This document shows positions 1-64,000 of a DNA stretch of 64,000 nucleotides, one piece after another. The notes under the pieces are model-generated. The model made no database searches. It saw only the letters and a list, made by a program, of their open reading frames with translations, and was not told the DNA's origin. How positions within the stretch are numbered: position 1 is the stretch's first letter; the number at the start of each line of letters is the position of its first letter. Position numbers and translations under genes: made by a program. Origin of the DNA: Membranipora membranacea (Eukaryota > Bryozoa > Gymnolaemata > Cheilostomatida > Membraniporidae). Location of the stretch: the NCBI GenBank assembly GCA_914767715.1, contig OU612068.1:22074001-22138000 (forward strand), given 5' to 3'.

Positions 1-75
1 ATAACAAGTAAATGAATTTGAGAAAATATGAAACGCTTGCTTATATATAGACTCAAACCCCAACGGTATGAAATG

Positions 76-3000
76 GTCAACGGACAGATCATCTTTTTTT
101 TGACGGTTCAAGATATTGGAAGGAGCAAAGCAACACCATACATCAATCGAAGGGAATTTTCTCCTGAGTAAGAATATTAAGGTAGTAAAGAAAAAAATTT
201 GGGGGGCGGCCTTTTTTTTAAAGCAAAACAAATTTTTTGGGGACTTTTTTGGGCCCGTTTCTACCTTGGATGAAAAATATATACTTCCAATGCCTCAGAA
301 ATATGCATAGAAATAGAATAGAAATTTTGTATCTCTAAAGAAATCACCAAAAAAAACCTTAAACAAATTTAATTTCTGCAAAGTGGTAGTTGTCTCTCCC
401 TTATTGGATTTTTTTCATTTTTTTGTAGTTTAACAAGGTTTAACTTCAACAAAATATTACACAGACGGTCATGAGCAATCTGCCATATCCCAGAAGAGGT
501 ACAGCAGTAGTAGTCACTCCAATCTGAATATACAGCCTTGTTTTAAGCTGGAAAGTCGAAGCAGACGTCGCACCCACAACGACAAGATTGCGGCAAAAGT
601 TACCTCTCATATTCGGCAGCTGCAAGCTTACAATCTGCATTGTGATTACCGGTAGTTGGTCCCTGTCAATTCCTCTAGATCTTTAAGAGCTGGGGGTAGT
701 GCGGTGTATACAATCTTGCAGACAGCCCCGGTAATCTCCCGCCCATGATCGTTGATTACAGATTGTTCAATTTTTTTTATTTTGGCTGGGCAATCTCCCA
801 TTTGCTTGCCTCATAGTCAGAGAGACAGACAGAGAATGAAAGTATCTTCTGTGTTCATACTTCCCTGAGAATAGTTGGTGGCTGGCAGATAAAATGACAG
901 GGTATTGTAATTTTTAGGTGCATGAGACTTGCACCACCGTTTCATGCAGTGCAGCTCCCTACAGGATGAAAATTTACATTGGATCTTGAATTCGGGTTTT
1001 TTCATATATTAAAACCTGGTACATTATTTGATTATTATGAGATTTCGGTGAGGTTGTCAAAGAAACCTTACATCAAGGAATTTTATAAAGATAATCACCT
1101 ATATCTTGACCCCAAAATTCAGCAATAATTGGTCAGGACGCTAAATTAAGTCTCGAAGCACTACAGCTTTAGCACAAACTGGGTAGCTGCTGAGTTGTTT
1201 AATTGTCCGTCTCCAATGATACCAAGGCACCATTGAGCAGTTCTTAGCCTCACTTTGACTTGCAGTCGCCCCTGTGTAGTTGTCTCAATGACAACTCATG
1301 ATTAGCCAATATGTTAAGCCGATGTGTTATGAAGAAACTTGTGTGAAATGTGACAAACCACCTGGCACAAGTTTTATCTCTCCTTGTTATCCCTCCCCCA
1401 CACGAGCATTTCATATAAAGGGCAACTCAAGCACCGAAATCAACAGCATTGCATAGTATCTCGTCTGCCATGTTATTAGATGATTGAAGACTTCTTTGCT
1501 TTGCATTTCTTCATTGCTTCTGCCAGAAAAGCTTGTCTTGCCATACTTTTAGCAATTTACATGAGCTCCACCAAGACCGTCCGTTCTTGGGAGATGAAGC
1601 AGCTTTTCACGCGGGCAGAGCGTCTTTTTTGGCATCGCCAATGAGTGCAGCTATGACATGGTTAGCTTGTTCGGGACCTATTTCAAAGCTGCATCAGCAG
1701 ATAAGTCCCCACTCTTTGCGACTCAACTTTTGAATTCAATGATGACGCACTGCAGTTAAGGGAATATAGATCAACCAATAAGGCACTTTCATTGCTAGCT
1801 CACAAAGTTTTGACAGCCATGAGTGAATGAAACTCAGAGTTTTGATACCCTCCGCCGACATGTCCTGCTCTCAGAATTATCCCATATGTGTTTAAACCAT
1901 GTTCAATTGAGCAATTCAGGTCCTGCCTTGCATATTACAGAAAGATTTAGGTGATCATTAAGAATATGTTCTGAGGCAGGTACTATAAACGATTGGGCTC
2001 CTCAGTTATTTAAAAGTTCTAGGTCCGACTTTATCTCAATTTATCTTAAATTCGAATTTACACTGCCCCTTTTATCTGTAACAGAATGATGGGATAAAAT
2101 CGGAATAAAAATTATACTGTTTTCAAACATTGCCAAAAACCAAGTGTATTAATTCTTATGCTAATACCTTTGGAATGTGTGAAACTGTGATGGTTTTTGG
2201 ATTATATGGAACTTATTGAGATGTCAGGCAACGCAGATACAGCCAGCACAAGTTGTTATAGCTATTTAAAAATCAGAAAGATTAACTTCACCCCAAACCC
2301 TTTTAAAAAAATCAAACATTATAAATTGAAACTTTAATCTGCTCACAGAGCACGTTTAACTCATTTAATCTAACTTCATTAGCAAACCGCGCACCCGTGT
2401 GCCTCCTATCAAATGTCGGCCCTGTGGAACAAACTGTCCAACAACCTGGAATACAAAAAGACTCCGGCCACCTTTGGCACTCAGGTGCTACTGACTTTTT
2501 TTCAAACGGATTTTTGCCACATCTTGTATGGTGTTTGGACTGGTACCTCAAAAAACTAAAACCTTAACACGCTGATTGCGCATGTTGGCCTCATCTCTGC
2601 CGCACCCGAATACATTCTAATTTCAAAATTCTAAATTCATTGTTGCAGTTGAAAACAAACATACCAAATCTTTGAGGCATGTGTTAAAATATGTTCACCT
2701 ACAGCATAGGTGGGCAACCTTTTTTTGAAAAGGGCCACATTTTACACAGACTCAGCTCAAAAGGCCTCAACAAATATTTCAAAAATAAATTTGGAATGTG
2801 AGGTATATTTTGGCTCTGCATATTTTGTACAAACTAAATCAGAATATGTGTTAATAAAAACTGCAGTATGTTGCCAAAAAAATTGACTCTCATAAGCTCA
2901 AACAAAATACTAATATTTATCTATTCTTCTGAAGTTTTGTGACATTAAGCTACAATTATAATCTTTCATGTGTTTGAGCAAAGGACAAGGGGAAAATTTC

Positions 3001-5222
3001 AATTAGGCTTGCCGAATGAAGGAACTCTATAACATTTCAGATAAAATTCCGGAGCACTTGTAACATGACAACTTTTTGTTACAAAGCTGACTGCATAAGC
3101 TTAAATTAAATAATTAAATATTTCTCTAATCGTCTGAAGTTTCGTGACATTAAGTCAAATTTACAATTAATCTTAGTTACAAGTGGTTGAGCAAAGGGCA
3201 AGGGGAAATTTTTCATATATGCCTGTCTAACATTCTTGAGCACTTGTAAGATGACTACATCCAAAAGTTACGAAAGGACATTTTTGTTATCACTGTTTTG
3301 GGTTTAGTTTTTGCAAATTGAAGCTCTTATTAAATGTAGTCTACACTAGTACTGTTATGTTGTTTTGTAAAGTATGGCTTGGGAATTCCCTTGATACGTT
3401 AACATGTATGTAGCCTAACTACATGCATGATGCAGAATGGCAAATATTATGAAACTCAAACTAAGGATTGTGCTTACAGAGGGGTATGGGTTAGTCTCGT
3501 CACCCACTTTTTCTTCTTTTTTTTCAAAAGTGGCGTTATGACAAAGCCTGCTATGCATGCTTTGATATCCACATCAGGAAAACAAATGAATGAGTAATCC
3601 ATTTTTAGACAAAAGGCCGCAATAAGGCGGCAAAAGATTACTCATTAGGCCGCACCGGCAAAAAGGCCACAGGTTGCCCACAGCTGACCTTTAGGATAGG
3701 GGTGTTGTTGGTTCGCTGGAGCAACCTGATATTAAATCGCTTGCTTTTTGAATGTCTGGCTCTAGTGAGACCTTACTGCCATGTAAAAACTGGTTTAGGA
3801 ATATGTTACTTGACTTATAAGATACTATCTGATCGCTGTTGTGCTAGGCAGTCTGGTGTGAGACTCTTTTCATTATGTATTACTGGCAGCTGTTGTTGTA
3901 TTGTGCCTCAATAGCTAGATGATCCTGATCAGACTGTGCTTGTAAATGAAGATCGCATGTCGATCTGGTTTCTCTGTTGAACCTCAGTCATACTCATAGA
4001 CGCTTGAAAAATTTGTCGACTCACTTTCATTTTGTTGACAACGAAGAATATACACTTGGCCTCTCAAAGAGTCAAGGCTCACAACCAAAGACGCATTTCT
4101 TGCAGTTCATTCGTTTCCTACCCTATGTAAGAGATTGCCATGTCAGCAAACCTGGAGACGGTTTGCTTGCTTGTGTAATATTTGTAGCATTTCTTAATGT
4201 AGCTCAGTGGCCTTTTGGGACAGTGCTCTATCAAGTTGTTACTAAACTGTTGGCCTTGGGGATCCTTGCGCATTTTAACTTTCAAGATAATTCGATAAAT
4301 ACGACACCAGAATAATCTGGTCATGTCTCAGCGGTGCTACTCCAAAGACTAGTCTTTTGGGATTTTGATGTAGGACTTCCTTGTCCGATCACAAATGTTG
4401 TTTTACCTTTTGAAGCTCTTATAATGACATTAGGTTACTATACTTTCTTATAGACGATTTTTTAAAATTAGAAACAAGGTGACATCAGACAATAATCTTA
4501 ATCTTCAAAAAATCGTTCCAATAATCATCATTCATTGAATAGTGAAGGGAATTAATAATAACATATTTAAAGTTTAGCAGAGACAAAATTATACTCAACA
4601 ATGTCAACAAGGGTGGCAGCAAGTAATTTATTCTAAATCTGCATTTGGAAAATTAATTATATTCAAAGATCGGCAAGTGAAAATGCATTTGTAATTCGCT
4701 GCCGGGACAACTCCGAATGAATTTTTCATATTTGAAATGACCATAGCTTAAAATATATTTAAGTTTTAGTTTTGAGACTTTCAGGAAGTGAAGCAAACAT
4801 GTGAATCTAGCCTCTTGGCTTTTTTTTAGTGAATCTGAAAAGCGAAAAAAAAGTCCTCGTCTACAGTATAACCAAATCATACTAATTTTTTGGTGCCCTC
4901 GAAATATCCGGCAGCATAAAAATCCAAGAAAGTTTTTTTCAACTATTTTTATGTCACCCACTATGTTTTAATCTAAAATAACTGTGTAAATCAAATTTAG
5001 TGTGATAGGAACACTCTCTGTGATGTGTAATGCAAATAGGTATATTTTTGACAAATTTGAAGTTTTCCTCTCTTTCCTCTCTCCCCAATTTAAATTTTTT
5101 ACTACCAAAATATTCTTATTCCCTAGAGTCTTAGCTTCGATTTGATATATAGTGGTGCTTTGTTCCTTCCGATATCACGAAACGCCTTAACGGAGCCACT
5201 TTTTTGGGATCTGTCCGTTGAC
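76..5222. mobile_element. Region bounded by long inverted repeats (possible ~5.1 kb DNA transposon or two opposed repeat copies)
   Basis: The segment begins at 76 with GTCAACGGACAGATC and ends at 5222 with its reverse complement GATCTGTCCGTTGAC. Homology continues inward. On the left: GATATTGGAAGGAGCAAAGC (112-131), then AAGAATATTAAGGTAGTAAA. On the right strand, read inward: GATATCGGAAGGAACAAAGC, then AAGAATATTTTGGTAGTAAA. The arms are therefore about 140 bp and perhaps 200 bp with decay. No convincing target-site duplication flanks the pair, and I see no transposase frame inside, so two inverted copies of one repeat is as likely as a single element. The interior holds the nested hAT-like element at 2705-3686. 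Open frames at 3702-3914 and 3977-4315 lack any recognisable domain and are probably chance. Confidence 0.55.
2705..3686. mobile_element. Non-autonomous hAT-like element 1 (982 bp)
   Basis: The left end reads CATAGGTGGGCAACCTTT and the reverse-complemented right end CAGCTGTGGGCAACCTGTGG. This matches the CAnnnGTGGGCAACCT type of hAT terminus followed by a GGCCACA/GGCCTTT block. The flanks acctacag (2697-2704) and acctttag (3687-3694) agree at 6 of 8 bases, as expected of an old 8-bp hAT target duplication. Inside, a stretch near 2930-3005 with CTGAAGTTTTGTGACATTAAG and TTGAGCAAAGGACAAGGGG recurs about 200 bp later (3130-3210). No transposase frame is present. A shorter relative lies at 41085-41751. 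Confidence 0.75.
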
Positions 5223-5230
5223 TAAAAGGC

Positions 5231-6568
5231 TTAACTTGGAGGTTCAATTAACTTGCCACAAGGGACAGGATAATGTACCTTTGACTCTTGGACAAGTGTT
5301 GAGCAGTATATAGCAATGTTTGTCACAATGACCGCAGTTGCCGCTATCCATGTGAACCAGTCTTTCCTTCCAACTGTGATTTGAGTCTTTGGGTATTTTG
5401 AGAAAATAAGTATCTACAAAATTAAGGTAATCGATTCCTCATTAACAGAAAAATGTCTCGATCAACAAGAGGAACAAAAATGTTTGGAAAGATGTATGAA
5501 AATTGATTCTAACTTTTGGCACCTATCAAATGTATTGGCTCCGACCTGATTGGCTGTTTGGTTAGGTTCTCAGTCCACACAGCCCATCAGAGGCATTACA
5601 TTGGCTCTCACCTACCTGCAGTGCAATAAACAGAGCCTTGAGACAAGAATAGAGTATTATCTGCCTGTTAAGTTGGTGTACTTCACTCCACGCCTCATTT
5701 AATTTATGGTATCCCGCTGGCAGGCTAACTGTGTTATTGTTCAGCACCATCATACAGTCTACAGTCCCTGGTATCTCCAGTAAGCTCTGCAAGATAGCTC
5801 CAAACCCAAACACTAGAGATGGCAAGATGTGCTCAAAACCATGTTGATGATGAGGCTCATGTTGTGTGACCTTAACCTCAAAGCGTCCGTGTCCAAAGAT
5901 GCCTGGGAGAAAAACAATCACATGTGAGAGAGTGATAGATGTTGTAAAGCTGCTGTCTGGAGCGCTCAAGAAACCAATCTGGAAAGCTCCCCAAAGGGTA
6001 CTTTAACTTACGACTTCAGCAGCACTGATCACCTGCCTGTGAATAGCAAGCCTGACTACGCCGTCTCACTGTCCCCAAAGCATTTGGTAAGAGGAAAGTA
6101 AAGTCTATCACAGTGACGATTGCTCTGGATATAGGCTGGTTATGAGCCTTGTATTGATAGAAAAACACACACTTTGTTTTGACCTAGGTAAAGTTGGCAA
6201 TGTTTAAGTTGGTTGACCGCCTATAACTGTTAAGTGCAACTGAGCAGAGGGAAAGCGTCACTTTAAATTGGCTGTCCTTTCCATAACTCTCATTAGATAT
6301 GTTGAAGCATGAGGACCAGAATAGCTGCTTCAAGGGCCCAAATGAAAATGGATGAATACATGATGTGCTTGATATAATACTCACTTAATAGTATGAGACA
6401 AAGCATGAGAGCAATAGACACTGATACCATAGACATCATCAGACACATCACTGATGTTCTCTTCACAAACTCATTCTGGTTTCCCCATTGTGCGAAAATG
6501 AGAATCACTGCAACGACTCCTGTTAGCCCAGAGAGAATGATGATCGGGAGAGTGAGACGCGACATCAT
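5231..6568 (-). CDS. Otopetrin-like multi-pass membrane protein, N-terminal half (three exons)
   Basis: Exons are 6568-6385, 5902-5616 and 5413-5231, joined by GT..AG introns in phases 1 and 0. The ATG at 6568 has an in-frame stop just upstream. The 217-residue frame has five hydrophobic segments: LPIIILSGLTGVVAVILIFA, SVMCLMMSMVSVSIALMLCL, HILPSLVFGFGAILQSLLEI, IILYSCLKALFIALQ, and FTWIAATAVIVTNIAIYCST followed by LVQES. The third-to-fifth order, the acidic residue ending segment 3, and the 'TN-AI-x(5)-V-ES' ending recall the N domain of otopetrin proton channels. Family members are usually much longer, with 12 segments. Exon 3 may end at a weak GTACAT donor (exon end 5279), with later exons beyond the inverted-repeat insertion and outside the window; otherwise it reads through to the TAA at 5231. 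Family assignment is from recalled patterns and is moderate. Another divergent membrane family is the alternative. Confidence 0.6.
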
Positions 6569-9500
6569 TCAGTGTAAAAGCTTGCTGACAATAGTGACCT
6601 TCAAATATAGAAAGGGATGTTAGTGAGTATCACACTATGTTGAAACTCTTAACCCAGTAGGATTCAAACTACCATTACAATGACATCACAAAATCAGTAT
6701 AGAGTATGATTGTAACAAATGTTTGGTGGAAAAAGTGTTAGTGCTCAGGAGGCTGATAGCGTGATATTGGCACATCGGTAATGCCAACATACTCTCACTT
6801 GCAGTCATCAAAGCACTTAGACTAAGGTGAAATTAACGTGATGAATATTAACTATAAGAAGGAAGTAAGTTGATCCACTCACCTCTGCTGCACATGTGAT
6901 GTCTACTCTTACTTATAACCCTCTGCTTTTTACATTATTAGGTATCCTCTCAACACTGTTTGAATTTCTTTATGTTCTCTTTTCAATAAGCCAACAACAA
7001 CTTCCTCATTGATAATTCAATATGCACTGAGTCACGATGTGCCTCTCAGATTGATCTAATCAAAGTGCGATACATGTACATTGTAATTTCAAAATATTTG
7101 TGCTGGGAAATCCCCAGATGGGCAACTTATAAAGTAATAAAACTTCTCATATAACTGCTGTGGGCCTGTAGTCTTAGGAGAAGTAATGCTAAATAGATTG
7201 GGATGAAATCTCTGGAATCTGAATCATCTCATTTGGGACTTCAATTTTCTACTAACACACATTTGAGGCTGGAGTTGGGCCATAAACAGGAGCTTACAGC
7301 ACCCCCCCCCTTGTTTCATTCGGTGTTATCGAGGATGGCTTGCCTTCCCTATCCTATTTTCTAAACTACGCCCCTGTATTGTCATGAGAAAAGAACAGCT
7401 GTGATATTATCAGCATGATGTCATTTGAAGCAGGAGGTTGTCCTACTCAACTCAAACCGACAATTGTAAGTACCAAAAATGGGCACTTGAGATATGTAGT
7501 TATATTCAGCCAGCCGCAGAAGTCAGAGGGTACAGATAAATATGAAATCAAATGCACCCAGTAACCTCCATGGTACTTAGTAATCACAAGGATAAACAAC
7601 AAGCAGAGTGTTTTGAAGGAGTAGGCCACTCTTGAATTAAGATAAGATACCTCTAATCTGTGAAAACATTAATTCAATTCTTTAGCTAAATTAACTTGGC
7701 TAAGAGGCCTATGATACTGATACACCGCCTTGATTACCTGATTGGGCTTCCAGGCACTATGCAGAGATCAAGTAGGTGCTCATAATTAAAATCAGTCACC
7801 TAAGTTGAATAACAAAAATATCCAACGCACCTGAACACATTCATAAATAGTGATTGTGTCGTACTAACATCTAAAGATAATATTATTGACTTTGTGGTAC
7901 AAGAGCATTGTCTCAAAACTCATCAAGAGTTTTACTGTTAGAACAAGACAGGGGTCTTAGCAGGTTATCGGCAGAAATCTTTCTTAAACAGCTTGAAGGC
8001 AACTTCTAGTGAAGCTAAGAAAAGGTCAGGCTCAGTGACAACCCCTTAGTAAATTACTTTGTGGAGTAGTGTAACCAGCTGTTCATCACTAGAAATTAAT
8101 AAGTTAAATACCTCGTACTCACCAGAGTGCAAGTTTTACCAATTGGAACCACGTTTTAATAGATTTGAGCGATCTTGTCTTTCTTGAGTGCATGAAAGAG
8201 GAGGTAACTCCAAATTAGAACTACAAACAAATTACACAACAATAAAGTGACAGTTAGAAGGGTCCGGAGTGCAAAATTTAAAACCATTACTAGAACCATA
8301 GTTAGAACCAAATTTAAAAGTAGGACGGTTATAGAACAACTATATATACTAATAGTACACAGCATATTATATCTTAGTATAGGATAGCACCGATTCCGTT
8401 CCTCACACTATTCAGTATCTTTCCTTGTTACATTCTATCGGCCTTTTTTCATCTTTGTTTCATTTTCTTCAAACAGTGCCAACATTTTTATCTTTTTGAC
8501 CTCTAAAAGCATTGGTTTAGATGCAGCCACGGGGAATTTATTTGGAACGAGGTAGCGGTCGTGATAGATTTATTCACTGTTGTAAAACTCATTGGCTCCT
8601 TTACATAAACGTAGTTACAGTTATATATTAGGTGAAAACCATTCTTTTGCATATATAGATGGTGAGCTGCCACACCTGATAGCAAGGATGTGTCACATGC
8701 AACTGACTATAATTATTTATTGTAGAGAAAAATAGAGGAAAAATATAATCACATTCAAAGAATAGCTGAAAGCTAAATAGCCTTGTTGATTCAAGCTAGC
8801 TGAATGTCGTTAGACCTGCAGACACAATTGGTTATCCTGTAAACCATTCTGTGCATGCTCAGGTCTGGGCATGAGCTGATCTCTGAGTCTCGGAATTCCG
8901 AAGCCATCTGATTGGCTACCTGCTCTGGTGACATACTCCCCAAAGCGTGCGGATTTGTTATCAATAGTTATCCTCTCTTGTCATTATAAGCCAATTTTGA
9001 TTGACAGTTTATGCAGGGGATATCCCATTTCCCCTTTCCAAAGTTGCAATCAGAACCCAAACTAAACTCATTGTTCTTGCACATACGCGAATTCAAGTCA
9101 CGCATGATGCATACTAAGCCTTACGACACCTGCTTTGTGGTAATGATAACCTAGTTTATCAGTGATCTACATGCCCAGTCAGATCACGAGAGTCAGTATG
9201 CCTGTAAACCAGAAGGATCACCCTACTCTATGTGTTGCCATGTCATTCAGAGTTATCTCCTCTTCAGATTGGAAGAGGATGACTCTGATTTGGAGGGAAC
9301 AAATTTGGTTAGATGAAACAAACATACATACAAAACTCATGCAATTTTACATTCTGGACAATGATGAATGTATGATGATAGTACAATAACAGAACCAAAA
9401 TATTGCATGATGTTAAAATCATTATATATTGTAGGTCTATCATCCAGTGATTTCCTTTCTTGTTATGTATCTGATTTTCTCCACTTCTATAATAGCTTTA

Positions 9501-10010
9501 CACTTAATCCATTCTATTCACAGCTGTGCTCCCTTATTACTGCTGATTTAATGCACGTTTTTGCTGATGCTTTTGATAAAAACAGCTCACAATCAATTAT
9601 CAGATTGACAGTATATGTACAGCCCTAAAAGCAAACTCTAATTGAAAGCATACATATAATTTTTACATAAAGTTTGTTTGGCAAAAAAGGTCAGGTTATA
9701 CTTTGATGCATGATGGTTGGGCAGGAAGAAAAGCACTATTATTTGTGACCAACATTGTGACTGTAATTTTGCTTTCACCACTTTTCCCATGGTCTGAACA
9801 AGACATCTTCTGACAGATGCCTGCTTGAGAGTTTCCCACTCTCCATATCAGATCAGCAGCAGGAGACCAGAGTTGTACTTATTTTTGTCTGGTTGAGATA
9901 CTCAGGAAATTCTTGTATTTCATTGTTTTCTCAACAAGAGATGGTATGTTAAAAGAAAATGGTATGTCACCTATGAAATCAACAGATTTGATTAAAAAAA
10001 TTTGATTCAA
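6569..10010. other. 5' flank of the otopetrin-like gene; no further exon supported
   Basis: An AG acceptor lies about 20 bases upstream of the ATG at 6568 (minus strand, GTCAG then CAAGC), so a 5' untranslated exon probably lies somewhere here. A G|GTGAGTACG donor at about 8120 (minus strand) is one candidate. Hydrophobic minus-strand frames at 8156-8365 and 7447-7629 have no consistent splice context. A poly-C run sits near 7301-7310. Confidence 0.4.
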
Positions 10011-10059
10011 ATCCGATGTCGTATCACTCGCCCATCCCGAGGCATGGGCGGGGAAATAT

Positions 10060-10265
10060 TCTTGCCTTATTGGTGAGGCCGCAATATCTGCGCCAATTTG
10101 CTATCTGTTTGCAGGCAGGTCCGAGCACACCTGGGGGACAGGCAGGTCCGAGCACACCTGGGGGACCAACCAATCCCCAGTAGAAGACGGACTGCAGTGG
10201 GATTCGAACTCACGACCTTCAACACTTGCGTGTTGAAGTCCGGCGCTCTAACCAACTGAGCCACC
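10060..10265 (-). mobile_element. tRNA-derived SINE (family A), nearly complete head
   Basis: On the minus strand the head carries an A box TGGCTCAGTTGG (10252-10263) and a B box GTTCGAATCCC (10199-10209), the internal RNA polymerase III promoter of tRNA genes. The anticodon arm is replaced by a perfect 9-bp hairpin, CTTCAACAC-GCAA-GTGTTGAAG, so this is not a functional tRNA. Downstream lies a body with a 27-bp tandem duplication (10114-10140 and 10141-10166, unit starting ggcaggtccgagcacacc). The peptide-like open frame across it is a by-product of the SINE. Confidence 0.85.
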
Positions 10266-10399
10266 TCCTTCTCCTTTATGTTTTGACGAATTGCAAAATG
10301 TGTTCAACAGATTGTTTAAAGATCACAAGGTATGTGTCTAAAGGTATACATATAATGGTGCCTAAAAGGCGAGGCCACCAATTGCAGCGACAAGATACG

Positions 10400-10495
10400 T
10401 AAAGGGCAGTTGTCAGTAGGCTGCAAAATTCAGGGCTTTCATCACTCATATATCAGAGGCAAGATGCCCAAACCAGCTGAGCTATCTCCTAACCA
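10400..10495 (-). mobile_element. Decayed tRNA-like SINE head
   Basis: The minus strand reads GGAGATAGCTCAGCTGGTTTGGGCATC, with a clear tRNA A box (ATAGCTCAGCTGG). The B box is not recognisable, so only the 5' part of the head survives. Confidence 0.5.
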
Positions 10496-10660
10496 AAGGC
10501 CAAAAAATGAATATGATTTTCTATACCAACTCCAATGAATAAAATATCTAAAGCAACCCAGGGGTTGCATCAACGCCTAAACATCCAATTTCTGTAGTTA
10601 GGTTACATTACAGAATCAGGCAGAGAAAGTCTTATATTAGTGCAATGTTAGGAGTCAAGA

Positions 10661-10735
10661 GCAGTTTGATGGTTTATGGTGCGGACTTGTGATCTGTAAG
10701 GTCCAGGTTTAACTCCCAGCACCGGCAGTCATTCT
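10661..10735 (+). mobile_element. Decayed tRNA-like SINE head
   Basis: The plus strand reads TTTGATGGTTTATGGTGCGG, then GTGATCTGTAAGGTCCAGG, then TTTAACTCCCAGC. The last stretch is a degraded B box (GGTTCGACTCCC type). The length between the two boxes fits a tRNA head. It lies opposite in orientation to the two SINE heads just upstream. Confidence 0.5.
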
Positions 10736-11117
10736 TGATTTGGTACTGGCATCTCTTTGCGGAATAGGACTAAAAATACCGGATGTCCACTTAAAATAAA
10801 AGCTGAAGATCAATTTTTTCAAAAATATATTGCAGATACACTATACATTATCATAAAAGTGAAACTTTATTACTTCATAAAAAAACTTTTCCAATAATTG
10901 TGACATTCGTTAAAATAAACCAGGAAGTGTGAGCTGTTGTCATGTGGTTCAAAAGTACTGGCAGACATATTGAATGAGGAGAGATGATATATAGTGATTT
11001 TTGTACACATACTATTTACATAGAGAATAAAGAGACTTTAATCAGTGTCAAGTTTGAGCCAGCTAATACAGCTATATGAGAAAAGACGTATTTGTTTATT
11101 TCCTCCCTGGCAGAGCA

Positions 11118-11243
11118 GATCGCTGAGATATTCTGTTGTATCTTTATTTTGTTGCAATTGATTTCTGAGGGTCCACATGTTTGTTTAGCTCAAAACTAAG
11201 CCTACTCAGTTTACTACTGCAAGCATTGTGTTTCATCAGACAC
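11118..11243 (-). pseudogene. Array gene family, copy 1: relic of exon 2
   Basis: The minus strand begins after a CAG acceptor with GTGTCTGATGAAACACAATG. It then keeps AGGCTTAGTTTTGAGCTAAAC and AAACATGTGGACCCTCAG of the family exon, but an internal deletion and a TAG destroy the frame. The 3' flank (AGCAGATCGCTGAGATATTCTGTTG on the plus strand) also resembles that of the copies at 19 and 23.7 kb. I found no exon 1 partner upstream. It lies about 7.7 kb left of the main array and is an isolated, old fragment. Confidence 0.75.
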
Positions 11244-11249
11244 CTGTCA

Positions 11250-12980
11250 TTGAAAATAAAGTCAATCATAGATATAGTGGTGCACGAACCCATGTGTAGT
11301 ACCTTATCTGACTGTACAAACGTGATTCAATGTCTTGCTTTTATCTCAACACATTTATCCTGGTAAAACACATCAACAGTAGTGAAAAGAACATCTGAAT
11401 AGCCACAAAACAACACCCTTTAACATCAAAACGACCTAATATATACTTTAAACAGTCTGTCTTACTAAGAGGGGATGTATTTTATCAATAATTGTAAAAG
11501 TTTCATGCAGCCTCGGGGCCTATGCATCTCAGATGCCTATTATTGATTGCGCTCTTACCCTAAACTCACTTGAAGCAAATGAACGCACCATTTTTTGCCC
11601 TGTAGAAGGTTTTTACTGTTGGCGTTGTCTGCTAGTTTACTGTTTTCTTCGATAGAAATAGCTTCAAAGTTTTGAGATCGAGACACATGTTAAACATATT
11701 GTAAGCTTCAATGTCTGTAAACCTAGTGATGCTTTGAATATAGAACCAAAGTAGATATACTCCTGTCCTTCACACAGTGTTGTTTTGAGCTCATTCCAAA
11801 TGTTTTCACACCTCAACATTGAAAGCGTACATCAAAGTCATGCGCCTACTGATTACCAGGCCACAGACCAACAGAAAATCTAATATCATGTCAAAATTCT
11901 TTCCACCTCCACAATCCTGTACAGAAGTGATGTCCTGATAGGTATGTCACAGAGCGGACTTTCCACACAATATCAATAAAAATAAAATAATGTGCCTCAT
12001 TGATGATGACTTCATGTACATTGAGGTGTAATCTATTACCTACATTCATTCATATAACGGATTGTATTTTGATGGTGTGATTAGAGACAGAAGAAATGTA
12101 TCAATGTTATGTGGAAGTAATATAATATTGCTTGTGGGTGTCACAATAGATATAGCTCCCCTGCCTTGATTCACCGATATACCCTCCTGCCTATTCTTAC
12201 ATACCGAAGGCTTCTTTATATCCATCATGAAAAGTAATAAGGGCAGTCTGGCTGTCTGATGAGTGAAAGTGAAAACTAAGGATCAAATGTCATAGGCATT
12301 GAAATGTAATTCATCCTTGCCAGGTACACTTGTAACAATGATGACAACAATTTAAGCCCCCCTTTGCACTCTCAAAAGCCTTAACCTGACAGGTGGACCA
12401 CCCAGAGCCACATAGGACAAAAAGAGCAATCAGCATGTCAGATCCAGACGCCAACAAAATTTTCCAGGATGATGTCATGTTTAAGGTAGTTAGGTGTTGG
12501 TATTATATGCCTGGTGTATGAGAAATCTGCAGTTTTAGTTGAGCAGTTTTGTCTAGTGGTGACTTTCAATACATGAATGTTGGGATTAAAACCTATGGCA
12601 ATTGTGTTTACTACTTAAATTGAATGCATGAATTTGAATGAAGAGTGGAAATACATCAACATCACAATTAACATCTAAATATGATTGTATCATATATTAA
12701 AGTTCTCCTCTCTCTTCTTTCACAACTGGAATAACTTGTTGGGGGGAAGTGCTTCGAAAAAATACTTCACCTTAATCACAATCGCAAACGTAACGGTCTT
12801 GCCAATGGGGGTAGGCCTCTTATTTTCATTAGTGTCTTTGGGTAAAGCTTACCATGCCAGGCACCATGCAAATGAAAGGTCATTCTGATTTTCTGTAATG
12901 GTTACTCCAAACAAATTATCGAAACAATATCTGGGAACCCTCACACAAGGGTGGCAATCTTGGTGAAATGGAATACCATT
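11250..12980. other. No gene recognised
   Basis: AT-rich unique-looking DNA. The short open frames have no domain, signal peptide or consistent splice context, and no repeat structure was apparent. Confidence 0.4.
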
Positions 12981-12984
12981 TCAA

Positions 12985-13165
12985 GGGTAGTGAATAGTGG
13001 GCTGGCTCACAGACGTAACCATTCAAATCTTTTATCGGATGGTTGGATGGCGAATTTGGTTAACGCACTTGCTGCCATGCCATGCTATAACCCTCTTAGG
13101 AGTTGGGGGTGCGGGTCACACTGGAGATGCTTAAGGTTCATTGTTCCAGCCCAAGCACCATCAGG
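12985..13165 (+). mobile_element. SINE family B, plus-strand copy
   Basis: The segments GTAGTGAATAGTGGGCTGGC, GGATGGTTGGATGGCG, TTTGGTTAACGCACTTGCTG, TAGGAGTTGGGGGTGCGGGTC and TTGTTCCAGCCCAAGCACC match, in order, the family B copies read on the minus strand at 43.8 and 44.2 kb. The A-box-like TGGCGAATTTGGTTAACGC is present. The B box is damaged. The shared upstream GTAGTGAATAG stretch shows that it belongs to the element. Confidence 0.7.
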
Positions 13166-13954
13166 TGATCTCTCCTCGGCAGGGCTTCAATTGCAACCGT
13201 GAATTCTACTTCATATTAACATGATAAACAATAAAATGAATCAAAAATAGGTTTGTGATGCTATTGACACCAGATTTTGAGCACAGCAAGAAGGTGTCAA
13301 ATAATGATTTGGATTAATAATTGCACCTGAATATGTTTAAACAAAAGCACCACTGCACAGCTCTTTAGCCATTTACTCCAACCCCCGAATGTGTACCGAA
13401 CAATCTGGCTCCAAATGTTTACTCATCTTCATCATAATCAAAAAAGTTTACCTACCAGATACCAATTCGTAATCCTCTATTAATTTGGAGTAGCCTGATC
13501 CTATTCTGTAGTATCTATATGAATTCCAAAGATGCATTTGTGACTGGGATATTGAAATTAATCATAACAATGGAAATGGAAAGAGAATCACTGCTGTGCA
13601 ATGTTTTAAATATCTTATCTCATTTGAGAGTTCTATTATTACAGTCAACTGCGCCTCATGCATTGCAATAGATTTTCTCTACGATACAGCATGTATGACA
13701 TGCATCATCATTCAACCATACATAATTACACAACCCTTTCATAGTTTATGTTTGCCTCGTCACACTGCAGCATGAAAGTGCTACCAGTTAATGCAATGCA
13801 ATGTCAATGCACTTGAAGGTTCATTCCAATGAGCGAATTTGCTGCTCAATGATTGATTCACATGTCTGTATATAATACAATGCCATATTACAGTATGAGA
13901 TGCAAATGTGCATTGGAGGCCACCGAGGGCCAGGCTATGCACAATGATACTTAA

Positions 13955-14332
13955 AGGGCAACCAAGGTTTCAAACAACTTCTCATTGATGGCCATTGATT
14001 AATAGCAGATTGCACCTTCTGCATGGGGAAAAAGAAAAAAATATAATTCGGATGATTATTCAGCCAGAACTCTTGTGAAACATTTCTTCCATCAGGTACT
14101 CAAACTCAGCTAAAAGAGAATACCACATAGCAGTTTCCTGTCCCTGTTATTATTTAGCCTGTGCTCTATCATTATTACAGGAAAGTCTTGGAACCTCTCC
14201 TAAACAGAAGCGTTACCCAGCTTAGAGTCAATAACTACTTTGAGTTTTACATCGCGTAATGCACAAAGCTGATGCTGCCCAGCACATTATTGGCTACCCA
14301 TTAATGCATTGCTGCAAAACCTTGGTTGCCCT
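13955..14332. mobile_element. MITE with TTAA target duplication (Kolobok/piggyBac-like)
   Basis: TTAA (13951-13954) is followed by AGGGCAACCAAGGTTT. The right end is the reverse complement AAACCTTGGTTGCCCT (14317-14332) followed by TTAA (14333-14336). The inverted repeat is 16 bp and perfect, the element 378 bp, with no coding frame. TTAA duplications are made by piggyBac and Kolobok transposases; termini beginning AGG fit Kolobok better. Assignment to either is inference. Confidence 0.8.
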
Positions 14333-14339
14333 TTAATAT

Positions 14340-17300
14340 AAAACTGAAATACTGTCTGGCTCACCAAAATCTGATCTTTAATGGTTATTTTGAATTGAAT
14401 GTGATGAGATGTCAACGGATCGCATAAATGGAAACAAATTATCCACTAGCATGATGTTATGGGGCTGGCTTTCATTGTATTACCATTCAAGGTAACAACT
14501 GGTTATTCTCTCAGTTATGTCTGACTTAGCAGCTTATCCAAGGCAGATCACAGCTAACTTACCAGAATGTTCTTGTCTGCATCTAACCCACACATTGAAT
14601 ATTAAACTTTTAGGAAAAAGGAGACTGGAATTTTCTTCTGATCTATTTAAAAATGCTGGAAGAATACAGCAAAAAGGAGAGGGGAGGATGGAAGGTGGCT
14701 AGTTGACAGTATGCAGTGTTCCTGGGGCTTTTCACATAGGCTTATAATTGATAACAAATTCTTGCTTTACAAGTCTTTGTGTGATCAATGAAGAGTTGTC
14801 CAATCACAACACCAAAGCAGACAACTGCATCAATTTATAAAAAAAACGCATTCACATATGAATTTCTCTCCTTTGCAGGGATTATCTGATATCTTCTGTG
14901 ATTAGTAAATGTTACTCATAAGGTTCTAATCAACAAAAGAGGTGATTGAAGTCATGTTAGAATGTTTAAAACAACTTCTCAATTCATTATTCGTATTGCT
15001 ATTGAAGTGTTAAATAAAGTGGACATCGAGTGCATCTACCCGCCAGTATGAAAGTTTGCTTGAGTCACATCAATATTAAAGAAAAGTAATCATGATGATC
15101 CAAACAATTTCGGAAATATCACAGGCTCATCAATACTTTGAAAGTTTAAAAAAAATTGATAATAAGTTTCTATATAATCTACAGTGTGGTGTCAGGAAAA
15201 AGGAAAATTGAAACTTGAATGTGAATGTGAATGTTTCGATAACATTGCTAAAAACTAAAAAAAGTCACACTTCTCCTTTTGGATTTGAAGGCCTTTGCCT
15301 GTATCAATCAAAACATTTATTTCAAAAAATCTGAAGGGTCATGTTGAAGCAATGGTTGAACTGATTCAGAAGGAATATATAGCTACTTAATTTTCAGTTT
15401 CAGATGTTAGATTTTGGCATATTTGTTTTAAATTTTTGTGACCTTAAATGGGACAGATACATATGCAAGTGAGGAATAAGGAAAATTTCAAGTTATAATA
15501 AAAATTTAAATGAAGCTGAATTGAGAGCTTGAGCTGAAAGCCAAGATATGTGGCCCTAAACATGAGACTGCTTGTGACGTTTTTTTAATTCAGCTCCTAA
15601 CCATTATGAATCAGGTCTATCCGGTTGGGTTTTGCAACACTTTGTAGCAACCGGTTTAAAAAATATGACGTATAACGGAATATCTGAGTAATGGAACACT
15701 TATCCAATAGATATTTTTAATAATATTATGATCCATTAATGAGTTTATGGAATAACAGCTTTCCGTCTACTAAAGATTTTCATGACATGTTTTAGTGCAG
15801 AGTGACGATTTTCTGCAACAAATTTATATCTGGCCCATAAAAGGTTGTTCATCACCTGTTTTGATATTGTGGAACACCTTGCTCAACGCAAAAGTCAAGC
15901 AGAAATGACTCAGGTCAAAGCTCTTATTTTTCTCAATGAACATAGTATAAACCCTAGATCACGTACTAGGATTCACAACTATTACATCTATATGAGCTAC
16001 ATGACATATTAGTTTCAGCAGAGAGTAATGGTTTGCTGTTTTTCCATCGATGAAATAAGCTTATTAATAAAGGTAAGCAGGGCAAGACCTCAGCTCTTGT
16101 TGTTTCAACACAATGGTAAATGTATGGGAAAGGCATTTTCGTATGCCATGGAACTAATGTCCTTCTTAAAGACCCCAGATGAGAACCTTAAAGGGATTCA
16201 GAGGTTTCGGAACACCCTTTCTTCTACTGAGTGAAAAATGGGCAGCAATAGAATGAGAAACACATCATACTAGTGATATCCATGAACCATGTCCATTGAC
16301 TAGGTATCTGAATATCTTTCAGTCACAGAAATGCCGAGAAAATATTTAGGTCAGAAAGAGGGCAGTGTAATGAATATGCAGTTTTGACGTTGTGCACAAC
16401 ATTTAGTTTAGTCAGCAGCCACCGCTGCGGGGCGTGTAACATTGTGTTATGCATGTTGATTATGTTTCACTCCAATAGGTATCCTAGATAACCTCTTACT
16501 TCCGGGACTCCAGGAAAAGATTCTAACTGAAATTGTGGCATTTTCCATCTATTTCAAGTTTTGTCTTGATGCAAAACAAAGAATGTATTATAAGTAGGTT
16601 TAAATTAATTTTGAGGTATTTATTGTCAAAATCAGGATCTGTTATCATGTTTGCATCATATACAACCCCTCTAATGTCCTGTCAAAGAAATGGCTTTTCC
16701 CATTCGAAACCTCTGTTTCCCTGAATAAAAATAATTAAAGATTTTACCTATTTATTGTTCTATGCAAATTCGAGAGATAACTGCTGCAGTATATCACTCG
16801 TATTATTTGGTACGCCAAAACCGTGACCACCGCCAAGATTGAGCTCTCCATTTCTTCAGTTGTCATTTTATGAAAGCATCCCACAACTGTAGGAAGGACG
16901 GATGGCTTGTACTTCAAATGCTGTATAGGGGCTGGCTACGCCCTGATGGTGCCCTTCGAGAGGGATCCCTTACAAGGTACATAACTTCAATTGGACCACT
17001 TAGGAAATTGAAGAAGTCCTGCTGCTAAGCAGTTAGGAATAGAAATTTTTTATAATTTTACGACACCATTATCATTTTGCGGAAATCCTTTTCATTGAGC
17101 AAACTGAAGGAAATATATGTAACAAATCACTATGAATAAGTGATCTGAACATATCTAATAGTTGTTGGCAAAGTCTTAACTTGTGATTTAGAGGAATAAA
17201 AATTGATCAGATAGTAATGTTGTGCTTGTTTGTGTTAAAATTATGTGACTTCAAATAAAATTAATATCTATGCGAGTGGGGCAAAGTAAAAATGTTATAA

Positions 17301-18480
17301 GTTAGTTATAACACAGTGTGTGAATGAAGCTGGAAAATAATTAATTTGATCGAAAATCCATGAAGCTTCATACATCAGACTGCTTGATATGTTATCTGAA
17401 GTGGGTCTTTACCCTTATGAAACAGTCATAAATGTCCATCCAGTTAACATTGATAATGTAAGCATAAGCATATTTCAATCAGATAAGTCATTAATCTATC
17501 ACCCTTACTAATTGTGGCAAATTTTTCCAATTTTACATCCGCTGCTATCAAAATGATAGTTATTTTGACATAGAATTTAAGCTGAGAAATTGTTCTTGAT
17601 CATGTCACCATTATTCATGATAGAGAGATTTGGCAGAAATTATAGTGTGTTGGTAGACGTGTTTGTATTACAAATCATGTATGAGTGAAATTTTGTAGCA
17701 AAACCTGAAAAAGCGGTTCAAGATAAGATCAAAATTTGAAATTTGAATTTATATGGAATAAAATTTATATTTCTGCAGCACTAGAAAACAAAAGCCAAGT
17801 GATGATACATCATTGAATAGGGGATATTTCATACCATGAAAATCTTATAATTTGGAGAGGTGAATATTTTTCATCGGCAAGAATAATCATCCAATGGGTT
17901 TCACATGACTGTGTACCCTGATAAATATCATGTATTCCTGAGAATTTTATACATGCTGCCTGCGACCACACATATTCTACTAATATCTGAGAGGCAAATC
18001 ATCCAATATTCTTATATTAATGTGGAACATATTACTAAAGGTCTCTCCATCTATAGCTGCCCAGTCATCATGGGCATCACCATTTCCGACAAACAATTTC
18101 AGTTATTAACAAATTATCAGACACCTTATGAATATGGTCATAAAAAGCCTCTGATAGACACTTTGTGTGGGAGGGTGCCCAATGGTCCCAAACCACGTTG
18201 GGGTGATGATTTTTGATGTTGAAGTATATGTCCAATGCTCCAACTTTGGGGGGGGGGATGGGCTTAGTTGGGCTAAAATTCTGTCTTCTCTTGTTTTGTT
18301 TTGTAAAGGGTCATTATTAAGGAAATACTTTTCCTGTCCCATTTTCCAAGGTTTTTTTTTAAATAAAAGGGGTGCTCAGGCTATCCCTCTGGCTTCAAAG
18401 CATGCATTATGCATTGAGGCGTACTGTACTTGGATACAGGATGGGGCAAGTCAATTTTCCTCATGCAATCACTGGTTATG
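14340..18480. other. No gene recognised
   Basis: AT-rich DNA with scattered short open frames (for example 14517-14702, 16028-16234 and 17905-18216) that show no domain or splice logic. A run of ten or eleven G lies at about 18247-18257. Nothing here matches the array unit that starts near 18.49 kb. Confidence 0.4.
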
Positions 18481-18971
18481 TGTTTAGAGTTATTGTACAC
18501 AGCATTCACTGAGGTTATGAGATGGGACAAATATGCCATAGGTTTTGAAGCTAAATGATTCATAGATTGATGATGATGAATTGAGGAGTGCACACTTTTG
18601 GAATAAATTGAAAGACAGCAGACCTAAGCTTTTGGTAGCAGTTTAAAAGAGTATTGTGACTCATTCTTATATAATGATCGTACAAAACATTGAAATAGAG
18701 GTTCGGGACATCTTAAAACTTTTATTTTTGTGATTTTAAGGAGGTATTATGCTCAATTTGAAGCACCTAGAGCTTCTAATGTTTCAGCACCATTTGTGTA
18801 AAGGGAAATTGAATTGATGCATTGCACAAGAAACTCTTGAAATAATAGTGTAAAGGAAGACGTGACAGCAATGTGAGAAAAATGATGATCATAAAGTTAT
18901 CATGCATTTGTAATGCTGTCAGCTTCAATGCTATGAGATGTGATATTTTATTTCCTTGCTACTTTAGAAGA

Positions 18972-19340
18972 TCATTGGTATTTTTTAGATATTCTGTTGT
19001 ATCTTTCTTTTCTTGCAGTTGTTTTCTGAGGGTTAACATATTTGTTGATCTCAAAACTTAGCCTTTGCAGTTTACGACTGAATTGGCTCTTGAAGTACTG
19101 AAATTCATCGGCCACATTAAATAAAAAAAAGAACTATAAGTGTTGCTACATTCAATGATTCAATACAAACAATATAAAATGGTTAATAAATCAAGATCTG
19201 AAGATTTTCAGTCTGAATACATAACCTGTGGCATTATTACTCACCCTTTCTTGAACAGTCGGTTCTTCGAAGATAAATTTCTTTGCAGGTTTGCTGTCTT
19301 TGTTTGTTTTTAACAGTCTGCTGAAAAGGTTGAGACCCAT
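18972..19340 (-). CDS. Array gene family, copy 2: small basic protein, frame intact but acceptor site altered
   Basis: Exon 1 is 19340-19245 (32 codons, MGLNLFSRLLKTNKDSKPAK..., ending ...EEPTVQER) with a good GTGAGT donor. Exon 2 is 19115-18972 (47 codons plus TGA: VADEFQYFKSQFSRKLQRLS..., ending ...RISKKYQ), with no stop or frameshift. The expected acceptor CAG is replaced by AAT: the minus strand reads TTTATTTAAT before GTGGCC, where copies 4 and 5 read TTATTTCAG. The nearest upstream AG (ATAG) would add 24 bases in frame. Both Cys of the FQCFQRQCS core are lost (Y and F here). This is either a young pseudogene or a paralogue with a shifted splice site. The TATA box at 19401-19408 is intact. 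I do not recognise the protein family. Confidence 0.7.
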
Positions 19341-19400
19341 ATTGATATGTTACAGTATCTGTGTCAGCTGATTGAATGGTGCTGTTACAGCCCCTAGTCG

Positions 19401-19436
19401 TATTTATAGTCTGACAGAAAATTTCATACCCTATAA
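19401..19436 (-). promoter_or_regulatory. Core promoter of copy 2 (TATA box and proximal conserved element)
   Basis: TATAAATA at 19408-19401 (minus strand) lies 61 bp upstream of the ATG. Just upstream are CTGTCAG and GGTATGAAATTTT, the degraded form of the GGTGTGAAAG..CTGTCAG element shared by the other copies. Confidence 0.6.
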
Positions 19437-21369
19437 TGTTGCACATGACTAACACAAATCACGCATCTAGCATGGCATTATCTGTGGGTTTTCAGGGAAT
19501 GCAGAATTGCTACATGATGTCAAAATTTTATGGATTCCTACTAACAAAATTGATCACACTTATTCAGCTCATGGCTTACAGCTCTGAACTCTGAAAGCTA
19601 ATCAAGGCTTCTTTAAAGTCATCATCCCCATGTTAAACACAAGTTACGCAACTTTCTTGAGTCTAGAGTCTATATATGCTGGTATATAGTCTGTCTGCAT
19701 TAGGTAATTTTTGTGTAGTTTTGTGTCCTGTGTTACATTTGAAAAATATATTTGGAGTCTGAATTTAGAAAGCCCACTGGTCAATATAGTCAATGACATG
19801 ATCACAGATTTCTGGCATATAGTCTGGTGTCAGCCTCAAATATTTCACCTCAATTTCCAAAGTTGGATGAATAGAATGATAAACTGTTGTAACACCTTAT
19901 TTTATCAGATCATAATGATAATAAAGAAATTTTTGCTGTTGGGAGTCCTCAAGGCTGACAATATGCAATTACCTTTACTAGCTGTCATCTTAAATATCAT
20001 AACGATTTCAAGATTCCGGTACATCAGCACGTTCATAAATTGTTGTGTGTTATAGAGAGCTAACTTATTTAACATTTTTACAGTTCTGTAGATCAGAACA
20101 TACATGACCATACCTGCCAATTGATTAAACATTAAATTATGAAGATGATTTGAAATATCCATTGGAAACTGACCGCTTGCCATCCTTGGCTCGTATTGTC
20201 CCAAAAAATAGTGCTGTCATTGAAACAATGTCCTTTGAGCATGGTCATGGGCATGGTTGACTCACTCCCCCGTTTTGGTTTTAATTATTTATGGAAACCC
20301 TATTTCTAATATTTCCATGATATGTGTAACACGCTGTTTGGAAATAATAATACTCAATCGGTGTGTAAGGGATTAAACCGCAGCAATAAATATGTAAAAT
20401 ATTGTGATCTAGTAACTATGACCCCTCGCTTTTTACCCACTGTGCCTCAATTTAGACTAAGGTAGAACGACACAGCTATAAATTGCAAACATGGATCTCT
20501 GTGGTTGTAGAACCTGGACATGCAAAATTTTCGGCTTACTCAGCAGCTTGACTCATGTTTTGGCTTGTAACATGATTCATTACTACATTTTCATCTTTCA
20601 AAAATAACTTCAATAAGCTTCTAAAAGTTGGAACTCATTTCTAGGTTAAGAATATGTTAAGGATTTACTACTTCATATTTTCATCTCTTTTACCAAGGAA
20701 TCATGATATGGAATACATTCTAACTAATACGATTCATGTAACAATAAGTGAACTGAATACAAAATCCACAAACTTTATGTCAATGTCAGCCCAATATCAT
20801 TTACTTAAAACAACCATGAAATTAAAATATCTTGACTCGTTTTATTGTGTGGTATAGTGTGAAAAATATAAAGAGTACAGATATTGCATTTAATGTGTGC
20901 GAAGATCCGTCCATTTGAGATAAGGATCTGGCTATACATACCCTAAATGCCATTGGATTCGGATAAAAAGTACGATACGATTGCACAAAAATGCAAGCTT
21001 TTTCTCGATAAGCGACCTTTTTAGAGGGATAATTATTAGTTGTCTTCTTATTGTCAAAGTAAAGACAATCCTTAAACTTTCTTATAATTTTTCCATGATT
21101 GACAACCTGTCATATTCCTATTGGCTGGATGGTGAAAGCTTTCACAGTTCCAGTCTGTTGCATCCAGCTTGCTAATGCACTGATCATTCTGAATTTGGGT
21201 CACAGCCTGTGAACACCCCCCTCCTCCCTTTCACTTTCACTTCCTTAAACAGCTGATGAATATAGCATATCCTGAATGAAAGCTGAAATTGGAATTTTTC
21301 TGTTGTACAATTGTTACCCATTGTTTTATACATACTTTATACTGAGCCTGGCCGAGGTTATTGACTCTT

Positions 21370-21670
21370 CTCTGTAGGTCAGGTGACCTTCAGGCTCTAG
21401 TAGGCTCTGCTCGGGTAGCAGGACCCATCCAATCTTTGGACTGTGTAGGTCAAGTATCCTTTATGCTCATGTTAACCCTGATCAGGTATGAGGACCCAAC
21501 TATTCCGTGTGACTTGGTAGGTCATGTGACCTTCATGCTCTGGTATGCTCTGGTATGCTCTGCTCTGATATTAAAACCATTCTTTCCCATGCAGCTATGT
21601 AAGCTAGGTGACCTTTAAGCTCTGGTATGCTCTGGTATGCTCTGGTATGCTCTGGTATGCTCCGGTAAGA
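21370..21670. repeat. Minisatellite, ~72-80 bp period, with nested 10-bp repeat
   Basis: The core AGGTCAGGTGACCT (21376-21389) recurs as AGGTCAAGTATCCT (21447), AGGTCATGTGACCT (21519) and AAGCTAGGTGACCT (21600), each followed by TCAGGCTC/TTATGCTC/TCATGCTC/TTAAGCTC. At 21621-21660 there are four perfect copies of tctggtatgc, with two more near 21539-21558. Open frames on both strands here are by-products. Confidence 0.8.
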
Positions 21671-23646
21671 GGAGCTCTTGTATGGTCTGCGCTGGTGCTG
21701 GTCAGAGACCTGTTAACGCTGGTACGGGTCACTGACCCAAGACCAATTGTGCCTAGGGCAGTCGACTTCTGAAATATTGAACATTGATATGTGACTTCTC
21801 TGTATAAGTTTATTATATCATACAGTGTTGGCTTTTGCCAGTTGCACAAGTCCATTCTAAAGCTGTATATATACTATATGGTATTAAAGTTATATTGCCA
21901 AAACACTCAAAAGCGAAGTGATGACATTACGCAAAATAGATGATGTATCATCTTATGTATTAAAGATATAGAGTTTTGAATAGCATTGTACGTTGTTAAA
22001 GATAATGTATAACTGGATTGCATACATGCAGGCTGGCACACACTGTGCTTCACTGCAAATGTTTCCTATTTGATATTGAGAGGAAAATCATTCACTTGTC
22101 TTGTGATAATGGGGAAAACAATGCTCAAGGTCTTTAATATTACACAAGATCCTGCCTGTAGTTTATTGATTTCTCTATCTTAGTCAGGCATGGTGTTTTC
22201 CGAGAATGGTATTGCAAACTAGAGCTATATAGTAGTATGTCTGACCACACATACAGCGTTGGCCCAGCAAATATATGCTGTCAACGTAGGATTGGCCAAC
22301 GGTGATAGGTTAAGTCTATAAACATGTGGTTTTATCATCTAACAATAGAGTTTGAATCACTGGTTGCACTGAAAGCAGTCTTACAGCATGTTTGTGATAT
22401 CACTTCTACTTTGCGCGACAGCCTCCAGCTATCTTAATCTATGTATTTTTTTGTCAATTAAATGAGGTCTGATCTGGACTGATCATCATGTTTTTGATAT
22501 TTCAAGACCACGGTGGTATCTGAGTCCCAGCATTCCTTGGAATTGTTATAATGCATGTGCGCTACAGCATACCATCTGCGATATTTTTCCTCACTTGCAC
22601 TAAGTTTAATAGGCCATCTCTTGCAACAAAATATAGTCATGACCTGAAAAAAACAATAAGTATCACCTGTATAATAAGTAGCCTGCATCATAACCGCCAA
22701 TCGATTTTTGGCTTTGCAGGTCCTCAAAATCACAATCTGATCTTTGACACTTACACATTAGAGCTGTACCAGGATAACTCCAAGTAACACCATGGTTTCA
22801 AAACTACATACATAGGACTCTGTTTTCAATGCTTTACAGCTAGCTGTAATAAATCCTCACAGAGGAAACTCGGGAACCTTAAATGCAAAATGTCAGAAAT
22901 ACATGTGAGATGTCCAGAAATTAGAAGAAAAAAGTCTTTTTAATTGTCCAGCTCAACCCCTTTGCACATTGATAAGCTTAAACAGTAAATCTCTCAACCC
23001 TTATTGCTTTGTCTGGTGCTTATGAATCTTCTTGTCGTAAAATATTTGTTCTATATAAGTGTCTGTCTTGTCTAGTAATTCATATATTTCTCATAACATA
23101 TCTTGCCATCAGCTGAACTGAATGAAAACTAGCTGATCTGTATTACATTATGTGTTTTTGACTATTGTGCACAGCAAACTTTTGCATCATGTGATGAGAA
23201 AAATGTGCCAGAGGTCAACACCAAATCAGTTACGGCTTGATAATGATACTAATTTCAACTTAGTTTTAGAGTCTTTACTATTGGAACACATCTGCCTAAT
23301 AGAAAGACTGTAAGAAAACTATTTGGCAAATCGATAGTGAAGATTAGGTTTCGTTCTCAATCTATGGCCACACAGTTTCCGTAAAATAGAGCTTCCTGAT
23401 AGTCTCCAGTTTTCAATTATTTATTATGAGTCAGATAACAAGTTTTGAAGGTAATAAAGATGTCAGCACCATTTGTGTAAAAATAAATAGAAGTGAAGCA
23501 TTGCACAACTCATTGTGAAGGGAATAACATAATTGTAAACCTCTTAACTGCAAAAAAAGCTGATGATGACGCTAACAAATGTGTATAATGCCAGCTGCTT
23601 GAATAGTGTGAAATTCAATGTGTTAATTTTTTCCTGGTAGAGCAGA

Positions 23647-23983
23647 TGACTGGTATTTTTGAGATATTATGTTGGAGCTTTCTTTCCTCGAAGCAGGTTT
23701 TCAGGCTCAAAACATAGCCTTTGTAGTTTTTGACTGCATTGCCTCTGAGCATTGAAATTCATTGACCACCTGAAATAACCAAAGACATATTATTATGATA
23801 ATTGTTAAATTTTTTCTTTTAATATATTCACAAAAAAGATTGATAAATCCATCGCGCAGTTACAATCATGTTCATAGTTCAAATGAATAAAAATTTTAGA
23901 ATGCATTAACGCACCTTTTTCTTGAATATTGGGTCCTTTGGGAATATATTTTCATGCAGGTTTTTGAGAATATTGACACCAAT
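23647..23983 (-). pseudogene. Array gene family, copy 3: pseudogene
   Basis: Exon 1 remnant (23983-23915): the start is ATT instead of ATG, the middle is deleted, and the donor reads GTGCGT. Exon 2 remnant (23769-23647): the CAG acceptor and the first six codons (VVNEFQ) are kept, but a 2-bp loss in the TGCTTCCAG region shifts the frame. About 18 bp of the basic region are also deleted and the terminal stop is lost. The TATA region at about 24044-24056 is weakened to TATTATAATT. The proximal GATGTGAAAGATAATGTCAG element persists. Confidence 0.85.
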
Positions 23984-24917
23984 TTTTATGAGTTACAGCT
24001 CTCGCTCCAGCTGAGATAACGGCGACTTGATGGCACCTGATTGTAATTATAATACTCTGACATTATCTTTCACATCATATACTTCTGTATATCACTAAGA
24101 CAAATCCCTTATGTTACTTTAGGTTGAGTGTGGGTTTTTCACGAAATGCAAAGCATTCCATTCAACGATTTCAAGGTTTTCACAAGGCAACATGTTCACC
24201 AAAAATGATTTCGATTTCGAGTTACGTAAGCTTGAGTTTAGTGTTGATTTTGCATACCTGAATTACCTGGATATGACTCAAACCCGTCCAAATAGACCAA
24301 TGTACGCATCAGGTATAGTCATGTATCTCAATTCAAATATGTGATTCATGATAAGTATCATTTTGTAGCAAAACATATTAAATTACATAAATTACCAAAT
24401 AACACACTGTGAGGTGTTCATGAATTATGGTATAACATAATCCCTATAAATTGAAACTTGATCAATGAGCAGCTGTCTTTGGTGATGGCTGTTTAAGGGG
24501 TAATGCGCCTGCTGTACAATAGGCAGATATGCTGAACTATTATTAATATGTTCTACACACCATCACCACACACCACAAAGTATGATGTTGCACCCTGGTT
24601 TTGTAACCCCACATAATTTGAGAGACATGCTTATCAAACCATTATCGTCATCTTTCCACAGGTAAAGGTGGGAGAGATTCTATTTGCAGTTTCTAGGCTA
24701 TTTATAGAGTTAGCGTCCTTAATACTAAAAGGAAAGTTTTACCAAATGCCATGTGTCATATTTTGGTTGAAGTAAGCCTTCTGCTATGTGAGCAAAGGTG
24801 ACCATGAAGGCTAAACACACAACTTGCATGTTTTGACTGTCAATTTGTAGCCTTTTCGAAATGCTTTACCAAAAAAGTGTGGTAATGTACATTTCCATCA
24901 TTAAAAATAGAATTGTG

Positions 24918-25010
24918 CCCATGATATTAAACCCATCCTTGATGCTAAAAATAGAACTCACTATAATTGTGTATTTCTCCCAAGAGAAAGGATGGGCTTT
25001 ATATTATTGG
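24918..25010. mobile_element. Palindromic MITE, short copy
   Basis: The left arm CCCATGATATTAAACCCATC and the right arm, reverse-complemented CCAATAATATAAAGCCCATC, form inverted termini around a core with GAACTCACTATAATTGTGTA. It sits at the same place in its array unit as the fuller copy at 31307-31483 (shared flank GGTAATGTACA..TCCATCAT), so it was inserted before the unit duplicated. Confidence 0.7.
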
Positions 25011-28000
25011 AAAGAGTATATGAATGTCTTGGGTCGTTGTCACAGAATGAAGATATCGGTCAGAAAACTGAATGCTCTCCTATCTCATGAGTGAGGCACA
25101 ACACCCCTATTTGACCAATCATGGGCCTGTTGAACCACTGCGCGAAGAGAGATAAATTACAAATTTGCTCAAAAACAAGCTGGAAAAGCCGAGCTATGGC
25201 ATTGGTAAGTTGTAAAATACTATAGAAGGATTCTCAAATGTGTGAAGAAGTGAAACTCGAAAAAAAATGATATAAAATCTAAAGCATAATGCATTTATAG
25301 CCTTCGATGGTGTCCATGTTGGCAATGGCAAATGTGCCGTAAATATTGGGGAAATTTCGATGTTTAACCTGAGCCCTAAATCATCATCACAATTGCCATG
25401 GGAATAGAGATTGGAATACGTTATTGTACTATTAAGGGGCTGGAGTTGCAACAAGTGGGGAACTTATATAAGCCGTAGGTGGTAGTTAAGAGTTTGGAAA
25501 TGAATCATTGAAAATTCCCATACAGAAAAAGGTGCAAAGTAACCGCCTACCCAACCTGACACAGTCCAGGGTCTACCCTCTCCAAGCTCCAGGGTTGCCA
25601 ATAATAGATATGTTATTCTACCTGATTCCAAATTGGGATAAAATGACTAAAAGAGGCTTGGTCATCTAATCAGTGATGGATATTTACATGTTGACTTCAA
25701 TCTTTCTTCACACCAATCACATTATGAGCATGTTACATATTTCATAGTCCTATTGGGAATAGGATTACTATCAATTATTACAAGCCAATCATGGAATGAG
25801 TCAACTGTGACCATGCTAAAATGTTGTATCAAAAACAGAGATCCTTTATGGGACAGTATAACATTGGCATTAGTTCATGGAGGAGATTTGAAATAGTTAG
25901 AACAACTTATCTTTAAATCAGTTGATAGGAATGATAGTAAATGTTCTGGTCTCAGAGTTGTAGCTATTATGGAATAATAAGCCTTCAACAATGCACAATA
26001 GTTGTTAAACTGAAGCATAGAAATGTATACATCTGTTGTCAATTTTTAGGACAACTAACTAATATCTAAGGAAAATGCTTTTCAATGTATTGGAAGTGGT
26101 GGGAAGGATGTTGTATCATTAAATCAAAATGATAAAATTGCAATTTAAGAAACATCTGCATCGTTAATTTGCCACACACTGAAGCCAAAATTTTTTTTGG
26201 GTTTCTCAATCCACATGATCAAAGAAGTCTAAACCCAAAATATAGCGACATTACGCCATGACGTATTGTCGTAGCTCGACACTGAATTTCAGCAACATGT
26301 CAAACCTATTGTCACTATAGTCTATAGAAAAGACATTGCAAGTTCTTAGAGCAAAAATTCAGTTAATACATGAGAACTACCGTGATATCATGCAGCCATA
26401 ACAACAATAATGTTCAATATTTGATTTGACTTGAGAAAAACGGCGTTCAAATTCGCATACTGCTAGCTAAACCATCAGTGTTGACAATGCTATAAAGAAA
26501 GTGATTACTCTTGTGCCCTCACTAACCCAGTGCTGACCAGTATTGATGAAAAAAAATGTTGTGTAATTTTACAGTTTTGAATTATCATACTCCTATAATA
26601 ATAAAAATTTCAACAGAAATGTACTTTTACCTTTCAAAACAAGAAGTACAATTATGTGTAAACCGTATCTAGACTGAATTATTCTTTCTAATAGAGGTGT
26701 CCTCCAAGGCCTTGGTGGGGGCACTAGGCATAGATTTCGAACCAAATGAGACTTTTGTGTTGGAGAAGGAGTATACCATCAATGCCTATCATGCAGTCTT
26801 CCAGAGGCAGGCTGAAAACTCAAAATTCATTCTGCCGAGCTAACTTCAAATAAAATATAGTTTGAGTGAGCAATTGCATAGGAACTACCTACAAACACAT
26901 CCTCCCGGTATATTCAAAAATATTCATTCATCATCTTTTCTCGAATTGAAAAGATTGCCTCATGGATACAAAGGAAAATCCAACCATTCATGATTTTTTG
27001 CCTACAATATTTCTGCACCAGATTTGGCCTAGTAATATAAGTCTCTGAATTCCATTCATTTTAATGCATTATTTTACAATAGTTCACAAGCTGGCTTGTT
27101 AATTCTTGTCTGTTATTATAGGACTTTCTTTCTCTAGTACTTGAATTTCGAGCCAAGGCTTGTTACTACCATTAATTATCACAAGTTAATTTTATTTGGC
27201 CTAGTTTGCGCTGCTATAGTCCTGTTTTGATATGAAGAAATGGTTGTGAGGTGTCTGAGCTAGATGCTCCCAGTTATTGATGGCTCCTATTCTTTAATAC
27301 GGGCACCAGTGGTTTGATTGCAATCACAAAATCAAGAAACTATACTAAAGATAATTGAAATCGAAATTTCTCAACGAGGAAAAGCTACAATTAGAGTGAA
27401 AAATCAAGGCAATTGGACCAGTAGTTCTCAAGTTAATATCCTAGGCCAGGCATGACCTTAATGTAACATACAACTCAATAATAGACTAGCATAGGAAGTG
27501 CTAGAGTGATCTTGAGGATTAAAATTTAGCACCTACTCCGGATGTGACCTTGCACTGTATGCTACAAACGATTTATAGAAATACCGGATGAGCAAAAAAT
27601 AGAATGCTATATCTGAACTTGATTTATGATGCTGGTTGTAAGTGATGTGTGTGAAGGTTATTCCGGTTGAGATTAGGATTTGACTATAGCTTTAGTATGT
27701 GCATTGGATTTGAAATAAAAATACATGACGGAGCTGATATGGGTATATACTGAAATTACTAATTTTACTAAATTATATCTGCAATGGCTTATCCAGTAAA
27801 TTACGAATTTCATTGGTTTTTCTATATACATTGATGAATCTAAATCCTTCGCATTTTATTAGCACCAATTTAATTAGTGTTTATAGCATTTTAATAATAA
27901 TTAAAATAAAGTAAGTTTGCAATACAAAGGATATTATTGATATCAAGCTTAGAGTAAGAAGTCTAGCATTGCTTTCTGAAAGAAAAAGTAAGTAGTCCTA

Positions 28001-28355
28001 GCCAGAATTATTTATGTTATGAAATTATTTAACAGCTCATCTCACATCGCATCACATCGCATTCCCTCCTGTCACTGATATGAAATAAAAATACAGTGGC
28101 CACTTTCATTTGTTGAATATTTCTGTATACAGGTAGATATGCAATTTATGTGTCTGCTCTTTGTTGAGTTCCTCAGACCAGATTAGCAGTAATTTTTGTC
28201 CTCTCTGCAAAGTTCTTTTTCGTTGTAGGATTAGTGTCAATTGCACCAATCGATTCAATTTCAATCATGTGTACATTGTGAGAATATACCTCCATCAAAA
28301 AGTAATGTTTCACCCTTACCACCTTACAGTTGCAGTTGCAGCTTTTTTTTGATCA

Positions 28356-28436
28356 TGTCACTATTATTATTATTATTATTATTAGCTTGTATAATGTCAT
28401 ATATATATATATACATTTAAATATATATATATGGTA
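28356..28436. repeat. Microsatellites (ATT)n and (TA)n
   Basis: About seven ATT repeats near 28366-28384 are followed by two (TA)n tracts between 28399 and 28434. The second tract marks the start of a block shared with 21873. Confidence 0.85.
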
Positions 28437-29712
28437 TTAAAATTATAGTGCCGCAACACTCAAAAAGCATCTGATAACACATCGTTAAATAGATGACGTA
28501 CCACCTTTTATACCATATATATGAGAGGGATGCAGCAGAAATAATCGTACAGTGAGTTGAAATAATGTTGTTTGTTGCCAAAGATAAGTTGGTTATTCCT
28601 GAATTGTATACATGCAGACTGTCACACACCGCGCCCAAACGCCTCTCATCTCATATCGAGAGGTAAATCTGTCACTTCTTATTTGATAATATGGAACAAA
28701 TTCTCAAGGTCTCTAATTTATTACACCTGCCAGTAGAGTACTGAGTTTTCCATTGTGTGTTAAGATGATCAAGCTGCCATTACTGATCGTGCAACGAAGA
28801 GAATGTCACAAAATTCTGTCATAAAGCTTCTGATACATAGTTTTTTCTTGACTAAGTTTGAGCATGTATAAAATGATAATTCAGCTGTCAAAATACCCGC
28901 AACTATGCTAAGTGAACTGAAATGAACTTACAGCGCCAATACCTTGATGAGTATTTTTTGGCTTCTCAAAACATGCAATCAATGAAATGGAAATTCTTCC
29001 TATAGCTTAGGTTGATGACTAGACTGTTTTCCCCAAGTTATGAGATACATATTCAACATATTCCATGCAAATGAACTTTGAAAGAGTGTTTCTTGTCAGT
29101 TTTCCACATCAGCCCCTCTAAACTTTTCCAAGCCTTCACAGCAAATCTGTTTACCCTAAATTCAGGGTATGGTACATATTATGAATCTTCTCTTGTTTCG
29201 CCTTTGTTCCATACAAATATATCAATAAATATGATTTTTTGGGTTTTCATTTATTTCTTGTAACATATACTTATACCAAATACAAATGCCACCAATAGTT
29301 AGTTTAATTCCAAATCTTCGTGGTATTTAATCATTATGTTCATTGTACACAGCATATTATATATAACTATTGCAAAATAAGATGAGAAGACTATGTGTCA
29401 GAAGTCAAATCATTTTATTGGTTGACAATAGTATCATTAGTTTTGGGATACGCACTGGTGCAAAAATTTCCAACTTTAAATACCTTTTGACAAACTGAAA
29501 GGCAGATAATAAGTTCAACTAAAAGCACCTAGAGCTTTGAATGCTAGCACCATTGGTATAAAAAAATTTAAAATGAAAGCATTGCCAGAGTCACTGTGGA
29601 AATAATTGAGGAATTGCATAAATGTTAACAATGTAAAAACTTTTGATGATATCACGATCATACAGTTGTAATGCAAGATTTGATAAGCTATTTACTTTAA
29701 TAGTGTTGCAGA

Positions 29713-30067
29713 TTACTGGTATTTCTGAGCTATCCTATCATATCTTTCTTTTCTTGCGGCGGTCCTTTGAGGGTCCACATGTTTTCTGAGCTCAAAACTC
29801 AACCTTCTTAGTTTACGACTGCATTGCCTCTGGAAGCACTGAAATTCATCAGCAACCTGAAATAACAAAGACAAACATATAAGTTTTGTTCCACTTTATA
29901 TTTAAATCGTTCGAGCAGTGAATATTGTTCATAGTCATGCATTAACATTTTTGGAGGCATGTACTTACCATTTCTTGAATTGTCGGTTCTTTGAGATTAT
30001 GCTTTTCTGCAGCTTTGCTTTCTTTCCTTGCTTGAAACACTCTGTTGACAAGGAGGCTGAGACCCAT
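29713..30067 (-). CDS. Array gene family, copy 4: small basic two-exon protein, intact (80 aa)
   Basis: Exon 1 is 30067-29969 (33 codons, beginning MGLSLLVNRVFQARKESKAA and ending EPTIQEM) with donor GTAAGT. The phase-0 intron is 112 bp with acceptor TTATTTCAG. Exon 2 is 29856-29713 (47 codons plus TAA), beginning VADEFQCFQRQCSRKLRRLS and ending RKERYDRIAQKYQ. Exon 2 is strongly basic (13 Lys/Arg) with hydrophobic residues spaced as in an amphipathic helix. RRLS fits a PKA-type phosphorylation motif. There is no signal peptide or membrane segment, so a cytosolic or nuclear product is likely. The TATA box is at 30130-30137 and a possible AATAAA at 29419-29414. I do not recognise the family and infer no function. 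Conservation of frame, intron phase and core across copies supports a real gene. Confidence 0.85.
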
Positions 30068-30129
30068 GCTTATGTGTTTTAGCTTGTGTGTTGGTTGAGA
30101 GAATGATATATTGACAGCGCTGTGTCACA

Positions 30130-30185
30130 TTTATATACTGACAGAAGCCTTCACACCTGATACTGCTTTACATCACCAATCACCC
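30130..30185 (-). promoter_or_regulatory. Core promoter of copy 4
   Basis: On the minus strand TATATAAA (30137-30130) lies 63 bp from the ATG. Upstream in order are CTGTCAG, AGGTGTGAAGG (resembles a T-box half site, AGGTGTGA), and ATTGGTGATG (CCAAT-type, about 30176-30185). The same order appears in copies 3 and 6. Confidence 0.65.
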
Positions 30186-31306
30186 ATTTATATCATGACG
30201 CTGTGCATGTGGGTTGTTCACAGAAGCATTCCATTACAAGAAGTCAAGTATTACATATGGCAAAATTATACGCCTTATTCCTACCATACAAAAGTGATCA
30301 CATGGGTTACAGCTCTGAAGAATGAGGGTAAATCAAAGCTTGTTACAACATGTAAATCAGGGTCAGTGCTGATTGCGATTTTCATATCCTTGGTGTCGTT
30401 TTGACATACATTAATTGCCTGGATATGACCAAAATTCAATCCAGAATCAACCAAGGTGAATAACAGGGGATCGGTATAATCATGTATCTAATTCAATGAT
30501 TTAATTCTTGACAAACAAACTTAATTATAGAAATAACACTCAGTCGGTAATGTATGGATTTAAACTTACAAATATTGTGTTCATAGTTTATCGGAGCTGG
30601 TTTCATGGGCTGTTGGCGTTGGCGTTAGTTGCATGAGGGTTTATGTACGGAACTATTTCTAGCCCACCTCAAATTGGGCAATGCATTGGCTGTATAATAG
30701 ACTGATACACTGAACTTTAGTCAATGCATTCTATACGCCGACACCTCCAACTTATGATGTTGTTTGTAACCCTATATTTAGAGACCTGCTAAGCCGTTAT
30801 GGATCAAATCCTAATTGGCATGGCATCGTCATCGTTTTCTTTCCACAGTTGATGGGAGGGATTCTATTATTAGATTCTTGGACTATTTTTGGAGTTGTAA
30901 TTCTGAATACTGGAAGGAAAGTTTGAGGGAACAAAGGTGAGCAAAGGTGACCATAGCGCTTGATACACAACTAACATGTTCGGTCTGCCAATCTTCAGAC
31001 ATTACAAAGTGCTTTCCTTTACAATGTGCTTTATTCAGCAATGTATCTGATTATATTTAGTATACAATTGATCAATTCATGATGCAGAGTCATTTCTCAT
31101 TTTGTTAACTGCGCAAATCCAGTGGGGGCTTTCATGCTGTCCTATATTTCTAGATATGATGACTCCCCGTCTCTACCTTAGGTGTATGCTGATTTGATTT
31201 TTAGAATAAATGGTATTGAATTGTCAGGACGATAGCATGTTGAAATTGTTTCAAACAGAAAATAAGTGCGGTAATGTACAGCTCCATCATCAAAAATAGA
31301 AATCTG

Positions 31307-31483
31307 CCAATAATATAAAGCCCATCCTTAATGCTTAAGCGAGAACTCGCTATTGTGTATTTTTTCTCTTGAGTGAGTGAGTTCTATCCATAGCATTAAG
31401 GATAGGCTTTATACTATTTGCACAAAATACACAATAGTGATTTCTCGATTTAGCATTATCAAGGATGGGCTTAATATTATTGG
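31307..31483. mobile_element. Palindromic MITE, full copy with nested third arm
   Basis: The left arm starts CCAATAATATAAAGCCCATC and runs through GAGAACTCGCTATTGTGTATTTT to about 31365. The right arm is its inverted copy, 31483 back to about 31425 (AAGGATGGGC, CACAATAGTGATTTCTCG). A further inverted copy of the tip (AGCATTAAGGATAGGCTTTATAC, 31392-31413) lies in the loop. The transcript would fold into a long hairpin. No coding frame. Confidence 0.75.
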
Positions 31484-33293
31484 AAAGCGTATATAAATAT
31501 TTTAAGAAAAGGTAAAGTGTTCAGTTTATATGGATTTGCTCATGGAAGAACACATTCATCTGAATGAGTTGGCTCTGCATCCTAACAGTTTTCATAAAGA
31601 AATTTGCATTTTTTTATTGATTGACCATATTAATGTTCAAAACTAGAGTAGGCCCTAATATAAAAGCCAGCCATGCTAATATCTCCCTTGGCATTTTCAC
31701 ACCTGTCACTTTACTTGTCACATGTCGGGCTTCTGTACTTCTTTTTGTCTTAGTCAATAATTGCCTTATCTAGATGTTGCCAGAAGAAAACAAGCATTTG
31801 TAGTCTTCTTGAGTAAATATAAAGTCGAAAATGTTTTGGACACAAAATGAAGATTTGTTGTCAGTAAACTGAATAAGCAAATTCTGCGAAGAGTGAACTT
31901 CAAAACCTCTTCAAACTACTACCAGTGGTCAGCTTTGTTATACAGCAGTCGTACTAGAAGCTGGTTTCACAAGGGTCTGGGGTTGCAACGAGTGGGTAAC
32001 TTAATAAAGCTGTAGGTGGTGGATGAAGATGTGCAATGAATCATTGGAAATTCCTGAATAAGAGTAAGGGTGCAAAGAAAACAATAAGCAGCAAGTCCAG
32101 GGTCTACCTTCGCCAAGCTGCATCATTGCTAATTACAAATGTGTCATTCTATCGTAGTCTGAATTGGCGCATAGTGAACTAAAGAGGCTTGGTCTCGCAT
32201 CGGTGATGGATATTTATATGTTGACTTTCATATTTCATCACACCAATCACATTTTCAGCGTGAAACACCTTTCATGGAAATATTGGGAATAGGATTACCA
32301 TCAATTATTACAAACTTATCATGGAGTCTGGAGTGAGTCAACTGTGACCATGCTTAAAGGCTATCATATCAATAACAGAAATCCTTGCTTGGACACTAAA
32401 ACGTTGGAATTGCAAAAATCAGTTCCTGGAGGAGATTTCAAATAATCCAAACAAATTAAATTTAAATGAGTTGAAAGGTATGATCATAGGATGTTCTGGT
32501 CTAACAGAAGTAGTTAAAAATAATAGGCCTTCAACGATGGACAATAATTTATCAACTGATGCACAGAATGTAAAATTTTTTTGTGTGAATTTTTTTGACA
32601 ACTAACTTCTAATGACAAAATTTCCCCATGTGTTTGAATTGGGAGGATTAACATTGCAGCATAAAACTTAATGATAAACTTGCATTAGGAAAAACATGCA
32701 TTGTTGTTTGTCTACTCACTGAAGCCAAAACAAACTAAGGTTCCTTCATGGCCCTATATACATTTCCTGGTTAAATCTTGGAAATATTACAACATGAAGT
32801 TGTGGTACAAAGACATTTACTCAGAATGCACTATCATGATGGACACCTTGTATACTGTGACAAGCACCTCAATAATAGGCTAGTGTAGGAAGTTTTATCG
32901 TGATCTTGTGGATTGATATTTAGCACCTACCCCGGAAGTGAATTTGTGCTGTGTGGTACAAATTTATCACATTCCCTTTGAAATACTCGATGCGCGAATA
33001 ACAGAATGCTATATCTGAAATCAATTTATGATGTTGGCAGTGAGAGATGTGTGTGAAGGTTGGTCCGGTCGAGATAAAGATTTGACTATACATGCAATTG
33101 GATTTGAAATGAAAATACATATCTGATCGTACAATAATGGTTGTTTGTTAGCTAACATGGTAATCTAGATATATACCCAATATACAAAACATAAACTCAA
33201 CAGTATATTAAACCACCTGCTCCCAGTACAGAGACTAAATGAGCTTAGAGATAATAAAATGCAATACAAACTCAAAGTACTCGATTGTAAATA

Positions 33294-33328
<35 letters not shown>
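33294..33328. repeat. (TA)n microsatellite
   Basis: About 16 TA units without interruption. Confidence 0.9.
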
Positions 33329-33329
33329 T

Positions 33330-34490
33330 TTTATTGTCATTCTACATCATCTTTAGGAATGTTTTTCATGCAGTGACAGAACAAAAAAGAAAAAACTTAA
33401 GCGGAGAGAAAAAGAAACTTAAACTAATAATTATTATCTATCGACCCCATAATTAATTTTATGACCTGGTTTTGAAGATCAGTTTGTGCTAACTGTTTGC
33501 CTATTAAGTGACAAATCTGGGATTAACGTGATATATCGCCTTCTCAGTTTCTCAGGAACTACTTGTCCGATCTCAAAAATTCTTTCACTGACACGTTGCC
33601 AGTTAGTCTGTCTTGTGTTTAATATCGCAATTTTTTTCAAACCGCATGTATCTATCTTGATAAATTGTTCATTAACTAAAAGACATTGAAAACATATAGG
33701 CAGCAATGGGCAAAATGATGCAGTAAATTACGCTATGCAAAAGCGTGATGAAAATCTATGCAGTATTACATGCAATGCACGTTGTGTACAACAATGGATC
33801 ACCGTTTTTGGGTGAATGTTTAGCATCAAAAGAGAAATGTTTATGCTCATAACTTCTCTACTATTGAATTTATCATCAAACGCCACGATCAAAACTTCGG
33901 AAATACTTTCTAGTTTAATGGAAGCTGGTGTGTATAACATGTTCTCTAACCTACTTTCAGCTTTTTGGCTGGAGAGGAGTGCATGTTTTGGACCAAATAA
34001 AGCTGGTTTAGCCACAAAAATCCAAATATCTCAAGAAGTAACGCTATAATCAACAACCGCTTCGATCAAAACCTAGATAATCTGAAAATTTTGACCTAAA
34101 TTAGTTAAAATTAGGGGAAGAAATGGCCATTTAACTATTGCAAAAATCAATTATAAGTCTCGAAGACAGGAGGCCTAAAATCATAACGTTTCACTAAAAT
34201 GTCACTCCTCCAGTTAATGCCATGCCTCTTCTACATGGTGAAAGCATAAACTAGTCAAAATATACTTCACATACAAGGCACAGAGCGCTCATTTTAAAAC
34301 GGGCACTTTTTGCCCCGAAATGAACTTCCAGAGGTCACTGCGACTCAACGTCAAATACTTGGGAGGTTTCAACTGTGAAAACAACTATTAGACATGATCA
34401 CCAATACAATGATACTACCTGTTCAGATATACCCTCAACCATGTTACAAAGACATGAGCTCATAGTGATAGATGTCTCTAGGAACTTTAG
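33330..34490. other. Unit-specific segment, no gene recognised
   Basis: This stretch has no counterpart in the neighbouring array units, so it is probably an insertion or a part lost elsewhere. Open frames occur on both strands (33486-33706 and 33728-34049) without domains. Their mutual overlap suggests chance. Confidence 0.35.
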
Positions 34491-35111
34491 GAATATTTTG
34501 CACTTGTCAAAACACATGCATGTGGGTTGTCTGCATCTCACAAGGCTGAAGCTGTGATAAGTCACAGTGACATTCAGAATTGCCAGTAGTGTAATATACC
34601 ACAAAATAAGTATATATGCCATGTATATTCCACCAAGAGTGTTTATTGTCAATTATCCAGATCAACCCCTCCAAACTGTGTGTATGGTGCATATTATGAA
34701 GACTTCCCTTGTTTTACCTTTGTTCCATAAGAGTGTGTGAATTATGATTGTTTATAAATGTATTCAGTACTCAATAATAAATATAAGTTGTCATCAATGG
34801 AAAACTAAATAGAAACTTGCTGTACACAGCAAACTGTTGCATAATATTATTATGAGAAAAAAATGTGGGACAAATCAGACGTCAACCTGTTCATTGGTTG
34901 ATGATAATAATATATAGATTTGGAGTAAAAACTATTGGAACACATTTCCCAAAGACCTAGAAAATAGGATGAGAGATTGCACCTGTCATATTGGAACTAA
35001 TAGCGTAATTGTGTTAACAATGTCAATGTCAAAAACTTTTGATAATATCATGAGTATACAGATGTACTGTAAGATATGGGAAGCCTTTTACATTTTTCCT
35101 GGTGTTCCAGA

Positions 35112-35487
35112 TTACTGGTAGTCCAGATTGGTATGGTATTTCTGAGATATTCTTTCATATCTTTCTTTTCTTGCGGCGGTTCTCAGAGGGTCGACATGCT
35201 TTTTGAGCTCAAAACTCAAGCTTCTTAGTTTACGACTGCATTGCCTCTGGAAACAGTGAAATTCATCTGCCACCTGAAATAACGAAGATAATTTTATAAT
35301 TTTCTTTACATTTTATGTTTTAAAACATTTGATTGGTTAATAGTGTTCATAGTATAGTCATGAATTGAATTTTTTGGAGGCATGTACTTACCATTTCTTG
35401 TATTGTTGGCTCCTCTAGAATATACTTTTCTGCAGGTTTACTGTCTTTCCTTGTTTGAAAAAGACTGTTGACAATGTTAAGACCCAT
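35112..35487 (-). CDS. Array gene family, copy 5: small basic two-exon protein, intact with C-terminal extension (85 aa)
   Basis: Exon 1 is 35487-35392 (32 codons, MGLNIVNSLFQTRKDSKPAE..., ending ...EEPTIQEM) with donor GTAAGT. The phase-0 intron is 118 bp with acceptor TTATTTCAG. Exon 2 is 35273-35112 (53 codons plus TAA; VADEFHCFQRQCSRKLRSLS...). Compared with copy 4, an 18-bp in-frame insertion near the 3' end adds HTNLDY before the final Gln. The inserted DNA repeats the local TACCA..ATCTGGA sequence, so it arose by slippage. The RRLS motif reads RSLS. The TATA box is at 35550-35557. The product is otherwise as in copy 4, of unknown function. Confidence 0.85.
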
Positions 35488-35549
35488 GATGATATGTTAT
35501 AGCTTGTGATCCCGTTGAGTGAAGAATGTCTCAACAGTACTGTACCATT

Positions 35550-35595
35550 TTTATATACTGATTGAAACTTTCACAAGCTGGTTTCACGTGCAGTT
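35550..35595 (-). promoter_or_regulatory. Core promoter of copy 5, upstream part replaced by deletion
   Basis: TATATAAA (35557-35550) lies 63 bp from the ATG and is preceded by GTGAAAGTTTC. The sequence then runs directly into CCAGC and beyond, which in copy 4 lies about 430 bp further upstream (compare plus strand 35579 with 30598). The CCAAT-type element is therefore gone and a CACGTG E-box (35586-35591) now sits about 100 bp from the ATG. Confidence 0.6.
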
Positions 35596-37899
35596 GGCAT
35601 TGGTAGCAGTTACATAAATGTTTTCACATGGAATTATTTCTAGCCCACGTTAATTTGTTCCAGGCAATCACAGTATTATAGACTCTCATGGCAGTATAGT
35701 TGGTGCTAATATATGCTTTGACACATCCAATTTATGATGTTACACATTGGTGTTGTAATCCTATTTTATTTCAGAGACATGCTAAACCATTACGAATAAG
35801 AAGCATAATCATCATTAATCATAATTGTTATCTTACCGCAGTTGAAGGTGGGAGGAATTCTATTAGTAGATTGCTTGGCTATTTATGGGGTTGTAGTCTT
35901 GAAATATAATAGGAAAGTTTAGGAAGTGTCTTGTGAAATGGAAAATTTTAGGGGGTTTGTGTCGTGTTTCAGATGAAGCAGACCTCTGCTGTGTGAGCCA
36001 ATGGTGTCCCAAAAGGCGTAATACATGTAATAACTTTTTCTGCCAATGTATGAGCAATTTAAAAGTGCTTTGTTCTACAATGCAGTTTAACCATCAAAGT
36101 ATATGAGCAAATTCAGGAGAAAACTGCAATGGACAAAGAACAAAACTGTAGAGCTCTTCTTGAAAAAAATCATGAGTTGTAATCACCTGCAGTCCAGTAC
36201 ATTGGATCAGTTTCAAATAATTATTGTTCAAATTCAGTGGCTTCCAATGCTGTGTCAAACTTCGCCATATTGCAGACCCTTGTCTCACCCTTGGTTGTGA
36301 GTTTGATATTTTTATAGATGGTGTTGAAATATCATGGAAAAATATGATGACATTGTCACAATTAGCAAATCACATGTTGAAATTGAATCTTCCATCATCA
36401 TTAAAAAAAAAGTGCTAATTAATTTCTGTTCACCATCATGGGGTGGGGTCGGTTGATATCAAAATGAAATGAGATCTATAGTTGTTGTTTGCACATAAAT
36501 CTTTCTTAGAACTATCTGAGAGAGTACATTAAATAGCTGCATAATCAAACTGCTTCCATTCTCATAAGATAGTCCTACAATCTAAAGACAAATGGTCTAT
36601 GGTGAGGCATCCAAAAGTCTCTGCTTTAATCATATTGGTTGGAAATCTTAATGGTACAAAAATTAAAGATCTGTAGTCTACTTCTGTAGTACTGTTTTAC
36701 AATTTTCAATTTTATTGACGTAAACATAGCCTTATTTTTTAGTTGTCTTACCAATGGTCATGCATTATCTCAAGTACCATGTGTTAGTTTGGCCCCTTTT
36801 AAAATTTCCTTATGCTTCTCATATCGATCGTGCAATATAATGTTTCCTCTTTAACATTTTCAATAATTTGCCTTCTAAGGAAACAAGGGTAAATTTCAAT
36901 TTCAAGTTCTTGCCCTGCAAATGCAGTTCTCCAGCAATTAATCTAATTACTCCAAACACCTTATTTGTAACTTATTGGGGGCTAATCAGGAAACAGCTTA
37001 AGTCCTCTCCTCTTCTTACGAGTCACATATCTAGGTACGCAGAATTAATATTTCACAGATCAATACTCCCTTTTCACAAATACTGAAAAGGTTGATCTCC
37101 AACGCCTTCTCATACAACTTCTGGTAGACCGAAAGCGTTTGTTTTGTTAAGCTGCAGATAGCTAGAGAAACAGTTTTGAACTTGAGTTTACTAACCCATG
37201 TGAAAAAATTAGTATCAGTGGTAAGGGTGTCTCCCAAATCATTATGTCATAGAGGAAGAGATGAGAGTTTGAATTTATTCTATCTTACCATGCCATAATC
37301 TGGACATCGAAATTAGCACTCTTACTCAATGAATAAGGAAATTATTAAAGCCATCAATGGTAAATGAAAATTTAGTGATGAATCCTCTTAAAAGCTTGAG
37401 CACAACAAAAGCTGTTGCCAAAACTCAGAACTTGATTCAACAAGGTCCATGATCAGCCTACACATAGCTCCTCTATATTTATCCATGCTGTAATGCATCA
37501 TTGTCAATTATAGACATGTCATTCTACCTAAATCTAAATTTTGACATAGTGAGTTAAAGGCAGCGTTATGGCATCTGTGAATTGAAGAGTGGAAGAACCA
37601 TAACTATTATTGTACCTGACTTGAAGTGTGTGTTCCAACAGTGATTGCAAAAAGTAATGTGACAAAGGAACATTTGAAGGTTCAGTTTCAGCACCCTGAT
37701 CATATATGAATATTTCCAAACACCATGTTACACCTGCAGTGGTGATTGCTAGATGCTGTTTGATGATAATAAAAATATGATACTCCTCGACTATATTACA
37801 AATATTATGGAGTGACACAATGACCATGATAAAAGGACGTGATTAATTAACTGGAACATTTTTGTAGGATAAAACAATCATGCTAAAGTTGCTACATTC

Positions 37900-40800
37900 A
37901 CAGTCAACTATGAACCAAAAATGTAGATATCTGATGTGACTCTTTATATAGAAGTTTGTAAATGAGGTTATTACAGTTTTTATGAATCCCAAGAAAAAAA
38001 CTTCCCTTGTCTATGTCAAATAATTAATTGAATGAAATTACTGCCAATAAATTAGTATTTAATAACTTAACAGGAAAAACTTGAAAGGAAGGTGAATGTG
38101 CTGTTGTATTTTATCAATTTGTCCATCTAGCTTCAGTTTATTAGCTTAGTTTTCTCTAAATGATTGTCATAACTACCATATCATTGTTTGTTTGTTTTTT
38201 TTGTTGCATTGGGAAAACAGCAAAAGTGACAGTGGCATAAATATATGTCATATGAAATTAAAAAGAGGACACTTTTCATAAAAAAAGTTCACAATATCAT
38301 TTATCAATTAAACTCGAAGGTAGAAGATAACACTGGCACCACTAAATACGTATCAAGATGCAATTAACCTTCACCATCACCAGTAGGCAACATTCTCGAT
38401 AATGGAAATACTATGTATAAGCTTTAGATCTGCACCACAGGGCAGTCAGTAGCCCCTCCATCCCATGGCTGCAATAAACTGAATTAAGTTCAGAAGCTAT
38501 TTTAATCTCAAAGAAAATTTCTAATTCTTGTTATTGAACGCAATAATATTGTTCTTGTAGATGATCTTGTAACCGGGATGACTAATGATATATTTAAATT
38601 GACACAATAAAATATAACTGCTTTGTTTATAGAAAACAATTATTTCATACATCATTTTGTTTCAAATGCATATTATTTATTTGGAGATTTTGTTACTGAA
38701 ACAAGATGATCGAAATCAATCGAAATAATTAAAATTTTCAAATTTAACATTTATTAATAACATCGAAAATTAGATGGAGTACATCATTGCACATCAAGTA
38801 TCAAAATATAAGTTTTGTGATTGTCTTCCACTTTGAGGCCTCTTCTATCAAATTGAACTGGTAGGGGGAACATCTTTACATATATATATAATCAACTTGT
38901 ATAATAACAATTTTTGATATACTGAAAGGTTGAATAACTGAGGCTCTTCATTTTATCCAGCATACCTATTTTTCCCCCCATGCAAAATAGTTCAACAGAA
39001 TCACTTTTGTTTTGGCAAGTAGAATACATAGCAAGGCAGACACACACAGCAATGGGATGCCCTTAAATATAAAATATGCTTGAGTGGCATCAAGCTTGTT
39101 TCAATATCCATTAACAGCCCTCTATTAGCTTTCTTATATAGACAAATTTGATACCTCTAATATGGTGTTAAATTTTCCAAGTCATTCCTGAAGACAGTTC
39201 TCATATGAATGTTGAACCCCCGAACAGAGGCACCAATGTATTACATTTTTTTTTATCACCCAGCATGCCAAAACAGACATAGGAAGGAGGTTCGAATTTG
39301 TATAATATTTTTTTCATATGATAACTTTTTTTCTTTCGTCCATAAATATGCTTTAAATATGTGTACATGTATAAACGCACATATTATCATGAGTGACACT
39401 TTGTGTACTGTACCACGCTTACTTATGTTAGATATGTGAAGGTTTAGTTAGTGTGATCTTGTTAATATTTAGCATCTACGTCGGAAATGACCTTGCTGCT
39501 TTTGTCTAACAGTAATACCCTATGAGCAATATTAAAATCAAATCAATGTAGTTGAATGTCATTAAGGCCGCATTCAGGATCTGCCCTCTCAACGTCTCTA
39601 CCTTGAACACACAGAATAAAATGAGCCAAGTGAGACTTCCGTTGGAATATCAAATACAATTTTTAATTAAATAATAACAGATTCAAAGGCAAAAGTATAA
39701 AAATCTTGGTTAGGTTACTTTTTCATGTTTGAAAAGCACCCATAACCCTATAACAGAATCCCGCAGGGTCATGAACCATAATAATACGGTCCATCATCAA
39801 CTTTGGGGACAATCCCCTAACTATATTTTAGAAAAAGACTTACCCATTGAATTTTTGGTCATAATATTTACCAGCTGCTAAAAATGATCACATTTCACAA
39901 AAAAACCTGTTCCTGAATATAATGAAAATAAATACAATTTTATTGGCTTACAAAGTTTAAAAGTTATAATCGCTTTTAACAATTGGCAGGATTGATTTCA
40001 AGGAAGTTCTAAAAAAGAATCACAAAATTAACTTGACACAACTAGTGAATTCTAGTGTTGAACCAGGCACTAAACTTATATCACACAATATCATGTTTTA
40101 CACACTTTTTACAGTGATTTACAATATATACTATATTCATAAACCGGTGTGAGACATGTTAGCCTTACCAAAATGGTGTTTGTGAATTTAGGATATGAGA
40201 GGAAAATTTCGATATACTGGTGAATTTTGTAAAATCAGGTAACAAGATAGTTATTCTTGTTGTAACCTAACAACGACACCTTCTGCTTATAGCCTATAAC
40301 AGCAGCCGGTAAAATTGACAATCATATGCGATTACAAATCAATGCAATGCAACTACAAGTTTTCCACTGATCATGTGATGAATAGCATCTGTATGTTAAA
40401 ACTACATTCCAACAGGGGAATAAATTGGCCAATGCTTGGGAGCTCTAAAAGATTATCATCAACCATTAAGAATTGTATTCATTCATAAGGCGGGGAACTT
40501 AAACCTGGAAGAGTTCAATCACGGAAGCTTCAAATGACTGCAAGTGTTTTTATGGCTGCAAAAGAGGCATATCAACTTGAAAGTTGAATTTGCTCAAAAA
40601 TGATAATTAGCTAAAGTATCATAATGAATCCGAAATTTGTTTATTGCTAGACTTCAAAAGTGTCAATATAAAATGTTTTAATGCACAAAAAATAAAACTG
40701 TTTTGAATTGTGAGAAGGTTCAGGTTACCTAACACTCACTGGAAAACCTTAAGTTGAATTTTCACGACTAATCATAGTCTCCTTTATTGCTCCTTCTCAA

Positions 40801-41080
40801 TCTCCATCTCGCTTAAGCATAGTGTCTTTGAAAATATAAATGACGACAAAGGTTTTGCCAGGATGATCTTACATCCTGCCTGGGTATTAGGGGTACATTG
40901 TGGCATGTTTTCCTCATATTAATCATATTACAGTTTCTATGACTCAGGACAGTATGCAATACTTTACAACTAATTAAAATATATGATGAAGATGTATGAA
41001 GGTTGATTTGCGCCTCAAAATCTAAGATATTACTCTGAAAAGTAATGTCACCGCCCATCTTGTTTGTGGTGTGAGCAAAA
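37900..41080. other. No gene recognised
   Basis: AT-rich DNA. A block at about 39465 (TTAGCATCTACGTCGGAAATGACC) resembles array blocks at 27530 and 32920, so part is diverged unit DNA. A short TA tract lies near 38880. No exon of the gene family was found between 35.5 and 43.1 kb. Confidence 0.4.
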
Positions 41081-41084
41081 CATC

Positions 41085-41751
41085 ACAATAGCAACCTTTT
41101 TTAAAAAAGGCAGCATTTTACGAAATCTCAACTCAAACAGTCCTAACATGTCTTTCAGGAATGACATTGATATCGGAGTAACAGCTTTGGCACTTCCTAT
41201 ATTGTATGAACTTATGAACAGATTTATGCGCAAAAACTACAGTTTGTTGCAAAAAACATTAGCTTAACAAAATACAAGTTTATCTAACCTTTTGAAGTTT
41301 GTGGCATCATGTTAACACATTAATTGCTTTGTTTGTGTTCATACCAGTATCTCTGTGTTTCACAATGGGCAGGGTGGATGCGACAGGAGAGTTTTTTTTC
41401 GAATGACAATGACATGATCCAAATTTTCCTTTTGTTTGCAAAATGAAAGTTTTGCATGAGATAAACTTTTACTTCAATGTTGTGGAAAATTGTAGTTGTA
41501 GTCATTAGTAGTCAGTTGTAGTAATTGTAGTCTGTTCTGGGTTTATTTTAACATAAAAATTTAGCTACATGCATATCACAGATTGACCACTATTTTTAAA
41601 TATATTGTACCTACAGAGCGCTATGCGTGGGTGGATAACCATTATAACAAAACGGCAACCTAATGACTTTTACAGGCATAAAGCAACAATTCGGCTGGAA
41701 AATATTACCCATTAAGCTTCACTGTCAAAAGCCACAGGTTGCCCATGGCTG
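41085..41751. mobile_element. Non-autonomous hAT-like element 2 (degraded)
   Basis: The left end ATAGCAACCTTTTTTAAAAAAGGC..ATTTTACG and the right end AAAAGCCACAGGTTGCCCATGGCTG correspond in the same orientation to element 1 at 2705-3686. Interior landmarks are also shared (CTCAACTCAAAC.., AACTACAGT.TGTTGC, TTTTGAAGTTTGTGGCATCA). It is shorter and more diverged. I could not confirm a target duplication. Confidence 0.6.
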
Positions 41752-42976
41752 CACTAAATTATTATCAACGGATAATCATCTATGTCACCACTTCCTACAC
41801 AATGAAAATAGATAAAACACAATTGAACAATGATATATCCTGCAACATAGTTTGGATTGATATCCACAAAAACCAAGCCTTATATTAGTGTGTTTCATTA
41901 ATTCATAATTAATTCAATTAATATTTGTTTCTCGTGACAATGGAACAAATAACACACTCTGAATTTGTTAAAACGTAGAAATCTTGCAGAGAGTTGTGCT
42001 GTCCTTAGAAGCATTTAATAATTCTGTCATCACATATCCCTTCAGCCTTTCGTAATATAAAACTTGATCCTTGAAGAGCATAACAATATCAATTTCATTT
42101 TTTATAACATATGAAATTATACTCTCCTGCGAATTTCATATCCCCTCATAAAACATTATAATATGAACATTAATTCCTAGCAGAACTATTTTAGTAATAA
42201 GGAGTGACCATTTGGATCTGTAACGGGGTGTTTCGTTTTGAAAACTGTGAATAATCTTGTCATTTCAAACTGAGGCAAAAATTAAAAAGAAAGCAAATGA
42301 TAGATCGACTGAGAGTAATTTAATTATGTTAGTGAAAGTGGAACAAATTGATCTCACATTCACCATAAAGCAATGGGTATTTTCAACGAAATCTTACCTG
42401 TAAATGACTCTCCCTCCAACTGCCAGTCAGTCAAAGCCAACACATTGGTCAGTCAAAATCTCTCTTTGTCATGCATCTACGTTTTTAATGTTCCCTCAGG
42501 ATGGTCGAGAATGAGATAGATATTTACCATTAAAACTGTTCCATTTCGAAAAGTCTGAGTCATGTCGAAACAAGAAATTGTCTCCTGAAATTTCCATCCA
42601 GAGATGAACATGACAGCCACAGGTCTTGTTCCCAAATAATTCCCTACTTGAAAAATTTGGGATGTATGTCTCCAAACACAAAAATGAGCAGGAGTGTGGA
42701 GTAAGGTAATAGTGCATATTGGTCCATTCCAATGATAAGGCAAACATATTCGACACTAATTGAATATCCCAATTTTCTTTTCATTCATTTTAAGGAAAGA
42801 AAAGCTCAATAAAAAGCACTCAGAGCTGAGACGCTCCATCGATATCAAAAGAAAATATTTATACTTGAAGTATAGCTAGAGCCATCAAAATTACAGCTGG
42901 AATATTGTGAGGTTTGAAAATATATATCATTTTGTCCTGTCACCTTAGGTGACTGATATTTTAGAGAAGTTTGATT

Positions 42977-43003
42977 GTTTGAAGTTTGAAGTTTGAAGTT
43001 TGT
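42977..43003. repeat. Heptamer repeat (GTTTGAA)n
   Basis: Three to four consecutive GTTTGAA units. Confidence 0.85.
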
Positions 43004-43107
43004 TTATTGCCTAAATTCTAATATCCATCCTGTGATAGGTTGATAGCATCGAATGTACAGCACATACATGGAAAAATAATAATAAAAGGAGTCTGAGCTG
43101 CATTAGT

Positions 43108-43470
43108 TTAAAAATCGCATCTGTCTCTTCTTGTGGAGGTTCTTTGAGGGTCAATGTGTTTGTTGAGCTAAAAACTTAACCTTTTTAGTTTGCGACTGCA
43201 TTGCCTCTGGAAGCTCTGTACTTCCTGGAACAAAATGAATACATAATTTGAAGAGTGATAAAATGAAGTTTTGCACTGTATGATCATTGTATTTTACACA
43301 TGGATAATCAATGATAATTGGAACGAGGCATGAAATGGCAATTGTAATGATCAATAATATGTTTGGGGTCTCACCATTTCTTGGACGGATGGTTCTTCAG
43401 CGATGTATTTTTCTGCAGGTTTGATGTCCTTCCTAGTTTGAAACAGTCTGTTGACAAATTTGAATCCCAT
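43108..43470 (-). pseudogene. Array gene family, copy 6: nonsense mutation in exon 2
   Basis: Exon 1 is 43470-43375, intact (32 codons, MGFKFVNRLFQTRKDIKPAE..., ending ...EEPSVQEM) with donor GTGAGA. Exon 2 starts at 43224 after CCAG with a shortened beginning (EVQSFQRQCSRKLKRLSF), then TAG (43170-43168) replaces the conserved Glu of LSFEL. Beyond it the old frame continues (LNKHIDPQRTSTRRDRCDF) to a TAA at 43108, so only one base change ends the frame early. If spliced, a 50-residue product without the C-terminal basic region would result. The TATA box is weakened to TATGAATA at about 43533-43540, while the GGTGTGAAAG..CTGTCAG element and ATTGG remain. Confidence 0.8.
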
Positions 43471-43774
43471 TACAATGTTGTATTGTAGCTTGCATGTCTC
43501 TTGACTGAATGATGTCTTGCTAGAACCCCATTGTATTCATACTGACAGTAACTTTCACACCCTATTCTGATGTATATTACTAACACCAATCCAATTATCA
43601 TGAAGTTGTCTGTAGCTGTTCAACGGAATGCACAGAATTCCAACACAAGATGCCCACGTGTTCACAAGACACCTAATATCCAGCATCCCAATCACATGTA
43701 TTGTTCAGGCTTATCCTGATCACATGGATTACAGTAGTATGTATTCCATAATAGCATACTATAATACAGTATTA

Positions 43775-44007
43775 GGAGAGGTATACACCCGAGGGTGCTG
43801 GGAACTGGAACAATCAACAATGGAAGCTCTCCCAGTGGAACTCGAACCCACAACTCCTAATCGCCTGGCAGTGAATAGCAAGCGCCATCTCACCATCCCC
43901 AAAAAAAGAATGGCTCGATGGCGCGAATTAGATAACCCGCTATTCACTACTCGGAGTTGTGTTCACTCATCCCACAGCACATTCCAATCCACCATTGCCA
44001 CCCTATG
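43775..44007 (-). mobile_element. SINE family B, copy with internal deletion
   Basis: On the minus strand the element runs from a GTGCTGTGGGATGAG flank and GTAGTGAATAGCGGG through GATGGTGAGATGGCGC to GGGTTCGAGTTCC and CCCAGCACCCTCGGGTG. About 25 bp of the head, between the A-box region and TTCACTGCCAGGCG, are missing compared with the next copy. The overlapping open frames are SINE by-products. Confidence 0.75.
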
Positions 44008-44149
44008 AAACACAGCATTAGGTTTATTGGCCTTACATGGCCCATTGCTGGGACCCCTTGTAGTAGGTGTAGCTGTCTTTCCATGCTTTTCAGCATGTCT
44101 TTCCATGCTGTCACATATCTTTCCATGAGTCAGTCAGTAGACAAGTACA

Positions 44150-44404
44150 CAGGCGAGGTATACACCCGAGGGTGCTGGGGGCTGGAACAATCAACAATGA
44201 AAGCTCCCCAAGTGGGACTCGAACCAACAACTCCTGCGGCACTAATCGCCTGGCAGTTAATAGCAAGCGCGCTAACCGATCGCGCCATCTCACCATCCCA
44301 AAAAAAAAGAATGGGTCGATGGCGCTAATTTGATAGCCCGCTATTCACTACTCGGATTTGTGTTCTCTCATCCCACAGCACATTCTAATCCACCATTGCT
44401 ATCC
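44150..44404 (-). mobile_element. SINE family B, fuller copy
   Basis: The minus strand shows GGATGGTGAGATGGCGCGAT, CGGTTAGCGCGC and the B box GGTTCGAGTCCC (44225-44214), followed by TTGTTCCAGCCCCCAGCACC and CCGAGGGTGTATACC-type tail complement. The same flanks as the 43775 copy are present on both sides, so the two form a direct duplication of about 375 bp period. A partial third repeat (CTCGAACCCACAACTCCTGC) follows at 44406. Confidence 0.75.
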
Positions 44405-44964
44405 ACTCGAACCCACAACTCCTGCGGCACTACTCACCATTATTAAATTAATGGTCAGTGTTGGCGGCAAATTAAGTAAACTCCAGCTTAGTGTGTTTTG
44501 ACATACCTATATGCCAGACTAAACTATATGTGTGAAGCAGAGCTGGGTACAGTCTTGTATATCAATCGTTAAATTTTACGCAGGTAATGTATGAATCATT
44601 AGTTGATTATTTTGGATTTGCATTGACACTAATTGCTAAGGCTTGTGGTGTGGGTGGTTGCATAAGGAGTTCTGTGTGGAATTACATCGACTGCTACATT
44701 TGACTATTTCTACACATACAATTCATATTCATTGGTCTCGTAATGCTATATTAGAGCGAAGCTGTCAAATTAAAATGAAATCATCATCATATCGTCATCA
44801 TCGCGATGCAGGACCCAGCTGATTCACCTCCTCCAAGGTTTATAAATGAACAACTACCGATACATTTGATCCATTTTTTTGTGTTAGACCCTCATAGACT
44901 GTATAAACGCATACAATTTTGCGCAACAATTCTGTGATATTATATCTTTTTGAGAAACTTTTAG

Positions 44965-45270
44965 GTGAGAAAATTGGCAGAAGTAACTCACAGAAGTAAG
45001 TCACAGAAATGAGTCACAAAAAGAACATTTGTTTTTCCACATTATTAGAGCAGTTGCTTATGCTGTGTTTTGCGCTTTTGGCTTTAGCACATTCTTTAGG
45101 TTAAATTTGTGAGACACTTTTGACCTACTCATATTATTTTCAAAGGATAGTTGGTCGTGATACGAATAAAAAAGTCTCACAAATTGGTTGACAATTCCTC
45201 TCTGGTTAGCCAATGGAATGCCTCCTCACAAATTTTATTGGCTGGAAAACCCTATTTCTACACAACCAAA
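44965..45270. repeat. Dispersed repeat, first copy
   Basis: Contains GGCAGAAGTAACTCACAGAAG and TTGGTTGACAATTCCTCTCTGG..AGCCAATGGAATG..TATTGGCTGGAAAACCCTAT. A diverged copy in the same orientation lies at 52905-53500. Confidence 0.7.
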
Positions 45271-45641
45271 CATCTCTACTTGAGTGTGCCGAAAGGTTAA
45301 AATTTTCCCAAACTGGTTTTGAAATGAATATTCTGTAAGAAAATGAAAACAAATATAAAAAACTTCTGGGTCTGTTTCTATTTTTTTATTATTCCATGAT
45401 AAAAGTGGTCAGTATTTGAGGACCATTTAATATTCAGGATCTAGAAAATGGCCCTCAAAACCAATGAGTAAGGTAATTATAAAAGCTATTAGCTATTAGC
45501 GGTTGATGAAAATGAAGCTAATAATGATGGTAAAAGCTGGAACGGGTAAAAGGTAAAAGTGACAACTGATCCCAACAAGGTCCAGGGTCTACCGAATATG
45601 ACCAAATTAATTTATTATAAAAATTTCTTATACTATTGAGG

Positions 45642-46913
45642 ATAGTTCCCAAAAATAGCCAAGCAACAAACTGCTTCAAACGAGGAAGAACAGCAAGCCT
45701 GCAGTAAAAGATATTGAAAACTGACTGTTCATGAAATGGTAAATGCATGCCGCCGACATATTTTTGCTCAACTTGAATACTTTGCTCGAAATACCATTGA
45801 TTACTATTATAGGGTTAAATCATGAAACGTGACAAAATTTAATCTTATAAATCTTATAATTGTCTTTTTCTTTTCTAGGTAGGCGATGATATTCAATGCT
45901 TCAAGAGACAATGCAGTCGCAAACTAAGAAGGCTCAGTTTTGAGCTCAACAAACACATTGACCAGGGGCGATTCTAGCACTGGCCGCCAGGGTCGTGCGA
46001 CCCCCTTCTTTTAAAAAAAAGAAAATTGAAATACATGCAAAATTGGAGAAGTTATGGCCGAAATAATACTGGCACTATTTTCTTCTGTCACAAAACACTT
46101 GTGTTTGCTTACATATTACCAAGCAGGACTGCAGTAAATAAACCTTGACTCCCTAATTCACATTGATCAATAAGATAAAGCCTGAATGATTTTTTTTCAA
46201 GGAACAGGTGAGTGAGTGATGGCTTGAGATGAGAGATGAGTGACAGACAATCACAAATAGTAGTAGTTGTGTGTTGTTATTAGTCAGCCAGGTCAGCCCA
46301 GTCATTCAAGGCCATAGAAATGTCTATGGTCCAGGCTTGCCAACCTGAAAGTTGACATTGGAGTAAGATTGGCAAATGAGCCAATTTTGATCAATGTCAA
46401 TGATGACTATGTGACTTAATTTTTTTCTGACACAGTTGGAAAAGAATATTCTTAAGTCACAAGTATTGTAAACAGATGCTGTATTAAATTGTCTTTACCT
46501 TGACTGCGATGTACTGAATCACAATCATTTATAAATATATTGTTTATAATCAATAAATTACTTGCCAGGTACATGTAGTCCTGTACAGTTTTCACAAGTT
46601 GTAAAGATATAATGTGAACTGTCTAGTATTGTAAATGAGTGAAAATTGACAAAAAACATGGCTTTTAGGGTACCAAATATGTAAAATTTTCGTGGGGGAG
46701 GTCCCCCACACCCCCTTCACCGGGAGGGTGCTATGGCGCCCCTCCCGGACCCACTCCTCCGCCTGCAAACTGGCCTTCGGCCAGTAAACGGACCCCCTTT
46801 CCCATTGGGCTAGAATCGCCCCTGTTGACCCTCAGAGGACCGCCGCAAGAAGAGAAAGATACAACATAATTTCTCAAAAATATCGGTCACCTGCTATGCT
46901 AGGAAAAAATTGA
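45642..46913 (+). pseudogene. Array gene family, copy 7: inverted, start lost, split by a transposon
   Basis: Exon 1 remnant (45642-45738): ATAGT in place of ATGGG and a 1-bp length change; it keeps CTGCTTCAAACGAGGAAGAAC, GCAAGCCTGCAG and a GAAATG end before GTAAAT. The 140-bp intron ends CTTTTCTAG. Exon 2 starts at 45879 with VGDDIQCFKRQCSRKLRRLS..., in frame through LNKHID, where the element at 45963-46824 interrupts it. After the element, the coding sequence resumes with DPQRTAARRERYN and reads past the usual stop to a TGA at 46911-46913. Without the insertion exon 2 would be open, so it was probably still coding, or recently dead, when hit. It is the only copy on the plus strand. Confidence 0.85.
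45963..46824. mobile_element. Non-autonomous hAT-like element 3 (862 bp) inside copy 7
   Basis: Both ends carry the perfect 16-bp inverted repeat CAGGGGCGATTCTAGC. The flanking target duplication is TTGAC (45958-45962 and 46825-46829), and removing one copy restores the exon. Subterminal DNA at the right end is GC-rich and contains the palindrome ACTGGCCTTCGGCCAGT; the left end has CACTGGCCGCCAGGG. CAGGGG termini suit the hAT superfamily. A 5-bp duplication is unusual for classic hAT (8 bp) but known for hAT5-type groups. No transposase frame. Confidence 0.9.
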
Positions 46914-47699
46914 AGTAATCAAACTTCAGCTGTCCATTTTATCTGTGCATGAATTTTTCATAATCAAGAGCTTTTATGTCCTTAGATAATGTGAAAGTAC
47001 ACCATTTATTTATATGTTTTATCACTTATTCTGACACTGGTGCTACTTCAGCTCTATTAATTTTTACACCAATCGCCTTTTATAAAGCTTTGTTCTCTCT
47101 CTTGAAATGAGTGTAATAACAATCTTGAATACTCAGAAAGCTATTTCAGTTCTTGCATGTGCTCGAAGCCTTATTAAAAGAACAGACCAACTCACACAGG
47201 GTATTATGAGTGGCAAGATCTGTTGCATTCTGATTCATCTTGATTGAAAGTTTTTGGTTTCTTTTTTCCTTTTTTTTGTTTTCTTGGAAGGCTGATTTTG
47301 TAAAACATTCTCATCGAATGAAAATTATGCCCATAAAGTTTTTATAAAAAATCTCTGCACAGAAATTTGTGGAAAACTTTCTTGCTTTGGTACAAGCTAG
47401 ATTATTCTCATAAGATCAGCTCAATCTGCCTTCCTGAGTGAGCAGTCAAAAAGTGGATGGCCAAGTAGGGTTTTGAATGAGATGATTATGATTATGAATT
47501 ATGATATGAGAATGATATGAGAATTATATTTATGCTTTCAAGAACAGCATAAATCATACAAGGTTTGTGTTTAAATTGCGGTTGGAATCATAATGTCCAT
47601 TAGGGTCCACAAGGATGATCCACTACTCAGGAGAGATGGCAGTATGACACAGTCAAAGGACTTTCTAAGTTTTCTTTGATTATATCTATGTAGATGTTT

Positions 47700-47812
47700 C
47701 ACCATCTACCTTAGATTGTACCACAAAAAATTGATAGATCGGCTTTCCACACAATTTTCCACAGGGTGCTCGAAAAAGAAGCATTACTCTCCATGGTTTT
47801 TCACTCGTGTCT
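47700..47812. repeat. Copy of the 48-51 kb repeat (partial)
   Basis: GATCGGCTTTCCACACAATTTTCCACAGGGTGCTC..AAGAAGCATTACTCT matches 48800-48850 in the same orientation and 50010-50080 inverted. Confidence 0.7.
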
Positions 47813-48254
47813 CCTGGGCTAATTTGTCAATGCCCTTCTTGCTACATTATATTCATCAATGTCTAAAATTACATATTGTGAAGTTTCGGGGATGTGTGCG
47901 CATAACTTTTGGAGATCTAGCCAGATAAAAAAAGCTCCTCTCAATTTTGTTAATTTGCTTGTTTTGATTCTCTGCAGGTCACGTAACATTATTTAAGTCT
48001 GATGAAAGTTTTGGCCGTTTTGATAACAGCTTTCACGGTAGAGATAAAGATAGCTTAGGAATTATTATTGAGCTATTCTACAAACTATATGAATTTCAGT
48101 GTACACCATCCATTGTGTAGCACTATAGGATAGTTTTTTTTTTAATTTTCAGAGGGGATCATGTGTTTACTTGCCATGAAATACAAACATCAGGCAATTT
48201 GTGCTGTATGAAGCTTTCTATTTGTGGATAACAGCCTTGCAGGATATAACATTG

Positions 48255-50692
48255 TTCTGTCCAGTTATCATTAGTATGTTTGTGGAAGCGGTTGTCGTGA
48301 CATGAATTATTGTCATTTGCTGATACATAAAGGCTAAAGTTGTGGAAAAGCAATATGATATGTGGAGATAATCAGTGATTCAAACTATTTGGAAGTCGTA
48401 GCATAGGCGCAATCAATGAAAAAGGGGGAAAACCTCTAAAGCTACACACACTTTTTACCTGAAAGAGCTATGAGTCTTTTACTGTCAAAATATTGCATTA
48501 CTACTGCGGAATTAGCTGCCAGATTATAATAAATATTGCTCTGATCCTTTTGAAGTCTTTAAGTGCTGGTACGACCAATAATTTTTATCTCATCAAGGTT
48601 TCGGTGTACCTTGTTTTTGAACTGCAAGGGAAATCATCATTTCCATAAGGCTCATCCAGGAATGACCATTAACTCTTTCACCATCCACATCAAAATATTC
48701 CACAATGTTTTATTTCTTAAGACTTCCGGAGGAAAGTCTGTTTGCTTTTTCCATTGACTGAAACAAGACTGAGCCTGTTCCAACCCAGTTACTGGAAAGA
48801 TAGGCTTTCCACACAATTTTCCACAAGGAGTCCTTAAAAGAAGCATTACCCATCCACAATGTGGGAAGAGTAATGTTGGTGGTGTAATTACAATGTGAAT
48901 AAGCACAACAATGTATATCAAAACTCAACTGGTTTCATTTATTGGCAAAATGCAATATCATGACCTTGTTTATATGACCTTCCTTCACTGACACTGTGAA
49001 AAAGGATTAGACCAAACCTACTCACACTATTTAGTGAAACATGCTGATGAGATTCTATGTGTTGATGATAAAATAAATATAATATACTCTATTTTACAGT
49101 TTCCACACTTCGCTACCCACATGTAGAGCTTCATTTAAGAAAAATTGCGTGGAAAGCCTGTCTATCCAGAGAGGGGGTTGAATCTTGCTGAATCCTGTTT
49201 GAGTCAATGATAAAAACAAATATATTTCCCTTTGGAAGAGTTGAGGGAAAAAACTTTGTGGAGCAATTTGAGGTGGATGTTGAAATATCTGTATAGATAA
49301 ACTCAAAAATTGGGAGAAAGTCTTTAACCTTTAATCGTGTCATGCTGCCATCTCTCCTGACTAGCAGCTCGGTCAAAGTTATTCCTTGTAGAGCTTTCAC
49401 CTTCTAACAAAATTTACTTTGTGTGAGGTGAAATAAATGAAAATTTGCCTTGTTTGTTCCATTTTGCATTAAAATAAATTGACTAGACATTTTTTGTCCA
49501 GTATATCCAATGGGGTTTTCAAAATGATTTCAATAACTGATTTTCTACCCACAAATTAAAATTAGATGTACATCCATTCTCAGTAGATATTGCACATAGA
49601 AGACAACATCTGTTAAGAATTTGAGGCTTTACAGTTTTCAAAGTTGAAAGAAATTGCAATCTACTTACAAACCCCTCATTTATTGTAAATGTTGTTCATG
49701 ACTACTGTACTGTACTTTACTAGCTTCCTGACTATATGATGCCTCGGCTTGTGAATACCTTTGAGGAGTTTTTAATTGAATCTTTATTGAAAATCAACTG
49801 GTTCTAGTTATTACATGGCAAAATACAACATCATTACTATGTTTCATATGGGTGTAACATTCTCCCTTCACTGACACAGCTAAGAAAGTTTAGACCGAAC
49901 CTGCTCACACTATCTGAGTGCATCTTGCTGATGAGATTTAATGTGTCAACAATACACTGCCATGAAATCGTAATTAACTCTACATTACTCTACCAACATT
50001 ACTCTACCCGCATTGTGGATGGGTAATGCTTCTTTTTGGAACTCCTTTTGGAAAATTGTGTGGAAAGCCTATATATCCAGTTACAGGGTTGAATCGGGCT
50101 GAATCTTGTTTCAGTCAATGGTAAAAGCAAACAAGATTTTCCTTCGAAGTCTATATAAAAACATTGTATAATAATTTGAGGTGTCCTCAAATATTATCCT
50201 GACTAGCAGGTCAGCCAATAGTCATTCCTTGTAGAGCCTTTTGCACATAATGATTCCGGCTGCAGTTCGAAAACAAGGTACACCGAGACCTTGATAAGAT
50301 AACTATTCATCATAACTCATATTTTGTCTTTAGTACCAGTGTAGTCAAAGACTTTAAAAATACCAAAGCAATATATAAAGTCCGGCAGCTAATTCCGCAG
50401 TAGTAATGCAATATTTTGACAATGAAAAACTCATAGCTCTTTCATGAAACAATTATTTGTTGCTTTAAAAATTGCCCCCATTTTTCATCAATTGCGCCTA
50501 TATAGTTTCAAAATCAAGTGCTGCACCAACACAATACGCTACCACCAAGTAGTTTCAATCACCAATTATCTCAATATTTCATATTATATTATTTTATATT
50601 GCTTTTCTACTTCTGTCGTCTTCAAGTATCAGCAAATGACAATAATTTATGTCACCAGAACCACTTCCACCACTGTGCCAATGATAATTTGC
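48255..50692. repeat. Large imperfect inverted repeat with nested direct repeats
   Basis: The left arm (48255-48895) and right arm (49975-50692) are reverse complements over most of their length. Examples of left-arm blocks found inverted on the right: TTATTGTCATTTGCTGATAC, GGAAAAGCAATAT, CATTACTACTGCGGAATTAG, GGTTTCGGTGTACCTTGTTTT, GGCTTTCCACACAATTTTCC and GGGAAGAGTAATGTTGG. In the spacer, 48925-49400 and 49795-50200 are direct repeats (CTTCACTGACAC.., ACC.AACCT.CTCACACTAT, GTGGAAAGCCT.T.TATCCAG.., GAATC.TGTTT.AGTCAATG). Another partial copy lies at 50690-50910. No coding sequence is supported here. Confidence 0.8.
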
Positions 50693-50981
50693 CATGTGGG
50701 TAGAGTAATGGTTCTTTTTAGAACTCTCAACTGCAACTTGTGCAAAAAGACAGAAATTTGGACGGATCTTGCTGAATCTTGTTTGAGTCAACGATAAAAA
50801 CAGACACAATCTTCCCTCAGAAGTTTTGTGGTATAATATGATGTGGATGGTGATAGATATAATCAAGGAATTGTGGAGAATGTCCTTCGACCATGTCATA
50901 TGTGTAGCACACCATCCATGTGGACCGTTATGGACATTTTATTATGATTCCCACCGCAGTTAAAACAAGGTACACCAAAAC

Positions 50982-52660
50982 ATGGGTAAAAGCTTGGATT
51001 ATTATGGTGATGAGATAGAAGGTATCAAACAACAGCTGGTGGAGATCAGGGCGAAGAAGCATACAGAGCAGGAGCAGCGGGTAAAAAGTGAGGAGCAGAT
51101 GATACAACAGATGACACGGCTTCAGCATGACAAAAATAGAAAGACACTGATAGTATCTGGCACACCTGTAACACACAATAAGGACTTAAAATATCTTACA
51201 GTCAAATAAGCTAAAACAAGATTAGTTGAAGATATGAAGGAGGCAGACATAGACACAGCTTACACTTAACTTATTTTCTTCTTCCAAAGTAACTAGATCT
51301 GGTGGCGGAGTATATGTATATGACAAAAGCCAATACCAGACTAGGGTGAAGGCTGTACAGCTAGAGGGTTCTGACGTTCTGATTGTTCACATTGGAGAGG
51401 CTGATGGGGATGTCTGTTCAATGCTTGCTTTGTATCACCCTCCCTCTGTGCGTCTCTGAGCCTTCCTTGGTGATTTGGCGAGGCTGCTGCCTTCCCGCCA
51501 GTCTAGCTCTTTTGTTGTAGGAAATATTAATATTGATAATAACTATAATTAACTAGGTTTTTCAACAACATTTTTTTGTGCACAGATTAATGAGTTATTT
51601 GAAACGAATCACATTTTTACTGACAGCCAATTCAGATTTAGGAAAGGAACAAATACTATGTTAGATTTATGTGAATTTTAATTCTAGCAAAATCACTCAG
51701 GGTATATTTTTAGACTTTTCTTAAGCTTTTGACACCATTGACCATGATATTTTAATACAAAAACTTAATTGTAATACATTTACAGACAATTCAAAAAGAC
51801 TTCATAAAGTGTTATTCATCAAACAGAAAACTGAAATTGTTCAAATCTATGATGCAAATTCTTCATTTTTAGCCCCAAAAAGAGGTGTACCCCAAGGATT
51901 GGTCTCAGGGCCTCTGCTATCTTTAGTTTTTATCAATGATCTATTGAAGGGATCACAAAGCTTGAAATACATTTTATTTGCCGAAAACATATTCTCTGCA
52001 GAGCGATCCAAAATTAAAATTTAACTTACTAACATAGAAGACTGGTGTCTTGTAAATAAGTTGATTATAAATTATGATAAACCAATTCGAACAAAAAACT
52101 TAATTTTAATGATTTTTCCCTCAATTTAAACTACATTGCTCTTCTAATAAAACCGGATACAAAAATTTTTGGAATTTCTAGACAACAATATCTCATTCAG
52201 CAAATACATAGCTTAACTCGTAAGACAATTGAATTTGTATTTGTCCATGATGTGTGCCATAGCTTCATACCTAGACCAAAAAACTCTTATTGTCATATAT
52301 TATACATTCTTCAATCCTCATTTATTATATGATCTTGAGTTTTGGGGGCATGCAAACAAAACAGATTTCAAATGTGTATTAATCATACAAAAAGCTAGCC
52401 TATGGGTCATTATCAAATTCTCATGTCACAACGCATTTAAAAAAAATTGAAAAATTATGCCAGTCGATATGCTATTCAAATATTCTATATTGAAATTGCT
52501 TTTAAAAACTTATAGTCATACAACAAAATGAATTCTCAAAATTGCACAGTTATCATATTCTGCAATCAACTAAACCGAAACCATTTGAAACCAACAACAA
52601 TAGAGGCGGAAGGTCCTTGTTGTGTAGAGGTATAGAACTATACAACATTCAGGTACCTAT
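50982..52660 (+). pseudogene. Decayed non-LTR retrotransposon (LINE: ORF1-like, endonuclease, reverse transcriptase)
   Basis: Four remnants lie in order. (1) 50982-51209: a coiled-coil-like, Lys/Glu/Gln-rich peptide then KNRKTLIVSGTP, resembling a LINE ORF1 protein. (2) 51295-51543: SGGGVYVYDKSQ..., ALYHPPS, and FVVGNINID, matching the RGGGV, YRPPS and GDFNID blocks of APE-type endonucleases, with one TGA and catalytic Asp changed to Asn. (3) 51577-52440: QFRFRKGTNTMLDL, GIFLDFS-stop-AFDTIDHDIL, RGVPQGLVSGPLLSLVFIND and LFAENIF in place of the FADD catalytic box, with stops and shifts. (4) 52545-52640: TNNNRGGRSLLCRGIELYN, the conserved C-terminal motif of Jockey/CR1/I-like elements. The catalytic residues are lost, so it is dead. 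Confidence 0.85.
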
Positions 52661-52830
52661 TGGGATGGGAGGTCGCTTCTCTGCAGCTGTCGCCATAGCA
52701 GGTCTCGAGGGACGGCTGTGTGCATTGGCATTCTTCCCCTACTTTTCGATGGGGTCGTGCAGTAGGGGAGGAAAACTTGAGCTGGGCAGCCTTCACACTC
52801 GCCTGAATAGCCTTTTAATAACCTTCTTAG
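52660..52830. other. GC-rich island after the LINE remnant
   Basis: This stretch (GGGATGGGAGGTCGCTTCTC.., CTCGAGGGACGGCTG, GGGGTCGTGCAGTAGGGG) is clearly more GC-rich than its surroundings. It extends the last LINE frame but does not look like LINE protein. It may be another inserted repeat or the LINE 3' untranslated region. Confidence 0.4.
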
Positions 52831-52904
52831 TATATTAATTTAGTGCAAGTGAAGCTATAAAAAAAGAGAGACTTAATCTTGATATCCAGTAATGAATGAC
52901 AGCA

Positions 52905-53500
52905 AATCGGCAGAAGTAAGTCACCAAATCAAAAGTAACCACAATACTTGTCTGAATTATTTAACTCTGACATACAATTCTGTAAATGGACACTAAAATT
53001 CTTTAAATCAACGCTGACTCTGATCCTAACTGCCCTATGCTGTATTTTTGATGAATGCAAGCCCTCTGGCGTGGTCCAAAGGTGAACACAAGTGCTAAAT
53101 ACAAATATATGTTTGTGCTATTTTAAAGCGCTTTATCTATGATGAGGTTTAACAATCATTGCATATGTACAACTTTGGTGAGAATTTTCAATGAGCTCTG
53201 CCGGGATCATTGCTTGTGTTAAGAACCCTTCCACGTGAAAGAGAGAATTTTCACATACTGTGCTTTTGTATGTCTTTATCATAACCTTCTAAAAGACTTT
53301 TTCACTTCCTACATCATTTAGCTTTTTCTCAAGTGATATTATTTCAATGCATAAATCACTTCTTACCTACTAATGTTACTTGCTTTTGTCTTAAAAAAGA
53401 TTAACCAAGGTGTTAAACTTTGGTTGACAATTCTTCTATAGTTAGCCAATAGAATGTGTCATCTCAAATAGTATTGGTTGGAAAAGCCTATATTACATAA
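52905..53500. repeat. Dispersed repeat, second copy
   Basis: GGCAGAAGTAAGTCACCAAATC and TTTGGTTGACAATTCTTCTATAG..AGCCAATAGAATG..TATTGGTTGGAAAAGCCTAT match 44965-45270. A block at about 53940 (CTGTTCTGGATGTGACCTTG) resembles array blocks at 27535 and 32925. Confidence 0.65.
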
Positions 53501-53559
53501 CTATTAATAAAACAATTTCACACTTCTATGTCAGTTTCTATGCTTCTCTCCCTTCTAGG

Positions 53560-55120
53560 ACTCGCTGTTTTCATGAGCAAGTCCTGATATAGGAAAACTT
53601 CAAACACCTCACATAGTTTGAGTATTTAATTCGCTAGGCCCTACACAATGTTAGTTGTGAAGATGGATTCTAGATTATCATCGAATGGTACAAGAGAAAG
53701 ATAAGTGAAATAAGTACATCTTTTTCATTGTATTGTAAGAGACTTGCCAGCTGTTTTCTGAAAAGATAGTATTGCAGCAGAAAAAAGTGTTATAAACTCT
53801 CATCACAGAAATCAGTAATTTCAAAATTTTAAGCCAGCATGTAACACCTACGTAAGGTGTTACTTTTGTATCGAAATATGCTCCTTACAATTAGATCTGA
53901 GTAGGAAACACTAGTGTTCAAATGTTGGTCAAATTTGACGCCTGTTCTGGATGTGACCTTGTGATGTCTGCTCCAAATTATATTATCACAGCGACAAGAC
54001 ATGCAATTGCGTTCAAAACAAAAATACTTATCCATTTGCATGTTTATGAATCTTAGAAAGAGAATATAGGCTGTTCTACATTATCTATACACAGAAAGGA
54101 TTTCAAAAATATTTACAGCTACCTGACGTAGCTACAACAATTCATGAACAGAATATAATTTGCTGAGTGGTACTTTCCTAAATATGAGAGCAGTCTTTAT
54201 TTATCGAAACCTCTGTGAGGAGTATTTTATTGTGTGCTAAACAAAAAATCAATTTAGTTAATCAAATAGTTTCTGATTCATGTGTTTTGAGAGCTGAATA
54301 AAGATACGAAGATATTTATTATATCCCAATTTTCACCAATATGCATCACGTGACTAAATGAGCTCCTTTTGAATACAGATTTGACATTCAGTAAAGTCTG
54401 GTTCATCTTTGTTTCATGTCAAATCTCCCTGATGACACATCGGTTTGCTTCTTGTCATAGACACATAGAAAATTACATCGCATGTATGTAGTTTTCAAAC
54501 ATGGGTTTAACTTGGAGTTATGCTTTCAAAGTTCTATTATGCAAGTGTCAAAGATGGGATTATAATTGCAAGGGTCTGCCAAGTCAACAAATCATTGTCA
54601 ATTATTGTATGTATATACTGGTATTGGTGCAGCACATGTGTGATATACTGAATTCGAGGATTGATGAGACACAGATACTATCATGGTACAAAAATTTCCT
54701 ATAGCCTTTGTGTACATGTAATCATAATTATACTATCTATACAAATAATAGCATTCATACGGCGAGACCATAGATTTAAAAACAGTAAAGATAGGTCATT
54801 GTGTGCTCCTGTCTATCCAATAATATGATAGCTACTTTAGCCTCAGATCTGGGAATTTTAGCAATCTAGACCATAAGGCTGGGTGTCACATGACTGTTAG
54901 TAAAACTAGCTTCCAACCAATCATGTTCTTACAACATTGTGATTGGCTCAGAAGTCGTTTTACTCAGTATAGCCTTCTCTCATTGGACACTTTCTGATAA
55001 GGTTAACATCATTAAAGGTAAAGTTGAGTAAAGTGATGGACATGTCTTATTAATTGTTGCACTACTACATGTACTTTCATTCAGTAACTACTTTCTACAT
55101 ACATTCTTTTCATTCATACA
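53560..55120. other. No gene recognised
   Basis: Mostly unique AT-rich DNA with short frames lacking domains. A diverged array block lies near 53940. Confidence 0.4.
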
Positions 55121-55271
55121 AAACTAGAGCTGCCTCTGCTTTGTGTCAAGTGTAAACAGGGTCCCAATGATGAAAGAGGACTTCACTGGTAAGTTGTAAC
55201 TGCTGAAGTTCTACTTATTCAGTACTAGCTTATTGATAACAACCTAAATTGTGTTCTGCTATTAGAGATTC

Positions 55272-55935
55272 ATGAAGTTAAGAACAATAACTGTCCTACT
55301 ATTGGTCTGTACACACTCATTGAGTGTGGTAGATCATCATGCTAGAGCAAAGGAGAGAACTAGTCAGGTCAGGTTCTTCAAATTAACAAGAGAAAAGCCA
55401 TTGCCGTAGTCATATGACAAGATGCATCTTATGATTATTTCAGGTTCATCTGCCCTACCTAGATGAGGTGGCTGGTAATATGTGCCACAGATTCCCAGAA
55501 AAAAAAACGTTGGCGTTGAAGGGACAGCCACATTTTGCAGTGGTAGTGGCCCAGTGGGTATGAGGATAATGATAGCTATAGACAGGCGCAGTCAGAGGTT
55601 GGTATAAATAACTATAAACAGATCCTTATTTCCGTTCGCTGCATTTGAGATATGAATGTCTTAATGCCAAATGTTAATCCAACAATAATGCCCTGGAGAT
55701 CTAAGATGTGTGTTGCTGTTCAAACATCAAGGTCCTACTTTATTGTAAGAATCGCCACATTTAGCTTGTTAGGTGTTTTTGGTGAACAAAATGTTCTAAA
55801 CTTATATTTCTCTTCTGGTGTTTTAATATAGAGAGGACAGTGCTTCAATCAGAGTGGGAGGTGATCATTAGCACAGTGAGCAGACTCGTTAACATGGGCC
55901 CGAGAGATGGAATGAACAGGCTGTACCACATATAA
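55272..55935 (+). CDS. Probable small secreted protein, three coding exons (~103 aa)
   Basis: Coding exons are 55272-55367, 55444-55557 and 55834-55935, all joined in phase 0. Donors are CAG|GTCAGG and TGG|GTATGA; acceptors are TTATTTCAG and ATATAGAG. A likely 5' untranslated exon ends at a GTAAGT donor near 55190, with an acceptor at 55265. The start MKLRTITVLLLVCTHSLS is a good signal peptide, with cleavage near residues 18-20. Exon 2 encodes VHLPYLDEVAGNMCHRF.. and GQPHFAVVVAQW; exon 3 encodes RTVLQSEWEVIISTVSRLVN.. to LYHI and TAA. AATAAA follows at 56147. Only one Cys lies in the mature part. I do not recognise the family. The gene model rests on splice signals, phase agreement and the signal peptide. 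A different acceptor for the last exon is possible. Confidence 0.5.
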
Positions 55936-56146
55936 AATGATAGCCGATATCGCAACATATACACCCTGTGGGAGAGTAGCACTGAGAAACTGTCTGGCTG
56001 AAACTTATCTGGACAATTTCATGCTAATGAACATTTAAGGCCCTGAGAGAGCATTATTTAATTTTAAGAGGGCTAAGAAAAAGTTCATCGCCCTTAAAAG
56101 CAGAAGAGTTTGCAAAATATATATTTCCTGTACCATGTTGCACTGA

Positions 56147-56152
56147 AATAAA
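56147..56152 (+). terminator. Polyadenylation signal
   Basis: AATAAA about 210 bp after the stop of the secreted-protein gene. Confidence 0.5.
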
Positions 56153-56354
56153 CCAAGTTAGTTTTCCTTTGAAATAGTTTGATGTCTTAATTTATCCAAG
56201 CCTGATGCATTATCTTTTAGGCCAAGGTACTGCTATGTTCTTTTGGGAATGGATGAGGATTATATACCAAATATGAGGTACTATCAAGAGTTGTCTTCTC
56301 ATGACATGTGAGAGGACGACTCATCATCAATTTGGTGTTATACATCATAAACTG

Positions 56355-56540
56355 CTATTCTTTTCCAGGGTTGGGTACTGCTGCAGTGTGATGCACATTT
56401 GCCCCTAAAACAGTAGTTGCCCCATGAGCAGCGATATTTAATATGTCTAAAATGGCCAGAAGGGCAACAATCAAGAAAATTGTGTATAAAATTGTCAGAA
56501 AAACAGCACATGATAATTGATTTAGTTCTTTGTTTAACAA
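56355..56540 (-). other. Hydrophobic open frame, possible terminal exon of a membrane protein
   Basis: A minus-strand frame encodes a polar start, a strong hydrophobic segment (CAVFLTILYTIFLIVALLAI) and a short tail ending in VPNPGKE and TAG. It has no ATG, since the frame opens at TTG, and no clear acceptor. It is convergent with the secreted-protein gene. It could be a real last exon or chance in AT-rich DNA. Confidence 0.25.
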
Positions 56541-56869
56541 TGAACTTAATCAATTATCAGTTATCACCTTGTTGGATAGATTTTTGTTGACAAACATACT
56601 TGTATCTTATATTTTAGTCACCTGATGAATCAATTTTCTGTAGAATTATATGCTAAACACTTGAATAATTTACTTGTCATAACAAGCAGCAGCATACATA
56701 TATATGACAATGAATTCAAAAGTGCTGCCCCAAGATTTTCGGTTGAAAGAAGCTATTTCATCGTTGGGCTCTCGGTGGAAAGAATAGTTTAGAGTTTAGT
56801 GAGTGCTTGACATACCTAATTGACCCTTGCAACTGATCACAGATTTACCCTGAATCAAGCCATATCTAC

Positions 56870-57200
56870 AGCAGGGCTGGGTACTATTATGTTTCTCAAT
56901 TTTATTATTCAATTTATAATAATTATAGCTACAACTATTTCCTTGTCTAGGTAGTTTTATGTATGAATCGTAAGTTTGTACTGCATTGATACTGGTTGTT
57001 AGGGCACATGGTGAGGGTTGTGTGGGTTGCATACATGGCAGGGGAATTCTTTCTATCTCCACCTTTCATTTCTATTTGTTGATACATCCAATTCTTGGTT
57101 CATTGCTCTTTTAATCCTGTATTTGAGAGGCAACAATGCAATCGTAAGCTTTTAAAATAAGAAATGCATAATCATCATCATACTGTCAGCATCATGACTT
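56870..57200. repeat. Diverged copy of an array-unit block
   Basis: CAGGGCTGGGTAC, ACTGGTTGTTAGGGCACATGG, GTGTGGGTTGCATACATGG, AATTCTTTCTATCTCC and a GAGAGGCAACAATGC block follow the same order as 44535-44760, and more weakly as 24480-24640, 30600-30800 and 35580-35800. No gene-family exon is next to it. Confidence 0.6.
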
Positions 57201-57889
57201 TCAAAATGGACCTGGATTAGTATGTTGCTCTGCTATTTTGAGATATAATCACTGAGTAAGGATATACAGAGGGACACTTCAATGATCGTTATAGTGCCTG
57301 CGGTTATTGATCCAATAGTTATATAAGTTGCAATGTAAGGTTTTGATGCAGACATACCCACCTTTGATAGGTCATAATTCATTCTGTATTTATCCTAATG
57401 ACTGGTTTTGAAATGTCTAACCTTCAAACTATACACCATAATGCTTTTTTTTCTAGGATGTATAGGCTATAAATAATCCAGGTTTTTGAAATGGCTTTTG
57501 TCATATAAATAATTATACATGTGACAATTGATAGACAGCTGGTCATCAAATTAGGAAATATCAGTGTACTGACCCAAGCTGCTTGTAATTCTACACTATA
57601 TAACTCATTTTAAAAACTAACATTACTCAAAGCCTATGTATCCTAGTAAAATAAAAAGTTTAAAATTATGAAAAAGTTCGAAATCAGTCTTTAGGATGAA
57701 TATAAAATGAATTATGACCTATCAAAAGTTTGCATCAAAATTTTAAATTTTAATATTTATATATTTATTGAATTCAGTTTGCAGGTTGTCAGAATGTTGA
57801 TTTTCCCCTCCTGGAGCAAAAACTGCAGGCACTATAACGATCATTTAAGTGTCCCCTCTGTATATCCTTACTCTGCACTGTTATCCAAA

Positions 57890-58020
57890 AGGTTCCAAGT
57901 TTACGTTCCAAATGACAAAAACGTTCCAAATGGTCATCATACATGTCATATGGGACCTAAAAGAGTCATTTGGAACATTAAATTGTAGATCTAAGGTTCC
58001 AAATGACTTTTAAGGTCCCA
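57890..58020. repeat. Hairpin-forming repeat of GTTCCAAATGAC
   Basis: GTTCCAAATG occurs at 57905, 57923 and 57996 and inverted as CATTTGGAAC at about 57967. Arms 57951-57976 (TGGGACCTAAAAGAGTCATT..) and 57996-58020 pair imperfectly over about 24 bp with a 19-base loop. Confidence 0.75.
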
Positions 58021-58344
58021 TAAATTTCAATTACAGTGAGTAAGCAAGTATAAGGATTTAACATCCCAGCAACATACAATGGGGACAGGTCTTAAAATAG
58101 CTGCGCAGAGGTGAGATATTTCTGAATTTCCTAATTACATAAGTGTGAAATCTTTAATTCCCACAAACAAAAGATTAATTCCAGTGCATATTTGAGTACA
58201 CAAATGCTTGACAAAAGGTTACCCAGACTGGCATGTTATGACATTGATAGCTAGAGCCCACAGATGGAGACAGGCATAGCTTAATCATTACTAAGCTTGT
58301 TATCAAGTAGTGAAGAAGTTCATCTCCTACAAACCTACAGCCTA

Positions 58345-58490
58345 CAGATATTTTATTCTACTCTCAACGGATATTTTTTTCTACTCTAAACAGACATTTT
58401 ATTCTACTCCGATTCTCCGAATGGATATTTTATTTTACTCTGGACGATATTTATTCTTCTCGCAAGAAATATATTATTCTTCTCCACTTT
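58345..58490. repeat. Tandem repeat, ~28 bp period, five to six copies
   Basis: Units of the form (A/G)GATATTTTATTCTACTC recur with variable joints. The 114-codon plus-strand frame at 58310-58654 with repeating DI-L/F-FYS is a by-product, because its length matches the repeat and nothing else supports it. Confidence 0.75.
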
Positions 58491-58869
58491 ATTCAAGACC
58501 CGTTCTGTACTCAGGTAATGTACATCCGTTTATGACACATATTCATGCTAGAAGAATAACAGTGGATGGTGCAATATTCTATGGCACTATACAATTTCAG
58601 ACTCTACTAGCAAAACTCATAAATGAATCGATCTATAATTTTTTTGGCAGCTAAGGTTGTGATTCCACGCTATGTGATGAATCAAAATCTGAGTTGATGT
58701 TGATATATGGGATTTTGAGAGCCTGACTGGAGGGTACCTGAATTTCAGTCATTATCAAAATTTGCATGATATTAGAAATATAATTTGCTAGTAGGCATTG
58801 CTAGTGAAATTTGATATAGGCAGACTAGCAAAGGAATGATTGATTGATTAACTTCCATAATTTCTGATT

Positions 58870-59180
58870 ATTTGATTATTTCATGCTGTGGCATGTCTCC
58901 TCTGTATGGGGCTAAGTAACAGAATTTCTGCACATGACCCTCTGTTGTTGGCGGACTAGCGCAGTATTGATAGCGTGATTTATTTACAATGTTTTTGTCG
59001 ACCGGGATCTTTCGTGCGGTGGAATGTCACTGCGTCTGTATGGGGCTGAGCGAAAGAATTGTTTCACATGACCCTCTGTTGCTGGCTGACTAGCACATTA
59101 GTGATTGGACAAATTATGTCTACCATGTTTTTTTTATTGTGTATTTTCATGTTGTTGAATGTAACCACATCTGCACTGAC
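58870..59180. repeat. Tandem repeat, ~134 bp period, about 2.3 copies
   Basis: TCTGTATGGGGCT occurs at 58901 and 59035. Each is followed by CACATGACCCTCTGTTG.TGGC.GACTAGC. A third partial start (TCATGTTGTTGAATGTAACC) lies near 59146. Confidence 0.8.
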
Positions 59181-59199
59181 TAAGCTACCTATTTATTGT

Positions 59200-61490
59200 A
59201 CCTGATACCAAAATGTTTCAATCAAATGATTGTCACAAAATTTAAGGACGACTAAAACGATCATACTTAGTTACCTTCATATTGCGATAACACCTCACAA
59301 AATTACATCGTACTACGTTGAGGACAGGAAGGTGATGATTCCATGTTTCAATGTAATGAGGCAATCATGCTCCTGACAATATATGTGTGGAGGTTGACTG
59401 GAGACTGCCTGGTATTGAAGCATTAATCTATTGTAAATTTTGACCATGTATCCTCAACTTTATGAGCTAATTAACATGATTGTGTTGATTGTGTCGCTGG
59501 CTCTGCTAGTAGACTGTTGCTTTTAGGATAGAACAACATTGAAAATGAATAGGATTATAATTATTTTGGTATATAATGGGTCATAACTCAACTATGCATG
59601 AAATTTTTACTTAAATATATATATAATATATATATAATATATATATATTAATCATTATTAATATATCTCAATTCTCTGATGACGTTCAATAGAATCAAAT
59701 ATATAGTCTTGCAATATTGATTTTAATCACTAGCTAACATTGAATGTGCAAAGTAGGTAGTTGCTGGTCTCTCAAATCCATATTTGAACTCATAAACCAC
59801 TGCTGCCACACAGGCAAATGAGTGCTCATTGAATTCTGTATAGCTCCAAACATTTTTTTTATTTTCTTCAAATGTTTAGCCCAACCCATGTTTTCGGTTC
59901 TCCATGCTGGGCAGTTTGATCTCACAGAAGAATGGTTTTACAGTCGCATCTATGATATTAACATTTTTTTTATCCCACTCTTGAACTAACATAATCATCA
60001 TTCAAAGATTTCAGGCCTTGATTTCATACAGAAAGTGTGTATTATTCAGAGAATTCAAGCCCTGTAACCATATAGTAAGTGTGAGTTTACGTAAATCTTG
60101 ACCGACTTTTTATTGTTCCAAGGCAATGCAGGAAATCTCCATATCGGCAAGTCATGAGTTCTGATTTTCTTTGAGGATAGGTTACCAACGCATAGACCAA
60201 TTAATCTACCAAAATGATTATAGAATGACTCAACCGCGATCACACTTTTTAATTGACGTCGCTTTCATTAGAAGATCTCTGCCCTTGATATGACGCAGTT
60301 TGTGTGTTTATGTCCTAGTCAGCATGTAGGAAAAAGTCACTGTTTCAATATCATGCATTTTAGCAGCTGCTGATCTTATTGAAAGAGGGTCAGACACAGG
60401 GATGGTTCATATTGCATGTTAATATTAATTTTATCCTGTGCTAAGACTTGCTTCCTTGAGGCTTTGGTTGAGTTACCTTGTCCAAATATTGCCACTAGCA
60501 CTGGTATGTCAAGCAGAAGCACTGGTACATCTTGAGTGGCACCCAAGGTTTGAAGGCATGCTTGTTTTCGACCATAACCCTACTCCTCACATGCACAACA
60601 ATCCATTTTTAAAGGAGTTTACCGTCTGATATTAGATTTCCAGCATACAACAAATATTATCGCTGAGATATATATAAACAAGAAGCTTCAATCACACCAT
60701 GAATCCCAACACTTTCCTTAATCCTCAGATTACCAGCATTGATGGCTAGCTGTCAAAACACCAACTACATTTCAACAACTGCTATAAACAGTGGTAGGTC
60801 ATAATTCATTATATTGGACCTTGTAGGGGTGCAGGGCTCCCTTACACTAGAAAACTGACAAGTTTTTCTTAATCCCACTCTTATTGTTCACACCATCATG
60901 CTTTGAGACGTAGGTGTACATGTATTAGAAGGCGACAAGATGCAGGAATAAATCCATATAAACAAGATTATTATCAAGATGATAACAGAATATGTCATCC
61001 ACAGGACAGTCTTCACTCTTATTTTGTCTGATTTTCCAATGTACATTTAGAAATAAAGTATTTGAACATAAATATTTATCTCTTTTTACATTTAGGATTA
61101 AAGTTTATAATTAATGACATGTATACATGTTGTCAGTGAAAAACATCCATCGACACTTCTGATAACCTCACAGTTTCACAAGAAAGCTGAGCGGCAGGAT
61201 CCAGGTGATCATAACGTTTTCATTCTGTCAATCTATTGACATTGGTATTATGGTTACAGCATGAACAAGCTACGTACAATCAACATCAAGCTTTCATAGC
61301 ATTTCATATAAAAATGATACTCCTGCCACTTGGTGATAAAATTAATTCTGTGTGTTGCCCGAAATCTTGTTCAAAGTGAGACACTAACGTAAGAAATAAA
61401 CTAATGTTTGTAATGATCAGGTGGAGGTCCAAAGTCTGTAAAGGTGTCAGAGGTACCTTGTTCATAGGATATTTAAACATTACTTTCATC
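59200..61490. other. No gene recognised
   Basis: Contains TA-rich tracts at 59613-59650 and AT-rich DNA. Short frames at 59734-59925 (minus), 60055-60243 (minus) and 60438-60629 (plus) have no splice context or domain. The first three quarters carry loosely similar CCTTGATTTCATACAG-type stretches at 60015, 60057 and 60280. Confidence 0.4.
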
Positions 61491-61491
61491 A

Positions 61492-62209
61492 CTATACTCT
61501 CAAATTTAAGCTCTTGATCTGAGGTGTTGGTGGTGCTACGGATCCTATCTGACACTTATGTGTTACATTTGCGTGCCAATACAGAGATAAGAATGTAAAT
61601 TGAAATTTAAGAAAACAGGGCTTAGTGCAAGAATAACCAAAACCTACCAGTTTGATGGCCTTGGACAGCTTACTCTGGTAATCAGCCCACGCTTCCTGGC
61701 CTACTTCAATTATCTGGAACAAATAAAAACAACACCAATGATTATACTGACTACCTTGATCAAAGGGATGACATAGATTCAATGTCATCGCTGCAGGCAG
61801 GTAAAGTTTTTTATAGCATCAGGAGATAGAGATCACTTCCTCTACCTGGCAGCTGGCTGTTAAAGCTCAAGTGTGGCATTTACTGTTTCACAAGAATTGC
61901 TTCTCCAAGATATGAAATGATTTCATCCAACAATATCTTAGGAAATCATTAAATGATATCAGAGGTTTCAGGAAACAATTTCTTGCACAAAGTAAAAAAA
62001 AACCAGCATTACAAATACACATATACACCAGAATTCTTTGGATGAAAATGATTCCTATACTGTGAGTGGTTATCATCTCATAAGAAGCGCTATCAAAGAG
62101 ATCCACCGGAGAATCATGTATATTATATCAATATTGTTTTATCAATATTTTTTTCGGGAATGATTAAACTTACTTCCACATCATCAATACTTTCACGGGT
62201 CTCAATTAC
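61492..62209 (-). CDS. 3' part of an unrecognised gene: three short phase-0 exons
   Basis: Exon a is 62209-62174 (VIETRESIDDVE; acceptor CATTAG, donor GTAAGT). Exon b is 61713-61648 (IIEVGQEAWADYQSKLSKAI KL; acceptor TTTGTTCCAG, donor GTAGGT). A possible last exon c is 61548-61492 (IGSVAPPTPQIKSLNLRV then TAG; acceptor GTGTCAG). All are multiples of three with phase-0 joints. Exon b has the best signals and reads as an amphipathic helix; exon c is least certain. The gene would continue upstream to the right, perhaps from the exon whose donor (GGCAGAGGAG|GTAATG, minus strand) lies at the very end of the window. The helix-rich sequence would suit a coiled-coil or BAR-type protein, but I cannot assign a family. 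Confidence 0.45.
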
Positions 62210-62880
62210 CTAATGTTTAGCCAAGTCATGTGACCTTCTGTGGCAGGTAATTGTTCTAGAAAAATTATAAAAATCTAAACAATGATTACTGACATGGACC
62301 GATAGACAAGCCTAAAACTTTGCTGGAATCTTCACTAGAAGAAGCAATTTCTTGATGAGCAACTAATCTTCATGGAACAAACAACCATTAAATCAAAATA
62401 TGGGTTTTATTTTGGTAATATCTCAGCAAGTTTGCAAATAAGACTTCTCATTTTGTTCACTACAAAAGTTAACAGATAAATTAATGGTGACTGAATGTAA
62501 GCTGGAAAGATGAGAGTTTCCTGCACAAGATGTGAAACCAAAATCCATAATGTCGATGCAAAAGAGTATAGTCATCAAGACATGTCTAGGTCTATGCGGT
62601 TTGGGTTCAAGTGACAGCTTACTCCCAACATGATCCTTTTTCACTGTTCTAATTGCCACTGTCTTACTCAACATTGTTAAAGTCATTTGAACAGCTTGAT
62701 TGCAATATTAACAGCAGAGCAGCCTCCACTTCATCAGCAAATCATCTCGCAGCCAGTAACGCTAAAATAAGCTGCGAAACTTGAGGAAGGACATGACATG
62801 ACAGCTACCACTTACCACATTTTAGTGAAAAAGCGACATTACCAGGTCACACCCTTGCGTCTGAAATAAATGAAATATTT

Positions 62881-63189
62881 GTCATGATGACATGTGAAAA
62901 TATATTGCCAGCTTTTTGTAACCGCAGACACTTACTCATTTGAGTCTTTTTTTGAGCTCATTCCGGTATAAAACCGGTCATACATCTTGAGGACACACTT
63001 GCGTTAACAAGTTAAGCAGGTTTGGTCATGGTGACATGTGAATATTCATTGCCATCTTTTGTGTAAACACTAACACTTACTCATTTCAAATGAAGATAAG
63101 GATGACAGTTTTTGACCTCCTCAGGCCAAAATGAAACCAATTATACAACTTGAGGACACTAGACATACTAAAGTTAAGCAGGTTTCCCA
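62881..63189. repeat. Tandem repeat, ~144 bp period, two copies
   Basis: GTCATGATGACATGTGAA (62881) recurs as GTCATGGTGACATGTGAA (63025). Each is followed by ATTGCCA..TTTTGTGTAA/TTTTTGTAA, CACTTACTCATTT and CTTGAGGACAC.., then GTTAAGCAGGTTT. Confidence 0.8.
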
Positions 63190-63199
63190 AACGCAAAAC

Positions 63200-64000
63200 G
63201 AATTCATTAGCTCAAATATTTCCAACTTTTCTATATTTTGAAACAAATAACTAAAAAACCATATTTTTTGTGACTCTTAGAGTGTTCTATGCTTCCTATG
63301 GTTTATTCTAGCTAATGTAAGCTAGCCCATGAATTTTGGCTAACTGAGGTGAAATACTATATAAAGCACAGAGGGTGAGTAAATGTAAGGTGGCCTCTAA
63401 TTTAGTCTTTTCAAGCAAGTGTGAAATGGTTGACTTTTTCTCAGGGTAGGGAAAGGCTAGCTAAATTGACGGGTACAGTTTAAACACACACTGGTCACAT
63501 GATACACTATCTCATGTATATCTCTGACTGATAGCGGGAATTAATTCATTTAGCATGAGCACCATCAGAAGGAATTTGGCGAGACTTCCAATGGTAAACT
63601 TCATTAAATAGCAGGAATATGTTCTGTACTCATGAGTAACTGTCTCTATCGATCCATTCTGCCTGCCTGGTAGGTTTGTGACATAATCCCTCTCTGCAGC
63701 ACAACGATCGGATTTGGGCACCATCTTCCATCAAGAAAGGCAACTCCCAGTGTTCAAGGCTGTGAGATACTAAAACCAGTGTTTCATTGAGGCCGAAATA
63801 TTTTCAAATTTTGGTTGTCCATTGTGTGCCCAAGGTAAGTACACAGTCTAGGTGAAACCACTGTTCATTTTATTATTCTGAATGTAAATCAAATTATGTG
63901 ATTGATGGTCCATCAAGGATGATATCTGGAACCATAGACTGTTGGTTTTTCACAAGAGTTAGAGGAAAATCCATGTTCTGCAAACATTACCTCCTCTGCC
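63200..64000. other. Mostly unassigned; possible exon edges
   Basis: A plus-strand CCCAAG|GTAAGTAC donor lies at 63833 and a CTCTGCAG acceptor at about 63699. Between them the frame opened by the acceptor ends at a TGA, so any exon would be terminal or non-coding. At 63981-64000 the minus strand shows a GAG|GTAATG donor of an exon cut by the window edge. Confidence 0.3.

Follow-up and report, generated by a model that had tools for sequence, protein, structure and literature searches.

Gene content and genomic extent of the family

The sea mat Membranipora membranacea appears to carry an undescribed family of small two-exon genes, present in dozens of copies, many of which are in working order. 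Bryozoa have received little genome-level study, and short spliced genes are easily overlooked by gene callers. The family was preliminarily described as a tandem array in a single stretch of 64 kb on chromosome 4 (C4), hereafter the window. That family is real and its extent is larger than first described, the window array being one part of a four-cluster family. Genome-wide we counted 38 loci, located on C4 (21.93-22.21, 24.76-24.86 and 32.81-32.95 Mb) and on chromosome 6 (C6, 7.45-7.52 Mb); outside these clusters the genome search returned a single stray match, on C1, with an E-value of 4.4. When copy 4 of the window served as the tblastn query against the genome, it recovered itself at E=2.6e-25, the best other copy at 9.5e-23 and copy 5 at 2.5e-20, values which exclude chance as the source of the likeness. 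Both exons are open at 25 of the 38 loci, of which 24 show GT...AG splice sites, and the models share a phase-0 intron at one place and are predicted to encode a basic protein of 76-104 residues. The remaining 13 loci are broken or partial, bearing out the proposed history of array growth with repeated loss. An RNA-seq data set from M. membranacea exists (ERR6464929; PMC10290214).

Seven loci lie in the window, the number originally given, if one counts a fragment at 11.1 kb that falls outside the interval assigned to the array in the preliminary description. Copies 4 and 5 are intact genes, copy 2 is open but has lost its splice acceptor, and the other four are broken; copies 1 to 6 are all on the minus strand and copy 7 is on the plus strand. 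Copy 4 (29713-30067) begins with an exon of 33 codons (29969..30067; MGLSLLV...PTIQEM) ending at a GTAAGT donor, followed by a phase-0 intron of 112 nt (29857..29968; GTAAGT...TTTCAG) and an exon 2 of 47 codons plus stop (29713..29856). Copy 5 (35112-35487) has the same layout, with 32 codons in exon 1 (35392..35487; donor GTAAGT), a phase-0 intron of 118 nt that starts with GTAAGT and ends with TTTCAG, and an exon 2 of 53 codons plus stop with the tail HTNLDYQ (35112..35273).

The single architecture once ascribed to all seven loci therefore holds for copies 4 and 5, whereas the other copies depart from it to different degrees. Copy 2 (18972..19340) is open in both exons, but its exon 1 ends in Arg in place of Met and its acceptor reads TTTAAT; a promoter remnant starts at 19436. 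In copy 6 (43114-43470) exon 1 is open (43375..43470) and exon 2 is interrupted by TAG (43114..43227). Only exon-2 remnants are left of copy 1 (11120..11224), which has an in-frame stop, and of copy 3 (23650..23769), which is degenerate. Copy 7 (45665-46883) combines an exon-1 remnant without a start codon (45665..45709) and an exon 2 (45879..46883) split by an inserted element of 862 bp (45963..46824), which has inverted ends CAGGGGCGATTCTAGC / GCTAGAATCGCCCCTG and is flanked on both sides by TTGAC. Scans of the window with Rfam and for tRNAs (bacterial code) returned nothing.

Selection on the coding sequence

Copies 4 and 5 had been judged to look selected, with a dN/dS near 1 between them, together with a lack of transcripts from any copy, named as the result that would speak against it. 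The NG86 estimates are dN 0.094 and dS 0.479, a ratio of 0.20, though a simple neutral simulation gives only P=0.024; the stop-free frames themselves are uninformative for this pair, as 27.5% of neutral runs likewise lack stops. Frames and splice sites had further been said to be kept while flanks diverge. The flanks do diverge, with identities of 54% upstream and 62% downstream over 250 nt each, but the intron (79%) has not changed faster than exon 1 (81%), exon 2 standing at 88%. Selection at the protein level alone leaves this conservation of the intron, equal to that of exon 1, unexplained.

Across the family, NG86 dN/dS is below 1 in all 64 within-group pairs and below 0.5 in 61 of them, these pairs not being independent of one another; the other three ratios lie at 0.62-0.88, and model e32.954, a member of no group, was left out. 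YN00 values, obtained for 52 of the 64 pairs, are likewise all below 1. Some pairs have fewer amino-acid changes than neutral simulation predicts; for e32.863/e32.928, as an example, we counted 6 amino-acid changes against a neutral mean of 16.0, and 0 of 2000 simulated runs were as low. The neutral simulation showed no departure in three of eight pairs (d24.76/d24.81, 0.752; a21.965/a22.024, 0.23; copies 4/2, 0.177). With the caveat that neutrality is not rejected in those three, these sequence comparisons support a protein-coding family under purifying selection, and the earlier suggestion of a fast-evolving type of family is not borne out by the ratios.

Predicted protein product

Structure prediction for copy 4 yields a small basic protein in which exon 2 forms a confident helical hairpin, with predicted helices at residues 30-60 and 62-78, and exon 1 contributes, at low confidence, a basic helix. 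Mean pLDDT is 80.1 and pTM 0.40; averaged by tens of residues, pLDDT is 87-96 for the residues encoded by exon 2 and 57-66 for those encoded by exon 1. Residues 2-17 carry a net charge of +1 to +6, and no signal peptide was seen by eye in the family products. Amphipathicity of a 32-residue segment around the junction of the exons exceeds that of shuffled sequences (P<=0.05) for 23 of the 26 rows, the segment being misplaced for a22.036. The exon-1 helix passes the same comparison in no more than 6 of the 26 rows, which belong to one subgroup, and the C-terminal segment in none of the rows in which it is rightly placed. An alignment of 21 rows shows little or no variation at Q38, R42 and C44.

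A Met-Gly start, initially taken as a family feature, proved to be a subgroup trait, since Gly2 is found in 8 of the 25 models. These proteins do not fit the N-myristoylation pattern, which we take to be Gly at position 2 with a small residue at position 6: seven of the eight miss it, and a22.062 alone has the small residue.

Searches for relatives

Exon 2 is shared with four database proteins (P0001, P0002, P0003 and P0005). In each of them exon 2 is preceded by an in-frame Gln, the residue expected from a CAG acceptor. Because P0001 and P0002 have one common exon 2, these make three independent cases. The statement that the genes match no known family stood, as no match was accepted in Pfam, NCBIfam, PHROG or PDB. 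Pfam searches with 21 members gave weak, scattered matches, each family appearing in at most three members, among them DUF5394 (best E 0.0046, at most 3 members) and the best single match, DUF1690 (E 0.0028, one member); none was accepted. The same applies to SecA, the best match in NCBIfam (E 0.015, 2 members), to the best PHROG match (E 0.0063, one member), to phrog_25931, of unknown function, which reached 11 of 21 members at a best E of 0.021, and to the Pfam matches of four consensus sequences (PH_met_RdRP, 0.015; FerA, 0.093; two others). No weak profile match lay above the curated cut-off where one was shown. In PDB, sequence searches found an oxysterol receptor (E=1.1) and, with a single member, a tape measure protein (E=0.014), and a profile search matched dynamin-1 (E=0.044), all judged to reflect chance or composition; two further sequence searches, one with a single member, gave no match. 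An ESCRT-III N-terminus (CHMP2/CHMP6), an initial guess, was dropped, with no Snf7 match in the Pfam listing. No relative was found by tblastn against viral contigs (105 pattern-matching stretches) or GTDB genomes (140 pattern-matching stretches).

A match of the exons to a known transposon had also been named as a point against a gene family. Pfam gave no transposon domain: transposase, reverse transcriptase and capsid domains were matched neither by the 21 members nor by the 10 other open frames of the window that were scanned, out of 13 with at least 105 codons.

One group E member matches designed single-chain antiparallel coiled coils (sc-apCC, PDB 8qae) in its pattern of charged and hydrophobic residues, with a whole-sequence E-value of 6.7e-7. 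Such a pattern fits a chain that is helical and resembles a coiled coil. The sc-apCC are artificial repetitive proteins and the best single stretch reaches E=0.76 only, so that we attribute the likeness to composition and reject kinship.

A composite promoter shared by the family

The new element of this analysis is a set of upstream promoter elements shared by the family models. A TATA-like box, placed by hand, lies upstream of all 25 models, and GGTGTGA is found exactly in 19 of them at a nearly fixed spacing from it. The gap between a 15-nt block and the TATA box is 11 nt in 18 of the 25 models and 10-12 nt in 23. In its strict form the promoter pattern has 7 matches in the 339 Mb genome, 6 of them at family genes, compared with 1 for the reversed control; the strict form is thus nearly confined to the family, and it is carried by only 6 of the 25 models, all of which lie outside the window. 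The non-family match lies on C3, with no family gene visible in 1.5 kb translated downstream.

In the window, copy 4 has the composite promoter at 30130..30163 on the minus strand (GTATCAGGTGTGAAG, 11 nt, TATATAAA; profile score 32.8). Copy 5 retains the TATA box (35550..35583, minus strand), its upstream element having decayed to GCTTGTGAA; its score of 16.9 is not above that of the best non-family site (17.8). The decayed promoter of copy 6, which starts at 43567, scores 16.8.

GGTGTGA resembles what we take to be the consensus T-box half-site, here at a nearly constant distance from the TATA box and exact in 19 of 25 models. The family promoter shares a AGGTGTGA-like half-site with T-box target promoters as we understand them; unlike in those promoters, half-site and TATA box at nearly fixed spacing form a family-wide unit.

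Alternative explanations

The family could consist mostly of decaying repeats that recent duplications have carried along and that now have little function. The 13 broken or partial loci, the intron of copies 4 and 5 being as similar as exon 1, and the three of eight pairs compatible with neutral change agree with this; we nonetheless regard it as quite improbable, given 25 open models over four clusters with ratios below 1, promoter elements at almost constant spacing and the lack of transposon domains in Pfam. A role as host-defence peptides, with the basic exon-1 segment set free to attack microbes, would suit the net positive charge of the N-terminus (+1 to +6) and the tandem array with its gains and losses. 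It is made unlikely by the lack of any signal peptide visible by eye, by the better conservation in copies 4 and 5 of exon 2, which lacks the basic segment, and by ratios that indicate constraint rather than rapid change.

Two further possibilities take their cue from the protein sequence. Within helix 30-60, [FIV]Q-x3-R (IQCIQRQ...) can be read as an incomplete IQ motif, which would make the products small calmodulin- or light-chain-binding proteins comparable to PCP4 and neurogranin. The segment is amphipathic and Q38, R42 and C44 are nearly invariant; against this, when set beside what is presumably the IQ consensus, neither the second basic position nor its Gly is kept, most rows retain only [FIV]QxxxR, model e32.822 has Gly for R42, and no Pfam IQ match is listed at E<=10 for any of the 21 members, so that we give this idea little credence. 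Least probable of all, and to our minds very remote, is an origin from a dynamin-family GTPase, whose stalk would have been reduced to a miniature that hinders dynamin assembly as a plug or dominant negative. The resemblance, KEPSI..(D/E)MVV(S/D)E(L/I)...C(S)..L, is short: the profile match to the dynamin-1 chain (3zvr, E=0.044) falls at KEPSIKCVDMVVSELTSTIRKCSEKL. An hhalign comparison with the animal's own dynamin fragments scored 27.0 (P=1.7e-4 for one comparison), where 200 column shuffles reached no more than 18.4, but that comparison was picked after the first match had been seen, requires a 2-residue gap and extends over 29 columns. Further dynamin chains are absent from the listing at E<=10, three single-member PDB searches list no dynamin, and a genome search with PF01031 gave only 7 matches, on C1 and C7. 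Unlike dynamin, the family has no GTPase or other dynamin domain, neither Dynamin_M nor a GTPase domain being listed at E<=10 for the 21 members or the four consensus sequences.

Proposed function and meaning

The explanation that we favour, and consider plausible if somewhat short of probable, is a multigene protein-coding family with T-box-type co-regulation, a large dose of an intracellular hairpin product, and relatives in at least one other source. Judging from their sequences, the genes would be expressed, and a single T-box-type factor, or another reading the same site, would act at the TATA promoter to turn the copies on together, within a single cell type or stage. The number of copies would provide a large dose of product, which would remain inside the cell. 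There a membrane or a nucleic acid would offer the negatively charged surface to which the exon-1 segment docks, and the exon-2 hairpin would pair with itself or with a partner. Arrays would expand by local duplication, and copies would be lost through stops, frame loss, splice loss and insertions.

Lineage-restricted (orphan) tandem multigene families of animals, with small genes in local clusters and intact copies beside pseudogenes, are the closest parallel, and the bryozoan family shares with them the lack of an accepted Pfam or PDB relative. Unlike such families in general, it keeps a composite core promoter across clusters on two chromosomes, and the strict form of that promoter is nearly absent elsewhere in the genome.

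More speculatively, and with a good deal less confidence, a bryozoan lineage may have gained a new protein unit that joins a basic helix to a helical hairpin, and with it a private composite promoter copied with each gene, a T-box-like half-site about 20 bp from TATA. About two dozen copies would then constitute the dedicated regulon of a bryozoan-specific cell type or stage. The strict promoter motif, nearly confined to the family, offers a direct handle on where these roughly two dozen genes act and on the factor that reads them, and the family may present a compact case of a new protein and its regulation spreading jointly through duplication.

A multigene family on two chromosomes

The gene family represented by the seven loci of the window (copies 1-7) is real, and it is larger than the preliminary description, which counted those loci alone, had proposed. 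The genome searched comprises 339,339,785 bases in 18 contigs, with 34,998,303 bases in chromosome 4 (C4) and 29,389,538 in chromosome 6 (C6); the window occupies 22074001-22138000 of C4. The published account of Membranipora membranacea gives an assembly of 339.4 Mb in 21 scaffolds, with chromosome 4 at 35 Mb, chromosome 6 at 29.39 Mb, and a mitochondrial DNA of 14.7 kb (PMC10290214). COX1 is present on contig 18 (14,741 bp). In the 801 bases read, AGA/AGG codons fall at serine positions of human COX1 in 4 of 4 cases and AAA codons at lysine in 4 of 5, and TGA corresponds to tryptophan. By these readings the mitochondrial code is of the invertebrate type, which differs from the codes used by tunicates, echinoderms, sponges and vertebrates.

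Counted exon by exon, tblastn of the genome returned at least 46 matches with copy 4 and at least 54 with the family consensus, both lower bounds. These are confined to C4 and C6, apart from one stray on C1 (E=4.4); an unsure C4 match (E=6.8) was left out of the locus count. Together with the result of scanning the loci with a profile, these matches put the family at 38 loci: both exons are open in 25, and the other 13 are broken or partial (copies 1, 3, 6 and 7 in the window; 21.939, 21.968, 22.067, 22.208, 24.811, 24.855, 32.807 and 32.841 Mb on C4; 7.457 Mb on C6). GT...AG introns, in phase 0 and 112-343 nt long, are found in 24 of the 25 open models, whose predicted proteins have 76-104 residues. 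The tree gives support of 100/99 to group E (C4, 32.8-32.95 Mb) and to group F (C6). Of its 24 inner branches, 11 are left open, and the order of the deeper ones is weakly supported.

The Met-Gly start once taken as a family trait is present in only 8 of 25 models. Across 21 aligned members (20 from the genome plus P0002, a relative from a predicted-protein database), M1, E31, M32, R42, L48, F53, K57, R67, E69, I74 and Y78 are invariant; among the five models left out, copy 2 and a21.930 are exceptions at M32, e32.843 at L48 and e32.822 at R42. Adjoining the C6 cluster, the stretch L046 contains long open frames at 1-10000, of which one looks, by eye, like a LINE reverse transcriptase and one like a MULE-type transposase.

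The seven loci and their surroundings

The single architecture ascribed to all seven loci holds for copies 4 and 5, which are intact two-exon genes on the minus strand, but not throughout: on the same strand, copy 2 has both exons open without an AG acceptor and copies 1, 3 and 6 are broken, while copy 7, on the plus strand, is broken and split by an 862-bp element (45963-46824). This element has 16-bp inverted ends, CAGGGGCG termini and TTGAC on each side, the flanking duplication seen being 5 bp only. Ten of the 13 other open frames of at least 105 codons in the window were put to Pfam, with no accepted domain (best E 0.05).

A long inverted repeat occupies 48258-50694, with arms 78-84% complementary (48258-48361/50591-50694, 48403-48528/50376-50501, 48580-48670/50217-50307 and 48713-48888/49984-50159) that enclose a loop of some 1.1 kb, and could fold into a single long hairpin. 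Two pairs of repeats occur at 43774-44415: the members of a pair are separated by 377 bp in one case (91% alike) and by 401 bp in the other (88% alike), and one includes a GGGACTCGAACC-like word that resembles a tRNA. They are possibly a SINE dimer; ARAGORN found no tRNA.

Selection on the coding exons

Among 64 within-group pairs, NG86 dN/dS ranged from 0.07 to 0.88 and was below 0.5 in 61. YN00 gave values for 52 pairs, all below 1 and usually somewhat above NG86 (d24.76/d24.81, 0.87). For copies 4 and 5, proposed earlier to be under selection, NG86 yields 0.20 (dN 0.094, dS 0.479) and YN00 0.22. In a neutral simulation of 8 chosen pairs under a simple model, P was 0.024 for copies 4/5 and 0.039 for copies 5/2; for three pairs none of 2000 runs was as low, and the remaining three showed no departure (0.177, 0.23, 0.752). 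By these ratios and P values, coding constraint is clear in the family as a whole and modest in copies 4/5. Between these two copies the intron is as alike as exon 1, so that recent duplication or gene conversion may have played a part. Between copies 3 and 5, stretches at 25563-27688 and 32094-33090 repeat at a distance of 5.4-6.5 kb and are possibly traces of the array's duplication unit.

Predicted product and relatives

AlphaFold2, run on copy 4 with a shallow alignment of 8 rows, predicts a helix at 2-21 (pLDDT about 57-66) and helices at 30-60 and 62-78 (about 87-96), with pTM 0.40; net charge of the products is +4 to +17. Any mechanism proposed beyond these predicted helices and charge is one that we infer. 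As in the preliminary description, the product could not be matched to a known family: no assignment held in Pfam, NCBIfam, PHROGs or PDB scans. That the family is undescribed rests on these resources and on literature searches of which only a small part concerned bryozoans.

Five relatives (P0001-P0005) were found among 5.8 billion predicted proteins, and none in viral or GTDB collections. P0004 and the copy at 7.522 Mb on C6 are almost identical, so that P0004 probably derives from M. membranacea or a very near species. Over the aligned region, P0001/P0002 (which share one exon 2), P0003 and P0005 show 55-68% identity with the queries. They are unlike every listed copy of the genome and so would come from other species. 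The P0002 translation runs through an apparent intron separating recognisable exons 1 and 2. Gln directly precedes exon 2 in P0001, P0002, P0003 and P0005 (4/4), which, from protein only, would fit an in-frame CAG acceptor. Gene calls of this database probably suit unspliced genes, so absence of relatives elsewhere says little.

A composite promoter

Upstream DNA of the 25 models was aligned on a TATA box placed by hand. TATA-like sequence is present in all 25 and exact GGTGTGA in 19. A 15-nt block (consensus ATATCGGGTGTGAAC) lies 11 nt from the TATA in 18 models and 10-12 nt in 23 (extremes 8 and 14), and the TATA-to-ATG distance varies from 68 to 131 nt. In a profile built from these genes, most of them score 20-39, by construction; across the window plus 120 kb of C6, six non-family sites score 14.0-17.8, and random sequence yields 3.8 sites per Mb at the same cut. 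The full promoter is kept at copy 4 (32.8). The score is 20.1 for copy 2, and for copy 5 (16.9) and the broken copy 6 (16.8) it is within the non-family range.

The genome contains 7 matches to the strict pattern GGGTGTGAAN{10,13}TATATAA, of which 6 are at family genes, compared with 1 match to the reversed control; the other 19 models lack an exact match. The sole match off the family is on C3 (stretch L062, gap 10), with no family gene seen downstream. Since the letters were taken from the family genes themselves, these counts show rarity elsewhere, not independent discovery. Judged by sequence, the family has a composite promoter that in its strict form hardly occurs elsewhere in the genome.
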